From: an uncultured Bacteroidales bacterium | GTDB taxonomy: Bacteria > Bacteroidota > Bacteroidia > Bacteroidales > Bacteroidaceae | Direction: 5' to 3' | Assembly: GCA_902786925.1 (NCBI GenBank) | Contig: CADAEK010000016.1 | Location: 1-64,000 of the forward strand | Length of the DNA stretch: 64,000 nucleotides | Shown: piece by piece, positions 1 to 64,000 of the stretch | Layout: each line of letters begins with the position of its first letter | How positions within the stretch are numbered: position 1 is the first letter of the stretch | Translations under genes and position numbers: made by a program | The notes under the pieces: model-generated | The model's database searches: none | What the model was told of the DNA's origin: nothing | The model's input: the letters and a program-made list of their open reading frames with translations, nothing else

Positions 1-999
1 GAGGATTACTTCGTCGATATCGCTTGTTGAGATGCCTGCATCCTTGATGGCAGCCTGACATGGAGCCAAGCAAGCCTGAATGAGGTTGTGAGCCAGAGAC
101 TCGAACTTAGCACGGGTCAAGGTAGTCACGAGGTGCTTTGGCACACCGCCTGCAGCTGTGATGTAAGGCAGATTGATTTCTGTTGAAGAAGAAGATGAAA
201 GTTCAATCTTCGCCTTCTCAGCAGCCTCCTTCAAACGCTGCATAGCCATTGGGTCGAGCGAGAGGTCCACACCCTCGTTGCTCTTGAAGTCGCTGACGAG
301 CCAGTCAATAATCACCTGGTCGAAGTCGTCACCACCGAGGTGAGTATCACCATTGGTTGAGAGCACCTCGAACACACCGCCACCGAACTCCAGGATAGAG
401 ATATCGAATGTACCACCACCAAGGTCGAACACGGCAATCTTCATATCCTTGTTAGCCTTGTCGATACCGTAAGCCAATGCGGCTGCAGTAGGCTCGTTCA
501 CGATACGCTTCACATCAAGACCTGCAATCTGACCAGCCTCCTTAGTAGCCTGACGCTGAGAGTCAGAGAAGTAAGCAGGCACGGTGATGACAGCTTCCGT
601 CACTTCCTGACCGAGGTAGTCCTCAGCAGTCTTCTTCATCTTCTGCAGGATGATGGCAGAGATTTCCTGTGGCGTGTATTTACGGCCTTCGATGTCCACA
701 CGAGGTGTGTTGTTGTCGCCCTTCACCACTGTGTAAGGCACACGTGCTATTTCCTTCTGCACCTGATCGTAAGTCTCACCCATGAAACGCTTGATAGAGA
801 ACACCGTGTTCTTAGGGTTCGTGATAGCCTGACGCTTGGCAGGGTCGCCCACCTTACGTTCGCCATCCTTCACAAAACCAACCACTGAAGGAGTTGTGCG
901 CTTGCCCTCAGAGTTAGCAATCACTACAGGCTCGTTGCCTTCAAAGACCGATACACAAGAGTTTGTTGTGCCAAGGTCGATACCAATAATCTTTCCCAT
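1..999 (-). CDS. dnaK: Molecular chaperone DnaK (Hsp70), N-terminal part
   Basis: ATP-dependent cytosolic chaperone. The gene starts at 999 on the minus strand and leaves the window after 333 codons, so only the nucleotide-binding domain is visible. The first residues read [18 protein letters not shown], the Hsp70 signature. Further inside are [15 protein letters not shown] and [13 protein letters not shown], the phosphate-binding and second Hsp70 signatures, and an adenosine-site stretch rich in Gly-Gly-Val-Pro. No disruption is seen. A 192-bp gap separates it from the HU-family gene upstream, and a candidate promoter lies there. Identity is essentially certain; the C-terminal substrate-binding domain is outside the window. 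Confidence 0.97.
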
Positions 1000-1092
1000 A
1001 ATCGTATTTGTTTTTAGTTTTGTTCTTAATAATATAATAATGTGTTGTCCACTTGCTACGGTCATACTCAACCGCAGACGCTTTATATCAAA

Positions 1093-1108
1093 GACAAAAG
1101 CCGTGCCA
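1093..1108 (-). promoter_or_regulatory. Candidate sigma-54-like promoter of dnaK
   Basis: On the minus strand TGGCACG (1108-1102), a 4-base spacer and TTGTC (1097-1093) resemble the -24/-12 sigma-54 pattern TGGCACG-N4-TTGC. The -24 half is exact, but the normally invariant GC of the -12 half is GT. A start near 1080 would leave an 80-base leader. TGTCAG-type words recur just upstream. A degenerate primary-type -7 box (TGTCTTTG) overlaps the same site, so the promoter class is uncertain. Confidence 0.35.
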
Positions 1109-1191
1109 GCAATCTGATACTGACACGACTTTCTCTTTCGACTGACAATGTGGCACAATCATTATGTCACTCTCTGTCAGAATTGACGTCT

Positions 1192-1812
1192 TTACTTCTT
1201 CACATACACCTTACTCTTCCCCACCATCGTACAACGGATGCCACTCTCAGGCTCCTCACAAAACGCATTCAACTCTTGCTCAGCCTTCTTGCGCCCCAAT
1301 CCTGTACGGGTCATATAATCCCTCACATGCATACAACCATTCTCCTCTATGAACTTCATCGCCACACGCCTGCGTTCCTCTTGCGTCGCAGAATCTCCCA
1401 ACTGTTCTTTGACGCTCTTCACATGAACCAAATCTGTCGATTCACGCAACCCACGCAGCCATTCCTTCTCTGGCAGGAAATTGATCTTCTTGATATACAC
1501 CCCATCTTGATTGGCGTGCACCTTCTGTCTCTTCGGAGAATTCCTTTCCTCCTCGGTCAGCAAGCCCAGAATCAAGTCGAACGTGCCAAACCCATCAATC
1601 TTCACAGAATGTCCTTCTTCCAGATACGAATTCAGCACCTCGGGCAGACCTTTCATCACACCCTCAAACCAGCTGCGAGGCATCGTGGTCAAATCCACAT
1701 ACGCATTCCCAATCGTTTCGTGACCTATACAATGTGCATGCTTCACCTTCGGATAAAACTTCTTTTCGCCAGTCCTATGTACATCTGGCATCTCTTGCAT
1801 AACGTATTCCAT
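1192..1812 (-). CDS. HU-family DNA-binding protein with C-terminal extension
   Basis: 206 residues. The N-terminal ~125 residues fit the Bacteroidota HU-like fold: a PRSWFEGVMKGLPEVLNSYL helix followed by GHSVKIDGFGTF, the HU pattern of strand, turn and Gly-Phe-Gly. The remaining ~80 residues are charged and helical (HVRDYMTRTGLGRKKAEQEL), with a helix-turn-helix look; HU itself is only about 90 residues. It probably binds and bends DNA in the nucleoid, but the target is unknown. A good primary-type promoter lies just upstream, and phased A-tract repeats sit behind that promoter. It is transcribed in the same direction as dnaK but has separate promoter sequence. Confidence 0.8.
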   Translation of the reverse strand: MEYVMQEMPDVHRTGEKKFYPKVKHAHCIGHETIGNAYVDLTTMPRSWFEGVMKGLPEVLNSYLEEGHSVKIDGFGTFDLILGLLTEEERNSPKRQKVHANQDGVYIKKINFLPEKEWLRGLRESTDLVHVKSVKEQLGDSATQEERRRVAMKFIEENGCMHVRDYMTRTGLGRKKAEQELNAFCEEPESGIRCTMVGKSKVYVKK

Positions 1813-1844
1813 ATCTTTCTTCTTTTGTTTAGTATTCTCTTTTG

Positions 1845-1876
1845 CAAAGATAGACCATCATTTCAAACAAAACAAG
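1845..1876 (-). promoter_or_regulatory. Primary sigma-type promoter of the HU-family gene
   Basis: Reading the minus strand: CTTG (1876-1873), 20 bases, then TATCTTTG (1852-1845). This matches the Bacteroidota -33/-7 pattern with ideal spacing. The start codon is about 33 bases downstream of the -7 box. Confidence 0.75.
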
Positions 1877-1894
1877 GCATCTCATCACATTTCT

Positions 1895-1978
1895 AAACTT
1901 TCAAAAAAAAATTCTAAACTTTAGAAATATTTTTTGAAACTTGGAAAAATATTTTTCAAACTTTAGAAATTTTGCGGA
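1895..1978. repeat. Four 21-bp A-tract repeats upstream of the HU-family promoter
   Basis: The word AAACTT starts at 1895, 1916, 1937 and 1958, exactly 21 bp apart. Each is followed by A/T runs (for example AAACTTTAGAAATATTTTTT). A 21-bp period equals two turns of B-DNA, so the A-tracts face the same side of the helix and should give intrinsic curvature. The array starts about 20 bp behind the -33 element. Confidence 0.75.
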
Positions 1979-2111
1979 CACGAGAGAAAAGAGGAAAAGG
2001 ATACAGGGAAAAAATTTGAAAAAGGGCACGAAAAAATCATGTTTCCTCTCCAAAAACGTTCCGATTTCCTCAAAAAACACATTTTTTCTTTTAATTATAT
2101 CACTTATTTTG

Positions 2112-2119
2112 TAATTTTG
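2112..2119 (+). promoter_or_regulatory. Candidate -7 box for the structured element
   Basis: TAATTTTG fits TANNTTTG. No clear TTTG lies 20 bases upstream (the site reads TTCTTT in A/T-rich DNA). Transcription would start near 2126, ahead of the hairpins at 2172-2334. Confidence 0.4.
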
Positions 2120-2171
2120 CCTCCGCAAACGTTCAGCATTCAAACTGTTCGTGCGCAGACATTGTGGGTAT

Positions 2172-2366
2172 ATTGAATCAACGTATTCAATTCTGAAGGT
2201 TCTACGTTCAAAATAGTCCGACCAGACAAATCAGTGAACCGGAGGAACAGGATACGCCTTTTGTTAGGCGTACCCCTTCCTTTCATTTCACTGAGAAGGT
2301 TAACTCTTTGGTCGGACGCTACCTGAACGTAGAAATGAGATTCGGAAAGTGGTGCGCTTTCTTTAT
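2172..2366 (+). ncRNA. Long structured RNA element (ncRNA or 5'-UTR switch)
   Basis: Nested complementary segments are visible. ATTGAAT/ATTCAAT (2172-2178 with 2185-2191) forms a small hairpin. An 11-bp stem pairs 2200-2210 with 2324-2334. GTCCGACC (2216-2223) pairs with GGTCGGAC (2310-2317). TCAGTGAA (2231-2238) pairs with TTCACTGA (2287-2294). TACGCC (2253-2258) pairs with GGCGTA (2267-2272) at the tip. The result is a rod of about 135 nt with an asymmetric internal bubble. A 7-bp GAAAGTG/CGCTTTC hairpin (2345-2361) followed by TTTAT could be a weak terminator. The segment 2310-2319 can instead pair with 2407-2416, next to the start of the following gene. The bubble-in-rod shape recalls 6S RNA, but I do not recognise a family and see no ORF in it. 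Confidence 0.6.
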
Positions 2367-2406
2367 GCTCACATTTATAATTAATTTATTCATTTAGATT
2401 TCAAAA

Positions 2407-2416
2407 GCGTCCGACC
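2407..2416 (+). promoter_or_regulatory. Third copy of the GTCCGACC word, beside the start codon
   Basis: GCGTCCGACC is perfectly complementary (10 bp) to 2310-2319, which also forms a stem with 2216-2223. It ends four bases before the ATG at 2421, where a ribosome would bind. Pairing here would exclude the upstream stem and could mask initiation. The complementarity is direct; the regulatory role is inference. Confidence 0.45.
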
Positions 2417-2420
2417 AACT

Positions 2421-4049
2421 ATGCAAGAAAATCTAAAAAAGGGACATTATACCCCTACGTCAAAGAGTAATGACGTAAAAAGCGGGAAGATGAAAGCCAT
2501 CTATGGCCTCATGAAGGAGAAACTGCTATATCCCTTCAAACAAGATTTATTGTATTTTCTTCTATTATGGATACTCGTAGCATTGCCCAATTGCTATTCT
2601 CAGCATAACCATACCACCTATTTCATTTATCTTGCAATGATGTACTACATCATCACTTATGTTGTGGTCGTTATTATAAATCTCAACATACAAATAGCAA
2701 GAGTCTTAAAACCCATAGTCTTTATCACTTCAACAATAATTGACCTGTTGAATCTCTATTGTTACAATATTTATGGTTGTTTCCTTTCTAACGACTTTGT
2801 ACAAATTATTGCAGCTACAAATCCGAGTGAGGCAAAAGAGTATTTTGAGACATTTGTTTCATGGGATGATGTGATCTATTTCGTATTAATTACAGCGATT
2901 AGTATCGTCATCATGATTATACTTTCAAAAATCCGAAAAGTAAAATTTGGAAAAGCATGGATTGTGGCAAGTGGATTATTATTGCTGTCTATTAGTGCAA
3001 TAATGCATAACTCTGGCATGATCAAGGAAGAGTTTGCAGATAAACAACGATGGAAATTCAACTTTGCGGAAGTAGTGGATTTGAAGAACCACCCAACTTA
3101 CCCAAGCATAGAAGAAAGTGACAGTATCCACCCTGAGCAAGTTGTTATCATACTTGGAGAATCATTTTCTTCCAACCACAGTTCTTTATATGGATATAAA
3201 AAATACACCAACCCCCTCCTAAAAAAACAAGTGGAGCAAGGAAATCTTTATATCTTTAAGAATGTCAAAAGTCCAAGCACCAACACCACTAATGCTTTCA
3301 AGTATTTATTGAACACTTTCCAAGTTGGCCAAGAAGAAGGAAAAACTTGGTACGAAAGCACTAATATCATTGAAGTAATGAAGACCGTCGGATACCATAC
3401 AATATGGATTTCCAATCAATCAGAAAAAGGAATGTTCGATAACCTTCCCAGTGGACACGGGAGTATTTGTGATGAAAAATGTTATATGGAAAACGAAACA
3501 TCTACCGACAAGTATGATGGCAGGCTTATAGAGAAATCCCCATCGAACACACAAAGGAAGAGCACCATATTTTATCATCTGATGGGACAACACGAGAATT
3601 TTGAAGAAAGATATCCCAAAGAATATAGGCACTTCAAGGAAAAAGATTACTCTGCATATCCAGAACACCAGAGAGAAATACTCGCCTCTTACGACAATGC
3701 CACGCTTTATAATGATTATGTCGTCAACTCCCTCATGGACTTATACAAAGACAAAGATGTCGTTCTGTTCTATTTCTCCGACCATGCATTAGATGTATTC
3801 GACACTGACCCCAATTATTTCGGGCACGCAAAACAAACAGAAGCATCACAAAAACAAGGAAAGAAAATACCCTTCATGGTTTATGTATCTCCTCTTTTTC
3901 AGGAACGGCATCCAGAGAAAGTTGAGCGCGTAAAAGCTTCTATTGACAAGCCTTTCTGTACCGACAAGTTTATATATGCTGTTATGGATATAGCAGGCTA
4001 TCGGTTTGCAGACAATGATGACGTAAAGAAGAATTCAGTATTTCAATAA
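2421..4049 (+). CDS. Phosphoethanolamine transferase-like membrane sulfatase-fold enzyme (EptA/CptA type)
   Basis: 542 residues. About five hydrophobic segments fill the first ~200 residues, followed by a periplasmic alkaline-phosphatase/sulfatase-fold domain. Metal and catalytic motifs of the family are visible: ILGES (Glu247), NHSSLYGY, a Thr-rich nucleophile segment SPSTNTTNAF (about 284-293), FYFSDHALD and FGHAK. Members move phosphoethanolamine from phospholipid to lipid A, core sugars or surface glycans. The usual SDHGES is SDHALD here, so the exact acceptor is uncertain. The start at 2421 could be later (in-frame ATG at 2490, or the Met of MKEKLLYP); all precede the first membrane segment. 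The gene stands alone behind the structured element at 2172-2366. Confidence 0.75.
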   Translation: MQENLKKGHYTPTSKSNDVKSGKMKAIYGLMKEKLLYPFKQDLLYFLLLWILVALPNCYSQHNHTTYFIYLAMMYYIITYVVVVIINLNIQIARVLKPIVFITSTIIDLLNLYCYNIYGCFLSNDFVQIIAATNPSEAKEYFETFVSWDDVIYFVLITAISIVIMIILSKIRKVKFGKAWIVASGLLLLSISAIMHNSGMIKEEFADKQRWKFNFAEVVDLKNHPTYPSIEESDSIHPEQVVIILGESFSSNHSSLYGYKKYTNPLLKKQVEQGNLYIFKNVKSPSTNTTNAFKYLLNTFQVGQEEGKTWYESTNIIEVMKTVGYHTIWISNQSEKGMFDNLPSGHGSICDEKCYMENETSTDKYDGRLIEKSPSNTQRKSTIFYHLMGQHENFEERYPKEYRHFKEKDYSAYPEHQREILASYDNATLYNDYVVNSLMDLYKDKDVVLFYFSDHALDVFDTDPNYFGHAKQTEASQKQGKKIPFMVYVSPLFQERHPEKVERVKASIDKPFCTDKFIYAVMDIAGYRFADNDDVKKNSVFQ

Positions 4050-4093
4050 AGTTTGACCCTAAAAAACGAAGCAATGAATCCACAATAAAAAGC

Positions 4094-4120
4094 AATCGGA
4101 TGTGCCACACACATCCGATT
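4094..4120. terminator. Bidirectional terminator between the transferase and hepT genes
   Basis: A perfect 11-bp stem AATCGGATGTG/CACATCCGATT with a 5-base loop lies between convergent genes. On the minus strand it is followed by GCTTTTTATT. Confidence 0.8.
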
Positions 4121-4190
4121 ACTTGTTATTCCTTCAACAGCATCTCTGCCCATACGGGCAGGCCATCTGTGTATTGTTTGAAGAGGTGGG

Positions 4191-4556
4191 TCATTCTTTC
4201 AACAACCCTTCAATGACAGAACGAAGTTGGGGAAGATCGTCCTTAATAGCTGAGAAAACAACGGCCTCGTCAATATTGGCATACTCGTGAGAAATGAGGT
4301 TGCGCATATCGTAGATTTGCACCCAAGGAATCTCTGGATGTTTGGCCAGTGGCCGGCTTTCTTCTTTAAGCAACTTGCCAACCAATTCTCCAATGACTTG
4401 CAAGCGCATCACCACAGAGTCGAAAAGCATCATATTGACAGGAGAGAGGAAAAACTCATTACAATCGTTGATATCCTTGCAACGCTCCATGATCACGTCT
4501 ATGCATTCAAGTATCTGCGATAAACGATCCTTTACCGTATATTCCTCTTTAGACAT
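4191..4556 (-). CDS. hepT: HepT-like HEPN toxin (DUF86)
   Basis: 121 residues, all-helical HEPN type. The RX4HXY motif of HepT ribonucleases is intact (Arg85, His90 and Tyr92 in RNLISHEY). Family members are toxins that cleave RNA or are blocked by adenylylation from the partner nucleotidyltransferase. The first eight bases overlap the end of the nucleotidyltransferase gene, so translation is coupled. The protein would act in the cytosol. It is unlikely to be a decayed copy, because both active motifs are intact. Confidence 0.85.
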   Translation of the reverse strand: MSKEEYTVKDRLSQILECIDVIMERCKDINDCNEFFLSPVNMMLFDSVVMRLQVIGELVGKLLKEESRPLAKHPEIPWVQIYDMRNLISHEYANIDEAVVFSAIKDDLPQLRSVIEGLLKE

Positions 4557-4848
4557 ATACAGCCTCCCTATCTATGTTTTGTTTGAGCAAAGGACGTAAA
4601 GAATTGCGATAGCGAACCAGATCAACATCTTGGTCGAAAAGGGATTGCAACAAGCTCCGTATCTTGGACATAACGGCGAAAGATGGATTGGAAACATCAA
4701 CAACGATGTCTATGTCGCTGTCGTCCGTGTTTTCACCACGAGCAACAGAACCGAATATGCCTATCCGATTAATACCCAAAGAAGCTCCATAAACCTTACG
4801 GAATCCCTTCAGTTTTTTCTTACAGACGTTCAAGTTCAATGCCATCAT
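4549..4848 (-). CDS. mntA: MntA-like minimal nucleotidyltransferase antitoxin
   Basis: 99 residues with a single nucleotidyltransferase domain. GIFGSVARGE...DSDID gives the GSX10DXD catalytic signature (Gly33-Ser34, Asp45, Asp47). In characterised pairs this antitoxin adds AMP to a tyrosine of HepT. It is the first gene of the pair. A TATCTTTG box at 4866-4873 on the minus strand is a likely -7 element, with a poor -33. Translation may begin at the first or second of two adjacent Met codons. Confidence 0.85.
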   Translation of the reverse strand: MMALNLNVCKKKLKGFRKVYGASLGINRIGIFGSVARGENTDDSDIDIVVDVSNPSFAVMSKIRSLLQSLFDQDVDLVRYRNSLRPLLKQNIDREAVYV

Positions 4849-5045
4849 TCAATGATTTTCTACCGCAAAGATACAACTTTTTCAGACAACAAGTATATTT
4901 CCTATATATTTTTCCTTTTTCACTTTTCCCTTTTTATTCTTTCCCCAGTACCTATTTACTTTCACCACTCTGTCCATCCGCTTATTCAACTGCTGATTGT
5001 CGGCAAGCAGATTCTATATGCTATCTGCCTCCTAAAAGCGTAGTG

Positions 5046-5147
5046 GTTCAGTCTTTGAGCGAATATATAATGGCTGAAACACATGCACCTTCTTCTTGCA
5101 AGAGGTGTCAACCTCATCAATGGGGAACTCGCTTTATCCAATAGCCC
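5046..5147 (-). pseudogene. Decayed copy of the 3' end of the SIMPL-domain gene
   Basis: About 100 bp closely match 5371-5474, the last ~34 codons of the neighbouring SIMPL gene. Read in the matching frame the fragment gives EFPIDEVDT then CKKKVHV, against EFSIDEADT and YKKKVRV in the intact gene. A CAA codon has become TAA, and one base is missing after the KKKV stretch, which shifts the frame. Similarity stops upstream of the TAA, so only a fragment survives. It probably comes from a partial tandem duplication. Confidence 0.75.
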
Positions 5148-5201
5148 TTCTTCCGTTCCGTCATTCGTCTTATGCCCACAAACAAAGTCGTCATTTGCCC
5201 G

Positions 5202-5237
5202 ATAACTCCGTTGCTTTATGCCCAGCAACGGAGTTAT
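5202..5237. repeat. 14-bp perfect inverted repeat
   Basis: ATAACTCCGTTGCT (5202-5215) and AGCAACGGAGTTAT (5224-5237) are separated by 8 bases. There is no T-run after it on either strand, so it is not a typical intrinsic terminator. It may be the relic of a terminator for the decayed SIMPL copy. Confidence 0.6.
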
Positions 5238-5260
5238 TCATAAATTATGAATAAGCAAAC
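5234..5260. repeat. Palindrome shared with 39938-39964
   Basis: A 21-bp perfect palindrome (TTATTCATAA, A, TTATGAATAA) is followed by GCAAAC. A second copy at 39938-39964 matches at 25 of 27 bases. The function is unknown. Confidence 0.5.
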
Positions 5261-5316
5261 ATCCCCACCCTTTTCTGCGCGCAACACATCATTTTCTCCT
5301 GAAACAATCGAAGAAA

Positions 5317-5352
5317 AAAGCGCCGGATATACCGTAGTACATCCGACGCTTT
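5317..5352 (-). terminator. Terminator of the SIMPL-domain gene
   Basis: On the minus strand AAAGCG-T-CGGAT pairs with ATCCG-G-CGCTTT and continues into TTTTTCTTC. It lies 18 bases after the stop codon. Confidence 0.75.
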
Positions 5353-5370
5353 CTTTATGCGGGCTTTCTT

Positions 5371-6063
5371 TTAGTCTTTCAGCGAGTATGTAATGGTTGA
5401 CACCACGCGCACCTTCTTCTTGTAAGGGGTGTCAGCCTCATCGATGGAGAACTCGCCTTGCCCGGCTGCCACTATCTTGTTGATGGTGGAGTGGCTGTTC
5501 TCAGCAAACTGGCTGGCAGTCTTCTCGGCATTGCTGATCGCTTCTGCCATCATTTCCGGCTTCAGCTGCTGGAACTGGGTGTATTCGTATTCTGCATAGT
5601 CGGAATCCAGGATGACGTTTCTGTCTATCAGCTCATCCACTTTCTGGCGCAACTGGCTGATAAACTGAGTATCTTTCGACACCACCTTCAGCGAGCGTCT
5701 TGCGGTATAGTGGTAGCGTGGTTGATTGCTGCCCCAAGCATTGGCCAGATTGTCAGTCACATCATACGTGTTGACAGTCACTTCGCCTTTGCCCTTGATG
5801 CCTTTCTCCTTCAGGAACTGCTGGATGGCATCGATTTTCGTGTTAAGCACACTGAACAAAGGCTTCAAGTCGTCGCCTGCCACTTGCACGCTCATGGTCC
5901 ATGTCACCTTGTCGGCATCCACCTCGCGCTCGGCCAAGCCTTTCACGGTCACGCGGCGGTCCTTGTTCGTGAAGTTGTCAATACCTCCCTTGATGCACAG
6001 TCCCAGCATCAGGAGACCTACAGCCACAATGGCTGCCACAATGATTTTCTCGTACTTCTGCAT
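5371..6063 (-). CDS. SIMPL-domain (DUF541) envelope protein
   Basis: 230 residues from the Met of MQKYEKIIVAAIVAVG. This start is preferred over one 27 codons earlier because a strong promoter (6114-6145) lies downstream of the earlier Met. One N-terminal membrane segment or uncleaved signal anchor is followed by a SIMPL domain: VTVKGLAEREVDADKVTWTM near the start and KKVRVVSTITYSL at the end, both typical. Family members (BP26/OMP28, YggE) are periplasmic and are linked to oxidative-stress tolerance, but the biochemical role is not established. The gene is monocistronic, with its own promoter and terminator. Confidence 0.8.
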   Translation of the reverse strand: MQKYEKIIVAAIVAVGLLMLGLCIKGGIDNFTNKDRRVTVKGLAEREVDADKVTWTMSVQVAGDDLKPLFSVLNTKIDAIQQFLKEKGIKGKGEVTVNTYDVTDNLANAWGSNQPRYHYTARRSLKVVSKDTQFISQLRQKVDELIDRNVILDSDYAEYEYTQFQQLKPEMMAEAISNAEKTASQFAENSHSTINKIVAAGQGEFSIDEADTPYKKKVRVVSTITYSLKD

Positions 6064-6113
6064 AGTGCTTCTATTGATGATATTAAACATGCGCCCCCTT
6101 TTATGGAGGCGCA

Positions 6114-6145
6114 CAAAAGTAGGGCTTTTCAGCATTACAACCAAA
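6114..6145 (-). promoter_or_regulatory. Promoter of the SIMPL-domain gene
   Basis: Minus strand TTTG (6145-6142), 20 bases, TACTTTTG (6121-6114). It fixes the start codon at 6063. Confidence 0.75.
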
Positions 6146-6190
6146 TCGGACCCTCGTTTTTCACATCTTTTATACTATGCGCAGGCCGGT

Positions 6191-7717
6191 TTAACCTTCG
6201 TTCTCAATGATGTTGAGCATCTTGATGGTTGCCTTGATAGCCGCTTCCGTCTGGTCGGCATCGAGAGCACGCGTGCGGTAAGCCCTGTCATTATACGTCC
6301 ATGAAATGGTAGTCTGCACCAGTGCATCGGTGCGTCCGCCTGGCGGAATGCTGACTTGATAGTTGGTGAGCCAGGGGAACGTGCGGTTCAGCTTATTCTT
6401 ATAGATATGACGAACGGCACGCACAAAGGCGTCATACATACCGTCGCCCATTGCAGACTCTTCAAACACGTCGCCATTCACCTCAAGTTTCACCGAGGCC
6501 ATAGGCTTCAAGCCATAAGCCGTTGAGACCATGTAGGAGATGAGCCTGACGGTGTCATCAGGAGCGCTATGTTTGAGCACATCGGCCACAATATAGGGGA
6601 GGTCCTCCTGTGTGACCAGCTGTTTCTTGTCGCCCAACTCAATGATGCGGTCCGTCACGCGGCGTGTCTGCTCTTGCGTAAGCTCAAGCCCCAGCTCCTC
6701 CAGATTCTTCAAGATGTTTGCCTTGCCCGAGTTCTTGCCCAACGCATACTCGCGCTTGCGGCCAAAGCGTTCGGGCAGGAGATCGTTGCAGTAGAGGTTA
6801 TTCTTGTTGTCGCCATCGGCATGCACACCTGCCACCTGCGTAAACACGTTCTCACCGATAATTGGCTTGTTGGGTGGAATTGCTATGCCCGACAGGCTCT
6901 CCACCATCGTGGATGCCTTGCCGAGATTCTCTTCGTTAATACGAGTCTGCGCATGCGCATGGTCGTTCAATATGGCCTGCACCGACGACAGCGGCGCATT
7001 GCCCGCACGCTCGCCAAGACCATTCACAGCTGTGTGAACACCCTGGCAGCCAGCCAGCACCGCAGCCAGTACATTGCCCGCCGCCAAGTCGTAGTCATTA
7101 TGTGCATGGAAATCAAAATGCAGTTCGGGATAGCGCGCAACCATCTGGCTGACAAAGGCAGCTGTGAGCTGGGGATTCAAGATGCCCAGTGTATCGGGCA
7201 GCATGAAGCGCTTTACGCCACAAGTCCTCAGCGCATCGACAAAGGCAAACACATAGTCGGGACTGTCCTTCATGCCGTTGGACCAATCCTCCAGATACAG
7301 ATTCACACCAATGCCCAGTTCTGCGGCATAACTGATGCTACGACGTATGTCAGCCACATGCTCCTCCAGCGTCTTCTTCAACTGAAACTTGCAATGACGC
7401 TCGCTGCCCTTACAGAGCAGGTTGATGTTCCGGCAACCACAATCATTAATCCAATCAAGCGATGTGGTGCCATCAACAAAGCCAAGCACCTCTACCCTAT
7501 CCAGCATCCCTGCTTGACGCGCCCAACGGCAAATGCTTTTCACCGCCTCCTTCTCACCGTCGGACACACGCGCTGAAGCTACCTCAATGCGGTCCACATT
7601 CAGGTCCAACAGCAGCATACGCGCCACCATCAACTTCTCGTGCGGCACAAAGCTGACCCCATTGGTCTGCTCTCCGTCGCGCAGCGTCGTGTCCATGATT
7701 TCTATGAACTTCTCCAT
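6191..7717 (-). CDS. Second isopropylmalate synthase-like enzyme (LeuA2/citramalate synthase type)
   Basis: 508 residues from [17 protein letters not shown]. The TIM-barrel synthase domain carries the DTTLRDGEQ metal and active-site segment, HAHNDYDLA and GLGERAGN. The C-terminal ~130 residues resemble the LeuA allosteric domain. These enzymes condense acetyl-CoA with a 2-oxo acid. The family contains isopropylmalate and citramalate synthases, and sequence alone does not decide here. The N-terminus differs from the canonical LeuA at 12953-14455. A Met at 7753 would precede a TAACTTTG -7 box (7748-7741), so the start at 7717 is preferred. Other Bacteroidota often place this gene beside leuD; here two transport genes lie between them. 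Confidence 0.8.
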   Translation of the reverse strand: MEKFIEIMDTTLRDGEQTNGVSFVPHEKLMVARMLLLDLNVDRIEVASARVSDGEKEAVKSICRWARQAGMLDRVEVLGFVDGTTSLDWINDCGCRNINLLCKGSERHCKFQLKKTLEEHVADIRRSISYAAELGIGVNLYLEDWSNGMKDSPDYVFAFVDALRTCGVKRFMLPDTLGILNPQLTAAFVSQMVARYPELHFDFHAHNDYDLAAGNVLAAVLAGCQGVHTAVNGLGERAGNAPLSSVQAILNDHAHAQTRINEENLGKASTMVESLSGIAIPPNKPIIGENVFTQVAGVHADGDNKNNLYCNDLLPERFGRKREYALGKNSGKANILKNLEELGLELTQEQTRRVTDRIIELGDKKQLVTQEDLPYIVADVLKHSAPDDTVRLISYMVSTAYGLKPMASVKLEVNGDVFEESAMGDGMYDAFVRAVRHIYKNKLNRTFPWLTNYQVSIPPGGRTDALVQTTISWTYNDRAYRTRALDADQTEAAIKATIKMLNIIENEG

Positions 7718-7766
7718 ACTGTCTTCTTTCATTTGGGGTGCAAAGTTAAACATTTTTTCACAATTC

Positions 7767-7798
7767 TTTGGCAGAATGGTAAGGAAAGTGTACCTTTG
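7767..7798 (+). promoter_or_regulatory. Promoter of the porin-symporter operon
   Basis: TTTG (7767-7770), 20 bases, TACCTTTG (7791-7798): an ideal match, 50 bases before the start codon. Confidence 0.8.
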
Positions 7799-7848
7799 CC
7801 TGCAATTTTGTCACATACAATATTATAATCACAAACAAGTAAGACATT

Positions 7849-8994
7849 ATGCGTATCTTTTCCGTTTCCATCCTTGCGATGATGCTGTGCTTGATAGGCG
7901 CAGTGAACATGAGTGCTCAACCTCCGCAAGGCCAGAGAGGCCCTGGTCAAATGCCTGACTGGGCGCAGGACCTTTCTAAGCGTATATCGATTGATGCCTA
8001 TGGACAGGCTGGTTTCACGTATCAGCACAATGGCAATGTTGAGAACGACGAGCTAGGCAACAAGAAGGACTACAACACGTTTGACTTGAAGCGCGTGTTC
8101 CTGGTGGTGGCTGTGCCTATCACAGACCGTTGGTTCGCGATGTTCATGCATGACTTCTCAAGCGAGGTGCATGAGTACTGGACATCATACCGATTCACCA
8201 ATAACAAGGCATTCAGCGCAAAGCTGGGTCAGTTCAAGCATGCCTACACCATTGAGAACTCAATGTCGCCCACCGAGCTGGAGGCCATTGATGTATGCTC
8301 AGAAGGCGTAACATACTTGGCCGGCTGCGGCAGCGACCGTCTGATTGGCACAACGTATGGCCGTGACCTCGGTTTGGAATTCCTGGGTGAGACGAACAAT
8401 GGAAAGTTCGCTTATCGCGTGGGCATCATGAATGGCCAGGGCGTGAACAAGAAGGACGGCAACAATGAGAAAGACTTTATCGGCAAAGTAGACTTCAAGC
8501 CTATCCCTGAGCTCACCTTGTCTGCATCAGGACAGATTGGCCGTGGCCACGCTGTTGACCGCTCATCATATGTCAACATCGCCCCTGGTCAGGACTACAA
8601 GCGCAACCGCTGGTCAGCCGGCTTCTTCTACAAGTCAAACAGACTGAGAGTCCGTGGCGAGTACTTGGAAGGCCGCGATGACGACGTAACCAGTCGTGGC
8701 GCTTATGTGACATCCGCCATTCCTGTGGCCAAGCACCTAGACGTGATCGGTTCATACGACTTCTTCAACTACAACGTGAAGGAAGATATGGATCAGCACA
8801 AGGTGATTGCAGGTCTGCAATACTGGTTCTACAAGAATTGCCGCGTGCAGTTGCAGTATGTGTACAAGAGCGCTTATCTGGAGGATTTCGAAAGACACCA
8901 TCCTATGACTGGTGAGCTTTTGGCAAAAGGAAAGAGCTTCGAGAAAGGCGCCAACCACGCCATTATGTGCCAATTGCAGGTCAGACTGAAATAA
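7849..8994 (+). CDS. Outer-membrane porin, phosphate-selective porin O/P family
   Basis: 381 residues with a signal peptide (cut near MSAQ/PPQG) and alternating amphipathic strands typical of a beta-barrel. The sequence begins ISIDAYGQAGFTYQ and has LGQFKHAYTIENSMSP and YGRDLGLEFLG, the pattern of the OprO/OprP-like family in Bacteroidota. It ends in a strand finishing QVRLK. Family members let anions through the outer membrane, but substrate preference cannot be read from sequence. It is the first gene of a likely two-gene operon with the symporter 91 bp downstream, which suggests both serve one solute. Confidence 0.8.
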   Translation: MRIFSVSILAMMLCLIGAVNMSAQPPQGQRGPGQMPDWAQDLSKRISIDAYGQAGFTYQHNGNVENDELGNKKDYNTFDLKRVFLVVAVPITDRWFAMFMHDFSSEVHEYWTSYRFTNNKAFSAKLGQFKHAYTIENSMSPTELEAIDVCSEGVTYLAGCGSDRLIGTTYGRDLGLEFLGETNNGKFAYRVGIMNGQGVNKKDGNNEKDFIGKVDFKPIPELTLSASGQIGRGHAVDRSSYVNIAPGQDYKRNRWSAGFFYKSNRLRVRGEYLEGRDDDVTSRGAYVTSAIPVAKHLDVIGSYDFFNYNVKEDMDQHKVIAGLQYWFYKNCRVQLQYVYKSAYLEDFERHHPMTGELLAKGKSFEKGANHAIMCQLQVRLK

Positions 8995-9001
8995 GAAAGT
9001 T

Positions 9002-9051
9002 TTTCCGCCCGTCTTCCTCCTCATCACAGAGCCAATGGAAACGGGCGGAAA
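9002..9051 (+). other. Intercistronic hairpin between porin and symporter
   Basis: TTTCCGCCCGT and ACGGGCGGAAA pair over 11 bp around a 28-base loop, seven bases after the porin stop codon. There is no T-run. It could protect the 3' end of the porin message or partly terminate transcription, lowering symporter expression. Confidence 0.55.
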
Positions 9052-9085
9052 CATCTAATAACCTAAAAACCATTAAAGACCTCAT

Positions 9086-10654
9086 ATGATTATCAAGATT
9101 CTTCTCACCATCATCTTCTTGGCAGTGACCGTATATGTGGGTATCTTCTCACGCAAGCAAGCCAAGAATGTGGATGGCTTTGTGCTGGGCGGTCGCTCGG
9201 TGGGCCCATGGCTCTCGGCATTCGCATTTGGCACGAGCTATTTCTCTGCCGTAGTGTTTGTGGGCTATGCTGGCCAGTTTGGATGGAAGTATGGCCTTGC
9301 CAGCTCGTGGATTGGCATCGGCAACGCCATCATCGGTTCGCTGCTTGCATGGCTTGTGCTGGGACGTCGCACAAAACTGATGACCCAACATATCAATTCA
9401 CGCACAATGCCAGACTTCTTCGGCACTCGCTTCGCCAATCAGGGCCTACGCATTGCTGCATCCATCATCGCTTTTGTATTCTTGATACCCTACACTGCAG
9501 GCGTGTATAGCGGCATCTCTAAGCTGTTCGACATGGGATTCGGCATTCCTTACGAGTACTGCATTATCTTTATGGCCTGCCTGACTGCTGTCTATGTGAT
9601 TCTGGGCGGCTACAGAGCGACTGCCATCAACGACTTCATCCAAGGCATCGTGATGCTGGGTGGCATCATCGCCGTAATAGCCGTAGTGCTCAATAGTCAA
9701 GGCGGCCTTGTGGAAGCCGTAAACAAGATGAAGGAGGCTGTGCCTACAGCGCACGACCTTGAAAACCCACTTTACAAGGACTTCCAGCCGGGCGATTTCG
9801 CTTCGTGGTTCGGTCCTAATGCAGCAAGCCTGTTAGGCGTAGTGGTACTGACATCACTGGGCACTTGGGGCCTGCCTCAAATGGTGGGCAAATTCTACTC
9901 CATCACGGATGAGAGCGCCATCAAGCGTGGCACCATCATCAGCACCATCTTTGCCTTTATCGTGGCGGGTGGCTGCTATTTCCTGGGTGGCTTTGGCCGT
10001 CTGTTTGGAGAACCGATGTGGAACGAGGCACGCAACAACTACAAATTTGACGACATCATCCCGACAATGCTCGACACGGCAGTCAATTCTGACCTGCTCA
10101 TCGGTCTGGTCATGGTGCTGGTGCTTTCTGCTTCCATGTCAACACTGGCATCCCTCGTGCTCACCTCGTCTTCAACCATGACACTCGACCTCATATACCG
10201 TGACAAGCGTGCTGATGCAGACGAAGTAAAGGAAGGTGAGATTGATGACGAAGTAGCAGAGAAGAAGGAGCGCCGCAAGGTGGTTATCATGCGTGTGCTC
10301 ATCGTATTCTTCATTGTCATTTCTGTACTTATCGCACTTAACCCTCCAACGTTCATTGCTCAACTCATGGGCATCAGCTGGGGAGCTTTGGCTGGTGCAT
10401 TCTTGGCCCCCTTCCTATTGGGACTCTACTGGCGCGGCATGACCACGGCATCGGTGTGGGCCTGCTTCGTGTGGGGTGTCGGCTTCACAGTGGTCAACAT
10501 GCTGCTGGGCAAGGACGCACCGTTCAACCCTATTGACTGCGGCGCCATCGCTATGGTAGGCGGTTTCCCTGTCGTCTTCCTCGTCAGCCTCTTTACAAAG
10601 AAACTGCCTCAGGCCAAGCTTGACAGCATTTGGAAGTGCTACAAGTCCAATTGA
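9086..10654 (+). CDS. Sodium:solute symporter (SSS family)
   Basis: 522 residues and about 13 membrane segments. It starts MIIKILLTIIFLAVTVYVGI and has the family's FVLGGRSVGPWLSAFAFGTS loop, GYAGQFGWKYGLAS, and LSASMSTLASLVLTSSSTMT, the stretch around the sodium sites. It would bring a small organic solute across the inner membrane with sodium. Family members carry sugars, proline, pantothenate or sialic acid; the substrate is not predictable here. An acidic and basic cytoplasmic loop (DADEVKEGEIDDEVAEKKER) sits before the last segments. It follows the porin in the same operon and is closed by terminators at 10790-10823 and 10866-10899. Confidence 0.85.
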   Translation: MIIKILLTIIFLAVTVYVGIFSRKQAKNVDGFVLGGRSVGPWLSAFAFGTSYFSAVVFVGYAGQFGWKYGLASSWIGIGNAIIGSLLAWLVLGRRTKLMTQHINSRTMPDFFGTRFANQGLRIAASIIAFVFLIPYTAGVYSGISKLFDMGFGIPYEYCIIFMACLTAVYVILGGYRATAINDFIQGIVMLGGIIAVIAVVLNSQGGLVEAVNKMKEAVPTAHDLENPLYKDFQPGDFASWFGPNAASLLGVVVLTSLGTWGLPQMVGKFYSITDESAIKRGTIISTIFAFIVAGGCYFLGGFGRLFGEPMWNEARNNYKFDDIIPTMLDTAVNSDLLIGLVMVLVLSASMSTLASLVLTSSSTMTLDLIYRDKRADADEVKEGEIDDEVAEKKERRKVVIMRVLIVFFIVISVLIALNPPTFIAQLMGISWGALAGAFLAPFLLGLYWRGMTTASVWACFVWGVGFTVVNMLLGKDAPFNPIDCGAIAMVGGFPVVFLVSLFTKKLPQAKLDSIWKCYKSN

Positions 10655-10789
10655 CACTCCGCTTTCATATCTTGTACAGGAACTATACATGCCACAAGCT
10701 GGCATAAAAGAGGTTCATCTAATCAGCTAAGAGAGCAAGAATACAAACAAAGCATGTCGAAAGAGATGCTTCAACATATTCACTAACGG

Positions 10790-10830
10790 AGTCTCCCTCA
10801 TCGGTTCTTCGATGCGGGAGACTTCAGTTT
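10790..10830 (+). terminator. Terminator after the symporter gene
   Basis: AGTCTCCC-T-CATCG pairs with CGATG-C-GGGAGACT around a 6-base loop and is followed by TCAGTTTT. Confidence 0.75.
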
Positions 10831-10865
10831 TGAGACGTTATTCCCTTTCGGTATAACCATCATAA

Positions 10866-10899
10866 AACCCCAGAAGCTTTACGTATCACTTCTGGGGTT
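10866..10899. terminator. Second terminator between the symporter and leuD
   Basis: AACCCCAGAAG/CTTCTGGGGTT is a perfect 11-bp stem. Flanking AAAA/TTTT-rich sequence on both sides fits bidirectional use by the convergent transcripts. Confidence 0.75.
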
Positions 10900-10932
10900 A
10901 CTTCGTTTTATGTAGAATCCAAACAGACAAAA

Positions 10933-11547
10933 CTATTTTGCCTCGAATGACTCAATCTTCTCTTTGTTAGAGAGCAAGAAGTCAATATCGTCGTAGGCAT
11001 TCATCAAGCAATACTTCTTGTAGGAGTTGATATCAAAGTGCTCTGAGTGGCCAGTGGCTATATTCGTCACGGTCTGGTTAGGCACATCCACCTTCACCTC
11101 TGTTTGAGGATTGGCAGCGATGCTGTCAAAGAGCTCCTGCTGGAACTCCTTGCTAACGACAACGGGCAACACAAAGCAGTTAAGAAGGTTGTTGCGGTGG
11201 ATGTCTGCAAAGGAGCTGGAGATGACAACACGAACGCCATAACCAGCGATAGCCCATGCGGCATGCTCACGAGAGGAGCCAGAGCCCCAGTTTTGGCCGC
11301 CTACAATGATTTCGTGCACGCCCTTACGAGGTGCCTCTGCATACTCAGGCTTATTCATCACGAAGTCTGCCACAGGATTGCCCTGTGCATCGAAACGGAG
11401 GTCGTGCATGAAGGCATCTCCAAAGAACTTGGGGTCGCGAGTTGTGCTTGCCAAGTAACGGGCAGGGATAATGAGGTCTGTATTGCAGTTGTCAATCTGA
11501 ATAGGAATGCAGGTTGACTGAATGATATCGAATTTTTCTTTAGCCAT
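10933..11547 (-). CDS. leuD: 3-isopropylmalate dehydratase small subunit
   Basis: 204 residues. It pairs with LeuC to isomerise 2- to 3-isopropylmalate. Recognised by CNTDLIIPARYL near the N-terminus and GGQNWGSGSSREHAAWAI, the swivel-domain signature. It lies 10 bp after leuC and is the last gene of leuA-leuC-leuD. No leuB follows; the next gene is convergent, so isopropylmalate dehydrogenase must be encoded elsewhere. Confidence 0.95.
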   Translation of the reverse strand: MAKEKFDIIQSTCIPIQIDNCNTDLIIPARYLASTTRDPKFFGDAFMHDLRFDAQGNPVADFVMNKPEYAEAPRKGVHEIIVGGQNWGSGSSREHAAWAIAGYGVRVVISSSFADIHRNNLLNCFVLPVVVSKEFQQELFDSIAANPQTEVKVDVPNQTVTNIATGHSEHFDINSYKKYCLMNAYDDIDFLLSNKEKIESFEAK

Positions 11548-11557
11548 TTCTTTTCAC

Positions 11558-12949
11558 TTAAAATTTTCTTGGGTCAGTTATTACTCCCGTGATTGCCGAT
11601 GCTGCCACAACCAATGGGCTGGCAAGGATGGTGCGAGCACCTGGACCTTGGCGACCTACGAAATTGCGGTTGCTGGTAGAGATGGAGAGCTTGCCAGCTG
11701 GCACCTTATCAGGGTTCATGGCAAGACAAGCAGAGCAAGATGGGAGACGAAGCTCAAAGCCAGCCTCTTCAAGAATCTTGTCAATACCCTCGTCAATGAT
11801 TTGCTGACGCACAAGCCATGAGCCAGGAACAAGCCAAGCTACCACGTTGTCGGCCTTCTTCTTGCCTTTCACCACAGAGGCGAAAGCACGGAAGTCTTCA
11901 ATGCGGCCATTGGTGCAAGCACCCAAGAAGCAGTAATCAACAGGCAGGCCTTCAAGCTTCTGACCTGGCTCGAACTGCATGTATTCGAGCATGCTGAGGA
12001 ACTGAGAACGGTCTGCCTCAGGAATTGACTCAAGTGCTGGAATGCACTCGTCAATAGCAATACCGGCACCGGGATTCGTTCCGTAGGTGATGCGAGGAGC
12101 GATGTCCTCAGCACGATAGGTCACCTCTTTGTCAAACACAGCATCCTCATCGCTGCAGAGCTTCTTCCACTCTTCCACTGCCTTATCCCACTCAGCACCC
12201 TTAGGCGCATATTCACGTCCTTTCAAATAGGCGAAAGTCGTCTCATCGGGAGCAATCAAGCCTGCGCGTGAACCCATTTCAATGGAGAGGTTCGAGAGGG
12301 TCAAACGTCCCTCCATGCTCATGTTGCGTACAGCAGAACCAGCGTATTCCACAGCATAGCCTGTAGCGCCTGAAGTGGTCAGCTGCGCCATGATGTATAG
12401 GGCCACATCCTTGGCTGTAGTACCCTCTGGCAGAGTTCCCTCCACATTGATGCGCATCGTCTTAGGCTTACTTTGCAGGATGCACTGAGAAGCGAGCACC
12501 TGAGCCACCTCGCTCGTACCGATTCCCATTGCGATAGCGCCCACTGCGCCATGTGTAGATGTATGTGAGTCGCCACACACAATAGTCATGCCAGGCAATG
12601 AAAGCGCTTTCTCTGGACCTACCACGTGAATGATACCATTATCTTTTGTGCCCATAGCAAAGTGCTTGATGCCAAATTCAGCACAGTTCTTTGCCAGTGT
12701 TTCCACCTGCTTGCGTCCTACAGGGTCGTTAATGGTGTCCTGCTGATCTGAGGGAGTATTGTGGTCTGGCATTGCCACCACATGGTCGGGACGGAACACT
12801 TTGATGTTCTTATCTCTCAATGTATCGAACGCCTGCGGGCTTGTCACTTCGTGTGCGTACAAACGATCAATATAGAGTTGTGTGGGACCGTCTTCCACGT
12901 TCTGTACGACGTGAGCATCCCAAATCTTGTCAAATAAAGTCTTTCCCAT
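11558..12949 (-). CDS. leuC: 3-isopropylmalate dehydratase large subunit
   Basis: 463 residues of aconitase type. The [4Fe-4S] ligands are visible as the Cys of [13 protein letters not shown] and the CSAC pair in [33 protein letters not shown] and the early HVVAMPDHN motif are also present. It forms the isomerase with LeuD. Only 3 bp separate it from the leuA stop codon, so the two are cotranscribed. Length is normal for the family. Confidence 0.96.
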
Positions 12950-12952
12950 TAT

Positions 12953-14455
12953 TTAGTTTCTAAACTTATTGATACAGTCAATATATGCCTCAACAGAAGC
13001 GGTGACGATGTCGGTGTTTGCGCCAAAGCCATAGTAGAGGTGCCCATTGTATTCCACTTGCATGTGTACCTTGCCCATGTCATCAGAACCTTTCGAGATA
13101 GCCTGAATGGTGAATTCCTTGAGGATCATCTTACGCTTGATGATACACTTCAGCGCATTGATGGCTGCATCCACAGGACCATTGCCCGATGCTGCCGCCT
13201 CGAAATGCTCGTTGGCCACTTGCAAACCAATGGATGCAACGGAGCGGACTCCCTTGCCTGTAGTCACCTGCAGATAGTCGAGCTTCACATTGTGCGTGGC
13301 ACTACGCTCTGCTCCTGCCAACACAAGGATATCGTCATCAGTAACTTCCTTCTTCTTGTCGGCCAGTTTGAGGAATTCCTCGTAAATCTTATCAAGTTTC
13401 TCGCCTTCAGCTTCTACGCCATTCACATGCAGACGATGCTTCAAGGCGGCACGCCCGCTTCGAGCGGTCAGCACGATTGCGTTATCATCAATACCCACAT
13501 CCTTGGGATCCATGATTTCATAGGTCGACGCATTCTTCAGCACGCCGTCCTGATGAATACCACTTGAATGGGCAAAGGCATTCTTACCCACAATGGCCTT
13601 GTTGGGCTGCACGGGCATATTCATCAGCGAAGAAACCATGCGGCTCGTCGGATAAATCTTCGTTGTGTTGATATTGGTCTCAATGCCGAGGTCAGGGTGA
13701 GTCTTGAAAATCATTGCCACTTCTTCCAATGAAGTGTTACCGGCGCGTTCACCGATACCATTGATTGTCACCTCTACTTGGCGTGCGCCACCCAGCACAC
13801 CTGCCACCGTATTGGCCGTAGCCATGCCTAAGTCGTTATGGCAGTGGGTAGAGAGGATAGACTTGCCTGCTGCAAAAGCATCCACATGCTCATACAGATA
13901 CTTTATCTTCTCGTAATACTCGTTCGGAACACGGAAACCCGTCGTGTCAGGAATATTACAAACGGTTGCGCCAGCCTTCGTTACGGCATCGATGACACGG
14001 GCCAGATACTCGTTGTCCGTACGGCCTGCATCTTCAGCGTAAAACTCCACGTCCTCCACATACCGCTTGGCATACTTCACGGCAGCCACAGCACGTTCAA
14101 TGATTTCTTCGGGTGTCGAGTTGAACTTGTACTTAATGTGTGAAGGAGAAGTGCCGATACCTGTATGGATGCGCTTATGCTTTGCATACTGAAGTGCCTC
14201 TGCAGCCACGTCAATGTCCTTCTCCACGGCACGTGTCAGTGCACAGATGGTAGGCCATGTGACAGCCTTTGAAATTTCCACTACGCTGTTGAAATCGCCA
14301 GGACTGGAGATTGGGAAACCAGCCTCGATGACATCCACGCCCAACGCTTCCAGCTGCTTGGCCACCTGAATCTTCTCAACGGTGTTGAGCTGACATCCTG
14401 GTACTTGCTCGCCATCGCGGAGCGTCGTGTCAAAGATAAATAATCTGTCTGCCAT
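12953..14455 (-). CDS. leuA: 2-isopropylmalate synthase
   Basis: 500 residues. It makes the first committed step of leucine synthesis, from acetyl-CoA and 2-oxoisovalerate. [43 protein letters not shown] and [14 protein letters not shown] are the canonical LeuA motifs. The last ~130 residues ([20 protein letters not shown] onward) form the leucine-binding regulatory domain. It is first in the operon, about 90 bases after an intrinsic attenuator. Expression is probably set by leucyl-tRNA supply through the leader peptide at 14603-14698. Confidence 0.95.
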
Positions 14456-14544
14456 ATTAAGTTTTAATGTTAGTTCTCACAACCATGAGTGTAGCTATTC
14501 CTATTTTCCGCTCTACAGTCCGCCAGAGCTTTGCCCTTCAGGCC

Positions 14545-14583
14545 TATAAAACAAAAACCTTCCCCACGGATGTGAGAAAGGTT
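14545..14583 (-). terminator. Leucine attenuator terminator
   Basis: On the minus strand AACCTTTCTCAC, loop ATCC and GTGGGGAAGGTT form a 12-bp stem with two G-U pairs, followed by TTTGTTTTAT. The 5' arm plus loop (from 14582 to 14568) can instead pair with 14640-14625 inside the leader-peptide gene, giving mutually exclusive terminator and antiterminator forms. Confidence 0.85.
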
Positions 14584-14602
14584 AAACATGAATTTTACAC
14601 TG

Positions 14603-14698
14603 TTATGCTTGATAACACATACACACCTTTCTCACCTCCGACCCGGTAAGTCGAAGTCCCAAAAGGTTCAATAGAGATGTGTTACTAAATGTTGCCAT
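14603..14698 (-). CDS. leuL: Leucine operon leader peptide
   Basis: 31 codons starting at 14698, too short for routine gene calling. The peptide begins MATFSNTSLLNLLGLRLTG and ends in CMCYQA. Five of the nine residues 9-17 are leucine (CTA, TTG, CTT, TTG, CTT and CTT codons within that run give six Leu codons in all). The segment 14640-14625, codons 20-25, is the antiterminator arm complementary to the terminator's 5' half. Ribosome stalling at the Leu codons when charged leucyl-tRNA is scarce should leave that arm free to block termination. This is the logic of classical amino-acid attenuation. It starts 18 bases after the -7 box and lies upstream of leuA. Confidence 0.85.
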   Translation of the reverse strand: MATFSNTSLLNLLGLRLTGSEVRKVCMCYQA

Positions 14699-14715
14699 TA
14701 TTTCGAATTTGGTTG

Positions 14716-14747
14716 CAAAGATAATAAGATAATTCTAATTACACAAA
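14716..14747 (-). promoter_or_regulatory. Promoter of the leu operon
   Basis: Minus strand TTTG (14747-14744), 20 bases, TATCTTTG (14723-14716), immediately before the leader peptide. Confidence 0.85.
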
Positions 14748-14817
14748 TTTGTGTCACGCGTTTTTGTGCAATCCTTTCTTTTTTCTGTTCAATCCCGCCA
14801 TTTCGTGCAGAAAAGCA

Positions 14818-14853
14818 AACGGCTTTAAGCAGAAGAATCTGCCCAAAGCCGTT
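14818..14853 (-). terminator. Terminator of the DUF4421 gene
   Basis: AACGGCTTT pairs with AAAGCCGTT, and an inner GCAGA pairs with TCTGC around an AGAA loop. On the minus strand it leads into TGCTTTTCTG. It lies 22 bases after the stop codon. Confidence 0.75.
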
Positions 14854-14874
14854 TTAGCAATAACCTTTGCCGCT

Positions 14875-16161
14875 TTACAGTCTCACGCCTATAGACGCAT
14901 TGATGTACCAGTCGTTCAGATGACCATGCTGGCGTCTATGCTTGTAGTTAAAGTTATTGAACTGTCCGTTGGCATTGACGAAGTAGCGTTTCCAGTTGTA
15001 AGTGACAGAAAGGCGCGTAGTGAAGTTCAGGGCAAGGCGGTTGTTGCGCGAGTGTACGCCTGTGCTTTGTATTTCACAATCGTCTGAAAAGTCAAAATTT
15101 ACATCATCCAGGCCTTCTACACCTTCCTCTTTCATCGCTTCTACAATAATATACGCTAAAAGATTGTCTTTCGCAAGGTCCTTAAAATTGCTATTGTAAG
15201 TGTTGATGCGAGTGCGGTTCACCATTGTCAGCATCGGCATCGCCATAGCACTGATGAGCCATCCCTTGGCTGGAACGAAGTTGTAGGCATAGCCAGCACC
15301 CACAGCCAGCTGATATTGGCGCAAACGTCCGATTCCATCCATCCAATAGATTAATTCGGCATTACGTGGGTCATTGTATTTGAAATCCGCATAGTAGCCC
15401 ATCACTCCAGCGATAGGTGAGCCTGCCGAACGAGCCTGAATGGTCTTCTGGTTGTAAGCAGCAGCATAAGAGAATTTCTTATGGTTGAAGATGTAAAAGC
15501 CATCGAAAATCAAGGTCTTGATGGTCATGTTAGAGGGTAATTGTTCTTTTTCAGTCTCATCCCATCCGTAGGATTCTCCCCAATCAGAGAATTCAAAGCT
15601 TTCCGTTTTCTCATCATAATTCTCGACCTCTCGGCCTTGCACAGCTCCTGCATAGTGCGTTCTCACGGTTTTCGTCTTGAACTTGTGCCAGCGAAGGTTC
15701 ACGGCATACCAGCGACCCGCGCTCTTCAACGTAAGGTTCTGACTCTTGTCTCCACCTATAGGGAAGGAATAGCTGGCGCTCAATCCCTTATAGCCCACTT
15801 TCACACCCAGCGATGTGGACACTTTGGTCATGATGCGAGGATCTGTTGCCATGTCACCCACACCTCTGATAAAGGGCATCGAACCCTCTCCATCGAATAA
15901 TTCACCTCCATCAACAATGGAGTGCATTTGCAAGTCTGTTTGCGACACACGGCTCGTGACACTAATTTGCCAAGGCTGACAAGGGGTCTTGATATAATTG
16001 GTATCAACTTTACTTGCCAGTTTTTTGTTGCCATCAATCAATTTGTCTACTTTCGAGAAAAGGTTATTCGACTCCACGTCGACCTGTGCCATTCCGATGG
16101 AAGACACCAACATTGCACCGAGAGAAGCAAGAAGCTTCATGCCAATAGTTTTTGTTTTCAT
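14875..16161 (-). CDS. DUF4421-type outer-membrane beta-barrel protein
   Basis: 428 residues. A signal peptide ends near SSIGMAQ. Repeated amphipathic strands such as GVKVGYKGLSASYSFPIG, YQLAVGAGYAYNFVPAKGW and a terminal aromatic strand (WYINASIGVRL) point to a beta-barrel. The pattern fits the DUF4421 family found in Bacteroidota, whose function is unknown. It has its own promoter (16190-16221) and terminator and so is monocistronic. It is adjacent to, but transcribed away from, the xylan genes; no functional link can be claimed. Confidence 0.65.
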   Translation of the reverse strand: MKTKTIGMKLLASLGAMLVSSIGMAQVDVESNNLFSKVDKLIDGNKKLASKVDTNYIKTPCQPWQISVTSRVSQTDLQMHSIVDGGELFDGEGSMPFIRGVGDMATDPRIMTKVSTSLGVKVGYKGLSASYSFPIGGDKSQNLTLKSAGRWYAVNLRWHKFKTKTVRTHYAGAVQGREVENYDEKTESFEFSDWGESYGWDETEKEQLPSNMTIKTLIFDGFYIFNHKKFSYAAAYNQKTIQARSAGSPIAGVMGYYADFKYNDPRNAELIYWMDGIGRLRQYQLAVGAGYAYNFVPAKGWLISAMAMPMLTMVNRTRINTYNSNFKDLAKDNLLAYIIVEAMKEEGVEGLDDVNFDFSDDCEIQSTGVHSRNNRLALNFTTRLSVTYNWKRYFVNANGQFNNFNYKHRRQHGHLNDWYINASIGVRL

Positions 16162-16189
16162 AGATATTTGTCTTGGGGTTTACGAAAGA

Positions 16190-16221
16190 CAAAGGTACAT
16201 CACTCTGTTAACAAATCCAAA
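16190..16221 (-). promoter_or_regulatory. Promoter of the DUF4421 gene
   Basis: Minus strand TTTG (16221-16218), 20 bases, TACCTTTG (16197-16190). Confidence 0.8.
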
Positions 16222-16677
16222 TATTTCTTCATTTTTTTTCTTTTTCACCTCCAAGAATTTTCTCATCGAATGGAATACAACGCTTTCGCCACTACCTAAA
16301 AGGACATGTCTGAGGCACTTAGCAGAATACACTGAAACCACCACCAATACTCTTTCTTCTCCACGATTTTCCGATACAAGGAATGCCTGTATAACCCAAG
16401 ATGCATCAAACGCAACTGGAGCCTACAATTAACAAAACGAAGGCTGCAATTGACGAGTCAGGAACTACGAGCAAAAATCCTCGCACAATCCCTATTAGGA
16501 CTGGCTATTCAAGGCACACATACACCATTACACATATATATTATATATAGGGAACGCTTGACTGCCCCCATTCATGACTACAAAGTTTTTACATTCAGAA
16601 ACACACATTTAGTGAACATTCAAGAACAACCTGTAGCAAAAAGCACTATCTTTGCACAAACTATTTTACTATCCATC
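16222..16677. other. Intergenic region before the first GH43 gene
   Basis: No gene is supported. A 13-bp imperfect direct repeat lies at 16421-16433 and 16442-16454 (10 of 13 identical, period 21), a possible operator. A TATATA-rich palindrome is near 16535-16550. TATCTTTG at 16647-16654 is the likely -7 box of the GH43 gene, although no TTTG sits at the right distance. Confidence 0.4.
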
Positions 16678-18378
16678 ATGAACAAACTGTTGAGGCTTGC
16701 AACTGCAGCCACCTGTTGCGCAGCATTGGCAACATCTTGTACAACCAAACCTACTGAAATGTCATCAGCACCACTCACCACCGTCGGTAACCCCATCATG
16801 CCTCTCTGGGAGCATATCCCCGACGGAGAGCCTTACGTGTTTGAAGACCCAGACCAGCCTGGGAAGTTCCGCGTGTATCTATATGGCTCACATGACAACA
16901 TCATCACGAACTATTGCGGACGCGACCAAGTGGTATGGTCTGCCTCAGTGGACAGCTTGAACAACTGGCGCTACGATGGCGTCATCCTCGTCGTGGACAA
17001 GAATGCCAATGGCGAGCCTTTCGACTCGGCGGGCACCGCAGATGTGCTCTTTGCACCCGATGTCACCATGACGACAGATGCCAATGGGAAAAAGACCTAC
17101 TACCTGTTTCCTAATGATCAGACAGGTTTCCGCAACGGACTGATAGCAAAGAGCGACCGTCCAGACGGACCGTTCGAAGTGTGCAACTGGAGCAAGAGCA
17201 ACCCCAATCAGGTAGATGGCGTCCTGCAGTTCGACCCCGCCGTCTTTGTGGATGACGACGGACGCGTTTATGGCTACTGGGGATTTGAGCGCTCTTATGC
17301 AGCAGAGTTTGACCCCAAGACCATGGCAACGGTAAAGCCTGGCACTAAAATTGTAGAAGATATGATTTCAGGACGCTACCAAGAGGGGAAGTTTCGCTTC
17401 TTCGAGGCATCGTCTATCCGCAAGATAAAGGACAAGTACGTGTTCATCTACAGTCGCTTCACAGAAGAAGGAGAATTCGGATTACCCATGTCCAACTATA
17501 CATTGGCTTACTGCTACAGCGACAATCCACTCGGTCCCTGGACTTACGGAGGCACCATCATCGACGGGCGAGCACGTGACAAGGACGAGAATGGTAACGT
17601 GATAGCCACAGCCACCCCCGACGGAAACACACATGGCTCCATCTGCGAAATCAACGGGCAATGGTACGTGTTCTACCACCGCCAGACAGGCACAGACGAA
17701 TATGCACGTCAAGCCATGGTCGCCCCCATTGAGGTGACGGTGGAAGAAGGCAAAGGTGGAAAGGTGGAGATTTCAGAAGGCGAGTACACTTCCGAAGGTT
17801 TTGCCCGTGATGGTCTCAACCCCTTGGAGCGGCACTCTGCCGGCATTGCCTGCTGGTACACAGGTCCCCAACCTGCCACTCACGAATGGCCTAACAACAC
17901 ATTCTACGGTTCCTATGTAGCAGCAGGTTATGGCGGAGAGGAAGGCATGAGCAAGGAAGAAGCATTAGCATCAACGAAGAAGTATGCCGCACCTTATGAC
18001 TTACGCTACAACACCAACGACGTGGTGAACAACACCGACGGAAGCATCGTGGGCTACAAATACTTCAACTTCGGAGTCAGCGGATACAGTGATAAAAGAC
18101 CATTTTATGGACGCAAGGATGTACAGCTGTTGCTGAATGCCACACCGCTGGGTGTAGATGGCACCATCGAGATTAAAGCTGACAGTCCATGGGAAGGGCA
18201 AGGAATACTGCTGGGCACCATTGAGCTACGTGCTGACATGCCGCAGCAACCCACGGAACTGAGTGCCGTTCTTCCTGACGTTGGCAAATTGGAATACAAA
18301 CGTGCCATCTTCTTCACATTCAAGTCTAAGACAAAAGGAAAATCGCTCTGCACACTCCACAATTTCGTCTTCCAATAA
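16678..18378 (+). CDS. GH43-like lipoprotein glycosidase
   Basis: 566 residues. The start at 16678 is chosen because it gives a lipoprotein signal (MNKLLRLATAATCCAALATSC) just after the -7 box; an upstream in-frame extension has no signal character. The start of the mature part, LWEHIPDGEPYVFEDPDQPG then FRVYLYGSHD, and the later FRFFEASSIRKI and GNTHGSICEINGQWYVFYHR fit the five-bladed propeller of GH43. The GH43 at 28574-30613 is a close paralogue in the same order of motifs. Likely targets are arabinosyl or xylosyl side chains. A beta-sandwich-like C-terminal part follows. It is tethered to a membrane, probably facing outward. It is monocistronic, closed by the terminator at 18411-18456. 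Confidence 0.75.
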   Translation: MNKLLRLATAATCCAALATSCTTKPTEMSSAPLTTVGNPIMPLWEHIPDGEPYVFEDPDQPGKFRVYLYGSHDNIITNYCGRDQVVWSASVDSLNNWRYDGVILVVDKNANGEPFDSAGTADVLFAPDVTMTTDANGKKTYYLFPNDQTGFRNGLIAKSDRPDGPFEVCNWSKSNPNQVDGVLQFDPAVFVDDDGRVYGYWGFERSYAAEFDPKTMATVKPGTKIVEDMISGRYQEGKFRFFEASSIRKIKDKYVFIYSRFTEEGEFGLPMSNYTLAYCYSDNPLGPWTYGGTIIDGRARDKDENGNVIATATPDGNTHGSICEINGQWYVFYHRQTGTDEYARQAMVAPIEVTVEEGKGGKVEISEGEYTSEGFARDGLNPLERHSAGIACWYTGPQPATHEWPNNTFYGSYVAAGYGGEEGMSKEEALASTKKYAAPYDLRYNTNDVVNNTDGSIVGYKYFNFGVSGYSDKRPFYGRKDVQLLLNATPLGVDGTIEIKADSPWEGQGILLGTIELRADMPQQPTELSAVLPDVGKLEYKRAIFFTFKSKTKGKSLCTLHNFVFQ

Positions 18379-18410
18379 GAATGAAGTGTGGCAAAGCACA
18401 CACCTATAGA

Positions 18411-18456
18411 AGCGCCCCCTCAACTTCCCTATCGCAAGGGAGATTGAGGGGGCGCT
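18411..18456. terminator. Convergent terminator between the GH43 and GH30 genes
   Basis: A perfect 13-bp stem, AGCGCCCCCTCAA with TTGAGGGGGCGCT, has a further CCCT/AGGG pairing inside. It lies between convergent stop codons. Confidence 0.8.
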
Positions 18457-18493
18457 TATGGTTTGCCCAACCTTCCACTGGTGCTCTGCACGG

Positions 18494-20059
18494 TTACTTG
18501 ATGACATAAGTAGTCACAGAACGGGCAGGAAGAGCGGCTTTCTTCAGATTCACCTTGCCGACATACTTCAGATTTTCCCCTTCCACATCAGAGGTGCGGT
18601 AAGCAACAGCGGTCTTTCCACCCTTGGCATCGATACTCACGGCAGAGTCCTTCTTCCCGTAATTGATGGCAACAATGGCAAGAGAGCCATCAGTGTTGCG
18701 GTAAGCTGACAGCATAAGGCCATCAACAGCCATTTCACCTTGCACGCCAAGACGCACAGCACCAGGACGGACAAAGCGGGAGAAATTGCCAAGTGTCCAC
18801 ATCAACTTGGAGTCGCGCACCATGTTCTCTTGCACCACTCCACGCCTTTGCCCACGTCCTCCGGTCCATTCACCTTTCACGTACATGCGGATAAGTCCAT
18901 CCTTATAATTGCCTCCGGCAGCACGCCACCATTGCCATGAGCGGGCGTTGGCCACAGTCAAGTCGTAGTGCATCACGCGTGCCACATACAGAGCCTCCTC
19001 CATTGAGAAGTCGAATCCGCCGCCCCCATGAATCTCCTCATCGTTCGACATGATACAGAGCTCCGTCATCCAGAAGTCCGCGTCCACCTTATCGAACGCA
19101 TCCTTCAGCCGCTTGCGGTAACCATACAAGCCTGTACGTTCATACCCCCTGTCACCCGGCTTGAGAACAGGCGTGTTGGTCCAATAGGAATGCCCCGCCA
19201 TCACTCGGGCGATATTGGGCAAATTGCCCACGTAAGTCTCAGTGGAGTCAGGATTCCAAAAGCTTTGAATCTCATAGCCACGCTGCCAATCCGTCTCATG
19301 GGTGGAGAACATGCAGCGGAAGTCACTCGACTCGTTCACCAAAATCTTCGTAGTGATGCCACGCTGCAAAAACTCACGGCTCATCTCGCGCGCGATGCGG
19401 GCTACCTCACGGTTCGTCGCCGGTGTGCCTTCCTGCTTAGGGCCAAGCCAGTTCCAATGTCCATCGGGCTCGTTCACGGGACACACATAACTGAAGTGGA
19501 TGCCATCCTCCTTCTCGGCCTTTTGAAGCATGTCTGCGATGTAAGCGGCAAAGTCATCGTAGGCATCCTCCTTCAGGTTGAACGTACCGCCACGCCCTGT
19601 ATTCGTTGCAAGCCCATTCTGTGTCAACTGCACTGGGGGTGAGTTATAGAATGCCAAGAAGGTGGGCACGCCACGTTCCTTCGCCAATTGAAGGAAGCGA
19701 CGCTGCCCTGTCTGTTGCTCGAAATACGCTGTGCGTGTGTCACGATTGATTTGGGCCGAGTCACCCTGTTCGGCACTGCCTGCCCCTGCGTTGAATCGCC
19801 AGATAGAAAGCCCTATGCCTTTCGGCGAGCCATCAGCAAAATTCTCGGATGAGAAGAGCCAGTCTGCCACCTTCGTCTGCAAAGAGTCTTCCCACTCCCC
19901 TATCTGCCACATGCTCCAGGCATCGCTGGCACCAAAACCGTCTATGGTCTGCTGCCGCTGGTTTGTCACTTTGAATGATGTCACCTTCTGTGCATGTCCC
20001 TGTTCTGCCATACAGAACAACGCTGCACTCAGAATAAATGCGTTAGTTAAATGAGTCAT
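18494..20059 (-). CDS. GH30 glycoside hydrolase (xylanase or related)
   Basis: 521 residues from MTHLTNAFILSAALFCMAEQ, which gives a signal peptide; a start 28 codons earlier would bury it and overlap the promoter region. A TIM barrel (about 35-420) starts with QTIDGFGASDAWSM. The acid/base Glu197 lies in VCPVNEPDGHW and the nucleophile Glu333 in FWMTELCIM. A GH30-type beta-sandwich C-terminus follows (LMLSAYRNTDGSLAIVAINY). Family members cut glucuronoxylan, beta-1,6-galactan or similar chains. The surrounding xylan genes favour xylan, but sequence alone does not prove it. TACCTTTG at 20089-20082 on the minus strand is a probable -7 box. Confidence 0.8.
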   Translation of the reverse strand: MTHLTNAFILSAALFCMAEQGHAQKVTSFKVTNQRQQTIDGFGASDAWSMWQIGEWEDSLQTKVADWLFSSENFADGSPKGIGLSIWRFNAGAGSAEQGDSAQINRDTRTAYFEQQTGQRRFLQLAKERGVPTFLAFYNSPPVQLTQNGLATNTGRGGTFNLKEDAYDDFAAYIADMLQKAEKEDGIHFSYVCPVNEPDGHWNWLGPKQEGTPATNREVARIAREMSREFLQRGITTKILVNESSDFRCMFSTHETDWQRGYEIQSFWNPDSTETYVGNLPNIARVMAGHSYWTNTPVLKPGDRGYERTGLYGYRKRLKDAFDKVDADFWMTELCIMSNDEEIHGGGGFDFSMEEALYVARVMHYDLTVANARSWQWWRAAGGNYKDGLIRMYVKGEWTGGRGQRRGVVQENMVRDSKLMWTLGNFSRFVRPGAVRLGVQGEMAVDGLMLSAYRNTDGSLAIVAINYGKKDSAVSIDAKGGKTAVAYRTSDVEGENLKYVGKVNLKKAALPARSVTTYVIK

Positions 20060-20235
20060 ATCATGTTCGTGTTGAATGCCACAAAGGTAAGCTTTTTTCC
20101 TTGTATATGAAACAATATCAAGCTTTTTCACATAAAATAACACCTCTTGAGGAATAACACTTCGCTTTTTTCCGTTACCTTTGTACGACTATTCTATCAT
20201 ACCTATTGGGACAATTAACTGACTAACAAACTAAC

Positions 20236-20646
20236 ATGAAAAAGGTATTTCTATTTGTTTTAGGATTAGCAGGAACGCTCATGGCACATGCGGATGACTA
20301 TCCATATCTGACGTTCTTGGACACTAACGGCACCGAGCAATCGGTAGTTGCGACAGGACTTGTCATCACCTTTTCTGATGGCCAGATGAATGCCACAGAC
20401 AACAACGGAAAGGTGACCACAATCTCGCTGTCCGATCTCAAGAAGATGTACTTCTCAAGCGCCACATCTGCCATTGACAGCACAGGAACGGAGGAAGAAG
20501 CAAAAGATTCAGAAGTGGAAGTCTTCACACTGGCAGGCAATTCGCTCGGTAAGTACGAAGACATACGACAAGCCAAAACTGCCCTGCAGAAAGGTGTCTA
20601 TGTGGTAAAGCGTTCCCATCAAACCCTTAAAATCGCCGTGCAATGA
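20236..20646 (+). CDS. Small secreted protein with C-terminal sorting-like tail
   Basis: 136 residues with a signal peptide (MKKVFLFVLGLAGTLMAHA). The mature part begins DDYPYLTFLDTNG and contains TISLSDLKKMYFS, a pattern that reappears as ICGKKFNIADINKIYID near the N-terminus of the next protein. The end (VEVFTLAGNSLGKYEDI then GVYVVKRSHQTLKIAVQ) resembles the type IX secretion tails of Bacteroidota. The function is unknown. Its stop overlaps the next start (ATGA), so the two are translated together. TACCTTTG at 20176-20183 is the likely -7 box. Confidence 0.7.
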   Translation: MKKVFLFVLGLAGTLMAHADDYPYLTFLDTNGTEQSVVATGLVITFSDGQMNATDNNGKVTTISLSDLKKMYFSSATSAIDSTGTEEEAKDSEVEVFTLAGNSLGKYEDIRQAKTALQKGVYVVKRSHQTLKIAVQ

Positions 20647-22643
20647 AAAAATATCTCTTCATGATAAGCATCCTTGTGCTGACCCTCACCGCATCGGCAC
20701 AGACATTGAACGTCGTAGTGGGGAATGTCACATATCAGTTCCCCGCTACCCAAGCAGGCGACATGACTTATACGGGAAGCACCCAGCTGACCATCTGCGG
20801 AAAGAAATTCAACATTGCCGATATTAACAAGATCTACATAGACAATACCACGGTGACCAACAACGAAGTGGCTGTTGCCTACGATGGCACCAGTGCCAAG
20901 GTGACGGTGGCAGGCAACGTGGCTCAATACGTCTCGCCCATTGTCACAGGCGCTCATGTGGGCATCATACAGAGCAACACAGAGGATGTGGATGGCAATG
21001 AAATCACCTACTCGCTTTCAGGCACCTCCAGCGACGGAGAGTTCTATCTGAAAGGATCTTACAAGTGCTCCATCGACCTCTGCGGTGTCAGCCTCACCAA
21101 CCTCACTCCAGTCCATTCAGGCGCAGCCCTCCACATCCAGAACGGCAAGCGCATCAACATCAGCGTAAAGAAGGATACCGAGAACTCTCTTACCGACTGT
21201 ACCTCACCCTCCGACGACATGGCACAGAAAGCCGCACTCTACGTAAAGGGACATGCTGAGTTCAAGGGCAAGGGCACACTCAACGTCTATGGCAGGTACA
21301 AGCACGCCATCAAGACGGGCGAGTACCTCACCATCAAGAACTGCACCGTCAACGTGAAGCAATCCGCAGGCGACGGCATCAACTGCAACGAGTATTTCCT
21401 CATGGAGAGCGGCGCCATTGCTCTCAGCAACATCGGTGACGACGGCATCCAAGCCAGCATTGACGAAGATATCGATGCCACTGCAGAGACCACTGACCAC
21501 GAAGAAGAGAACTCCGGCAACGTCTATTTGCTGGACGGAACCATCAGCGGCACCATCTCGGCCGCAGCCGCCAAAGGCGTCAAGAGCGATGGAGCCATGA
21601 ACATCTCTAGTGGAACCATTAATCTCACCGTTTCGGGTGGCGGCGCCATTGACTACACGTTAGACAGCAGCGGCAACCCCACCACGACCTTCTCGTCCAC
21701 CTCGGCTTGCTCTGCCCTCAAGAGCGACGGCGACATGACCATCCTTGGCGGCACGCTCAAACTCACCGCCACTGGAGCTGGCGGCAAAGGACTTAGCGGT
21801 GACGCCAACCTTTACATCAAAGGAGGCACCATCACTGTGAAGACCACTGGCGGCATTGTCTATTATTCCAATAGCAGGCTCAACACTACCACGTCGTCAA
21901 AAACCACTGAGCGCCTTGCTTCCAATTACAAGTCATCACCCAAGGGCATCAAGTTCGACGGCAACATCGCCATCTCGGGCGGCACCATCAGCGTCACCGC
22001 CTCCTATCACGAAGCCATCGAATCCAAGGGTACCATCGACATCACAGGAGGCACCATCTATGCACAATCGTCCGATGACGCCATCAACGCAGCCAGCCAC
22101 CTTACCATCAACGGCGGCACCACCTGCGCATATTCGACAGGCAATGACGGTATCGACTCCAACGGCAACACATACATCAAGGGCGGCATCATCTATGCCA
22201 TCGGCTCATCTTCGCCCGAAGTCGGAGTGGATGCAAATACCGAAGGAAACTACAAGCTCTACGTCACAGGAGGCACCATCGTGGCCATCGGCGGACTCGA
22301 AAGTGGAGCACAACTCACCCAGACCTGCTACCAGTTAGGCTCTTCCAGCTCTGGCGGAAATCGTCCAGGAAATCCTGGCGGAAGCAGCAGTTCATGGAGC
22401 AAAAACACCTGGTATGCGCTCTGCTCGAATGGCACCCCTGTCCTTGCCTTCAAGACCCCCGCATCGGGCGGCAGCGCACTGGTAGTCTCCACCTCGGGAA
22501 CCACCACCATGAAGGTCAGCAGCAGCTCCAATGCCATCACTGTGGACGAAACCATCTGGAACGGCATGGGCAGCATCGGCACCATCAGCGGTGGTGCAAC
22601 CGCAACCCTCTCCACCTATAGCGGCGGACAAGGACGGTTCTAA
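20643..22643 (+). CDS. Secreted Cthe_2159-like carbohydrate-binding beta-helix protein
   Basis: 666 residues with a signal peptide (MKKYLFMISILVLTLTASAQ). From about residue 100 the protein is a long run of short parallel beta-helix turns with repeated GGTI/SGGTIS/DGDMTI units and recurring KSDG or SDDAIN steps. This matches the DUF4353/Cthe_2159 family, whose founding member binds pectin and cellulose. The C-terminus is Ser/Gly-rich, with NRPGNPGGSSSS before a small domain (WSKNTWYALCSNGTPVLAF). It is probably surface-exposed and may hold plant polysaccharide near the cell. It is coupled to the preceding 136-residue gene by a 4-bp overlap. Confidence 0.75.
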   Translation: MKKYLFMISILVLTLTASAQTLNVVVGNVTYQFPATQAGDMTYTGSTQLTICGKKFNIADINKIYIDNTTVTNNEVAVAYDGTSAKVTVAGNVAQYVSPIVTGAHVGIIQSNTEDVDGNEITYSLSGTSSDGEFYLKGSYKCSIDLCGVSLTNLTPVHSGAALHIQNGKRINISVKKDTENSLTDCTSPSDDMAQKAALYVKGHAEFKGKGTLNVYGRYKHAIKTGEYLTIKNCTVNVKQSAGDGINCNEYFLMESGAIALSNIGDDGIQASIDEDIDATAETTDHEEENSGNVYLLDGTISGTISAAAAKGVKSDGAMNISSGTINLTVSGGGAIDYTLDSSGNPTTTFSSTSACSALKSDGDMTILGGTLKLTATGAGGKGLSGDANLYIKGGTITVKTTGGIVYYSNSRLNTTTSSKTTERLASNYKSSPKGIKFDGNIAISGGTISVTASYHEAIESKGTIDITGGTIYAQSSDDAINAASHLTINGGTTCAYSTGNDGIDSNGNTYIKGGIIYAIGSSSPEVGVDANTEGNYKLYVTGGTIVAIGGLESGAQLTQTCYQLGSSSSGGNRPGNPGGSSSSWSKNTWYALCSNGTPVLAFKTPASGGSALVVSTSGTTTMKVSSSSNAITVDETIWNGMGSIGTISGGATATLSTYSGGQGRF

Positions 22644-22688
22644 TAAGTGGCCGCAGGTCCCAAACATTTGACACTCATTTTTCTAATT

Positions 22689-23552
22689 ATGAATAAAGAA
22701 TATATTGTACTCAGCCGTCAAGACGCAGTGGCGCGCAACAACTCACCCTATGTCAATCTCAAGATTGCCAACACAGAGGGCAACGAAACCATCTGCGTGT
22801 TCGACGTACCCAAAACGAGCGGTCCCAAAGTGGGACAGCTCGTCACCTTCATCTCCATTCGTGATAACCAAGGAAAGAAGTCTGCCTCCAACATGGACAT
22901 GATTGTAGGCTCCTTCCCCACCGAGCAGCACCCGCTCTACAATCTTGTGCCACGCCCCATCAAGCGTGAGGAATGGGACCGCAGCATCGAGCAGCTCCTC
23001 ACCCACTGCACCGATGAGACCCTTATCGGCTTCATTCGAGAACAATCAGACGCGCTCTTCACGCCCTACAGCAAATATCCTGCTGCCACCAGCGTGCACC
23101 ACGCCTTCCCTGGAGGACTGCTCAATCACACCTATCAGATGCTCCACCTCCTTGAAGGAGTCTATCCCGTTTATCCTTATCCCGACGACATCAAGATAGA
23201 ACGCATCATCATTGGCATCCTCTTTCACGACTGGGGCAAACTCTGCGAGTACAATGTAGAAGGCGAACGCTTGGAAAATGGCTTCCTTCTGGGACACATC
23301 TACATGTCCGCCAACTACCTGAACACCCTTCTGCGCGACCTCGGCATCGAAAAACGCGAAATCAACTTCATCATCCACTGCGTGCTGGCGCATCACGGCC
23401 AACTCGAATACGGAAGTCCTGTCCTGCCTTGCATTCCTGAGGCACAACTCATCAATTACCTCGACAATATCTCGGCCAAGGCTGACATCTTCAGCACAAC
23501 AGGCAACCTCGAAAAGGCCTTTGCCCTCGGCACCAGCGTGGTAAAGGGATAA
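22689..23552 (+). CDS. YhaM-like 3'-5' exoribonuclease (OB-fold plus HD domain)
   Basis: 287 residues from MNKEYIVLSRQDAVARNN. The first ~90 residues form an OB-fold (NLKIANTEGNETICVFDVP), and the rest is an HD phosphohydrolase domain. Metal ligands are visible in HHAFPGGLLNHT, HDWGK, LGHIYMS and CVLAHHGQLEYGS. Bacillus YhaM, with this arrangement, degrades single-stranded RNA or DNA 3' to 5'. The start at 22689 is preferred over an in-frame ATG at 22647 because homology begins there. It is cytosolic, 45 bp after the carbohydrate-binding gene. It is probably a housekeeping gene, unrelated to the xylan functions around it. Confidence 0.8.
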   Translation: MNKEYIVLSRQDAVARNNSPYVNLKIANTEGNETICVFDVPKTSGPKVGQLVTFISIRDNQGKKSASNMDMIVGSFPTEQHPLYNLVPRPIKREEWDRSIEQLLTHCTDETLIGFIREQSDALFTPYSKYPAATSVHHAFPGGLLNHTYQMLHLLEGVYPVYPYPDDIKIERIIIGILFHDWGKLCEYNVEGERLENGFLLGHIYMSANYLNTLLRDLGIEKREINFIIHCVLAHHGQLEYGSPVLPCIPEAQLINYLDNISAKADIFSTTGNLEKAFALGTSVVKG

Positions 23553-23670
23553 ACACAGGTAACACAGACTGAAGAAATTGAAACAAACGAAGCAATTTTC
23601 AGCCGAACGCAGAAACCAGGTGAATCACAAATTCGCATAGGACAAAACTATCCTTCCTGCGCTACAATTG

Positions 23671-23735
23671 CGGTGTGAGTCAGACCGACCATTCCGGTGT
23701 GAGTCACACCGTCACTATCGGTCTGACTCACACCG
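23671..23735. repeat. Triple 17-bp palindrome array, version A (copy 1)
   Basis: Three units at 23671-23687, 23695-23711 and 23719-23735 are separated by 7-base spacers (period 24). Each is an 8-1-8 near-palindrome, CGGTSTGA-S-TCASACCG; the middle unit is exact apart from the centre. Spacers differ (accattc, tcactat). A 12-bp inverted repeat, CCTGCGCTACAA (23656-23667) with 23804-23815, brackets it. A second version-A array is at 43381-43445. Confidence 0.85.
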
Positions 23736-23786
23736 TTTCATAAGCACAGAAATTATACCGACAAAATTATTCTAACGATAAAAGAA

Positions 23787-23829
23787 GAAGCCTGCGTTAC
23801 GATTTGTAGCGCAGGCTTCCATGTTTTTA
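23787..23829 (+). terminator. Terminator downstream of the YhaM-like gene
   Basis: GAAGCCTGCG (23787-23796) pairs with CGCAGGCTTC (23810-23819), followed by CATGTTTTTAG. Its 3' arm can also pair with 23656-23667, upstream of the palindrome array. Confidence 0.7.
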
Positions 23830-24159
23830 GCACACCCTCCCATTGAAAATGGCTCTCAACAGCACGTAACAATCTCCGCTTTCTACATCACGATACAATC
23901 CCCCAGCAAAAGGGCTCTTGAACCGACGTACAAAAATCGGATAGAACCATATTGGCCTTCGTGCAAACAGCAGCGTTCCCCATCAAGTCAAAAAGAATCC
24001 ACCCCGCCATCGCAAACACGCACTTGATTCAAGACACAAATTCCATATACAGATGATACATTCACTTACAATTATGATACAAATCGCAGAAAATGAGGAA
24101 TATATACAAAGGTGAAAGAAAATGAAACATAAGAGAAAGAGAGAGTTATAAATAGTGCG

Positions 24160-24335
24160 TAACTTTGCATCGTAATCAAGAAACACAAAGGATTTCGATT
24201 ACAAACAAACGGTTCACAAATTGAGCCGCCACCAAGAAAAGAAAAAGTTAGTAAAGCATAAATAGGTTAATAATTAGTTAGTTAGTTAATTAGTCAAGGG
24301 AAACAGTTCTTCGTGAGAAGGGCTGTTTTTGTTGT
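24160..24335 (+). ncRNA. Candidate small RNA
   Basis: TAACTTTG (24160-24167) is a -7-type box without a clear -33 element. A strong intrinsic terminator ends the unit: AAACAGTTCTTC, a GTGA tetraloop, GAAGGGCTGTTT, then TTGTTG (24301-24335). The roughly 160 bases between contain no ATG-started ORF and have a TTAGTTAGTTAGTTAATTAG stretch. No gene follows on the same strand for kilobases, so this is more likely a short orphan transcript than a leader. Confidence 0.5.
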
Positions 24336-24573
24336 ATAGGCACCTTGCCTCAGCACACAAGAGGATGAAAGGTACTTATCATCGCACTCTCCCCACCCAA
24401 AGAACGCGAATAAAGCCCCTATAGCCACGTTTTTCTCCCTGCCACCTACCAAAACACAGCAATAGCCGCCCATTGCATTACAGAGAACAAGATGGAGCCA
24501 CCAGAAAGAGGTTGGAGATAACCTTGTACGCTCAACTCATCAAGACCGCTGCCTCATTCGTGGTTATCATACA
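24336..24573. other. Intergenic, no feature seen
   Basis: No ORF with coding character, hairpin or repeat was found between the candidate small RNA and the hairpin at 24574. Confidence 0.5.
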
Positions 24574-24605
24574 CAAAGGGCTGTGCCAATCGGCACAGCC
24601 CTTTG
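24574..24605. terminator. Terminator of the xylanase operon
   Basis: A perfect 14-bp stem (CAAAGGGCTGTGCC with GGCACAGCCCTTTG) and a 4-base loop lie about 90 bases after the minus-strand stop codon. No long T-run follows, so efficiency is uncertain. Confidence 0.65.
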
Positions 24606-24696
24606 CTGGAATATTCTGTATCATACGATGAGGTCGTGGCATACAATCGCCGGCAAGAGGCGCTTTAAGCCTTAAACCTCATACTTGTTTGCGGTA

Positions 24697-26868
<2,172 letters not shown>

Positions 26869-26915
26869 TTAGGAAGTTTATGAATGTGTTTGTTGTATAA
26901 TATATATAATGTGTA

Positions 26916-28574
26916 TCACAATGTCAAGACAACTTGTCCGCCAGTCTGCGATGTAGGATAGTAGAAGGCGGCATAGCGAGTGCCCATGAAGAGGCGACGG
27001 TAGTCAAAGCGCATCTTGTAATCCTTGGTACCAATTTGAGTAAAGGTCTTGCCATCGAGACTGTAGTAGAAATTAGCCGTGTCACGACCAGGGTTGAAAT
27101 CGCCGTCGATGCGGAGATAAATCTTCCCCACCTTGCCCTTAGGAAGCTTGACCGTTTCAACTTCTTTCGTAGCCACGTCAGTGATGGCCTTCGTGTCGTT
27201 TGTCAGTTGCACACTCTCTTCACTCATAGTTAGAGTGTATTGCCCCTTCTGAAGTTTAATGGTCAGAAGGCCTGAATCTCCATTAAATGCGGCAAAACCT
27301 GCACAATCGCCATCTTTCATCTGGCGAACATCGAGGCAAATAGTGTCTGAGCATGTTCCGCCCCAGGTGCGCCACGTCAGCGTGTTGCGCGCATCAAAGA
27401 TGGATTTGGCAAGCTCTGAGGTCTTCAAGACGAAGCCCTGAACAGGAGATGTCATACGGAAAGTGGCATCGTCGCGCAAGTTCTCTCCGAAACGAACTTT
27501 TTCGCCTTTCTGAGGCAGACGGGCGATATCACTCTTGATGTAGTTGTGGTTCCACTGGTAGTCCTTCTCGATATGAGCATAATCAGGATTCTGGTGGCAA
27601 GAGCACTGACCATCGAGGGTAACAGTGGCAGGAATCTTACCATCCCCTTTGGTGCCAAGAACTGGCCAGCCATCAATCCATGAGCAGGGTTCTACGGTAA
27701 GTACACGTCCTACACCACCACGGTCTTGGAACATCACGCCGTACCATTCGCCATGTTTGCCATTGACGATGGTGCCCTGACCGGCCAATGGGAAACCTCC
27801 GAAGTCACTCTTGAGAATAACCTTAGAGTCGTATGGACCTTCAATGTTCTTGCTTCGGTAGGCTATCTCCTCACGGCCTGTGCGAGGCCATGCAATGCAA
27901 AGGAGGTAGTACATGCCATCGTGCTTGATGACGCGGCTTCCTTCATGCAAGCCTTGTGGTTTACCGTTAAGCTGCAACTTCTTGCGAATGCCACCGGGCT
28001 TCTCTGCTGTGAGGTCGGGGGTCAACTCAACAAGATTGATGTCTCCACTTCCAGAGAACACGTACACACGATCGTCATCGTCAAAGAAGAGAGAAGAGTC
28101 GTGGTAAGCAGGAAGGCGGCTATGGAGCTTCCAGCCTTTAGCAGGGTCTGTTGTCTTGAAGACCATAGACTTATGTGGGTCGTCATTCGCTACGAAGAGC
28201 GCCCAAAAGGTGCCTTTATGATAACGAAGAGTGGTTGCCCACTGACCGCGGCCATACACGGTACCTTCTTTCAAGTCGTAACGAGGAGTGTCCTTGATTT
28301 CATCGAAGAGATAGGACACTGTTTCCCAATGCGCAAGGTCTTTACTCCGCATGATGGGAGCGCCAGGAAAAAGGTGCATGGTGGTGGTCACCAGATAGTA
28401 GTAATCTCCGACACGAATGATGTCAGGGTCTGGAGCATCTGCCCAAATAAAGGGGTTCTTCACCTGAATGGTTGGCTGCGTCTTGACCTCTGGAAGATCT
28501 GAATCAGCAGCATTCTGTGCACCAGCCATCAAGGCGGTGCACAGAACACATATAGTTAAATAGAACTGTTTCAT
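26916..28574 (-). CDS. GH43 beta-xylosidase/arabinofuranosidase
   Basis: 552 residues with a signal peptide ending near MAGAQ. The five-bladed propeller begins with NPFIWADAPDPDIIRVGDYY, where Asp49 of PDPD is the expected general base. AYHDSSLFFDDDDRVYVF holds the pKa-tuning Asp and GLHEGSRVIK the acid Glu. Residues after about 340 form a beta-sandwich typical of xylan-active GH43 enzymes. It probably removes xylose or arabinose from xylo-oligosaccharides in the periplasm. Its ATG overlaps the stop of the upstream GH43 by one base (TGATG), so the two are translationally coupled. Confidence 0.87.
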   Translation of the reverse strand: MKQFYLTICVLCTALMAGAQNAADSDLPEVKTQPTIQVKNPFIWADAPDPDIIRVGDYYYLVTTTMHLFPGAPIMRSKDLAHWETVSYLFDEIKDTPRYDLKEGTVYGRGQWATTLRYHKGTFWALFVANDDPHKSMVFKTTDPAKGWKLHSRLPAYHDSSLFFDDDDRVYVFSGSGDINLVELTPDLTAEKPGGIRKKLQLNGKPQGLHEGSRVIKHDGMYYLLCIAWPRTGREEIAYRSKNIEGPYDSKVILKSDFGGFPLAGQGTIVNGKHGEWYGVMFQDRGGVGRVLTVEPCSWIDGWPVLGTKGDGKIPATVTLDGQCSCHQNPDYAHIEKDYQWNHNYIKSDIARLPQKGEKVRFGENLRDDATFRMTSPVQGFVLKTSELAKSIFDARNTLTWRTWGGTCSDTICLDVRQMKDGDCAGFAAFNGDSGLLTIKLQKGQYTLTMSEESVQLTNDTKAITDVATKEVETVKLPKGKVGKIYLRIDGDFNPGRDTANFYYSLDGKTFTQIGTKDYKMRFDYRRLFMGTRYAAFYYPTSQTGGQVVLTL

Positions 28575-30613
28575 CAGTTGAGAAGATAAGTTTTAGTTTT
28601 ACCCTGATAGGTGCATTTCACAGTGGCACGACCATTGACAATCTTGCCAATCTGGAACGAAACAGCAGGATTATTGGATGTTGCCTTGATAACAGAATTA
28701 TCTTTGAGAGGGGCGTATGCCTGATAATTGGTAGCATCCATGAAACCGTTGTCGTTCGTTGAGAACATCGGATTAGCAGGAAGATTTACATTCTTGCCAT
28801 CAACTGTGATTGTAACCGTTGGAACAACAGGAACATTGGCCACTTCCGAACCTCTTCTGAAGCCAATTCCGTGGAGGTCAAAGAGTCCCTGAGGACGCTG
28901 AGGCTGCTGCTGACGACCCCATTGAGGACGCTGAGAAGGTTCTGGCTGTTTGATTTCATTACCTTCTGCTACAAGATAGATGGCATGCTTTCCGGTGAGT
29001 CCCTCAACAGCAGGAACACTGGCACCGAATACTGCAGATTCGCGTTGGTCGGAGGCGGGAACAGAGATGGTCGCAATTTCCTTACCCTTCCATGGGTCAT
29101 CCAAACGAACGTGTATCTTGAAAGCGCCATTTCTGCCATGTGTAAGATTGACATAGATATTGGTGTTGTCACCCTTCTTTGTTCCCTCAAAGGCTTTTAC
29201 GCCCTTGGCGTCCTTTGCCAAGCCGCCAAAACCGAAGTATTTGAAACCGATGATGCCACCGTTCTGAATACCGGCAAGATCCATTGAGTTGTTCCATACG
29301 TCGTGGTTGTCCTGCATCCAGTTGTTGGCGTTAGGACCGTACATGAAGCAAGCAAGACCTGCTGAGTAGTAGTTATAAGGAGGAAGGCCAAAGATTTGAA
29401 AGCCCTCAGAAGTCACTTCGGCACCCGTATAGGCATCACCATTGCTGGCCTTAGCTGTCCATTCGTTGCCCTTTGTATATGGGTCGTAGCCGGTAATCTT
29501 CACGACACCACCTTGAGCCACAGGCTTCTTGTCCCATGTAATCTTCACAGGAGCAACCATTGCCTGACGAGCATTGCCGAAGCCACGTGGAGGACGATGA
29601 TAGAACACATACCACTGGCCATTAATCTCCTGCAAGGAACCGTGAGTGTTGTGACCAGCATTAGTAGTGATGAGCTTAGAACCATCTTCATTCAGCACCA
29701 CACCACGCGAATCAACAAGAACGCCACCAGAGCGCCAAGGTCCGAGAGGTGAATCGCCAAAGGCATAACGCAAAGCAGAGTTTGTAGCACCTACGCCATA
29801 TTCCTGACCGCTATAACCAGAGAACACCATCACGTACTTGTTTCCTACCTGACGGATAGAAGATGCCTCAAAGAAGTTAAAATCCAATGGATTCTGACCC
29901 TTATAGAGTGCTTTATACTCACTACCAGCCTTATCCAAGAGTTTACCATCACGACTGCTAGCGGGAATAAATGGATCTATCAATTCTGTGCCAGGGCGCT
30001 TTGAATACATTGTGTTCTGATCAAGCTCACAAGCTGTAGAATGTTGGAATCCGTAAAAGACATAAGCGCGATACCCCTTGTCAAAGTCAGGGTCCTTCTT
30101 GTCTGTGATGTTCTCAATGAACACAGATGGGTCAAAGTCAATCAGCGAACCATCTACACACTGACGACCGTCAGGAGTCAGATTCACAGGAGTGAATGGA
30201 CCGTTTGGACGGTCGCCCTTGCACACCATCGCCACACGACGCCATCCACGAGAGTGAGGATAGAGCCAATATGTTTTCTTACCGGTCTTCGCATCTTTCA
30301 CCTCCACCAAATCCGGTGCATACATGGTGTCCCACTTGCCATCTACATAGTGGCTGAAGATTGGGCCTTCGTCTCGCCATTGGCTGAGGTCTTCAACAGG
30401 AGCAGACCACATACGGATATCGTTTCCGCAATAGGCAGTATAGGTCACATCATGTGAGCCAATAATGTAAGCACGATACTTGCCTGGATTATCTGGATCC
30501 TCAAAGACACGAGGTTCGCCATCAGGCAAATGTTCCCACAAAGGGAGGTAAGGATTCTGCGCCGAAGCCATTAAGGCACAGAAAGAGAACATAACAGTAA
30601 ATAGTTTCTTCAT
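28574..30613 (-). CDS. GH43-like glycosidase with C-terminal modules
   Basis: 679 residues with a signal peptide (MKKLFTVMFSFCALMASAQ). The catalytic region starts PYLPLWEHLPDGEPRVFEDP and continues YRAYIIGSHDVTYTAYCGND. FNFFEASSIRQVGNKYVM and GHNTHGSLQEINGQWYVFYH repeat the motifs of the GH43 lipoprotein at 16678-18378. Residues about 530-679 add a carbohydrate-binding-like module, a proline/glutamine-rich linker (QPEPSQRPQWGRQQQPQRPQ) and a final beta domain. It is likely secreted to the periplasm. It is first in the operon. A -7 box TACCTTTG at 30717-30710 and the shared 35-bp element at 30740-30774 lie upstream. Confidence 0.8.
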   Translation of the reverse strand: MKKLFTVMFSFCALMASAQNPYLPLWEHLPDGEPRVFEDPDNPGKYRAYIIGSHDVTYTAYCGNDIRMWSAPVEDLSQWRDEGPIFSHYVDGKWDTMYAPDLVEVKDAKTGKKTYWLYPHSRGWRRVAMVCKGDRPNGPFTPVNLTPDGRQCVDGSLIDFDPSVFIENITDKKDPDFDKGYRAYVFYGFQHSTACELDQNTMYSKRPGTELIDPFIPASSRDGKLLDKAGSEYKALYKGQNPLDFNFFEASSIRQVGNKYVMVFSGYSGQEYGVGATNSALRYAFGDSPLGPWRSGGVLVDSRGVVLNEDGSKLITTNAGHNTHGSLQEINGQWYVFYHRPPRGFGNARQAMVAPVKITWDKKPVAQGGVVKITGYDPYTKGNEWTAKASNGDAYTGAEVTSEGFQIFGLPPYNYYSAGLACFMYGPNANNWMQDNHDVWNNSMDLAGIQNGGIIGFKYFGFGGLAKDAKGVKAFEGTKKGDNTNIYVNLTHGRNGAFKIHVRLDDPWKGKEIATISVPASDQRESAVFGASVPAVEGLTGKHAIYLVAEGNEIKQPEPSQRPQWGRQQQPQRPQGLFDLHGIGFRRGSEVANVPVVPTVTITVDGKNVNLPANPMFSTNDNGFMDATNYQAYAPLKDNSVIKATSNNPAVSFQIGKIVNGRATVKCTYQGKTKTYLLN

Positions 30614-30739
30614 TGTTTTTTGAATGGTTTTAGGATATTGTGTTTGAATATGTCTTCATCAATAGCACACGCTTAACACACTGCCGTACATTAGCGCGAC
30701 AAGACTTTGCAAAGGTAACCCGATTTTGCGGGAAAGGTT

Positions 30740-30774
30740 TTGTTTCATGTATCTTATCGTTTCAAATTTGTTAC
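30740..30774 (-). promoter_or_regulatory. Candidate operator of the GH43-GH43-GH10 operon
   Basis: In the gene's direction it reads GTAACAA-N2-TTG...ACATGAAACAA over 35 bp. The same words at the same spacing occur at 36074-36108 before the CE1 esterase gene; 26 of 35 positions agree, in otherwise dissimilar DNA. It lies just upstream of the -7 box, where an activator would bind. Confidence 0.6.
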
Positions 30775-30920
30775 ATACACCATCCTTTCATACACTTTTC
30801 ACCTATAAATTAAACACTTGCAGATGAATAGGCTCTCCCCTTTTCTTTTCTCACATTCAACAACAAAACGCCTTCAAACGGCTAGGAACACACATAATAT
30901 GTAAATTCTTTTCATTCTTT

Positions 30921-30952
30921 TTTGTTCATATCGAAAAAAAAACGCATTTTTG
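30921..30952 (+). promoter_or_regulatory. Promoter of the sensor gene pair
   Basis: TTTG (30921-30924), 20 bases, CATTTTTG (30945-30952). The first base of the -7 box deviates; spacing is exact. The start codon is 21 bases downstream. Confidence 0.55.
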
Positions 30953-30973
30953 CACCCAAAACCCATATAAACT

Positions 30974-32455
30974 ATGTTAAACCCAATTCGATTCTTGCAG
31001 AAGAAACTGCCTGCAAGGCTCAGCCTACTAGTTCTGGCATCGGTAGTCATCATGTTTGTTGCTGCTCTCGCCTTTCTGTTCCGCTATTCCCACCTCACGT
31101 TGGAAAACGAGTCATTAAAAAAGGCAGACCAGATGCTGGCTGGAACAGTTACCCACATCGACAATCAGCTGCATGAAGTGAATGTGGCCACACGCAATAT
31201 GGCATGGTACATTGAGCAGAGCCTCAACAACCCTGACGCGTTAGTTCTTTACACCCAGGAACTTGTTCAAAACAATCCGACCATCATTGGATGTGCCCTT
31301 GCCTTTGAACCCAACTACTACAAAGAAAAGGGAGAACTCTTTATTACCTATAGTTATTGGGCTGATGAGCAAAACAAGGAATTAGTAATCACTCACAACC
31401 CGATGACCATCGAACCTAACTTCAACAGTTCGATGCCATATGTGGCACACAATAGGTTCTTTATCCCAATCAAGGAAAACACCACATGCTGGATTCGCCC
31501 TCATGCACCTGGCGACACCCGCCTATCTGCCACTATCGCATGTTGTACTCCTATTCACGACAGGGACGGACGTCCTGTCGGTGTGCTATCGGCTGATATC
31601 TCTCTGACAAAACTATCCAATACAATCTTGGCCATCAAGCCATTCCCCAACTCTTATTGTACGGTATTGGGCGTACAAGGCACCTATCTCATCCACCCCG
31701 ACAGCGCCAATCTATATCAGCGTATGGCCAGCGATCTTGTTGAGGAATGCAAAGACCCTAAGGTCGGAGACTTGATAAAGTCTATGTTAGCAGGCAAATC
31801 AGGACTGGAGCTGGTGGAATTGGAGGAAGGCAAAGCCAGTTACGTGCTCTACAAGTCGTTGAACGAAGGACACTGGAGCGCTGCGATGGTATGCCCCAAA
31901 AGCGACATCTTCAGCACGAACCTGAAACTGCGATACACCACACTGACCCTTTCTATCATTGGCATTGCTGCCATCTTCGTGTTCTGTCTCTTCTTTATCG
32001 GGCGCCAGCTCAAACCCCTCGGACTGTTGGCGAAAGCGGCACAGCAAATCAAGCGTGGTGATTTTTCCACAACGATTCCTCCTACCGATCGCACAGATGA
32101 GATAGGAGTGCTCCAACGTAGTTTCAGCACCATGCAGAGTTCTTTAGTGCGCAACATCAACGAAATGAACAAAGTCTCCGAAGAACTGCAGCAACGCAAC
32201 AACGAGCTTTCAGAAATTAAGAATAAGGTGGAAGAGAGCAGCCGCTTGAAGACAAACCTCATTCATCAGATAGCAGACAAGATGATTCCGCCCGTAAAGC
32301 TGTTAGAGAGTGTCATGAAAGAACTCTCCTCTAATTACGAGTTCCTTACAGCGGCCGACATCCATTCGATGACTGATAGTGTCATTGCTAACGCTAAAAA
32401 CATCACGAGTTTGATTGACAAACTGCTTCAATACCCGCAAAAGAAGAAATCATGA
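30974..32455 (+). CDS. Membrane sensor with Cache and HAMP domains, lacking a kinase ATPase domain
   Basis: 493 residues. Membrane segments lie at about 16-38 and 318-340, with a ~280-residue extracytoplasmic dCache-like domain between (RFFIPIKENTTCWIRPHAPG, IHDRDGRPVGVLSADISL). A HAMP domain (RQLKPLGLLAKAAQQIKRGD) and a coiled coil follow. The protein ends in a segment, TNLIHQIADKMIPPVKLLES, that aligns with the dimerisation helix of histidine kinases. The position of the usual phospho-accepting histidine is Asp435, and His431 lies four residues earlier. No ATP-binding domain follows. It is a paralogue of the next gene, whose ATG overlaps this stop (ATGA). It may act as a receptor partner for that kinase. 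It is divergent from the xylan operon. Confidence 0.75.
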   Translation: MLNPIRFLQKKLPARLSLLVLASVVIMFVAALAFLFRYSHLTLENESLKKADQMLAGTVTHIDNQLHEVNVATRNMAWYIEQSLNNPDALVLYTQELVQNNPTIIGCALAFEPNYYKEKGELFITYSYWADEQNKELVITHNPMTIEPNFNSSMPYVAHNRFFIPIKENTTCWIRPHAPGDTRLSATIACCTPIHDRDGRPVGVLSADISLTKLSNTILAIKPFPNSYCTVLGVQGTYLIHPDSANLYQRMASDLVEECKDPKVGDLIKSMLAGKSGLELVELEEGKASYVLYKSLNEGHWSAAMVCPKSDIFSTNLKLRYTTLTLSIIGIAAIFVFCLFFIGRQLKPLGLLAKAAQQIKRGDFSTTIPPTDRTDEIGVLQRSFSTMQSSLVRNINEMNKVSEELQQRNNELSEIKNKVEESSRLKTNLIHQIADKMIPPVKLLESVMKELSSNYEFLTAADIHSMTDSVIANAKNITSLIDKLLQYPQKKKS

Positions 32456-34362
32456 AATACTCCTTCCAACAAATAAGCCAATCACTCTCGCTGAAGCTAG
32501 GTCTTGGCATCCTTGGTATCGTTTTTACCGTGTTTACATTTTCGATGGGTTTCCTATATGTGCGGTCTCGCCAACTGCTGAAGCAGGAGGCAGAAGAACG
32601 TGCCACCCAGACACTGAACACGATTACTCTACGTGTATCAGGATACATCAGCGAGGTGGAAGCCGCTGCTAATACCACAGAGTGGTTCGTCATGCAAAAC
32701 CTAAATCCAGACTCGCTGCTCAACTACACCCATCGTGTGGTGGCGAACAACCCGCATGTAAATGGATGTTCCGTGACAATGGAACCAGGGTTCTTCCCCG
32801 AGTTAGGACGCAACTTCTCTGCCTATTCGTTGCGCAATGCGAACCAAATAGAGACTGTGATAGAAGCCGAGTATGATTACTATAGCAAGCCATGGTATAA
32901 GTCCGCACGAGACTCGAACAAGCCCTGCTGGGTTGAGCCCTATAACGACTTTACAGAAGGGTCGCTTTCTTCTCCGGTGATGATAGCTTCCTATAGCAAG
33001 CCATTACATAACGAGAAAGGGCAGATTATTGGCGTGCTCTCCACCGACCTCTCTATGGCTCTGATTTCCGAGGTCATCAAAGCAGAAAAGCCATATCTTA
33101 ACTCCTATTGCATGATGCTGGGTTCTGATGGACGCTATTATGTGCACCCCGACCGCCTGAAACTCCTTAAGCATAGCATCTTCTCCTCAGTCGATGCGAA
33201 GAAACACCCTGACATTGTCACTCTGGGCCACGAGATGACAGCAAGGAAAACTGGCAATATGAGCATTCACATGGATGGTGCACCATGCTTGGTTTTCTAT
33301 CAGCCTATTCCAAACACCACCTGCAGCTTGGCTCTGGTATGCCCTGAAAAAGACATCTTTGAGAGTTACTACCGACTCACCTACATTCTTATTACATTGT
33401 TAGTTGTTGGGTTGGCACTTCTGTTTTACCTCTGCTGGAAAATCATCGGACATGTCACTCGTCCACTTATGCAACTGGCCAGCCAGTCTCGTCACATAGC
33501 TAATGGCAACTTCGAAAGCTACATACCACGAAGTCAACGTATAGATGTGGTGGGCTACCTTCAAAACAGTTTTGCCTCCATGCATGAGTCAATCCTTGAG
33601 AAGATAGACAACATCCAGCGCATGAACGATGAAGCAGAGAAGCGCAACCACGACCTTGCTGCAGCCAACGAATTGGCACAAGAAGCAGACCAGCGCAAGA
33701 CTGCTTTTATCCACGAAATCTCCTTACAAATCCGTACGCCCCTCAACATTATAGCAGGCTTTATGCAAGTGCTGAGCGACACTCACGGGCAGCTCTCTGA
33801 GGAAGAACGTAAAAACATGATTGCCACCATGAAGCAAAACACCAGAACAATTTACCGCATGGCGCACATGATTTACGATTCTTCACGAGCAGCAACCATA
33901 CATCAAGGACTTGACTGTTCAAAGGAAGTTGAAGTGCTGGATGTCATCAACGAAAGCATTCAAGACTTCGAAGAGAAGCCTCCTCTTAATGTCGACTTTC
34001 ACTTTGAGAACCGCTTGCCCGAGCATAAGACGATACATACCAACCGTCTCTACTTCCACCGCTCTATACGTGAACTGCTTTACAACACGAAGAAGTTTGC
34101 AGCAGACAGCAAAATCACGCTCATCGCAGAAGAGACACCTGAGATGATTCGCATTATTGTGGAAGACACAGGTCCAGGCATTGCCCCTGAAGACCGCGAA
34201 CGCGTCTTCGAGCCATTTGTCAAGCTCAACAACTTTGACGAAGGTCTCGGACTCGGACTTGGGCTATCCACTCAGCATGCCCAGAACTTGGGCGGTTCCC
34301 TTTCGCTCGACCCGTCCTACACTCTTGGCGCCCGCTTCGTCTTGGAGATTCCTAACAAATAA
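32452..34362 (+). CDS. Membrane histidine kinase-like sensor with altered H-box
   Basis: 636 residues. Membrane segments lie at about 13-36 and 305-327 around a dCache-like sensor, followed by HAMP, coiled coil, dimerisation helix and HATPase domains. The ATPase boxes are intact: ELLYNTKKF (N-box), VEDTGPGIAPEDRERVFEPF (G1 and F) and GLGLGL (G2). The H-box reads FIHEISLQIRTPLNII, where most homologues have SHE or SHQ before IRTPLN. Leu425 (codon TTA) therefore stands at the usual phospho-acceptor site; His421 is four residues earlier. No response-regulator gene is adjacent. It might sense xylan breakdown products, judged only from its neighbours. Confidence 0.8.
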   Translation: MKYSFQQISQSLSLKLGLGILGIVFTVFTFSMGFLYVRSRQLLKQEAEERATQTLNTITLRVSGYISEVEAAANTTEWFVMQNLNPDSLLNYTHRVVANNPHVNGCSVTMEPGFFPELGRNFSAYSLRNANQIETVIEAEYDYYSKPWYKSARDSNKPCWVEPYNDFTEGSLSSPVMIASYSKPLHNEKGQIIGVLSTDLSMALISEVIKAEKPYLNSYCMMLGSDGRYYVHPDRLKLLKHSIFSSVDAKKHPDIVTLGHEMTARKTGNMSIHMDGAPCLVFYQPIPNTTCSLALVCPEKDIFESYYRLTYILITLLVVGLALLFYLCWKIIGHVTRPLMQLASQSRHIANGNFESYIPRSQRIDVVGYLQNSFASMHESILEKIDNIQRMNDEAEKRNHDLAAANELAQEADQRKTAFIHEISLQIRTPLNIIAGFMQVLSDTHGQLSEEERKNMIATMKQNTRTIYRMAHMIYDSSRAATIHQGLDCSKEVEVLDVINESIQDFEEKPPLNVDFHFENRLPEHKTIHTNRLYFHRSIRELLYNTKKFAADSKITLIAEETPEMIRIIVEDTGPGIAPEDRERVFEPFVKLNNFDEGLGLGLGLSTQHAQNLGGSLSLDPSYTLGARFVLEIPNK

Positions 34363-34404
34363 TAAGCCTCCGACACTGCACATCGTGCAGCATCATATAA
34401 AGAA

Positions 34405-34452
34405 AGTGCGCACTTGACCCGCTATTACAGATGTCAAGTGCGCACTCTCTTT
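34405..34452. terminator. Convergent terminator between the kinase and CE1 genes
   Basis: A perfect 14-bp stem, AGTGCGCACTTGAC with GTCAAGTGCGCACT (34405-34418 and 34433-34446), is followed by CTCTTTATT. Confidence 0.8.
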
Positions 34453-34545
34453 ATTAAGTCCATATGGAAGGTTATTCTTCAAAGTCAAAGACGGAAGGAT
34501 TTCAGCTATCGGAATCTCCTCTTGCCTTTTACTTTACCTTCCATC

Positions 34546-35973
34546 TCACTTTACCCACACCTTTCTCACATCGCCATCTTCATCACGCACGAGGTTGACG
34601 CCACGCTGAGGAAGCGCAGAAGCTACCCCCGTCAAACTGTAGTAGGCTGCTGCGCTGCTAGGGGCAATGGGACTTTCCACCGCTGTCACCTCTTCTTCTG
34701 TTGCCGTATACAAAGCAAGGTTCGTAATAGCAATGGCATCAGTCGCTAATGAACGCGACATGATGAGGCGATATTCGCCATAGCCATCCTCCACACGGAA
34801 AGGAAGTACCACATCCTTACCAACCTCCACGATAGCATCCAATACCGTAGGCTTAGCACCTGTGCCCGATATTTTCTTCATGGTCACAGCCACTGTCTTG
34901 CCCGCTTCGCCATCTGCATGGAAGCACAATTTGTAATTGCCCTTATCCATCTGGAGCGAGCGGTAAACATTATTATCACTGTTGTCGGTCTTGCGCACAT
35001 CTTTGCCAAAATACAACAAATACTTGCTCATGTTCACGTACCACCCATGCTCTTTTGGATTATAGCCCTCCGTTTCTAAGCGTGGGCGCCATTTCAGCGT
35101 CTTATCGCATGGCGCATCCAGCGTGTATTGCTCGAAGAAGTTCCACATGGTCTTTGCGGAACCAGTCTTCTGATCCTCCGGAATATCATCCGACATAGAC
35201 AAACCTTCAGGAGTCTTGTTTGTGCCTGCATTATGTCCCATACCATCTATCTCATAATAGACGTAAGGGAAACCGCCTTCACCAGCCTCATACACGCTCT
35301 TGTCATATTTACCACTAACACTCGTCTTCACGGGAACAGGGTTCGCACCTACTCTCGCCACCATCTCATCCACGATGACAGGCATGAGGGAATACTTCAC
35401 AAAGTCATCTGCCTTGCCATGAATATGGAGGAATGGTACAGGACGTGCACCCGTATGACGGAAGTGGAACTCATTCATAGGGAAACCGCTGATAGAGGCA
35501 AAAGCCGCAAAAATCTCACTGCACGTATTCGAAAGAGCATAAGTCATCATGCCACCATTAGAAAAACCACAACAGTAGATACGCTTGCGGTCTATGGAGT
35601 AATCCTTAGCAACATCCTCGATAATCGCCTTGATGAAGTCCACATCCTCATTCTCCTCGCCAGAAGCATCCCATCCAGTTGTGTTCATATGGGCCAGATA
35701 GAAATCAACAACTCTTCCCTGCGGATAAACAACAATAAAGCCCTCTTCATCAGCCACGGAAGTCCTCATAGGCATATTGCCCCACTGGTTACCATTTGCA
35801 CCGTGAAGCGACACCACCAAGGGTGCGTTCGCCTGTACATTGTTGGGGACATAAAGCCGATAAGAGCGGTTTTCACCTCCCGACACGAGATTAACAATCT
35901 TGTCAATCTTCTCCGCCTGCACACCGAATGCGCAGAACAACATCATTAAAATAGTTAATAAGTTTTTCTTCAT
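34546..35973 (-). CDS. Secreted CE1/PHB-depolymerase-like esterase
   Basis: 475 residues with a signal peptide (to FGVQA). An alpha/beta-hydrolase domain fills about 25-290: PLVVSLHGANGNQWGNM holds the oxyanion loop, YCCGFSNGG the nucleophile serine, and DGMGHNAGT the catalytic histidine. The family (LpqC/feruloyl and acetyl-xylan esterases) removes acyl groups from plant polysaccharides. A beta-rich domain follows (about 330-440). The end, YYSLTGVASALPQRGVNLVR then VRKVWVK, resembles a type IX sorting tail. The upstream 35-bp element links it to the xylan operon. Confidence 0.75.
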   Translation of the reverse strand: MKKNLLTILMMLFCAFGVQAEKIDKIVNLVSGGENRSYRLYVPNNVQANAPLVVSLHGANGNQWGNMPMRTSVADEEGFIVVYPQGRVVDFYLAHMNTTGWDASGEENEDVDFIKAIIEDVAKDYSIDRKRIYCCGFSNGGMMTYALSNTCSEIFAAFASISGFPMNEFHFRHTGARPVPFLHIHGKADDFVKYSLMPVIVDEMVARVGANPVPVKTSVSGKYDKSVYEAGEGGFPYVYYEIDGMGHNAGTNKTPEGLSMSDDIPEDQKTGSAKTMWNFFEQYTLDAPCDKTLKWRPRLETEGYNPKEHGWYVNMSKYLLYFGKDVRKTDNSDNNVYRSLQMDKGNYKLCFHADGEAGKTVAVTMKKISGTGAKPTVLDAIVEVGKDVVLPFRVEDGYGEYRLIMSRSLATDAIAITNLALYTATEEEVTAVESPIAPSSAAAYYSLTGVASALPQRGVNLVRDEDGDVRKVWVK

Positions 35974-36073
35974 TTTTCGTGATATGATTGGTCTCTAATT
36001 CTGCAATTCAAGCTTTGCCATTAAGAGGCAGAGTTTCGAAGCGCAAAGGTATGACATTCCGCTCAAACACTCC

Positions 36074-36108
36074 TTGTTTCATGTGACAATTCCTTACAAT
36101 CTTGTTAC
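36074..36108 (-). promoter_or_regulatory. Candidate operator of the CE1 esterase gene
   Basis: Same 35-bp arrangement as 30740-30774: in the gene's direction GTAACAA at one end and ACATGAAACAA at the other, with identical spacing. It lies about 100 bp before the start codon. The rest of the 303-bp intergenic stretch holds TATCTTTG (36170-36177), the likely -7 box of the divergent M6 protease gene. Confidence 0.6.
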
Positions 36109-36276
36109 TTTCCCCTCCCACATTTGCAATTTCTTGCCAGCCAATCCCTCTGTTCTCCCACATTTCCCGTATCTTTGCCACAGTCATTACACATATTATA
36201 TATAATTGAAACGCCAAATAGATGAAGAAGGCCGCCAACGGTCTGTTATTGGCAATTCACTATCACTAGCCAAACA

Positions 36277-37983
36277 ATGAAGTATATATACATAGCCATA
36301 CTGTGGTTGCTTGCCATCACCGCATGGTGCATTCCTGCCCAACCCATACAGAAGACGGTGAAAGGACCCGATGGAGCCCCTCTCACCATTGTGCTGCATG
36401 GCGATGAGAACTACCACTTCTACACCACCCTTGACGGAGTGCCAGTCATACCTGACGAAGTCAATGACTGCTGGGTGTTGGCGCCCCAATTGGCCGATTC
36501 CATTTCCACAGTGTGGAGCACACGCCTGCATAGCCGCAATGCGCATCGTGTCATCCGCGCTGCAGCTAAACGCCGCAGCACCCGCAGCGCACAGGCCATC
36601 CCCACAACTCAGAAAAAGGGGCTGGTTCTTCTTGTCAACTTTCCCGACATGTATATGAAGAGCACCAGCACGCTGACCAAGTTCCGGCAGATGTTCAATC
36701 AAGAGGGCTACAGCGGCAATAACAGCCAAGGCTCTGTCCATGACTACTTCCACGACCAGTCGTATGGTGCATTCGACCTCACATTCGACGTCGTAGGTCC
36801 AGTTACGGCGTCCAAGGAGATGGCATATTATGGAGAAAACGATGACGCCGGCGAGGATATGCACCCCGCCCAACTCGTTGCTGAAGCCTGTCAATTAGCT
36901 CGCAATAACTACGACCTCACGTGGAGTGACTATGATTGGGATGGAGATGGCGAGATTGAGCAGGTCTACGTTATCTACGCAGGGTATGGCGAGCATGCAG
37001 GAGCAGCCCCCAACACCATTTGGCCACACGAGTGGACGCTGAAAGATGCACAAAAATGTAATGATGGCGATGGTCCTATCTCTATCGATGGCTGCACCAT
37101 CAACACCTATGCTATCTCCAGCGAACTGAGCGGGGCCGTAGGCAGCACCCTGAATAGTGTCGGCGTAGCCTGCCACGAATTCAGCCATTGCCTTGGCTTG
37201 CCCGATTTCTACAGCACAAACTATTCGAAGTCATTCGGAATGGGTGCCTGGGACATCATGTCACACGGCGAATACAATGGGCCCAACGGCCGCGGAGAGT
37301 GTCCTCCACCATTCACAGCCTACGAACGCTGGTTCTGCGGATGGTTTGAACCCATCGTGCTCAAAAGCGACCAAGCCATCACTGAGATGCCCGACCTGCA
37401 AGACGAACCTGTGGCATACCTTATCCGCAACGAGGCCTACCCTTCTGAATACTTTCTGCTTGAAAATCGTCAACCGAATCGATGGGGAACTTACGTGGAC
37501 AAGAGTACGGGCATGCACGGCATGCTTGTCTGCCACGTTGATGAGGATGAAGATGCATGGCGCTTAAACAGAGTCAATACAAGCTCTTCCCATCCGCGCA
37601 TGACCATCATCCCTGCCAATCAAACATATGGCTCATGGCGTAGCAGCGAATACGATACCTCGGAAACACAATACCGTGGACAGCCATTTCCAGGCTCTCA
37701 GGACGTCACCGTGCTTGACAGCCTTTCACACCCCCAATACGCAGGAACCTTGTTCCATAACAATACGCATGGAACAAGGGCCCTGCCATTCACCCTCAGC
37801 AACATCAGCGAGAGCGACGGACTCATTTCCTTCCAGTTCTCCATCCCTGGCAATCAATCCTTACCTGATGCCATCAAGATGATAAGGACAGAGGAGAAAG
37901 ACAAAAGGTCTAATTCAATTCTTTTCCCTGTCACTTCCGGCATTTACATCACACAGGACGGGGAAAAAGTGCTAATCCGTTGA
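36277..37983 (+). CDS. Secreted M6-family metalloprotease
   Basis: 568 residues with a signal peptide (MKYIYIAILWLLAITAWC). A propeptide-like segment is followed by the catalytic domain (about 110-370). The zinc site is HEFSHCLGLPD (His300, Glu301, His304, Asp310) and the following Met-turn is GAWDIMSHGEYN, typical of M6 (immune inhibitor A-like) peptidases. DYDWDGDGEIEQVYV looks like a calcium-binding loop. The last residues (SGIYITQDGEKVLIR) match a sorting-type tail, suggesting surface delivery. It stands alone; the next gene is convergent, five bases away. Confidence 0.85.
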   Translation: MKYIYIAILWLLAITAWCIPAQPIQKTVKGPDGAPLTIVLHGDENYHFYTTLDGVPVIPDEVNDCWVLAPQLADSISTVWSTRLHSRNAHRVIRAAAKRRSTRSAQAIPTTQKKGLVLLVNFPDMYMKSTSTLTKFRQMFNQEGYSGNNSQGSVHDYFHDQSYGAFDLTFDVVGPVTASKEMAYYGENDDAGEDMHPAQLVAEACQLARNNYDLTWSDYDWDGDGEIEQVYVIYAGYGEHAGAAPNTIWPHEWTLKDAQKCNDGDGPISIDGCTINTYAISSELSGAVGSTLNSVGVACHEFSHCLGLPDFYSTNYSKSFGMGAWDIMSHGEYNGPNGRGECPPPFTAYERWFCGWFEPIVLKSDQAITEMPDLQDEPVAYLIRNEAYPSEYFLLENRQPNRWGTYVDKSTGMHGMLVCHVDEDEDAWRLNRVNTSSSHPRMTIIPANQTYGSWRSSEYDTSETQYRGQPFPGSQDVTVLDSLSHPQYAGTLFHNNTHGTRALPFTLSNISESDGLISFQFSIPGNQSLPDAIKMIRTEEKDKRSNSILFPVTSGIYITQDGEKVLIR

Positions 37984-37987
37984 CCGC

Positions 37988-38506
37988 TCAACTTTCCCTA
38001 TACCAATCTGCATACATGATATAGTGCTGAGCGATACCCACGTTCAGTTCCTTTGCCTGTTGCGGATCCACTTTCTTGATGAACTTGGCAGGCACTCCGC
38101 CCCACAATTCGCCATCGCCCACCTGCGTGCCCTTCAGCACAAGCGCTCCTGCGGCCACGATGGCGCCTTCGCCAATCACCGCATCGTCCAGCACCGTAGC
38201 GCCCATGCCAATCAGCGCGCCACTCTTCACCGTGCATCCATGCAGTGTCACATTGTGGCCGATAGTCACGTCATCACCTATTTCGATAGCCGCTTTCTTA
38301 TACAATGTGTGCAGGCATGAGCCGTCCTGGATGTTTACACGGTTGCCTATCTTGATGTAGTTCACATCGCCACGCACCACTGCATTAAACCACACCGTAC
38401 ACTGGTCACCCATCTGCACATCGCCCACAATCGTGGCGTTCTCACTGAAATAGCAGTCTTTTCCCCACTTGGGAGTGAGACCGCACACTGTCTTGATTAA
38501 AGCCAT
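37988..38506 (-). CDS. Gamma-carbonic anhydrase family protein
   Basis: 172 residues of left-handed beta-helix hexapeptides (VVRGDVNYIKIGNRVNIQDG and onward). His66, His84 and His89 occupy the three metal-ligand positions of the family. Many such proteins (YrdA, CaiE, PaaY types) are annotated as carbonic anhydrases without proven activity. It is cytosolic, 172 residues being normal. It is divergent from the sugar porter gene; a TACCTTTA box near 38530-38540 on the minus strand may be its promoter. Confidence 0.85.
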   Translation of the reverse strand: MALIKTVCGLTPKWGKDCYFSENATIVGDVQMGDQCTVWFNAVVRGDVNYIKIGNRVNIQDGSCLHTLYKKAAIEIGDDVTIGHNVTLHGCTVKSGALIGMGATVLDDAVIGEGAIVAAGALVLKGTQVGDGELWGGVPAKFIKKVDPQQAKELNVGIAQHYIMYADWYRES

Positions 38507-38621
38507 AATCTATATCTGTTATTTTCGATGTAAAGGTAATGATATTTTCCGGAACAATTTATACATAAAAAAGAAAAAAGCCTTATCTTTGCAAGGAAAT
38601 CTACTATACCTCCAAAGCTTC

Positions 38622-39926
38622 ATGAAAAAAAGCTTCCTTTATTTTATTTGTTCCGTGTCAGCCATGGGTGGGCTCCTGTTTGGCTATGACTGGGTAGTCA
38701 TCGGCGGAGCAAAGCCATTCTACGAAGAGTTTTTCACTATTGCCAACGACCCTGTGATGCAAGGTGTGGCCATGAGCACAGCTCTGGTTGGCTGTCTCAT
38801 CGGCGCCATGGTGGCTGGTGCCTTGGCTGACCGCTACGGACGTAAGCCATTGCTCATCACAGCTGCGGTGCTGTTCACCGTCAGCGCCATCATGACAGGA
38901 TGTGTCAACGACTTTACCCTGTTCAACATTGCCCGATTCATCGGTGGCATCGGCATCGGTGTGGCATCGGCCCTCTCTCCCATGTATATAGCCGAGGTTT
39001 CCCCAGCCAACATACGAGGCCGCCTTGTCAGCCTCAACCAAATGACCATTGTCCTTGGCATCCTCGCGGCACAGATTGTCAACATGCTCTTGGCACGCGA
39101 AACGAGCGACCCTGCCAACATGGCGTGGAACCTCGCATGGGGCTGGCGCTGGATGTTCTGGGCTGAGACCGTTCCGGCCGCTGCCTTTTTGGTGATGGCC
39201 TTCTTCATTCCCGAAAGTCCTGTGTATTTGCAGCTGAAGGCTGTTGCCGCCGAGCCACAGCGTTCCCCTCAGAAAGCAGGATTGAGCGAACTGTTCCAAA
39301 GCAAATACGGGCGAGTGTTCCTTCTAGGCCTTATCATCGCTGTCTTCCAGCAGTGGTGCGGCACCAACGTCATCTTCAACTATGCGGAAGAAATCTTTGT
39401 AGGGGCAGGATATAACGTTGATGGCATGTTTATCAACATCGTTATCACAGGCATAGCCAACGTGCTCTTCACATTCGTGGCTCTCTACACCGTGGAGCGA
39501 TGGGGACGCCGCACGCTTATGCTGATAGGCGCCAGCGGACTGGGCCTCATCTACCTCACCCTGGGCACCTGCTACCACTTCGGCGTGACCGGTGTGTTCA
39601 TGGTAGCGCTTGTCGTGGCAGCCATCTCGTGCTATGCCATGACCCTTGGCCCCATCACGTGGGTGCTCCTCTCCGAGATATTCCCCGACCGCGTGCGCGG
39701 CATCGCCATGGCCACTTGCACCTTTGCCCTGTGGGTGGGGTGCTGCACGCTCACGTTCACTTTCCCCTCGATGAATGCAGCCCTTGGCAGCAGCGGCACG
39801 TTCTGGATATACAGCGGCATCTGCCTCTGTGCCTTCGTGTACCTCTTTCATGCCTGCCCCGAAACGAAAGGCAAGAGTCTGGCAGAACTGGAGCAGGAAC
39901 TCACCGCGTCGGGAAGTCGTTCATAA
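38622..39926 (+). CDS. Sugar porter of the major facilitator superfamily (XylE type)
   Basis: 434 residues from MKKSFLYFICSVSAMGGLLF, 12 membrane segments. The start at 38622 places the first Met 30 bases after a TATCTTTG box (38584-38591). Sugar-porter signatures are intact: ADRYGRKPLL after helix 2, PESPVYL after helix 6, ERWGRRTLM after helix 8 and PETKGKSLAELEQEL at the end. QQWCGTNVIFNYAEEIF is the sugar-contacting helix 7. It probably takes up a monosaccharide such as xylose, glucose or arabinose with protons. The DUF5107-TPR gene follows after 86 bp, probably in the same operon. Confidence 0.85.
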   Translation: MKKSFLYFICSVSAMGGLLFGYDWVVIGGAKPFYEEFFTIANDPVMQGVAMSTALVGCLIGAMVAGALADRYGRKPLLITAAVLFTVSAIMTGCVNDFTLFNIARFIGGIGIGVASALSPMYIAEVSPANIRGRLVSLNQMTIVLGILAAQIVNMLLARETSDPANMAWNLAWGWRWMFWAETVPAAAFLVMAFFIPESPVYLQLKAVAAEPQRSPQKAGLSELFQSKYGRVFLLGLIIAVFQQWCGTNVIFNYAEEIFVGAGYNVDGMFINIVITGIANVLFTFVALYTVERWGRRTLMLIGASGLGLIYLTLGTCYHFGVTGVFMVALVVAAISCYAMTLGPITWVLLSEIFPDRVRGIAMATCTFALWVGCCTLTFTFPSMNAALGSSGTFWIYSGICLCAFVYLFHACPETKGKSLAELEQELTASGSRS

Positions 39927-39937
39927 CTTTGGAATAA

Positions 39938-39964
39938 TTGTTCATAACTTATGAATAAGCAAAC
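39938..39964. repeat. Second copy of the TTCATAA palindrome, with a direct repeat
   Basis: It matches 5234-5260 at 25 of 27 bases. GTTCATAACTT also occurs at 39919-39929 and 39940-39950, 21 bp apart, the first copy spanning the sugar porter's stop codon. This may be a regulator site between the porter and the DUF5107 gene. Confidence 0.5.
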
Positions 39965-40012
39965 AAAATACATTCAGTAGCAAACTAACTAATCACGAAA
40001 TAGCAACGACCT

Positions 40013-43000
40013 ATGTCAGTCAAAGCATGGAAAGAACAGGTGGTCATTCCCACCTACGAAGCGGGGAAACCCGAGAAAAATCCCATCTTCCTTGAGAAGC
40101 GTGTTTATCAAGGTTCCAGCGGTGTCGTCTATCCCTACCCTGTCGTTGAGAGCATTAGCGACAAGAAAGTGGACAAGGAGTGGCAAGCCATCTATCTGGA
40201 GAACGAGTATATCAAAGTGATGATTCTGCCCGAACTGGGTGGCAGAGTGCAGATGGCTTATGACAAAATCAAGCAGCGCCATTTTGTCTATTACAACCAC
40301 GTCATCAAACCTGCACTGGTAGGTTTGGCAGGTCCGTGGATCAGCGGCGGCATCGAGTTCAACTGGCCGCAGCACCACCGTCCCAGCACCTACACGCCGG
40401 TAGATTCCAAGATTGTGGAGAATGAGGACGGTTCCGTAACCGTATGGGTGAACGAGATGGAACGTATGTTTCACCAGAAGGGAGCCGCAGGCTTCACACT
40501 CCGCCCTGGATGCGCCTATCTGGAGATTCAGGGACGAGTGAGCAACCGGACTCCACTGCCACAGACATTCCTCTGGTGGGCCAATCCTGCTGTAGAGGTG
40601 AATGACGACTACCAGAGCGTCTTTCCACCAGACGTAAACGCTGTGTTCGACCACGGCAAACGCGCCGTGTCCTCCTTCCCCATCGCCACCGGCACCTACT
40701 ACAAGATGGACTACTCAGCTGGAGTGGACATCTCCAACTATCGGAACATCAAAGTGCCTACGTCCTACATGGCCGTAAACTCCAAATACAATTTTGAAGG
40801 TGGCTATGAGAACGACACCCACGGCGGCATGCTGCACGTGGCCTCGCACCACTTCTCGCCCGGCAAGAAGCAATGGACCTGGGGCAATGGAGATTTTGGC
40901 CGCGCCTGGGACCGCAACCTCACCGACGAAGCCACTCCCGAAGAGATGCAGCAATGGGGCATAGACCGAGAAGGCTTCCGCCCCTACATCGAACTGATGG
41001 CAGGTGTATATACCGAGAACCAGCCCGACTTCACATGGCTGATGCCCTATGAGGAAAAGCAGTTCACACAATACTTCATGCCCTACCGCGAGTTGGGCGT
41101 GGTGAAGCAAGCCTCAAAAGACGTGGTGATGAACATTGAGAAAGTGGACGGAGGCGTTCACCTTAAAGTGTTGGGCACCTCGAAACAGACGACAGAGGTA
41201 GTGCTGAAAGACAAGAAAGGACACGAATTCTATCGCAAGACTGTGATTCTCTCGCCCGAAAGCATCCTCGACGAGACCATCAACGTGGAAGGCGGCTCGT
41301 GGGGAGACCTTATCCTGCGTATCGGCAAACTCGTCTGGACACCTGAGCCAGACGACATCCGCCCTATTCCCGATGCAGCCGAAGCAGCTCTTGCGCCCGA
41401 AGACACAAAAACGAACGACCAGCTATACCTCACAGGACTGCATCTGGAGCAGTACCGCCATGCCACCTGGTCAGCCCTCGACTACTATGAGGAAGCCCTG
41501 CGCCGAGACCCTAACGACGTGCGTTGTCTGAATCAGACAGGTCTTTGGTATCTGCGTCGCGGACGCTTCGACAAGGCAGAAACTTACCTTCGCAAAGCCG
41601 TGAAAATATGGCAGAAGCGCAACCCTAATCCATATGACGGCGAAGCTATCTTCAACCTCGCCCTTACACTGAAATACCAGCAACGCCCACAAGAAGCCTA
41701 CGAGCTATTCTGGAAATCCACATGGAACAAGGCTTGGGCCGATGCAGGCTACTTCGAGGCTGCATGCATCAGCATCAGTCAAGAAAGACTCGACGATGCC
41801 CTTGACGAACTTAACCGCTGTCTCATCTTCAACCAGTGCAACCACAAGGCACGTGCACTCAAAGCGACCGTGCTCCGCAAACTGGGCAGAAACCAAGAAG
41901 CCCTTGCCCTGTGCGAAGAGTCACTCTGCCTTGACCACTTCAACTACGGCATCCTCTTCGAGAAGCACCTGCTCACACGTGACGAGAACGTACTGAGCAT
42001 GATGGTGGAACTGATGCACGGCAATATATACAATTACCATGAACTTGCCCTCGACTATGCACAAGCAGGACTCTGGCAGGAAGCCATCGACGTGCTCGGC
42101 CTTCCTGCAGTAGTGGAGCGTCAGGAACAGGCCAATCCGCTCACATTATATTATATAGGAAGTTTCAAGGCTGGACAAGGCAAGATAGACCAAGCAAAGG
42201 CATGCTTTGCCGAAGCAGAAAAGGCTGACAGCTATTGCTGCTTCCCCAACCGCCTGGAGGACATCAACGTTCTGAAGGCAGCCATCGCTGCCCATCCGCA
42301 AGGAGCTAAGGCCCCTTATTATCTCGGTTGCCTCTACTACGACAAGCGACAATACGACGAAGCAAAAACCTACTGGGAACAGTCCGAACTGCTTGACCCC
42401 TTCTTCCCCACCGTGCATCGCAACCTCGCCCTGCTCTACTTCAACAAGGAAGCCGACACGCAACGCGCCTTGCAGGAGATGGAGCTCGCGTTCAACCTTA
42501 ACCAGATGGATGCACGTGTCTTCATGGAACTGGATCAGCTCTACAAGAAACTGCAGCGCCCTCACGCCGAACGTCTCCTGAACTTTGAGACGTTTCCCCG
42601 TCTCGTGGCACAGCGCGATGACCTCATCCTCGAACACGCTACCCTGCTCAACCTTCTGGGCCGTTACAAGGAAGCGAAGACCATCATCGACCAGCATGTA
42701 TTCCACCCATGGGAAGGGGGCGAAGGCAAGGTGAGCGGACAGTATCAAATGAGCCGCGTCGAAATCGCCAAACAGCTGCTGAAGGAAGACCCTGCTTCAA
42801 CAGAGGCCAAACAGCTGCTCGAAGAGTGTCTCGTATTCCCACACTCGCTCGGCGAAGGGAAACTGCATGGAGCACAGGACAACGACTTCCTCTATTTTCT
42901 CGGACGCTACGAAGAAGGAACGGAAGGTCCGACCGAACCCGCTGCCGCCATGTACTACAACGACGCTAAACCAGACAAGATATTCTATGCAGGCCTCTGC

Positions 43001-43300
43001 TACCGCGCATTAGGACAAGAGGACAAGGCACGTGGACTCTTCCACAAACTCATCAATTACGGCCAACAGCACATCTTCGACCATGTCACCATGGACTATT
43101 TCGCTGTATCATTGCCCGACCTCCTTGTGTGGGACGGCGACCTCGACCTCCAGAACCGCATCCATTGCCACTATATGCTCGCCCTCGGCTACCTTGGCAT
43201 GGGCAACCGAAAGAAGGCAGAGCACCATCTCGCAGAAGTGAACAAACTCGACATCAACCACTTGGGAGCCTATTCACTCCGCACCTTTATGGAGATGTAA
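40013..43300 (+). CDS. DUF5107 domain protein with long TPR array
   Basis: 1095 residues, no signal peptide, so probably cytosolic. The first ~400 residues fit DUF5107, with a mutarotase-like beta-supersandwich: LENEYIKVMILPELGGRVQM, GISGGIEFNWPQHHRPSTY-like motifs and FLWWANPAVEVNDDYQ. From about residue 460 tetratricopeptide repeats run to the end (ALDYYEEALRRDPNDVRCLN, DDALDELNRCLIFN, AKTYWEQSELLDPFFPTVHR). Aldose-1-epimerase-like character near an MFS sugar porter suggests a role in sugar handling, but the activity is unknown to me. It is the second gene of the porter operon, followed by the palindrome array at 43381. Confidence 0.75.
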   Translation: MSVKAWKEQVVIPTYEAGKPEKNPIFLEKRVYQGSSGVVYPYPVVESISDKKVDKEWQAIYLENEYIKVMILPELGGRVQMAYDKIKQRHFVYYNHVIKPALVGLAGPWISGGIEFNWPQHHRPSTYTPVDSKIVENEDGSVTVWVNEMERMFHQKGAAGFTLRPGCAYLEIQGRVSNRTPLPQTFLWWANPAVEVNDDYQSVFPPDVNAVFDHGKRAVSSFPIATGTYYKMDYSAGVDISNYRNIKVPTSYMAVNSKYNFEGGYENDTHGGMLHVASHHFSPGKKQWTWGNGDFGRAWDRNLTDEATPEEMQQWGIDREGFRPYIELMAGVYTENQPDFTWLMPYEEKQFTQYFMPYRELGVVKQASKDVVMNIEKVDGGVHLKVLGTSKQTTEVVLKDKKGHEFYRKTVILSPESILDETINVEGGSWGDLILRIGKLVWTPEPDDIRPIPDAAEAALAPEDTKTNDQLYLTGLHLEQYRHATWSALDYYEEALRRDPNDVRCLNQTGLWYLRRGRFDKAETYLRKAVKIWQKRNPNPYDGEAIFNLALTLKYQQRPQEAYELFWKSTWNKAWADAGYFEAACISISQERLDDALDELNRCLIFNQCNHKARALKATVLRKLGRNQEALALCEESLCLDHFNYGILFEKHLLTRDENVLSMMVELMHGNIYNYHELALDYAQAGLWQEAIDVLGLPAVVERQEQANPLTLYYIGSFKAGQGKIDQAKACFAEAEKADSYCCFPNRLEDINVLKAAIAAHPQGAKAPYYLGCLYYDKRQYDEAKTYWEQSELLDPFFPTVHRNLALLYFNKEADTQRALQEMELAFNLNQMDARVFMELDQLYKKLQRPHAERLLNFETFPRLVAQRDDLILEHATLLNLLGRYKEAKTIIDQHVFHPWEGGEGKVSGQYQMSRVEIAKQLLKEDPASTEAKQLLEECLVFPHSLGEGKLHGAQDNDFLYFLGRYEEGTEGPTEPAAAMYYNDAKPDKIFYAGLCYRALGQEDKARGLFHKLINYGQQHIFDHVTMDYFAVSLPDLLVWDGDLDLQNRIHCHYMLALGYLGMGNRKKAEHHLAEVNKLDINHLGAYSLRTFMEM

Positions 43301-43380
43301 CGCAACATTTTTCCTTTCTTTCATACAACTTTATTCCCTCAAAGTAAGCCCCTTACATACCCCTTACAACACCACAAAAA

Positions 43381-43445
43381 CGGTGTGACTCACACCGAGG
43401 GTATCGGTCTGAGTCACACCGGTAGTGGCGGTCTGAGTCACACCG
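43381..43445. repeat. Triple 17-bp palindrome array, version A (copy 2)
   Basis: Units at 43381-43397, 43405-43421 and 43429-43445 have 7-base spacers (agggtat, gtagtgg), period 24, as in the array at 23671. The first unit is a perfect palindrome apart from its centre; the others differ only at the fifth base. It lies 81 bp after the DUF5107 gene's stop codon. Confidence 0.85.
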
Positions 43446-43622
43446 ATTCAGAGGCGCTGACTGTGCCCCTATCAAGGGCATGAGGCATAGTGTGGATACA
43501 GTAGCAACATCTCTGTTGCCGACAAGCGGACTGAGATTATCTCACCTTTCCCCTACCTTTTCCATCCAAAACACCACACGAACACACTTTTTAATACTTT
43601 TTACAAAAAAAAACAGAAAACA

Positions 43623-43654
43623 TTTGGATTATTCACACTCAAACATTACCTTTG
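43623..43654 (+). promoter_or_regulatory. Promoter of the giant secreted protein gene
   Basis: TTTG (43623-43626), 20 bases, TACCTTTG (43647-43654). A leader of roughly 85 bases with a short CTCCT/AGGAG hairpin precedes the ATG at 43745. The remainder of the 444-bp intergenic region holds only the palindrome array. Confidence 0.8.
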
Positions 43655-43744
43655 TTCTTATTTTTTAACCTTGATCTCCTTCATTGCAAAAGAGGAGTTA
43701 GTAAAAGATATCCATATAACATTAATCCATAAAAACAAACTACC

Positions 43745-46700
43745 ATGAATTACAAGCAACTTTTAGTGACACTGCTCGTGTTGTTGGGATTCGGACTTCC
43801 TATGGAGGTTCGTGCCGATGACTTCACGTACAATGCTGGCCACTACAGCTGTATGCAAGTGGCGCTTGACAAGGTCAGGTTCACCCTGCCAACGGGTAAT
43901 CTCTACCGCACCAACGACGGTGTACAGGAAGGCTATGTGTATGTCTCCGTCGATGGCGGCGCAGACCAGACGCTGCTCGCCTGGAAATGTGACAAGTACA
44001 GTCAGGTGGATGAAGGCTGCAAAATCCAAGCCTTCCAGGACGGCAAGTTCACGCTGACCGGAAAGGTGAAGGATGGCGACTACACCTTCAGCAAGAGCAA
44101 TGGTGAAATTTCGTACAAGCTGAACCACAACGATGACAACAGCGACCATTACACCACCACGGTGGACTGGCAGGTGCCCTACTCGATGCGCGGCAAGAAA
44201 CTGACGCTGAAGGTGTGGGCACACGTCAACTGGGGTGCAGCGGGCGACTGGCATGTGCCCAGTGCAAGTGAGAGAAAGGTGTTGCTCAATTGGGACTGCC
44301 CGGCGGCACCTGCGGTGGACGTCACGCTGAACGATCCTATGCTGTCGTATGACCGCGCGCATGCTAACCAGACCATGATGACCTATAGCGTCACGGCCAA
44401 CAGCATCAAGTCGCTGGTGCTCCACTACACGGATGCCATCACAGGACAGACCTACACACAGAATATGTCGACCAAGGATTTGGTGGGCTTTGCTTATATC
44501 CCGGCTGACCGCCCCTGGAAGAATATCTACATGACGGGCCGGGTGGTGAACATGGAGCAGAAGGAGGTAGACATCGCTGCACCCGATGCGTCAGCTTGGA
44601 TGACCTGCAACATGCTGCACCATCCGAAAGACTTCAAGGTGGAAATGATGCAGAACGGCACGGCTCAGCTGTCGTGGTCGGTGGACGAGCCCACAAGACA
44701 GGATATCGATGAAGGTGACTTCTTTGAGATTCAGCGCAACCTGATGGGAACGACGGATGCCACCGACCCTTATTGGACCACCATCTCAATGGATGTGTCG
44801 TTCAAGCAGGGCGTGAAAGACTATACCTTCACGGACAACACGCTGATGGATTCGTACAAAGGCTATCCTGTCGCGTACCGCATCCGACGTTCCGCCACGG
44901 CCATCTGGGCATGGGGACCCGGTTCGGGACATCAGTTGTACATGTCGCCTTCGGTGTTCTCGCTGCCACAGATAGATAACGCGACCGTACAGCGCACAGG
45001 CATATGGACAGACGATGCACACAACGTGCAGTTCAACTTTGACTTTAATGCCAAGCACGATAGCAAGGGACGCACCCTGATTCACACCCAGGCAGAGTGG
45101 GATGCATTCAAGACTCTATACAGCAAGGACGAAGCCACCAAGAATTCGATCCTCGTGCTGAAGGACGAAAACAGTTGGGAAGTGTTCAAAAAAATTGTAG
45201 AGTCAGGTTACACAAAAGTGACTGCCGTCATGGCTAACGACATCACACTCAACGATTTCACGTACAGGATTAACGGCTTCGCTGGAGAGTTTGATGGCTG
45301 TGGACATACGCTGACCCTCAAGTACTACAGCAACAACATAGAGAGTGCAGCCCCCTTCAGGGCAGTCAATGGTGGCTATTTTCACAATCTGACAGTTGCT
45401 GGTTCCATCACCTCAACAGCCAAATTCATGGGAGGTCTGATAGGCTTAGTGAACTATGACGCCAGCGCTGTGACGATTGAAAATTGTAACATTATTGCCA
45501 CCCTTACCAGCAAGGTGAATGGTGATGCCAGCAGCGGTGGCTTCATCGGCATTATGGAGTCGGGCACCACTGTCAACTTCAAGAATTGTTCGTTCCACGG
45601 CAAGCTGCAAGGCAACAAGTCGAACAACAATGCAGGTTTTGTGGGTGTTGCGGTGTCAAAAACGACCATCAACTTTGCAGGTTGTATGTTCGACCCCGAA
45701 TCTCTGCCCACCGACATGACTAACTGCCGCACCTTCGCGCGTGCAGACCAAACTGCCACGGTGACTTTCGATGACAAGTGTTATTACACTCGTACCTATT
45801 GCGCATACAACGATGGCGACGAGGCGTATTTCGTCATCAATAATGAAAACGACTGGGATGTATTTCTCGAAATAGTCAATGATGCTGCCGGAAGCAACAA
45901 GGTAAATGCCATCTTAGGCGCTGACTTCAGCATCAGCAAGGCCGTCAATTGCGAACAAGGCTATTACGGTATCTTCAACGGTAACGGCCACACGCTGAAT
46001 GTGAATCTCAACAGCGAAAGCACCCAGTATATGGCTCCGTTCGTTCGTGTCAAGGGAGGCTCCACCTTCAAGAACCTGCACGTGACAGGAAGTGTACGTG
46101 GTGCCATCCACTGTGCTGGACTCATCGGCACGGGTGACCGACAAGGCGGCGAAATCAAGATTGAGAATGTTTGGGTATCGACAGAAATCACCTGCACCAG
46201 CACTCACGCTGGTGGTATTGTGGGACATTGCGGTGACAGTCCCTCTAACCCCTACACCATCAACAACTGCTTGTTCGACGGCAAGGTCACAAGTACCGTC
46301 AGCGGACAGTATGTCGGTGCCATCATCGGCTGGGGACAGGGACCTAACAATAAGATCACCAACTGTCTGGAAAACGGATCATACGAAAATTTTGCTCACT
46401 GCGGCATGAACTATGCGGATGGAAACAGTTGCTATGGCAACAATGGTTCCAACACCAACAACTACACCTACCACAATTGGGGCGAAGTGGGCAACGACTA
46501 TAAAAATGCAGGGAACATCTTGCTCCTCCACACGAAATTGGGCAGCGGATGGAAGATTAACAGGGATCCATATCCAAGTATGACTACCGTGGACGAGTTG
46601 CTTTCCGATGCCGTTCGTCAAGGAAAGAGTGCCGAAAACATGAGCGTGGAAGAAATTCTCGCAGTGTATGGCACAGACTGGCAGGAGTTTGGCAACAGCG

Positions 46701-49700
46701 TGGCACCCGCAATTCGTGAGGTGAACGACTACAATGCCATCGTCATGTGGGATCCGCGTGCCTTGTTAAAGCTGCGTGTCAACATGACAGGTGAGAACGG
46801 CACATATTCCAACATCGTTGATCTCTCAGATAATACGGATGCACTCAACAAACATCAGTTCAATTTCGACCTGACCAGCAAGTGCGTGGAATACGACTTT
46901 GACCTCATGATCATCCGCAATAGTTCACAGATGAAGATTTTCGGCACCTCGGTCAATGGTGTCTATCCCGACACACTCGCCGTGAAGGTCAAGAAGATGG
47001 ACAAGGGCGATTTGGCGAACTATCGCTATATGAACCTGGCCAGATTTGATTCCATCCGAGCCACCACCAAGCAGAGCAGCGTGGTGCTGAACTGGGGCAC
47101 GTCGGGTGGCGAGAGCGACTTCTACCGCGTATTGCGCCGCGACCATGGCACGACTGCATGGACGGACACCATTGCCGACAACATCCAGCAGACTTTCGTT
47201 GAGGACAAGAAGGTGTATGTACAGCAGGTGTACGACTACATGGTGGAGAGCATCACGCAGTGTGAAGGTGTACACATCGTCCGCTCGGATGTCGAAACAG
47301 GCAATTGCGAACCTACCGCAATGGTGTGCGGTTATGTACGCATGGCCGACGGCACCGGGATGGCTGGCGTGAAGGTGATCATCACACCAGAGGGTGACCT
47401 CACAGAGTCGCTCAACAGCGCACAATACGAGGTGTTCACCGACAACACGGGCTACTATGAAAAGAAAGGACTGAAATACCGTGGTGAAGGCAAGTTCAAA
47501 GTCAATGTGCCTATCACTGGCGACATGAAGCCTTTCACAGGTGGCGGCGAAATCACGTTCAGCACCAAAAGCAATATGCTCGCTAACTACAACTTCTACC
47601 AAGACCAGTATGTGGTTTACTCGGGTAACGTCTATTACAGCGACACCAGCATCCCCGTGCCGGGCGTATCGTTCAAGCTGGACGGCAAGCCCATGTACGA
47701 TGCCAGCAAGAACCTGATCGAGACCGACAACCAGGGTTCCTTCTCGCTGAGCATTCCTCATGGCGCACACAGCGTACAGGCTGTGAAGGACGGACACATT
47801 CTGGCCGACAACGGTTTCCTGATGAACCCTGACGAGAAAGTGGAAGACCGCACCCAGTACAATTTCGAGAAGAACGTGGCCAGCGTCTACATTTGGGACT
47901 CCACCACTGTGGTGCTGCGCGGTCGCGTAGTGGGTGGTGACATCGAGGGCAGCAAGCCACTCGGTTCTTCCTTGTCGAAAAACAACCTCGGTGACTCGCT
48001 GAAGATTGTGCTGCAGCTGGAGGGCGACAACACCTCATGGATGATTCGCAACCCGAAGGACGAGACCGTGAAGTCTGCCAGCTATAAGGTTCCATTCGGT
48101 GAAAAGAATGCCAAGGGCGTGGGCAAGGACACCACACAGGTCTATATCACCCGCCACATGCTGACCATTCGTCCTGACAGCAAGACGGGCGAATATGAGT
48201 TGAAGGTGCACCCCGCCAAGTATAAGGTGGTGGAGGTGTCGGGCCAAGGCTACGCCACCCTGTTCCAGCAGGGCAAGGTGGGCGAGACCATCGACCTGGC
48301 GTTCAATGTACAGGGTGACACGTGCGAATACAGCCGCATCTACCATGCCACACCTACCGTGGAGGTGACACAGTTCAACCCGGGCAGCGAAAAGTACTAT
48401 GGTGTGAAGAAGCTGAAGGCTACCGACAACATTGGCAACGAGGAATGGATGAACCTCTACTACTACGAGAAGCTCTCCGAGACCGACAGCATTGGTCGCT
48501 ATTCGTTCGGCTATCCAGTCTTTATGGCAGGTTCGCCTTACGGCTGGATGCTGCAGGCCTGCGAGAAGTACTACTATAATAATAATGTGAACCGTGAGCC
48601 TGACATCGTGAAGCTGGACAGTCGTGGCAAGATTACCATCAAGAACTACCTGATTGGCACGAACGACGGCGACTTGACAAAGACCCTCACGCTGGATGAA
48701 TATGGCGGTGCATCCTACATCTTCACACCTCAGAACACCACGTTCACGCTGGAGAACGACATGGCCCTGAAGAATGTCAGCATCACCTTGGAATATGACA
48801 GCTGCTTTTACGACATCAAGCCTTTTAACGGAGGAATCATCAAGGGATACGTGATGGCCACCAAGCCGAAGGCCGACGGACGCAAGGTGGTTGTTGCAGG
48901 CACACCGATGTTGTTCGACATCCTGCGCGACCCTCCAGGCAGCGGCAGTTCAGCCTACCTTGAGGAAGGTTCGAAGTTGAGCTATGGCTATTCGGCCGAC
49001 CTGACGGCTTCATTGGGCTACAAGGTAAAGGGTGCGACGGGTTCGAATGGAGAAACATATCATGGTACCGTGGCTGCTCCTAGTGGAGCTGGCGAATCAT
49101 CGGGCACCTTGACCCATTACAAGAGCGAAGACAACTTCGTTTTAGACATCAGGACCAACTTTGGCTATTCATGGAGCTATAGCTACAATCTAGACGTGAC
49201 GGAGCGCATCCAAACCAAGTCGGGACAGAAATGGATTGGCGGTAAGGCAGACCTCTTCATCGGCACTACCGAGGATGTGATTGTGCAGGATGCTATGGCT
49301 GTGCGCGTCATCCCCGAAAAGATGTACCAATTGGTGAAGCTGCATGAGGGTGGTTCCTTCACGATGGAAGACAAAGACGGCAACACAGCCACTGTGAAAG
49401 TGCCTGTCGGCACCACGAAGGTGTTGGCAAAAGGCACAGATGACCAGGGTAAGCCCATCTATCTGGTGCGCGACGAAGTGATGCAAGTGTCACCAACGGT
49501 CAAATCGACCTTCGTCCACTCACAGAACTATATTGAGAACGAGTTGCTGCCAGACCTGATGAAGATGCGCAATTCACTCTTGCTGCCTAAAGGCACTTCT
49601 GAGGCAGATGCCAAGAAACTGGCGAACAAGCAGGGTTATGCTACTTACATTAGTGCGGTGGATGCAGACCATGAGGACTTCGGTCTGAAATACACGACAA

Positions 49701-52700
49701 TCTATCCAGACGGTGGTGTAGCGACAGGTGACAGCATCGCGTCACTGAACAATGAGATGATGGCATGGGTAGGTATCCTCGCCCAAAATGAGCAGGAGAA
49801 ACTGTCTGTGCTGCCCACCAACCGCGTGAAACGCTACGACTTTGATGGCGGCATGTCCTCTATACAATACAGTGAGTCGTTCTCCACAAGTGAGAGCGAG
49901 TCACGCTACCTCCGCTATCCAGTGATTAACGGACTGGGAAATGTAGCAAGCGGCGTGGAAGCCAGCATTCTTTCGCCCCTCCTCAACCAACTTGAAAAAC
50001 TGATAAGAGCAAAGAAAGGAGCAAACGGGCTCACCACATACACTAATGTTAATGTTGACAACGATGGCAACATGAATGCTGTGGAGGTAAAGGTACTTGG
50101 CTCGACCTTCACCATCAAAAGAAATATGATTGCAGAGGCCAACTTCAATGACAAGTATAACACCTCAAAGACTCACTCGAAGAAGACGGGCTTCACGCTG
50201 TCGGCTGCATCCAAGTCGAGCCTAACAGTCGATGTCTATCGCACAGCAGGCCGTTACTCCATTGATAAAAATGCCAACCAGTTCAACAAGTTCACATTGG
50301 ATATGCTGGACGACATCCGTAACGGAAAGTTGACCCCCAACGCGCTCAACTACCTGCCCGACACTGTAAATGTTTATTCCAACTTTGTTTTCCGCACGGT
50401 GGGCGGTGTTACCTGCCAGCCATATGAAGGACAGCGCGTGACGAAGTGGTACATGACAGGAACAGAGCTGGATGCAGCTACGATTCCTGCAGACAAGCCA
50501 CGCATCTGGATTGAAGAGCCCGTGCAGAGCAACGTGCCATTCGACAAGCCAGCACGCTACGTTCTGCACTTGGCCAACGAGACAGATTATCCAGACCGTG
50601 CTACACTGGTGTTCAACTACTTCCTCCCTGCAGGCTGCAACCCGAAGGGTGCCAAGATTTGTGTAGATGGTGCACCACTGACAGGTACGGGAGCAAACGC
50701 AGTACTCTACCCTGCTGTCGATTCCAAGACAGGCAAGGTGAATGTGTTCACGAAGGAAATCACCGTTTATCCTGGCGATGACTTCGACTATGAAGACCTC
50801 GCCATCAGCCTGATGGATCCTGAGGATGCAGGCCGCGTGTTCACGGCGAACTTCTCGGCTCACTTCATCCCATCGGCTGGCGACATCAAGGTGACCACGC
50901 CAAGTGACCACTGGGTGGTGAACACGGAGAGTCCTTACGACGGCAACCGCAAGGCTTGGTATATGCCTGTGCGCATCGAAGGCTTCAACGTGAATGGCCG
51001 TGGGTTTGACCACATTGAACTGCAATACAAGCTCACTACCCAGGGCGAGAAAGACTGGGTAAGCGTCTGCTCATACTATGCAAACGATTCGTTGCGCCAG
51101 AAAGCAAGCGGTGTGACCGACACGATTCCATCGAACGGCATCATCGTGGCTCCATTCTATGGCGAGGTGGATCCTGTGGAGCAGTACTACGACCTGCGTG
51201 CGGTGGTTTATGCACGCCACGCTGGTGGTTACCTGACCAACGCTTCGCCCATCCTGACAGGTATCAAGGATACGCGTCTGCCACGTCCGTTCGGCACACC
51301 AGAACCTACCGACGGCATTCTGGGCATCGGTGAAGATATCAAGATTGCCTTCTCTGAACCGATTGCCAGCAACTATCTGAGCAAGATTAACAACTTTGAA
51401 GTGCTGGGCACTCCTGTCAGCACCAATATCTCCACATCAACGTCGGTCACCTTCAACGGCGAGAGCACCATCGGCTTCACGCAGGGTAACCGCAACATGA
51501 AGGGCAAGAGCTTCACGGTGGATGTGATGGTGAACCCTGCATCCGACAGAGGCGAAATGACCATCTTTGCGCATGGCGGTAGCGAGAAGGGCCTGCGATT
51601 CGGCCTCACCGCTGACCGGCACTTGAAAGCCGAGGTAAACGGCACCAAGGTTGTGTCAAACAAAGCCGTTCAGTTCAACAACACACTGCACCAGATTGCC
51701 TACACGCTGGAACAAGGCGCAAAGGACATGACCATCACCTTCTACGATGGCAGCACCCTCATCGGCACCAAGACTATCAATGGCGTGTATGAACAGAATA
51801 CACCCATCTACATCGGCGTGGATGAAGAGCAAGAAGAATTCTACAAAGGCAACATGTTGGAGTTCCGACTTTGGAACCGTCCGATGGATGGCGCCGATCT
51901 GGATGATTACAGCGGCAAGACCCTGACAGGCTTCGAAAGCGGTCTGCTCGACTACTACAAACTGAACGAAGGCGAAGGCAGCTTCAGCTACGACAAGGCG
52001 CCAGGCAGCTTAGACCTCAATCTGGCTAACCACACCTGGAAGCGACCTGTCGGCATCTCGATGAAGCTGGACGGCAAGAATGGCGTACAACTGAATACGA
52101 ACCAGAAGTTCAACCGCTCGAAGAACCACGACTACACACTGATGTTCTGGTTCCGCACCAGCGACGAAAATGGCACATTGTTATCGAACGGTGAGGCACA
52201 GCGCGGACAGAGCGACCAACTCAATATCGGTTTGGAAGACGGTGCGCTATATGTACGTTCCTCTGGTTTCAAACACAAAACAGATTCGTATGTCGATGAC
52301 AATGAATGGCATAGTTTCGCCATGACCGTATCACGCAACCGCAATGTAGCTAACATCTATGTGGACAAGAGAATGGTGGAAACATTCGCTGCCGACAGCT
52401 TGAGCGGCTTCGAAGGCGACATCATCTCATTGGGTGCCACTTACGACAAGAAAGGCATGAAGGATGCTCTGACCGGCAACATCGACGAGGTGGGTATGTT
52501 TGAGAGCGTACTGCCAGTCGACCTCCTCCTCAAGTACACGACCCACACGCCAATCGCAACAACGAAACCATTGATGTTCTACCTCGACTTCGGTCGTTCG
52601 GAGCACCTGAACAACAATGAGATGCGCTTGCAACCTACAGGCATCAGCATCAAGCGTTATGTAGATGGACAAAGCAAGATTCTGGAGCGCTGCGACACGC

Positions 52701-54667
52701 TGATGACTGTGGACGAGGCCTTCGTGGATCGCGACTACTATGCGCCCATGAACAGCAATGCTCAGCTGGAGAACCTCAAGTACAGCTATGTGGCGAAGGA
52801 CAACGAGCTGCTCATTGAGTTGGAAGAACCAGATTTCATGGTGGAGAAGACCAACGTCTATGTGACCGTGAAGGAGATTCCTGACATGCAGGGCAACCTG
52901 ATGGCAAGTCCTTTGACGATGAACCTCTATGTGTATCGCAACCCTCTGCGCTGGAACATGAAGAAGCTGGATGAAGAAATTGACTACGGTCAAGAGAAAT
53001 CCATCGAAGTCAAGGTGCAGAATCTGAGCGGACAGACACAGAACTTCGACATCACCGACCTGCCAATCTGGATTACAGCTTCGAAGACCAGCGGCACTGT
53101 CAGCGCACTGGGTGAGGAAATCATCACACTCAACGTTTCTCCTTACATCAATATTGGCACCTACACCGAGCAAATCACACTCGTGGGCTACAATAGCATG
53201 TCTGAACCGTTGCCCATCACGCTGAAGGTGCGCGGTGAGGAACCTGAGTGGGCTGTCGGTGACAAGGTGAAGAAGATGAACCAAAGCATGATGATGGTGG
53301 CACGCGTGAAGATTAATGGTGTAGTGACCCACTCTACAGAGGACATCATCGGCGTGTTTGACGACGACAACCAGACGCTGGGTGTAGCACACATTGAGGT
53401 GGACAACACCGCCTATGCCCACGACGTTCATGCCTTCCTGACCATCTATGGCTACACGAACGATGACGGCACGCAGCCCAACCTGAACTTCAAGTTCTTC
53501 CAGGCATCATCTGGCAAGGTGTATAATTTGGAACCTGAAGATGAACAAATCTACACCTTCAAGAACAATGCCATCGTCGGCACTGCAGACAAGCCCGTCA
53601 TTTTGGAGAATGACTTCAACAATGTACAATGGATGACGCTGAAGGCTGGATGGAACTGGGTATCTTTCAACGTAGTACCTGAGGATGAGAATGTAACCGT
53701 AGGCGAATTCTTGAACAAAGCTGCAGGATGGGAGCCTGGCGATATCATCACCTCGGTGAACGGAACCAACGTGCAGCAGTGGGTTTACCATGAAGTGGAG
53801 AACACGAAGAAGACCGCAGCACGCACCTATAAGTGGGATCACGAAGACGAAAAGATAGACATTGATGCTACATTGATGTACAGAATTTACTCTTCCAGCG
53901 CCAAGACGGCCTACTTCGAAGGATGGTCAACCTACGAGGCTATCAAGCTCCGCAAGGGATGGAACCGTATTGCTTACCTCTCTTCCATCAACCTGCCAAT
54001 TGCTCAGGCACTGAGCGGCTACCAAGCTAATGCTGGTGATGTCATCAAGTCACAAGACGCATTTGCCGTAGCAACCATCATTCAAGACCACATCGTCTGG
54101 AAGGGTTCACTGCAGTACCTGGAGAAAGGCAAGGGCTACATGCTGAAGCGTCAGGCTGAAGATGAGACAGAGTTCTACTACCCACTCTACTGGAATAACA
54201 GCCGCTACAGCGGCAACACCACCGCAGCATCGGCACCTCGCCGCAACGCATCGGTCAACACATCAACAACGATGAACATCGTGGCTAGCGTAGCCGGTGT
54301 GGAAACAGAACCAGAAGACGTGCTGGTTGTTTACCGCGGCACCGAGAAATTGGCTGAAGCTGTAGCAGACGAAGATCAGAACTACTATCTGAACATCGGT
54401 TGCGATACTCAGTCGAAAGAAAGACTGACCTTCACGCTGGAGCGCGACGATGAGGTAGTGGCAACGACCCGCAGCCTGATTCCTTACGAGGCCAACGATG
54501 TACAGGGTACACCTGACGTGCCTACAGAAATCAACTTCACACCTGTTGACCCATCGATGTATGCTGACGGCAATTGGTACACGCTCACAGGTATCCAGTT
54601 ACAGAGCGCACCAAAACAGCCAGGCTGCTACATCCACAACGGCAAAGTGAAATCAGTTAAGTTTTAA
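43745..54667 (+). CDS. Giant secreted multidomain surface protein (3640 residues)
   Basis: One uninterrupted frame of 10.9 kb with a signal peptide (MNYKQLLVTLLVLLGFGLPMEVRA). In order: an Ig-like beta region with fibronectin-type segments (to ~480); two GLUG-like blocks (about 500-650 and 730-880: FDGCGHTLTL, GGLIGLV, GGIVGHCG); carboxypeptidase-regulatory-like turns (about 1200-1420: AGVKVIITPEG, VPGVSFKLDGK); a large unassigned middle; two LamG/concanavalin-like domains (about 2570-2950: LEFRLWNRPM, NIDEVGMFESVLP); a BACON/Ig-like domain near 3110; and a module near 3190-3290 similar to the next gene's product. The end (WYTLTGIQLQSAPKQPGCYI then NGKVKSVKF) is a sorting-type tail. It is probably a cell-surface adhesin or polymer-binding protein. 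The boundaries are approximate. Confidence 0.75.
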   Translation: MNYKQLLVTLLVLLGFGLPMEVRADDFTYNAGHYSCMQVALDKVRFTLPTGNLYRTNDGVQEGYVYVSVDGGADQTLLAWKCDKYSQVDEGCKIQAFQDGKFTLTGKVKDGDYTFSKSNGEISYKLNHNDDNSDHYTTTVDWQVPYSMRGKKLTLKVWAHVNWGAAGDWHVPSASERKVLLNWDCPAAPAVDVTLNDPMLSYDRAHANQTMMTYSVTANSIKSLVLHYTDAITGQTYTQNMSTKDLVGFAYIPADRPWKNIYMTGRVVNMEQKEVDIAAPDASAWMTCNMLHHPKDFKVEMMQNGTAQLSWSVDEPTRQDIDEGDFFEIQRNLMGTTDATDPYWTTISMDVSFKQGVKDYTFTDNTLMDSYKGYPVAYRIRRSATAIWAWGPGSGHQLYMSPSVFSLPQIDNATVQRTGIWTDDAHNVQFNFDFNAKHDSKGRTLIHTQAEWDAFKTLYSKDEATKNSILVLKDENSWEVFKKIVESGYTKVTAVMANDITLNDFTYRINGFAGEFDGCGHTLTLKYYSNNIESAAPFRAVNGGYFHNLTVAGSITSTAKFMGGLIGLVNYDASAVTIENCNIIATLTSKVNGDASSGGFIGIMESGTTVNFKNCSFHGKLQGNKSNNNAGFVGVAVSKTTINFAGCMFDPESLPTDMTNCRTFARADQTATVTFDDKCYYTRTYCAYNDGDEAYFVINNENDWDVFLEIVNDAAGSNKVNAILGADFSISKAVNCEQGYYGIFNGNGHTLNVNLNSESTQYMAPFVRVKGGSTFKNLHVTGSVRGAIHCAGLIGTGDRQGGEIKIENVWVSTEITCTSTHAGGIVGHCGDSPSNPYTINNCLFDGKVTSTVSGQYVGAIIGWGQGPNNKITNCLENGSYENFAHCGMNYADGNSCYGNNGSNTNNYTYHNWGEVGNDYKNAGNILLLHTKLGSGWKINRDPYPSMTTVDELLSDAVRQGKSAENMSVEEILAVYGTDWQEFGNSVAPAIREVNDYNAIVMWDPRALLKLRVNMTGENGTYSNIVDLSDNTDALNKHQFNFDLTSKCVEYDFDLMIIRNSSQMKIFGTSVNGVYPDTLAVKVKKMDKGDLANYRYMNLARFDSIRATTKQSSVVLNWGTSGGESDFYRVLRRDHGTTAWTDTIADNIQQTFVEDKKVYVQQVYDYMVESITQCEGVHIVRSDVETGNCEPTAMVCGYVRMADGTGMAGVKVIITPEGDLTESLNSAQYEVFTDNTGYYEKKGLKYRGEGKFKVNVPITGDMKPFTGGGEITFSTKSNMLANYNFYQDQYVVYSGNVYYSDTSIPVPGVSFKLDGKPMYDASKNLIETDNQGSFSLSIPHGAHSVQAVKDGHILADNGFLMNPDEKVEDRTQYNFEKNVASVYIWDSTTVVLRGRVVGGDIEGSKPLGSSLSKNNLGDSLKIVLQLEGDNTSWMIRNPKDETVKSASYKVPFGEKNAKGVGKDTTQVYITRHMLTIRPDSKTGEYELKVHPAKYKVVEVSGQGYATLFQQGKVGETIDLAFNVQGDTCEYSRIYHATPTVEVTQFNPGSEKYYGVKKLKATDNIGNEEWMNLYYYEKLSETDSIGRYSFGYPVFMAGSPYGWMLQACEKYYYNNNVNREPDIVKLDSRGKITIKNYLIGTNDGDLTKTLTLDEYGGASYIFTPQNTTFTLENDMALKNVSITLEYDSCFYDIKPFNGGIIKGYVMATKPKADGRKVVVAGTPMLFDILRDPPGSGSSAYLEEGSKLSYGYSADLTASLGYKVKGATGSNGETYHGTVAAPSGAGESSGTLTHYKSEDNFVLDIRTNFGYSWSYSYNLDVTERIQTKSGQKWIGGKADLFIGTTEDVIVQDAMAVRVIPEKMYQLVKLHEGGSFTMEDKDGNTATVKVPVGTTKVLAKGTDDQGKPIYLVRDEVMQVSPTVKSTFVHSQNYIENELLPDLMKMRNSLLLPKGTSEADAKKLANKQGYATYISAVDADHEDFGLKYTTIYPDGGVATGDSIASLNNEMMAWVGILAQNEQEKLSVLPTNRVKRYDFDGGMSSIQYSESFSTSESESRYLRYPVINGLGNVASGVEASILSPLLNQLEKLIRAKKGANGLTTYTNVNVDNDGNMNAVEVKVLGSTFTIKRNMIAEANFNDKYNTSKTHSKKTGFTLSAASKSSLTVDVYRTAGRYSIDKNANQFNKFTLDMLDDIRNGKLTPNALNYLPDTVNVYSNFVFRTVGGVTCQPYEGQRVTKWYMTGTELDAATIPADKPRIWIEEPVQSNVPFDKPARYVLHLANETDYPDRATLVFNYFLPAGCNPKGAKICVDGAPLTGTGANAVLYPAVDSKTGKVNVFTKEITVYPGDDFDYEDLAISLMDPEDAGRVFTANFSAHFIPSAGDIKVTTPSDHWVVNTESPYDGNRKAWYMPVRIEGFNVNGRGFDHIELQYKLTTQGEKDWVSVCSYYANDSLRQKASGVTDTIPSNGIIVAPFYGEVDPVEQYYDLRAVVYARHAGGYLTNASPILTGIKDTRLPRPFGTPEPTDGILGIGEDIKIAFSEPIASNYLSKINNFEVLGTPVSTNISTSTSVTFNGESTIGFTQGNRNMKGKSFTVDVMVNPASDRGEMTIFAHGGSEKGLRFGLTADRHLKAEVNGTKVVSNKAVQFNNTLHQIAYTLEQGAKDMTITFYDGSTLIGTKTINGVYEQNTPIYIGVDEEQEEFYKGNMLEFRLWNRPMDGADLDDYSGKTLTGFESGLLDYYKLNEGEGSFSYDKAPGSLDLNLANHTWKRPVGISMKLDGKNGVQLNTNQKFNRSKNHDYTLMFWFRTSDENGTLLSNGEAQRGQSDQLNIGLEDGALYVRSSGFKHKTDSYVDDNEWHSFAMTVSRNRNVANIYVDKRMVETFAADSLSGFEGDIISLGATYDKKGMKDALTGNIDEVGMFESVLPVDLLLKYTTHTPIATTKPLMFYLDFGRSEHLNNNEMRLQPTGISIKRYVDGQSKILERCDTLMTVDEAFVDRDYYAPMNSNAQLENLKYSYVAKDNELLIELEEPDFMVEKTNVYVTVKEIPDMQGNLMASPLTMNLYVYRNPLRWNMKKLDEEIDYGQEKSIEVKVQNLSGQTQNFDITDLPIWITASKTSGTVSALGEEIITLNVSPYINIGTYTEQITLVGYNSMSEPLPITLKVRGEEPEWAVGDKVKKMNQSMMMVARVKINGVVTHSTEDIIGVFDDDNQTLGVAHIEVDNTAYAHDVHAFLTIYGYTNDDGTQPNLNFKFFQASSGKVYNLEPEDEQIYTFKNNAIVGTADKPVILENDFNNVQWMTLKAGWNWVSFNVVPEDENVTVGEFLNKAAGWEPGDIITSVNGTNVQQWVYHEVENTKKTAARTYKWDHEDEKIDIDATLMYRIYSSSAKTAYFEGWSTYEAIKLRKGWNRIAYLSSINLPIAQALSGYQANAGDVIKSQDAFAVATIIQDHIVWKGSLQYLEKGKGYMLKRQAEDETEFYYPLYWNNSRYSGNTTAASAPRRNASVNTSTTMNIVASVAGVETEPEDVLVVYRGTEKLAEAVADEDQNYYLNIGCDTQSKERLTFTLERDDEVVATTRSLIPYEANDVQGTPDVPTEINFTPVDPSMYADGNWYTLTGIQLQSAPKQPGCYIHNGKVKSVKF

Positions 54668-54706
54668 CGTGCATCATTCTTCAATTAACAATTCAGAATT
54701 ATCATT

Positions 54707-55153
54707 ATGAAAAAGTCCATTATAGTAACTTTGACAGCCCTCGCCTTCGTGGCGTGGGGCTGCTCAAGCGACGATGACGACAACAGCAAGGAGTCATCGG
54801 GCAAGTTCCAGAAAACGACACCTGCATGGGTTGCACCAAACTATGACGACTATGAACAGCTCATGACCGTCGAAATTCAATTACAGGACAAGCTACAAAG
54901 CACAGCCTCGGAAGCAGACTTGCTCTGTGCCACCATCGACAACGAAGTGCGTGGATTGGCTCAGCCACAGTTGGTGAATGGCCAATGGGTGTTCGGCTTG
55001 ACTGTTGGTGCCAACAGAAAAGGAGAACCCGTCAGCCTGTCATACTACTGCAGCAAACGGAAAAGGATTTACACCATCGGATGGGTGCAGTTTGATGACG
55101 ACACGCCCTATATGGGCACAGGAAGCCTGTATCAGCCTGTGTTTATAAACTGA
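54707..55153 (+). CDS. Small surface lipoprotein related to a module of the giant protein
   Basis: 148 residues. The lipobox VAWGC is followed by SSDDDD, the acidic export signal that sends Bacteroidota lipoproteins to the cell surface. The mature part (QLMTVEIQLQDKLQSTASEA, DNEVRGLAQPQLVNGQWVFG, YYCSKRKRIYTIGW) follows the pattern of residues ~3190-3290 of the giant protein (MMMVARVKINGVVTHSTEDI, LGVAHIEVDN, FFQASSGKVYNL). It starts 39 bp after the giant gene, so is probably cotranscribed. The function is unknown; it may cap or anchor the giant protein. Confidence 0.7.
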   Translation: MKKSIIVTLTALAFVAWGCSSDDDDNSKESSGKFQKTTPAWVAPNYDDYEQLMTVEIQLQDKLQSTASEADLLCATIDNEVRGLAQPQLVNGQWVFGLTVGANRKGEPVSLSYYCSKRKRIYTIGWVQFDDDTPYMGTGSLYQPVFIN

Positions 55154-55163
55154 TTTCTGAACT

Positions 55164-56759
55164 ATGCGACAATCCATCAAATCGAATCACCTATGGCTAC
55201 TGGCAACGCTGTTTGCCAGTAGTCTTGTAGGTGTAAGCTGTTCGGACGACGACACCGCCGTCTCCCCTGCTCCCAAAGAGAAGAGCATTGTGATTCTCTA
55301 CGAGAACGACGTGCACTGCGGCATTGCCGGCTACACGAAGTTGGCAGGCCTGCGCGATGCCATTTTGGCTGCCGACACGGCTTACGTGGGCATCGTGAGC
55401 AGTGGTGACTTCCTTCAAGGCGGCACATCGGGAGCCCTTTCGAAGGGACAGTACATCATCGATATCATGCGCAACGTGGGCTACGATGCTGTCACCATTG
55501 GCAACCACGAATTCGACTATGGCACACCACACATGAAGGAGCTGCTTGGCACGTTCAACGCACCTGTAGTATGTGCCAATTTCTTTGATGCAGGGAGCAC
55601 TACCCCCTATTTCCCTCGCTATACCATCAAGCAATACGGACAGAAGCGCATCGCCTTTGTCGGTGTGTGTACACCCGAGACGATGATAGACGAAAGCTAC
55701 TCGTTTTTTGACGACATGGGCAACCTGCTCTACGACCTGAAAACGGACGACGTGTACAGCCTCGTGCAGGATGCTGTCAATGATGCTCGTGAAGAGGGTG
55801 CTGACTACGTGGTGCTGCTGTCGCATTTGGGCGAGAAGGAAAACGTGTCACGCATCGACAGTCCGGGCATGGTGAAAGCATCGGAAGGCATTGACGTGCT
55901 GCTGGACGGGCACAGCCACTCGGTCATTGAACACCAGTTTGAAAACAACTTGGCAGACCAACCCATTGCCATCACACAGACTGGCACACAGTTTGCCAAC
56001 ATCGGTCATCTGCTCATCAAGGATGGCCATATCTCCACCACCCTCATCCCGATTGCCGACATCCCCTACACGAACAGCCAAGTGAGCACCACCGTCGACA
56101 GCATTCAAACACTGATGGACGAAGTGACTTCCGCACGTATCGGCGAAACCGACTATGAGCTGACTATCAACGGCACAGATGGGAATCGTCTGGTACGCAG
56201 CGGAGAAACCAACTTGGGCGACCTTGTCGCTGATGCTTTCCGGCTGACAATGGAGGCTGACATTGGCCTTGTCAATGGTGGCGGCATCCGCAACAGCATC
56301 CCTGCCGGCGTCATCACCTACTTCCATGCCATCGATGTACAACCCTTCGACAATCACCTCTGCAAAATCAAGGCAACAGGCGCACAAATTTTGGAAATGC
56401 TGGAAAACTGTACGCGCATCACGCCAGGCGAGGATGGGCAATTTCCACAGGTGTCAGGTATGAAGTACACCATTCACCGCTCATCGGAAAGCGGCAACAC
56501 CATCAGCGATGTGCTGGTGCTTGACAGCGCCACAGGCGAATACTTGCCTTTGGATATGGAAAAGACATACACCATTGGTACTCCAGACTATACCATCAAC
56601 GGCGGATTCCACGACATGCTGAAAGGGTGTGAGGTCATCACGACGAGCTTGCTTCTCACCCACGATGCATTGGCAGAATTTATCCAACAGACCTTCAATG
56701 GCAACCAAAATGATACATACCAAGAGCCACAAGGTCGCATCACCATTATCAATGATTAA
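55164..56759 (+). CDS. Lipoprotein 5'-nucleotidase / metallophosphatase (UshA type)
   Basis: 531 residues. The lipobox is followed by CSDDD (surface export signal). The metallophosphoesterase domain has ILYENDVHCGIAGY, IVSSGDFLQGG, TIGNHEFDYGTPHM, VVLLSHLGEKENV and LLDGHSHSVIEHQ, all di-metal ligands of the family. The C-terminal 5'-nucleotidase domain has NLGDLVADAFR, LVNGGGIRNSIPAG and the DYTINGGFHDML substrate loop. It would release phosphate and nucleosides from extracellular nucleotides. It starts 10 bp after the small lipoprotein gene; with the acid phosphatase downstream it forms a phosphate-scavenging pair. Confidence 0.88.
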   Translation: MRQSIKSNHLWLLATLFASSLVGVSCSDDDTAVSPAPKEKSIVILYENDVHCGIAGYTKLAGLRDAILAADTAYVGIVSSGDFLQGGTSGALSKGQYIIDIMRNVGYDAVTIGNHEFDYGTPHMKELLGTFNAPVVCANFFDAGSTTPYFPRYTIKQYGQKRIAFVGVCTPETMIDESYSFFDDMGNLLYDLKTDDVYSLVQDAVNDAREEGADYVVLLSHLGEKENVSRIDSPGMVKASEGIDVLLDGHSHSVIEHQFENNLADQPIAITQTGTQFANIGHLLIKDGHISTTLIPIADIPYTNSQVSTTVDSIQTLMDEVTSARIGETDYELTINGTDGNRLVRSGETNLGDLVADAFRLTMEADIGLVNGGGIRNSIPAGVITYFHAIDVQPFDNHLCKIKATGAQILEMLENCTRITPGEDGQFPQVSGMKYTIHRSSESGNTISDVLVLDSATGEYLPLDMEKTYTIGTPDYTINGGFHDMLKGCEVITTSLLLTHDALAEFIQQTFNGNQNDTYQEPQGRITIIND

Positions 56760-56788
56760 TAAATCCATTACAAAATAACAAAAAGACA

Positions 56789-57652
56789 ATGAAAAAGATT
56801 CTTTCCATAATGGTAGCTACATTCATCGCTACCACTAATTTATGGGCACAGTTTCCAGACCCATTCTTGTCAGATGAGGACCGTCCTGACGGCAAGTTAT
56901 GGATTCCTGCGCCTCCATCTTTGACAGGTGGAGACTTTGCCAACGATTTCTACTATTACCAGTGGGGAAAAGAACAACGTGAAGAAGAGTGGACTGCAGA
57001 ATGGGCACTTTGGGACGAGGGCATCGATCTCTCACACGTGTTCTCTCCATGTATGGATATCGACCTCTCACACGAGAACACCCCAGAGATTCTGAAACTG
57101 GCCGAGGCTGCCACCAGCGATGCTCACAATGCCAACAAGGCGGTGAAGGACTTCTACCAGCGCAAACGCCCATTCGTCACGTTCAATGAGCCATCATTGA
57201 AGCCCGAGGAAGATGAGGAGGAAGCCCTCACATACAGCTATCCTTCTGGCCATTCATCACGCGGTTGGATGTATGCACTCACCCTCGCGACTGTTGCCCC
57301 TGATTGTACAGAATCGTTGATGGAACGTGCCCGTATTTATGCCATACACCGCGTGGTGTGCGGTCACCATTGGAAAAGTGACATCGACGCTTCGTTGATG
57401 CTCACCGCCGGCATCTTTGCCAATGTTGTAGCAACAGATGCCTATCAGGCACAGCTGAAGAAGGCACGTGAAGAGTACCAGCACATCAGAAAAGAGCAAT
57501 CCTCGGGAATCAAAGAGCGCACCGTCACTCCCACAACGTCAGAGACCCCCATCTACGACTTGCAAGGCCGTCAACCCAACGGAACTCCTACCGAGAAAGG
57601 AATCTACATTCAAGGCAACAATAAGGTCTATAACACCAATACATCAAAATGA
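56789..57652 (+). CDS. Secreted class A acid phosphatase (PAP2 family)
   Basis: 287 residues with a signal peptide (to TNLWAQ). The three-part phosphatase motif is present: KDFYQRKRP (KX6RP), SYPSGHSSRGW (PSGH) and RVVCGHHWKSD (RX5HX3D, with His in place of the usual Ser before Arg). This matches periplasmic class A non-specific acid phosphatases. After about residue 240 comes a linker and a tail (PIYDLQGRQPNGTPTEKGIY then IQGNNKVYN) of the sorting type. It is 29 bp after the nucleotidase gene and overlaps the small gene downstream by 4 bp. Confidence 0.83.
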   Translation: MKKILSIMVATFIATTNLWAQFPDPFLSDEDRPDGKLWIPAPPSLTGGDFANDFYYYQWGKEQREEEWTAEWALWDEGIDLSHVFSPCMDIDLSHENTPEILKLAEAATSDAHNANKAVKDFYQRKRPFVTFNEPSLKPEEDEEEALTYSYPSGHSSRGWMYALTLATVAPDCTESLMERARIYAIHRVVCGHHWKSDIDASLMLTAGIFANVVATDAYQAQLKKAREEYQHIRKEQSSGIKERTVTPTTSETPIYDLQGRQPNGTPTEKGIYIQGNNKVYNTNTSK

Positions 57653-57801
57653 ACAAGAAAACTTACGAGCAACCGACGATGACGGTCGTTCGGTTGCGGC
57701 ATAGAACACGCATATTGGATGGAAGCCCCAAGATGGCAGGACAGCGGCACAACTATGAGAAAAAGACTCAATCAACATGGACTGATGACGAAGAGTATTA
57801 G
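57649..57801 (+). CDS. Small 50-residue Bacteroidales-type peptide gene
   Basis: 50 codons starting inside the phosphatase stop (ATGA overlap). The peptide begins MNKKTYEQPTMTVVRLRHRT and ends STWTDDEEY. It resembles a recurrent class of short Bacteroidales peptides that begin M-K-K-x-Y-x-x-P-x-hydrophobic-x-V-V-x-L and end acidic with Trp, usually beside surface or fimbrillin-like genes. The function is unknown. The coupling to the phosphatase and the position before the fimbrillin-like gene support a real gene. It is too short for usual length cut-offs. Confidence 0.65.
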   Translation: MNKKTYEQPTMTVVRLRHRTRILDGSPKMAGQRHNYEKKTQSTWTDDEEY

Positions 57802-57818
57802 TCTGATTCCCTAAAATC

Positions 57819-59207
57819 ATGAAGAAAACAATGAAGAAATCAATATGCTTATATGCCTTCGGTACGCTTCTGATCTCAGGAGCCGTGCTGACAGCCTGTT
57901 CAAGCGACGATAGTGTTGTGGACAATAACACTTCTACTCCAATAGAGGCAGGAAAGACATACTACATGAGGGTGAATGCCCAAGGGAACAGCACCCGTGC
58001 ACTAACTGCAGATTGTATCGCCTACTGGAAAACCACAGAAAACATCTACGTTAGAATGGAAAATGACGGGGATTATTGGTTTGAGGGAGCTTTACACCCC
58101 GAATCTTCTAATCAATCAACTCCTACAGTCCCTGTCTATATGAGTGGAAGCGTCACAATTCCAACAGGCGCAAGAACCCCTGAAACAACAACTTTCAATT
58201 GCGATTTTCGTTTCCCTCAAAAAGTCATCAACTACACGGGTCAGAAAGGAACACTCGAGGATATCGAGAAGAATTATGATTTTGCGACAGGTACAGTCGG
58301 AGTATATAAAGATGCAGAAGACCCGACGATTCTCCATGCTTCTACAACTGTAGATTTTGCCAACCAGCAGGCCATCGTGAAGTTCACATTGTCTACATTG
58401 ACGGATGATGAGCCTAAAACCCAAAAATCGCTCTCCGTCTCTAAACTGCGCATTTCCGCCTCCAACTTGAAACAAACAGAATTTGCGATAGGCGACATCA
58501 CGATTGAACCAGTTTCGCCCACTAACGAAATCTATGCAGCTCTCAGTGGTATCAACGACTCACGTGTCACCCTGACAGCCACGGCCAGTGACGGCATCTA
58601 TGTCTGTTCTCAAAATGGCATCACTTTCGCCAATGGAGATTTCCAAGAGATTCCTGTACAGATGACAAAAGTGGACTACCCTATCGCGCTCTCCACAGTA
58701 AATAAAACCCGTTATGTTGGCAGCGTGGTAGGTAAAGACGGCTATGTATATCACGATGCTGCTGCAGCAACAGCAGCAAGCACTACTGCGGTGGCAATGA
58801 TTGCATACGTGGGTAATGGCCGAGGAGGAAAAGGTCTTGCCATCGCATTGGCTGACGAATCAGAAGAAAGTATGAGCATCTCTGATGCACAAACTGCAAT
58901 TAACGACAAAGTAGCTATATCGGGCGGTACATGGCATATTCCATATGCTATAGACTGGAAGTATATGTTCATTGGTTGTGGTAATGGTGCTACGACAAGC
59001 GATGCCACCGTCAACTACACATGCTTCAATGCAAAAATTGCCACAGCAGGAGGCACATCCATCAGCAGCGGTTCCTACTATTGGGACTATTGGAGCGGGG
59101 ATCAAGAAGATCCTAGTGTCTGTGCATATTTTGGAGATACAGAAGCAGAACCGAATGCGGGAAATCTAAGCGTTTCATGTAAAGCTCGTGCAGTCCTAGC
59201 ATTCTAA
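57819..59207 (+). CDS. Fimbrillin-like surface lipoprotein
   Basis: 462 residues; the start may instead be 57831 (MKKSICLYAF), four codons later. The signal ends GAVLTACSSDDS, a lipobox with acidic export signal. The mature part is Ser/Thr-rich beta-sandwich sequence (YYMRVNAQGNSTRA, SLSVSKLRISASNLKQTEF, SRVTLTATASDGIYV), of the two-domain transthyretin-like fimbrillin type. A long Ala-Thr segment (DAAAATAASTTAVAMIAYVG) leads into a C-terminal domain ending KARAVLAF. It is probably a major or accessory pilin, or a surface decoration. It is the last gene of the 43.7-59.2 kb set and is closed by the terminator at 59220. Confidence 0.65.
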   Translation: MKKTMKKSICLYAFGTLLISGAVLTACSSDDSVVDNNTSTPIEAGKTYYMRVNAQGNSTRALTADCIAYWKTTENIYVRMENDGDYWFEGALHPESSNQSTPTVPVYMSGSVTIPTGARTPETTTFNCDFRFPQKVINYTGQKGTLEDIEKNYDFATGTVGVYKDAEDPTILHASTTVDFANQQAIVKFTLSTLTDDEPKTQKSLSVSKLRISASNLKQTEFAIGDITIEPVSPTNEIYAALSGINDSRVTLTATASDGIYVCSQNGITFANGDFQEIPVQMTKVDYPIALSTVNKTRYVGSVVGKDGYVYHDAAAATAASTTAVAMIAYVGNGRGGKGLAIALADESEESMSISDAQTAINDKVAISGGTWHIPYAIDWKYMFIGCGNGATTSDATVNYTCFNAKIATAGGTSISSGSYYWDYWSGDQEDPSVCAYFGDTEAEPNAGNLSVSCKARAVLAF

Positions 59208-59219
59208 GGCACCACAATC

Positions 59220-59263
59220 GACATGCCCCACACCGAAATAGGTGTGGGGCATGTCTTTTTTAT
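59220..59263. terminator. Terminator after the fimbrillin-like gene
   Basis: A perfect 15-bp stem, GACATGCCCCACACC with GGTGTGGGGCATGTC, a 6-base loop and TTTTTTAT. It also faces the convergent DUF486 gene. Confidence 0.9.
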
Positions 59264-59302
59264 AGCTCTGAGTCTCCGCTTGGTTTGACACCCATTATAT
59301 TC

Positions 59303-59677
59303 TTAATCACGGAACACGAAATACACAGCGGCTACCAAGCAAAGGAAGGCTGCTGCATGGTTCCAGCGCAAGTGTTCACCCTGAAACATAACGGTAGCGA
59401 TGACGGTGAAGACAGTCAAAGAGATGACCTCTTGAATCACCTTCAGCTGCATCAGCGAATAGGGTCCTCCATTTCCCTCGAAGCCCATCTTATTGGCTGG
59501 CACCTGAAGCGAATACTCGAAGAAGGCAATGCCCCATGAGAATACAATCACCAGCCACAGGGGCCAACTGTTGGAAATGTTCATCTGCTGCAGTTTCAAG
59601 TGGCCGTACCAGGCCAAAGTCATGAACACGTTGCTGCCAATGAGCAGCAGAATCGTGTATAGTCCTGTCATATTCAT
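59303..59677 (-). CDS. DUF486 family small membrane protein (DMT-like)
   Basis: 124 residues, four membrane segments (LYTILLLIGSNVFMTLAWYG, WPLWLVIVFSWGIAFFEYSL, VISLTVFTVIATVMF and AAAFLCLVAAVYFVF). The conserved WGIAFFEYSLQVPANKMG and EGNGGPYSLMQLKVIQEV are DUF486 hallmarks; the family is related to small multidrug-type transporters but has no known substrate. TACCTTTG at 59712-59705 on the minus strand is the -7 box; translation may begin at either of two Met codons two residues apart. Confidence 0.85.
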   Translation of the reverse strand: MNMTGLYTILLLIGSNVFMTLAWYGHLKLQQMNISNSWPLWLVIVFSWGIAFFEYSLQVPANKMGFEGNGGPYSLMQLKVIQEVISLTVFTVIATVMFQGEHLRWNHAAAFLCLVAAVYFVFRD

Positions 59678-59712
59678 GAATATGTGTTATTTGGTTTTCG
59701 GGCACAAAGGTA

Positions 59713-59997
59713 CGAATTAATTAAGAATTGAGAATTGAAAACCAAGAATTAAAAGGCATAAGATGAGAAGCATAAAGCATGCAGCAACTGCAGAGCACAC
59801 CCCGAAGACCAACCTCCGAGCCTTAAGCGCTCACCACTTTATGCTATTCAGCGCGTCCACAACAAGGCGAATAGACCTGTTCTCAGCATGAAAAACAATC
59901 AGAAAGGCTAATTGTCCATATTCCTTTGCCTATTTAAAACGAAAATTCCTTATCTTTGTGCCATCATTCATTACTATAATTAAAACCGAAACCAACA
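59713..59997. other. Intergenic region before trpB
   Basis: No gene is seen. TTTG (59925-59928), 22 bases and TATCTTTG (59951-59958) form the likely trpB promoter, with slightly long spacing. No leader peptide with Trp codons or attenuator hairpin is visible before the gene. Confidence 0.6.
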
Positions 59998-61362
59998 ATG
60001 AGCACAAAGCAAAAACGCTTCATCCTTGCGGAAGACGAGATTCCAACGCAGTGGTATAACATTCAGGCTGATATGGTCAACAAGCCTCAGCCCCCTATTC
60101 ATCCTGCCACCAAGCAACCGCTGACGGTGGACGACTTGGCACACATCTTCCCAAGAGAGTGCTGTGTACAAGAACTGGACACCACACATGCATGGATAGA
60201 CATTCCCGAGGAAGTGCGTGAGAAATATAAATACTACCGCAGCACGCCATTGGTGCGTGCCTACGGCCTTGAAGAGGCGCTCGGCACTCCTGCCCACATC
60301 TACTTCAAGAACGAGAGTGCTTGCCCACTCGGTTCTCACAAAATCAACTCTGCCCTACCACAGTGCTACTACGCCAAGATGGAGGGCACCACGAACGTGA
60401 CTACCGAAACCGGTGCAGGACAGTGGGGAGCAGCCTTGTCGTATGCAGCCAAGCTTTATGGACTGGACGCCGCTGTCTATCAGGTAAAACTCACCATGCA
60501 GCAGAAGCCATACCGCTCTAGCATCATGCGCACATTCGGTGCAGCCGTGACAGGTTCTCCTTCCATGTCCACTCGCGCAGGTAAGGATATCATCACCAAA
60601 GACCCCACTCATCCAGGCTCACTCGGCACTGCCATCTCAGAGGCTGTGGAGCTTGCCACTACCACTCCCAACTGCAAATACACACTCGGCTCTGTGCTGA
60701 ACCACGTGGGTCTGCACCAGACCATCATTGGTTTGGAAGCAGAGAAGCAGATGGCAATGGCTGGCGAATACCCCGACATGGTGATTGCCTGCTTCGGCGG
60801 CGGTTCCAACTTCGGTGGCATTGCCTTCCCATTCATGCGTCACAACATCCTCGATGGCAAGAAGACTGAGTTCATCGCTGCAGAGCCAGACAGCTGTCCT
60901 AAGCTCACTCGCGGTCAGTTCCGCTACGACTTTGGCGACGAAGCTGGTTACACTCCCCTGCTGCCTATGTTCACGTTGGGGCACAACTTCAAGCCCAGCA
61001 ACATCCATGCAGGCGGCCTGCGTTACCACGGTGCTGGTGTCATCGTCTCTCAGTTGCTGAAAGACGGTTTGATGAAGGGTGTGGATATTCCACAGCTCGA
61101 AACATTCGAGGCTGGTATGCTCTTTGCCCGCACTGAGGGCATCATCCCTGCCCCTGAAAGCACTCACGCCATTGCTGCCACTATCCGCGAGGCCAAGAAG
61201 TGCAAGGAGACTGGCGAGGAGAAGGTGATCCTCTTCAACCTTTCTGGCCATGGCCTCATCGATATGCCAAGCTACGAGGCCTACATCAACGGTGACTTGC
61301 AGAACTACACTGTCACAGACGAGGATGTGGCAAAGAATATCGCAGAATTAGATAAGCTCTAA
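59998..61362 (+). CDS. trpB: Tryptophan synthase beta chain, TrpB2 type
   Basis: 454 residues, longer than classical TrpB (~400). The PLP lysine is Lys115 in LGSHKINSAL; ETGAGQWG and the phosphate loop CFGGGSNFGG are intact. The N-terminal extension (RFILAEDEIPTQWYNIQADM) is typical of TrpB2, which makes tryptophan from indole and serine and often works without TrpA. No other trp genes are in the window. It is cytosolic. Its TAA overlaps the following ATG by one base (TAATG), an odd coupling to a secreted glycosidase gene. Confidence 0.9.
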   Translation: MSTKQKRFILAEDEIPTQWYNIQADMVNKPQPPIHPATKQPLTVDDLAHIFPRECCVQELDTTHAWIDIPEEVREKYKYYRSTPLVRAYGLEEALGTPAHIYFKNESACPLGSHKINSALPQCYYAKMEGTTNVTTETGAGQWGAALSYAAKLYGLDAAVYQVKLTMQQKPYRSSIMRTFGAAVTGSPSMSTRAGKDIITKDPTHPGSLGTAISEAVELATTTPNCKYTLGSVLNHVGLHQTIIGLEAEKQMAMAGEYPDMVIACFGGGSNFGGIAFPFMRHNILDGKKTEFIAAEPDSCPKLTRGQFRYDFGDEAGYTPLLPMFTLGHNFKPSNIHAGGLRYHGAGVIVSQLLKDGLMKGVDIPQLETFEAGMLFARTEGIIPAPESTHAIAATIREAKKCKETGEEKVILFNLSGHGLIDMPSYEAYINGDLQNYTVTDEDVAKNIAELDKL

Positions 61363-63443
61363 TGAATATCCGACATTTATTATTCAGCATCATCGTCTCT
61401 TGTGCCGCAACAGCTGTGGCGCAAGAGACGTTTCGTTTAGGCACGGCCATCAATCCCGATGGCGTGAAGTTTGAGGTTGACAGCAAGGGCTTCATCATTG
61501 GCGGCAAGCATGTGCTGCCTGTGATGGGCGAGATTCACTATGCCCGTGTGCCAGAGCAGGAATGGCGACGCGAAATTCAGAAGATGAAGGCAGGAGGCAT
61601 CACAGTTGTGGCCACCTATGTCTTCTGGATTCACCATGAGGAAGAAGAAGGAAAGTGGGACTGGAGCGGCAACAAGAACCTGCGCAAGTTCATCACCATC
61701 TGCAAAGAAGAGCAGATGCACGTGGTGCTGCGCATTGGTCCCTTCTGTCATGGCGAGGTCTATCAAGGCGGTTTCCCTATATGGCTGACAGACAAAGCGC
61801 AGAGCGATCCCAAGCAATACAAGTTGCGCTCAGAGGCCAAGGGATTCATGGAGGCGACACGCAACCTGTACAGCAACATCTTTGCGCAAGTGAACGGCCT
61901 GCTGTGGAAGAACGGCGGTCCCATTGTGGGTGTACAGATTGAGAACGAGTGCCGAGGTCCCTGGTCGTACTATATGGCTCTGAAAGATATGGCGGTGGAG
62001 ATTGGCTTCGACACACCTTTCTACACTCGCACTGGTTGGCCCAAGCTGAACGGGAAAGAGGAATTCGGCAAACTATTGCCGCTCTATGGTGACTACGCAG
62101 ACGGTTTCTGGGACAGAGACTTGAAGGATATGCCAGGTGACTACAAGAATGCGTTCATCATGAAAGACACACGTCTTTCAGCGGTGATTGCCACTGAAGC
62201 GCTGGGAAAAAACCAAAGCACAGAAATGAGTTCTACCGACCTTGCCTACCCTTACCTCACTTGCGAACTGGGTGGCGGCATGATGCCATCTTACCATCGG
62301 CGCATCAATATGAGCGGACGGGAAGTGAAGCCGCTCGCTATCTGCAAGCTTGGTTCTGGTTCCAACCTCCCTGGCTACTATATGTACCATGGTGGCACCA
62401 ACCCCTATAACCCCAAGCATACGATGGCTGAGACACAGGCCAGTCCTGTGACCAACTACAACGATATGCCCCACATGAGCTACGACTTCCAGACCCTACT
62501 CGGTGAGATGGGACAACCCAACCCTGTCTCATGGAACGAAAGCAGACTCTTGCATCAGTTTCTTGCCGACTTCGGCAACGAGTTGAGTCAAATGGACGTT
62601 GACACTCTCTCGGAGCACTATGCCCGTCGCGGTTCCTTCGAGTTCTTCAACGACTACGTGCGCATCCTCAACGAAGGCGGCACCTCATACGTTACTCCTC
62701 GCAACTGGCAAGTAACTCCTGACGCTACTATTGGTTGGGCAACTGTTGAGCCGTTCTGCAAAGCCGACGGCATTCTCTATTTCATTCCCGTTGACGGCAA
62801 GAAGCCTCAACTCTCCATCAACGGGAAGACCTACAACGCTAAACTCAACAAGCCCTTTAAGGCAGCAGACATGACCTTTTGTGTGCTTTCGAAAGAGAAA
62901 GCCATGACTGCCTATAAGATTGACGGCAAACTGCACTACTCTGATGGCATTCTCTTTAAGGATGGAGCTCGCATCATGGAAGAGACGTGGAACACGCTAC
63001 CCACCAAAGTCAATTTTGCGCTTGCTAAAGAGCATGGCGGTTTGCGTGAGGTAAAGATGGGCAGTCAGAAAGTGGCAGCACAGCCGACTGAGGAAGATTT
63101 CGGCAAGGCAGCCACATGGGTTATCAGCAACTTGAACGAGCTGAACAAGAATCTTGACCTCTATCTCCAAATCTCCTACCGTGGGGATGTCGCCCGCATT
63201 TATGCAGATGGTCAACTCGTCGAGGACAACTTCTGGAACGGCAAGCCCATGCTCGTCCGCCTCTCCGACCTCATCGGCAAGAAGGTGGAACTCAAGATTC
63301 TTCCCCTCGGGAAAGACTACCCCATCTACCTGCAGAAAGAGCAGAAGGCAGAACTCAACAAAGCATCTAACGGCCTTCTCCTCTCGTTGGATAGCATTCA
63401 GGTGATTGAACGACGCACCCTGAAACACACAACTGAAGAGTGA
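61362..63443 (+). CDS. Secreted GH35 beta-galactosidase
   Basis: 693 residues with a signal peptide (MNIRHLLFSIIVSCAATAVA). The barrel begins FIIGGKHVLPVMGEIHYARV and contains GGITVVATYVFWIHHEEEEG and VLRIGPFCHGEVYQGGFPIW. The acid/base Glu lies in VGVQIENECRGP and the nucleophile is probably the Glu of CELGGGMMPS. C-terminal beta domains follow (YLQISYRGDVARIYADGQLV). GH35 enzymes release terminal beta-galactose, for example from xyloglucan or galactan. It overlaps trpB by one base and is followed within seven bases by a palindrome array. Confidence 0.85.
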   Translation: MNIRHLLFSIIVSCAATAVAQETFRLGTAINPDGVKFEVDSKGFIIGGKHVLPVMGEIHYARVPEQEWRREIQKMKAGGITVVATYVFWIHHEEEEGKWDWSGNKNLRKFITICKEEQMHVVLRIGPFCHGEVYQGGFPIWLTDKAQSDPKQYKLRSEAKGFMEATRNLYSNIFAQVNGLLWKNGGPIVGVQIENECRGPWSYYMALKDMAVEIGFDTPFYTRTGWPKLNGKEEFGKLLPLYGDYADGFWDRDLKDMPGDYKNAFIMKDTRLSAVIATEALGKNQSTEMSSTDLAYPYLTCELGGGMMPSYHRRINMSGREVKPLAICKLGSGSNLPGYYMYHGGTNPYNPKHTMAETQASPVTNYNDMPHMSYDFQTLLGEMGQPNPVSWNESRLLHQFLADFGNELSQMDVDTLSEHYARRGSFEFFNDYVRILNEGGTSYVTPRNWQVTPDATIGWATVEPFCKADGILYFIPVDGKKPQLSINGKTYNAKLNKPFKAADMTFCVLSKEKAMTAYKIDGKLHYSDGILFKDGARIMEETWNTLPTKVNFALAKEHGGLREVKMGSQKVAAQPTEEDFGKAATWVISNLNELNKNLDLYLQISYRGDVARIYADGQLVEDNFWNGKPMLVRLSDLIGKKVELKILPLGKDYPIYLQKEQKAELNKASNGLLLSLDSIQVIERRTLKHTTEE

Positions 63444-63449
63444 CAAAAT

Positions 63450-63512
63450 CGACGTCGTCGACATCGGTTTGCCGACATCGACGAGGTCGGTTGGTCGATG
63501 TCGACGACGTCG
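63450..63512. repeat. Triple 17-bp palindrome array, version B
   Basis: Units at 63450-63466, 63473-63489 and 63496-63512 have 6-base spacers (gtttgc, gttggt), period 23. Each is 8-1-8: CGACGTCG-T-CGACATCG, CGACATCG-A-CGAGGTCG and CGATGTCG-A-CGACGTCG, with seven of eight positions palindromic. The sequence differs from version A, but the number, size and symmetry of units are the same. Confidence 0.8.
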
Positions 63513-63552
63513 GCGAAGAGGTTGAGGAAGCGCCCATAAAGGGGATGTGTCA

Positions 63553-63963
63553 TCATGGCAAGGGCTGACCTTTCAGTCGGGCACGAATGTTCATCATGTC
63601 AACTATGTTATAGGTGATGCTGATGAGACCAACACTCATCAGCAGGGAGAGGGCTGCGGCAACGATTATGCGGGAGTTTTCGCTAAGCCACTGAAGAAAG
63701 ATGAATTGGATACGGAAAGTGAAGAGAGGAACATTAGCAGGCGTGGAAAGAAGGAAGGCCATGCCGACAGCACCACCGATGATGCCTGCCACAAAGGCGA
63801 CCACCATCGCCATCTTGTAGCGACGGAGTGTTGCTTCCTGATACTGTTTGATGTACTCCACAGCATCAAGACGTTTGGTGAGCGATGCCATGAACGCATC
63901 GCTGTCATCGAAATGAGGCTTCTGAGCGAGGAAGAGTTCCTCAAGGGCTTTATCTTTGTTCAT
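63553..63963 (-). CDS. Small membrane protein, possible sigma-factor partner
   Basis: 136 residues: a charged N-terminal ~48 residues (EELFLAQKPHFDDSDAFMAS, LTKRLDAVEYIKQYQEATLR), then two membrane segments (MAMVVAFVAGIIGGAVGMAF and IIVAAALSLLMSVGLISITY). No enzyme motif is present. Its ATG overlaps the stop of an upstream gene that reads like the end of an ECF sigma factor. Similar pairs in Prevotella-type genomes suggest an anti-sigma or accessory membrane protein, but this is inferred from context only. Confidence 0.55.
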   Translation of the reverse strand: MNKDKALEELFLAQKPHFDDSDAFMASLTKRLDAVEYIKQYQEATLRRYKMAMVVAFVAGIIGGAVGMAFLLSTPANVPLFTFRIQFIFLQWLSENSRIIVAAALSLLMSVGLISITYNIVDMMNIRARLKGQPLP

Positions 63964-64000
63964 ATCTTCAGTCTTTCTTTAAGTTTGTCACGTCCTCTCG
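63960..64000 (-). CDS. C-terminal end of a probable ECF sigma factor
   Basis: Only 12 full codons are inside the window, reading RGRDKLKERLKI before TGA. Basic, helical ends of this kind (R-x-K-L-K-x-x-L) are usual for region 4 of ECF sigma factors. The stop overlaps the next ATG (ATGA). Too short for a firm call. Confidence 0.35.
   Translation of the reverse strand, partial: RGRDKLKERLKI

Follow-up and report, generated by a model that had tools for sequence, protein, structure and literature searches.

The 64,000-nt stretch of DNA analyzed here (the window) carries three members of a class of palindromic arrays that have fixed geometry, conserved cores at orthologous loci, a placement near gene 3′ ends, and loci that are used by different array types. 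We infer that the arrays are bound by protein, and likewise infer their function; in our tentative reading, they may well be a vertically inherited, position-conserved platform on which a dedicated DNA-binding protein with sequence specificity docks in several copies at the DNA level. The protein-binding array suggested in the preliminary description is still the best reading, although no binding protein was identified.

Three palindromic arrays in the window

A recount of the window located all three arrays where they had been reported. Type-1 array 1 (23671..23735) is made up of units at 23671-23687, 23695-23711, and 23719-23735 with spacers at 23688-23694 and 23712-23718. Type-1 array 2 (43381..43445) has units at 43381-43397, 43405-43421, and 43429-43445 and spacers at 43398-43404 and 43422-43428. 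The period of 24 and the 7-base spacers given earlier for these two arrays were reproduced. The type-2 array (63450..63512) has units at 63450-63466, 63473-63489, and 63496-63512, separated by GTTTGC (63467-63472) and GTTGGT (63490-63495); its period is exactly 23, as described, and both spacers, not most of the spacing, are 6 bp. The type-1 unit starts with CGGT and ends with ACCG. When up to three mismatches were permitted, it was matched six times in the window against 0.36 expected, and 0 of 100 shuffles reached six.

The arrays are bordered by arms. The left arm of array 1, TTCCTGCGCTACAATTG (23654..23670), is a diverged copy of the common arm CTTCCTGCACCTCAAAAA; array 2 is preceded by a left arm and A-tract, ACAACACCACAAAAA (43366..43380), and the type-2 array is followed by the right arm ..AGAGGTTGAGGAAGCGCCC (63513..63535). 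Neither the arrays nor the arms are assigned a strand. The arms, together with the spacer classes, the switching of type at a locus, and the in-place inversions taken up below, go beyond what was first described.

Upstream of each array on the plus strand lies a gene, encoding an HD-domain protein (22647..23552), a DUF5107 and TPR protein (40013..43300), and a GH35 family member (61362..63443), respectively. The measured gaps from their stop codons to the arrays are 118, 80, and 6 bp, compared with an earlier range of 7 to 119 bp. Array 1 has a single mismatch in 65 bp to the orthologous array in locus L134, and all 65 bp of array 2 are identical in locus L130. For the type-2 array, genome G014 has an ortholog identical in 63 of 63 bp, within a surrounding alignment of ~2 kb that is 85.6% identical.

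Copy number and geometry across the genome

The genome containing the window is 2.59 Mb in size and 92% complete, and its named relatives among the matches listed are Bacteroidales MAGs. It holds 32 perfect type-1 triplets, all 32 of them exactly 65 bp long under a search pattern that permitted spacers of 4-10 bp; 36 type-1 arrays were counted in it in the genus-wide survey. At least 10 type-2 triplets with a period of 23 are also present. The type-1 unit with up to two mismatches was matched 112 times in this genome, versus once with the reversed pattern, and a single type-2 unit is less distinctive genome-wide (58 matches versus 25). De novo scanning covered 783 kb, about 30% of the 2.59 Mb and taken from 41 sources chosen mostly around arrays, and returned 42 triplets above thresholds and none after 3-base-block shuffling.

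A set of 123 type-1 arrays was assembled by requiring perfect units and 120-bp flanks, which dropped decayed arrays such as C3:142280 (retained in the sister-species divergence comparison); redundancy was handled by flank-based grouping, and a stricter filter would keep 25 of the 123. Type-1 and type-2 arrays are flanked by loosely conserved inverted arms, whose information falls off outward from position 1 to about position 34 with no sharp tip. The spacers of 6-7 bp are drawn from a limited set of words, which does not fit a CRISPR array with its unique longer spacers. Spacers had been thought unconserved, a view contradicted by the presence of one spacer from each of two classes, defined after inspecting the spacers, in 63 of the 83 type-1 arrays that could be classified (40 of 123 could not). 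Within an array, the two spacers are alike less often than expected, whichever direction is compared (1 versus 7.4 and 1 versus 7.9 expected, at ≤1 mismatch). The array halves follow a rule of one beta half-site each, and the flank words are anti-complementary; neither feature is predicted by independent operators, a point against the docking reading.

Two candidate explanations of these patterns were rejected. A half-site code linked to one hairpin fold, considered by hand, was dropped because no single fold explains the common configurations. The arms also appeared to covary across species, as if forming a compensating stem; the covariation was gone when arms were shuffled within the own genome and two groups split by arm dialect, and it therefore looks like a dialect difference, not locus-level compensation.

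Conservation at orthologous sites

A 180-kb comparison with a sister species covered 11 arrays. Each of them occupies an orthologous site in both species, and none of these 11 loci had gained or lost an array. Type-1 unit cores had changed at 3 of 336 positions versus 44 of 320 in the arms, and type-2 cores at 0 of 108 versus 19 of 120. This low divergence of the cores could stem from gene conversion instead of selection. The five changes at the S position of type-1 units, which is the unit center, were all C/G swaps. A loose two-unit match to the type-3 pattern at C3:124442 in the own genome, which the sister species lacks, was excluded from the array count.

Array types in the genus and at shared loci

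Further triplets were sought in the genome and its relatives and were found, with dozens of arrays in the own genome, and the arrays were not accounted for as parts of known transposon ends. The proposed class of element, constant in unit number, size, and symmetry but variable in sequence, is borne out by the presence in one genus of types 1, 1′, 2, 3, 4, and 7, the last known from a single array. Among 45 genomes of the genus, type 1 occurs in seven, type 2 in 13, and type 3 in two, with 93 copies in one and 115 in the other (G098). Type-3 units start with CGGA or CGAT, the type-2 unit has CGTC inside the symmetric unit and not as a one-sided tag, and type-4 units are AT-rich. Spacers are 7 bp long in type 1, 6 bp in types 2 and 3, and 4 bp in type 4, and both arms and spacers vary as dialects among species. 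That arrays have exactly three units is correct for the window and has exceptions elsewhere: four units are found in a type-1 array in L104, in arrays of G306, and in all three type-4 arrays seen.

Outside the genus, five genomes were scanned over 366 kb with six palindrome settings. Four matches resulted, all of them under the 6-4 setting, and one of the four, in G003, has a clear four-unit, arm-flanked anatomy. No viral contig in IMG/VR exactly matched any of the three pair patterns (types 1, 2, and 3), and virus-borne arrays found no support there. No description of such arrays was found in the titles or displayed abstracts of the papers listed by the literature searches, and sequences derived from the units matched no paper.

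One locus can hold arrays of different type in different species. This was examined by 2 × 2 tests of whether genes beside arrays are common to species with differing types, in which one array may be flanked by two counted genes. For G098, the proportions were 5/9 versus 1/68 (p = 3.6e-5, the five array-adjacent shared genes representing three loci), and for G113 they were 2/2 versus 0/15 (one locus). New data gave 2/5 versus 2/42 for G098 (p = 0.051) and 4/7 versus 3/37 for G304 (p = 0.0075). The test was not significant for G127 (1/3 versus 2/13, p = 0.49), G014/G262 (3/6 versus 0/2, p = 0.36), or G042 (1/1 versus 0/14, p = 0.067), and G141 and G306 offered no usable pair.

In three cases, a type-1′ array and a type-1 array of the own genome are equally far from the same stop codon (62/62, 32/32, and 30/30 bp). 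Distances of type 3 versus type 1 are mostly unequal (146/78, 50/77, and 152/38 bp), and co-location there may therefore not be in-place change; at L185/L038 the distances are 18/16 bp on one side and 200/89 bp on the other. The changes from type 1 to 1′ and from type 2 to 3 look gradual, and types 1 and 2 look like they are related by replacement. A possibility that we regard as less likely than not is a bacterial system of multi-operator sites, dispersed yet conserved by locus, in which turnover in the specificity of a trans-acting factor leads to chromosome-wide, in-place rewriting of the recognition sequence. This would yield species dialects at orthologous loci, with at least two systems coexisting per genome and exchanging loci.

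Placement relative to genes

The arrays are dispersed and extragenic, as REP systems are. Their description as lying 3′ of plus-strand genes fits the window and fails as a general rule, whereas closeness to a gene 3′ end is general: 89 of 97 measured 3′ distances were ≤164 bp, using gene calls from a simple ORF script and setting aside 41 of 120 arrays within called ORFs. Those ORFs run across the array and were for that reason taken as spurious calls. A plain count of 31 tandem-context arrays, made without a formal test, revealed no visible bias in array orientation relative to the gene. The neighboring genes have no obvious function in common. The recurrent families beside the arrays of the own genome were large secreted-looking proteins (nine at seven arrays) and otherwise groups of two to three, and no transposase or regulator was found as a recurrent neighbor there.

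Possible roles of the arrays

In the docking platform that we propose, each element would consist of an arm, three (sometimes four) dyad-symmetric units of 16-17 bp at a spacing of 21-24 bp, and an inverted arm, with spacers mostly from two classes. Several copies of one dedicated protein would dock on each array at the DNA level, and the sites would follow shifts in that protein's specificity. The role would be chromosomal, in architecture, topology, or as a domain boundary between transcription units, and not in regulation of the neighboring gene.

We consider it unlikely that the arrays are non-autonomous, REP/BIME- or MITE-like mobile palindromes that a transposase acting in trans has spread and that are now mostly fixed. 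Their dispersal as extragenic palindromes with inverted arms, the high type-3 copy numbers, and the species-dependent dialects of arms and spacers are consistent with such an origin. However, when the own and genus genomes were searched with Pfam PF01797 for the Y1 transposase whose co-occurrence had been put forward as a check, Y1_Tnp was absent in the own genome, G169, G306, G155, G098, G304, G262, G113, and G042, and all seven genomes with Y1_Tnp at E <1e-18 were without type-1, type-2, or type-3 matches. The type-2 carriers G063 and G309 did have weak partial matches above the cut-off (E = 1.2e-6 and 1.7e-5), and G127, G081, and G014 had weaker ones below it. The missing transposase in the own and most array-rich genomes, together with the absence of gain or loss at 11 loci, argues against the REP-like mobile sequence also suggested earlier, as do the lack of a recurrent transposase beside the own arrays and the outward fading of flank conservation. 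A MITE check of four aligned pairs gave no clean empty site. REP/RAYT membership was rejected for want of a cognate Y1 transposase in those same genomes; as to the end tag, the type-1 unit has neither GTAG nor CGTC, and the CGTC of type 2 is internal only.

We also doubt that each segment of half-site, 6-7-bp spacer, and half-site serves a tyrosine-type recombinase as a core site, or that replication template switching flips these nested inverted repeats, either of which would have units, spacers, or arrays invert in place. One type-2 array matches its ortholog perfectly once reverse-complemented (0 mismatches, versus 11 in direct orientation), an inverted alignment is the better fit for 2 of the 12 type-2 ortholog pairs, and inspection by eye suggests partial inversion in L116/L125, a diverged type-1 pair. 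Orientations of type-3 spacer A were 10:7 between perfectly inverted units versus 16:1 otherwise (40 arrays, no formal test), and the C/G swaps at the unit center and the mutual unlikeness of spacers within an array point in the same direction. Inverted arms around a 6-8-bp overlap, the tyrosine-recombinase layout, are seen in types 1-3; the type-4 spacing is 4 bp. Inversion is nevertheless rare, as 30 type-1 ortholog pairs hand-picked for display align directly with 0-8 mismatches, and type-1 spacers between perfectly inverted units give no clear extra flipping (X, 14:6 versus 55:46 elsewhere). The 8-bp half-sites are short, and passive template switching accounts for flips without any enzyme.

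Transcription terminators or 3′-end RNA structures acting on the adjoining gene are very improbable, despite the A-tract, hairpin, T-tract layout of many copies, the strong predicted folds (z of -4.3 to -10.1 in six RNA folds), and the short 3′ distances, since T-tracts are on the transcription exit side in 31/45 and on the entry side in 30/45, several of these intergenic regions also contain, as judged by eye, separate terminator-like hairpins, type-4 units are AT-rich, asymmetric units would place a mismatch in the stem, and Rfam at gathering score had no match in the window. In five further loci, Rfam matched only a tRNA. Gene orientation accordingly did not support a directional intrinsic terminator, and RNA strand specificity found no support, no bias being visible in the 31 tandem-context arrays.

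Bacterial interspersed palindromes are usually read as remnants of selfish elements. The interest of the present arrays is that they hold their loci between species, sometimes switching sequence class while staying in place. What binds them, why there are three units, and how dozens of sites change jointly become directly testable questions. If the docking-platform reading is true, the arrays would provide a site set for finding a new chromosome-organizing or recombination protein of gut Bacteroidales.

Comparison with known systems

BIMEs (bacterial interspersed mosaic elements) bind gyrase and IHF. Chromosome-organizing sites such as matS and parS are short palindromes, scattered over the chromosome and recognized by a protein dedicated to them, but they are single, widely conserved sites, whereas the arrays are triplets with several specificities and turnover. 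The Neisseria DUS (DNA uptake sequences) often form inverted repeats at gene 3′ ends and have species dialects that differ while sites persist; they number about two thousand copies, in contrast to tens to about a hundred for the arrays, which are multi-unit with fixed geometry. The tyrosine-recombinase core sites of dif and CTnDOT share the inverted arms around a variable 6-8-bp overlap, and the arrays differ from them in their short arms, tandem arrangement, and lack of visible cargo, with any recombinase role putative.

In the Bacteroidales, a P. gingivalis element (PMC4596501) likewise has repeats inside an inverted-repeat element, differing in that it is reported as a minisatellite within a MITE. 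REP/BIME elements, described in part in PMC3733652, are dispersed extragenic palindromic units that lie near gene 3′ ends and are combined with a few spacer motifs, and the arrays resemble them in each of these respects. Unlike REP/BIME, the arrays lack a Y1 transposase in the own and most array-rich genomes and a GTAG or CGTC tag on the type-1 unit; they have a nearly fixed unit number and period, occupy orthologous loci between species, and employ several unrelated unit sequences within one genus.

Palindrome arrays of the window and the genome

Direct reading of the sequence recovered all three intergenic arrays of the preliminary description, two of type 1 at 23671-23735 (array 1) and 43381-43445 (array 2), and one of type 2 at 63450-63512, in which the period is exactly 23. 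Allowing up to 3 mismatches, the 17-bp type-1 unit matched 6 times in the window against 0.36 expected. Across the genome to which the window belongs (hereafter, our genome), 112 matches with up to 2 mismatches were obtained compared to 1 for a reversed control pattern. The genome search proposed in that description yielded many further triplets: 32 perfect type-1 triplets, all of 65 bp and all with 7-bp spacers, rising to 36 when up to 3 mismatches across the array were permitted, and at least 10 type-2 triplets in the stretches of our genome that were read. The lone type-2 unit is less distinctive, with 58 matches versus 25 for the control. A de novo scan for three near-palindromes of equal spacing, covering 783 kb of our genome mostly picked around arrays, gave 42 hits above thresholds and 0 in block-shuffled sequence.

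Architecture of the arrays

Type-1 and type-2 arrays are both flanked by inverted arms, which in our genome take the form CTTCCTGCACCTCAAAAA ... TTTTTGAGGTGCAGGAAG; their information content peaks within 18 bp and has faded by about 34 bp. Each type-1 unit has three G/C-variable positions, and we named its half-sites alpha (CGGTGTGA) and beta (CGGTCTGA). Two betas were found in 102 of 123 type-1 arrays, three in 13, and one in 8, with exactly one beta in 223/246 array halves. The centre base of one-beta units is almost always fixed, being aCb or bGa in 185/201. Two main spacer classes, X and Y, were drawn up after inspection of the type-1 spacers, and in the 83 arrays that could be classified (40 of the 123 could not be assigned), one X was paired with one Y in 63, X with X in 15, and Y with Y in 5.

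Among 80 non-redundant arrays, the two spacers of an array tended to be unlike each other, whether compared directly (1 versus 7.4 expected at up to 1 mismatch) or inverted (1 versus 7.9 expected). In the same set the flank words avoided complementarity (4 identical versus 10.6), an effect clear in our genome and weak in the remaining 48 arrays, and mirror-identical beta patterns were scarce (15 versus 24.9), which was weak in our genome and clear in the remaining 48.

Distribution across genomes

Of 301 genomes from the family, 4 carry the type-1 pair pattern, and these 4 all belong to the 21 sampled from our genus. Type-1 triplets were present in 7 of 45 genus genomes (36, 28, 32, 37, 31, 8, and 1 copies), the type-2 pair pattern in 13, and type-3 triplets in 2 (93 and 115 copies). 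Type-1 carriers among the matches listed were RGIG3223 (goat reticulum), RUG418, RUG14560, and Tb.RUG.104, RUG presumably denoting rumen, and the carrier MAGs so listed are labelled Bacteroidaceae, Prevotellaceae, or Bacteroidales. Scans of 319 kb from additional genomes of the genus revealed other types: genome G098 has type 3 together with type 1', G042 has type 4, which is AT-rich and built of four units, and G113 has a single type-7 array. In other genera, a scan of 366 kb taken from five genomes produced 4 matches, all weaker; one of them, in G003, consists of four units flanked by arms. Another genus (G010) has TGGTGGAGTGCCACCA-like units of period 22, with no clear arms, at L255:16117 and L258:13101. 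No exact match in IMG/VR was obtained for the type-1, type-2, or type-3 pair pattern.

Conservation, apparent exchange, and inversion at orthologous loci

In the first 180 kb of contig C3 of our genome, all 11 arrays lay at orthologous sites in a sister species (G169), array-bearing blast segments being 90-95% identical. Changes in type 1 affected 3/336 core positions, 5/72 G/C-variable positions (all central, all C/G swaps), 10/112 spacer positions, and 44/320 arm positions, and in type 2, 0/108 core and 19/120 arm positions. The window's type-2 array is identical to that of G014 over 63 bp within an alignment of 85.6% identity.

Arrays of different type also occupy the same locus. One intergenic region (L066/L128) holds type 2 in our genome and type 1 in RUG14560, and at another, type 2 (L083) corresponds to type 1 (L085) and again to type 2 in G014. 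With orthologs defined by at least 45% protein identity over 60% of the shorter protein, array-adjacent genes of G098 had an ortholog beside an array of ours in 5/9 cases, representing three loci, compared to 1/68 other genes (p = 3.6e-5). The corresponding values were 29/36 versus 5/185 for the named MAG loci (26 of the 29 type 1 on both sides, 3 type 1 versus type 2), 15/15 versus 1/124 for G169 (all of the same type), and 2/2 versus 0/15 for G113. Significance was not reached in G127 (1/3 versus 2/13), G014/G262 (3/6 versus 0/2), or G042 (1/1 versus 0/14). Repetition on new DNA gave 2/5 versus 2/42 (p = 0.051) for G098 and 4/7 versus 3/37 (p = 0.0075) for G304. The type-7 array of G113 and the type-4 array of G042 each lie at a locus shared with our arrays.

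Measured from the same stop codons, three type-1' arrays and our type-1 arrays lie at equal distances (62/62, 32/32, and 30/30 bp). Between type 3 and type 1 the distances were close at one locus on one side only (18 versus 16 bp; other side 200 versus 89) and otherwise unequal (146/78, 50/77, 152/38), and therefore in-place replacement is best established for type 1 and type 1'. Type 2/3 hybrid arrays or units, having a type-2-like unit with centre GGG, at G306 C50:32618-32703 and in our genome at C4:118648 suggest that type 3 arose from type 2.

At one type-2 locus the array reads as the exact reverse complement of its ortholog, the arms being unmoved, and among 12 pairs of type-2 orthologs, 2 gave a better fit in inverted orientation. 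The type-3 spacer A, compared over 40 arrays, had its two orientations at 10:7 between perfectly inverted units versus 16:1 elsewhere, a contrast not seen in type 1. Because 30 type-1 ortholog pairs, hand-picked for display, match directly with 0-8 mismatches, and one more diverged pair (L116/L125) appears partly inverted, we consider inversion rare.

An orthologous type-1 array has three units in our genome (L073) and four in L104, a change of unit number inside one locus. Type-1 arrays that have decayed, with several mismatches in their units, occur at C3:142280 of our genome, where the array is shared with the sister species, and at G301 C22:8348. The arrays at C3:73774 and C3:109351 (L038/L040) look swapped between loci relative to G169 C21:75325 and 110984, possibly by gene conversion or two independent changes.

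Placement and interpretation

From 120 arrays with genes on either side, 41 were put aside because a simple ORF-calling script placed them within an ORF. For the remaining 79, a gene 3' end lay within 164 bp in 89/97 distances and a 5' start in 31/61. The neighbours, judged by eye from first residues, we take to be unrelated housekeeping and secreted-protein genes, and no recurring transposase or regulator adjoined the arrays of our genome. In the window, a single 3640-aa ORF (43745-54667) follows array 2 immediately, and adjacent GH10 plus esterase and GH43 genes (24697-28574) form a cluster of xylan-degradation type. The 31 arrays in tandem context showed no visible strand bias.

We favour the arrays as a putative DNA-level binding platform kept by selection, because they combine locus-level conservation, fixed geometry, and dyad symmetry with no dependence on gene orientation. 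The protein-binding array of the preliminary description stands as the favoured reading. No protein binding the arrays was found, and so the mechanism is one we infer. Alternatively, the arrays may be recombination sites. The other earlier proposal, a REP-like mobile sequence (REP/RAYT), fails on its transposase, as Y1_Tnp is lacking in our genome and most array-rich genomes; strong matches (E below 1e-18) occurred in 7 genomes only, all without type 1-3 matches, and weak partial matches above the cut-off in the type-2 carriers G063 and G309. Terminators are unsupported, the T-tract lying on the transcription exit side in 31/45 and on the entry side in 30/45, which indicates no preference, and neither a CRISPR nor an Rfam RNA family received support.

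Comparison with known systems

Literature searches retrieved no paper whose title or abstract describes these arrays, and they lack the REP membership features tested. BIMEs are nearest to the arrays in behaviour, and DNA uptake sequences are nearest in dialect change.
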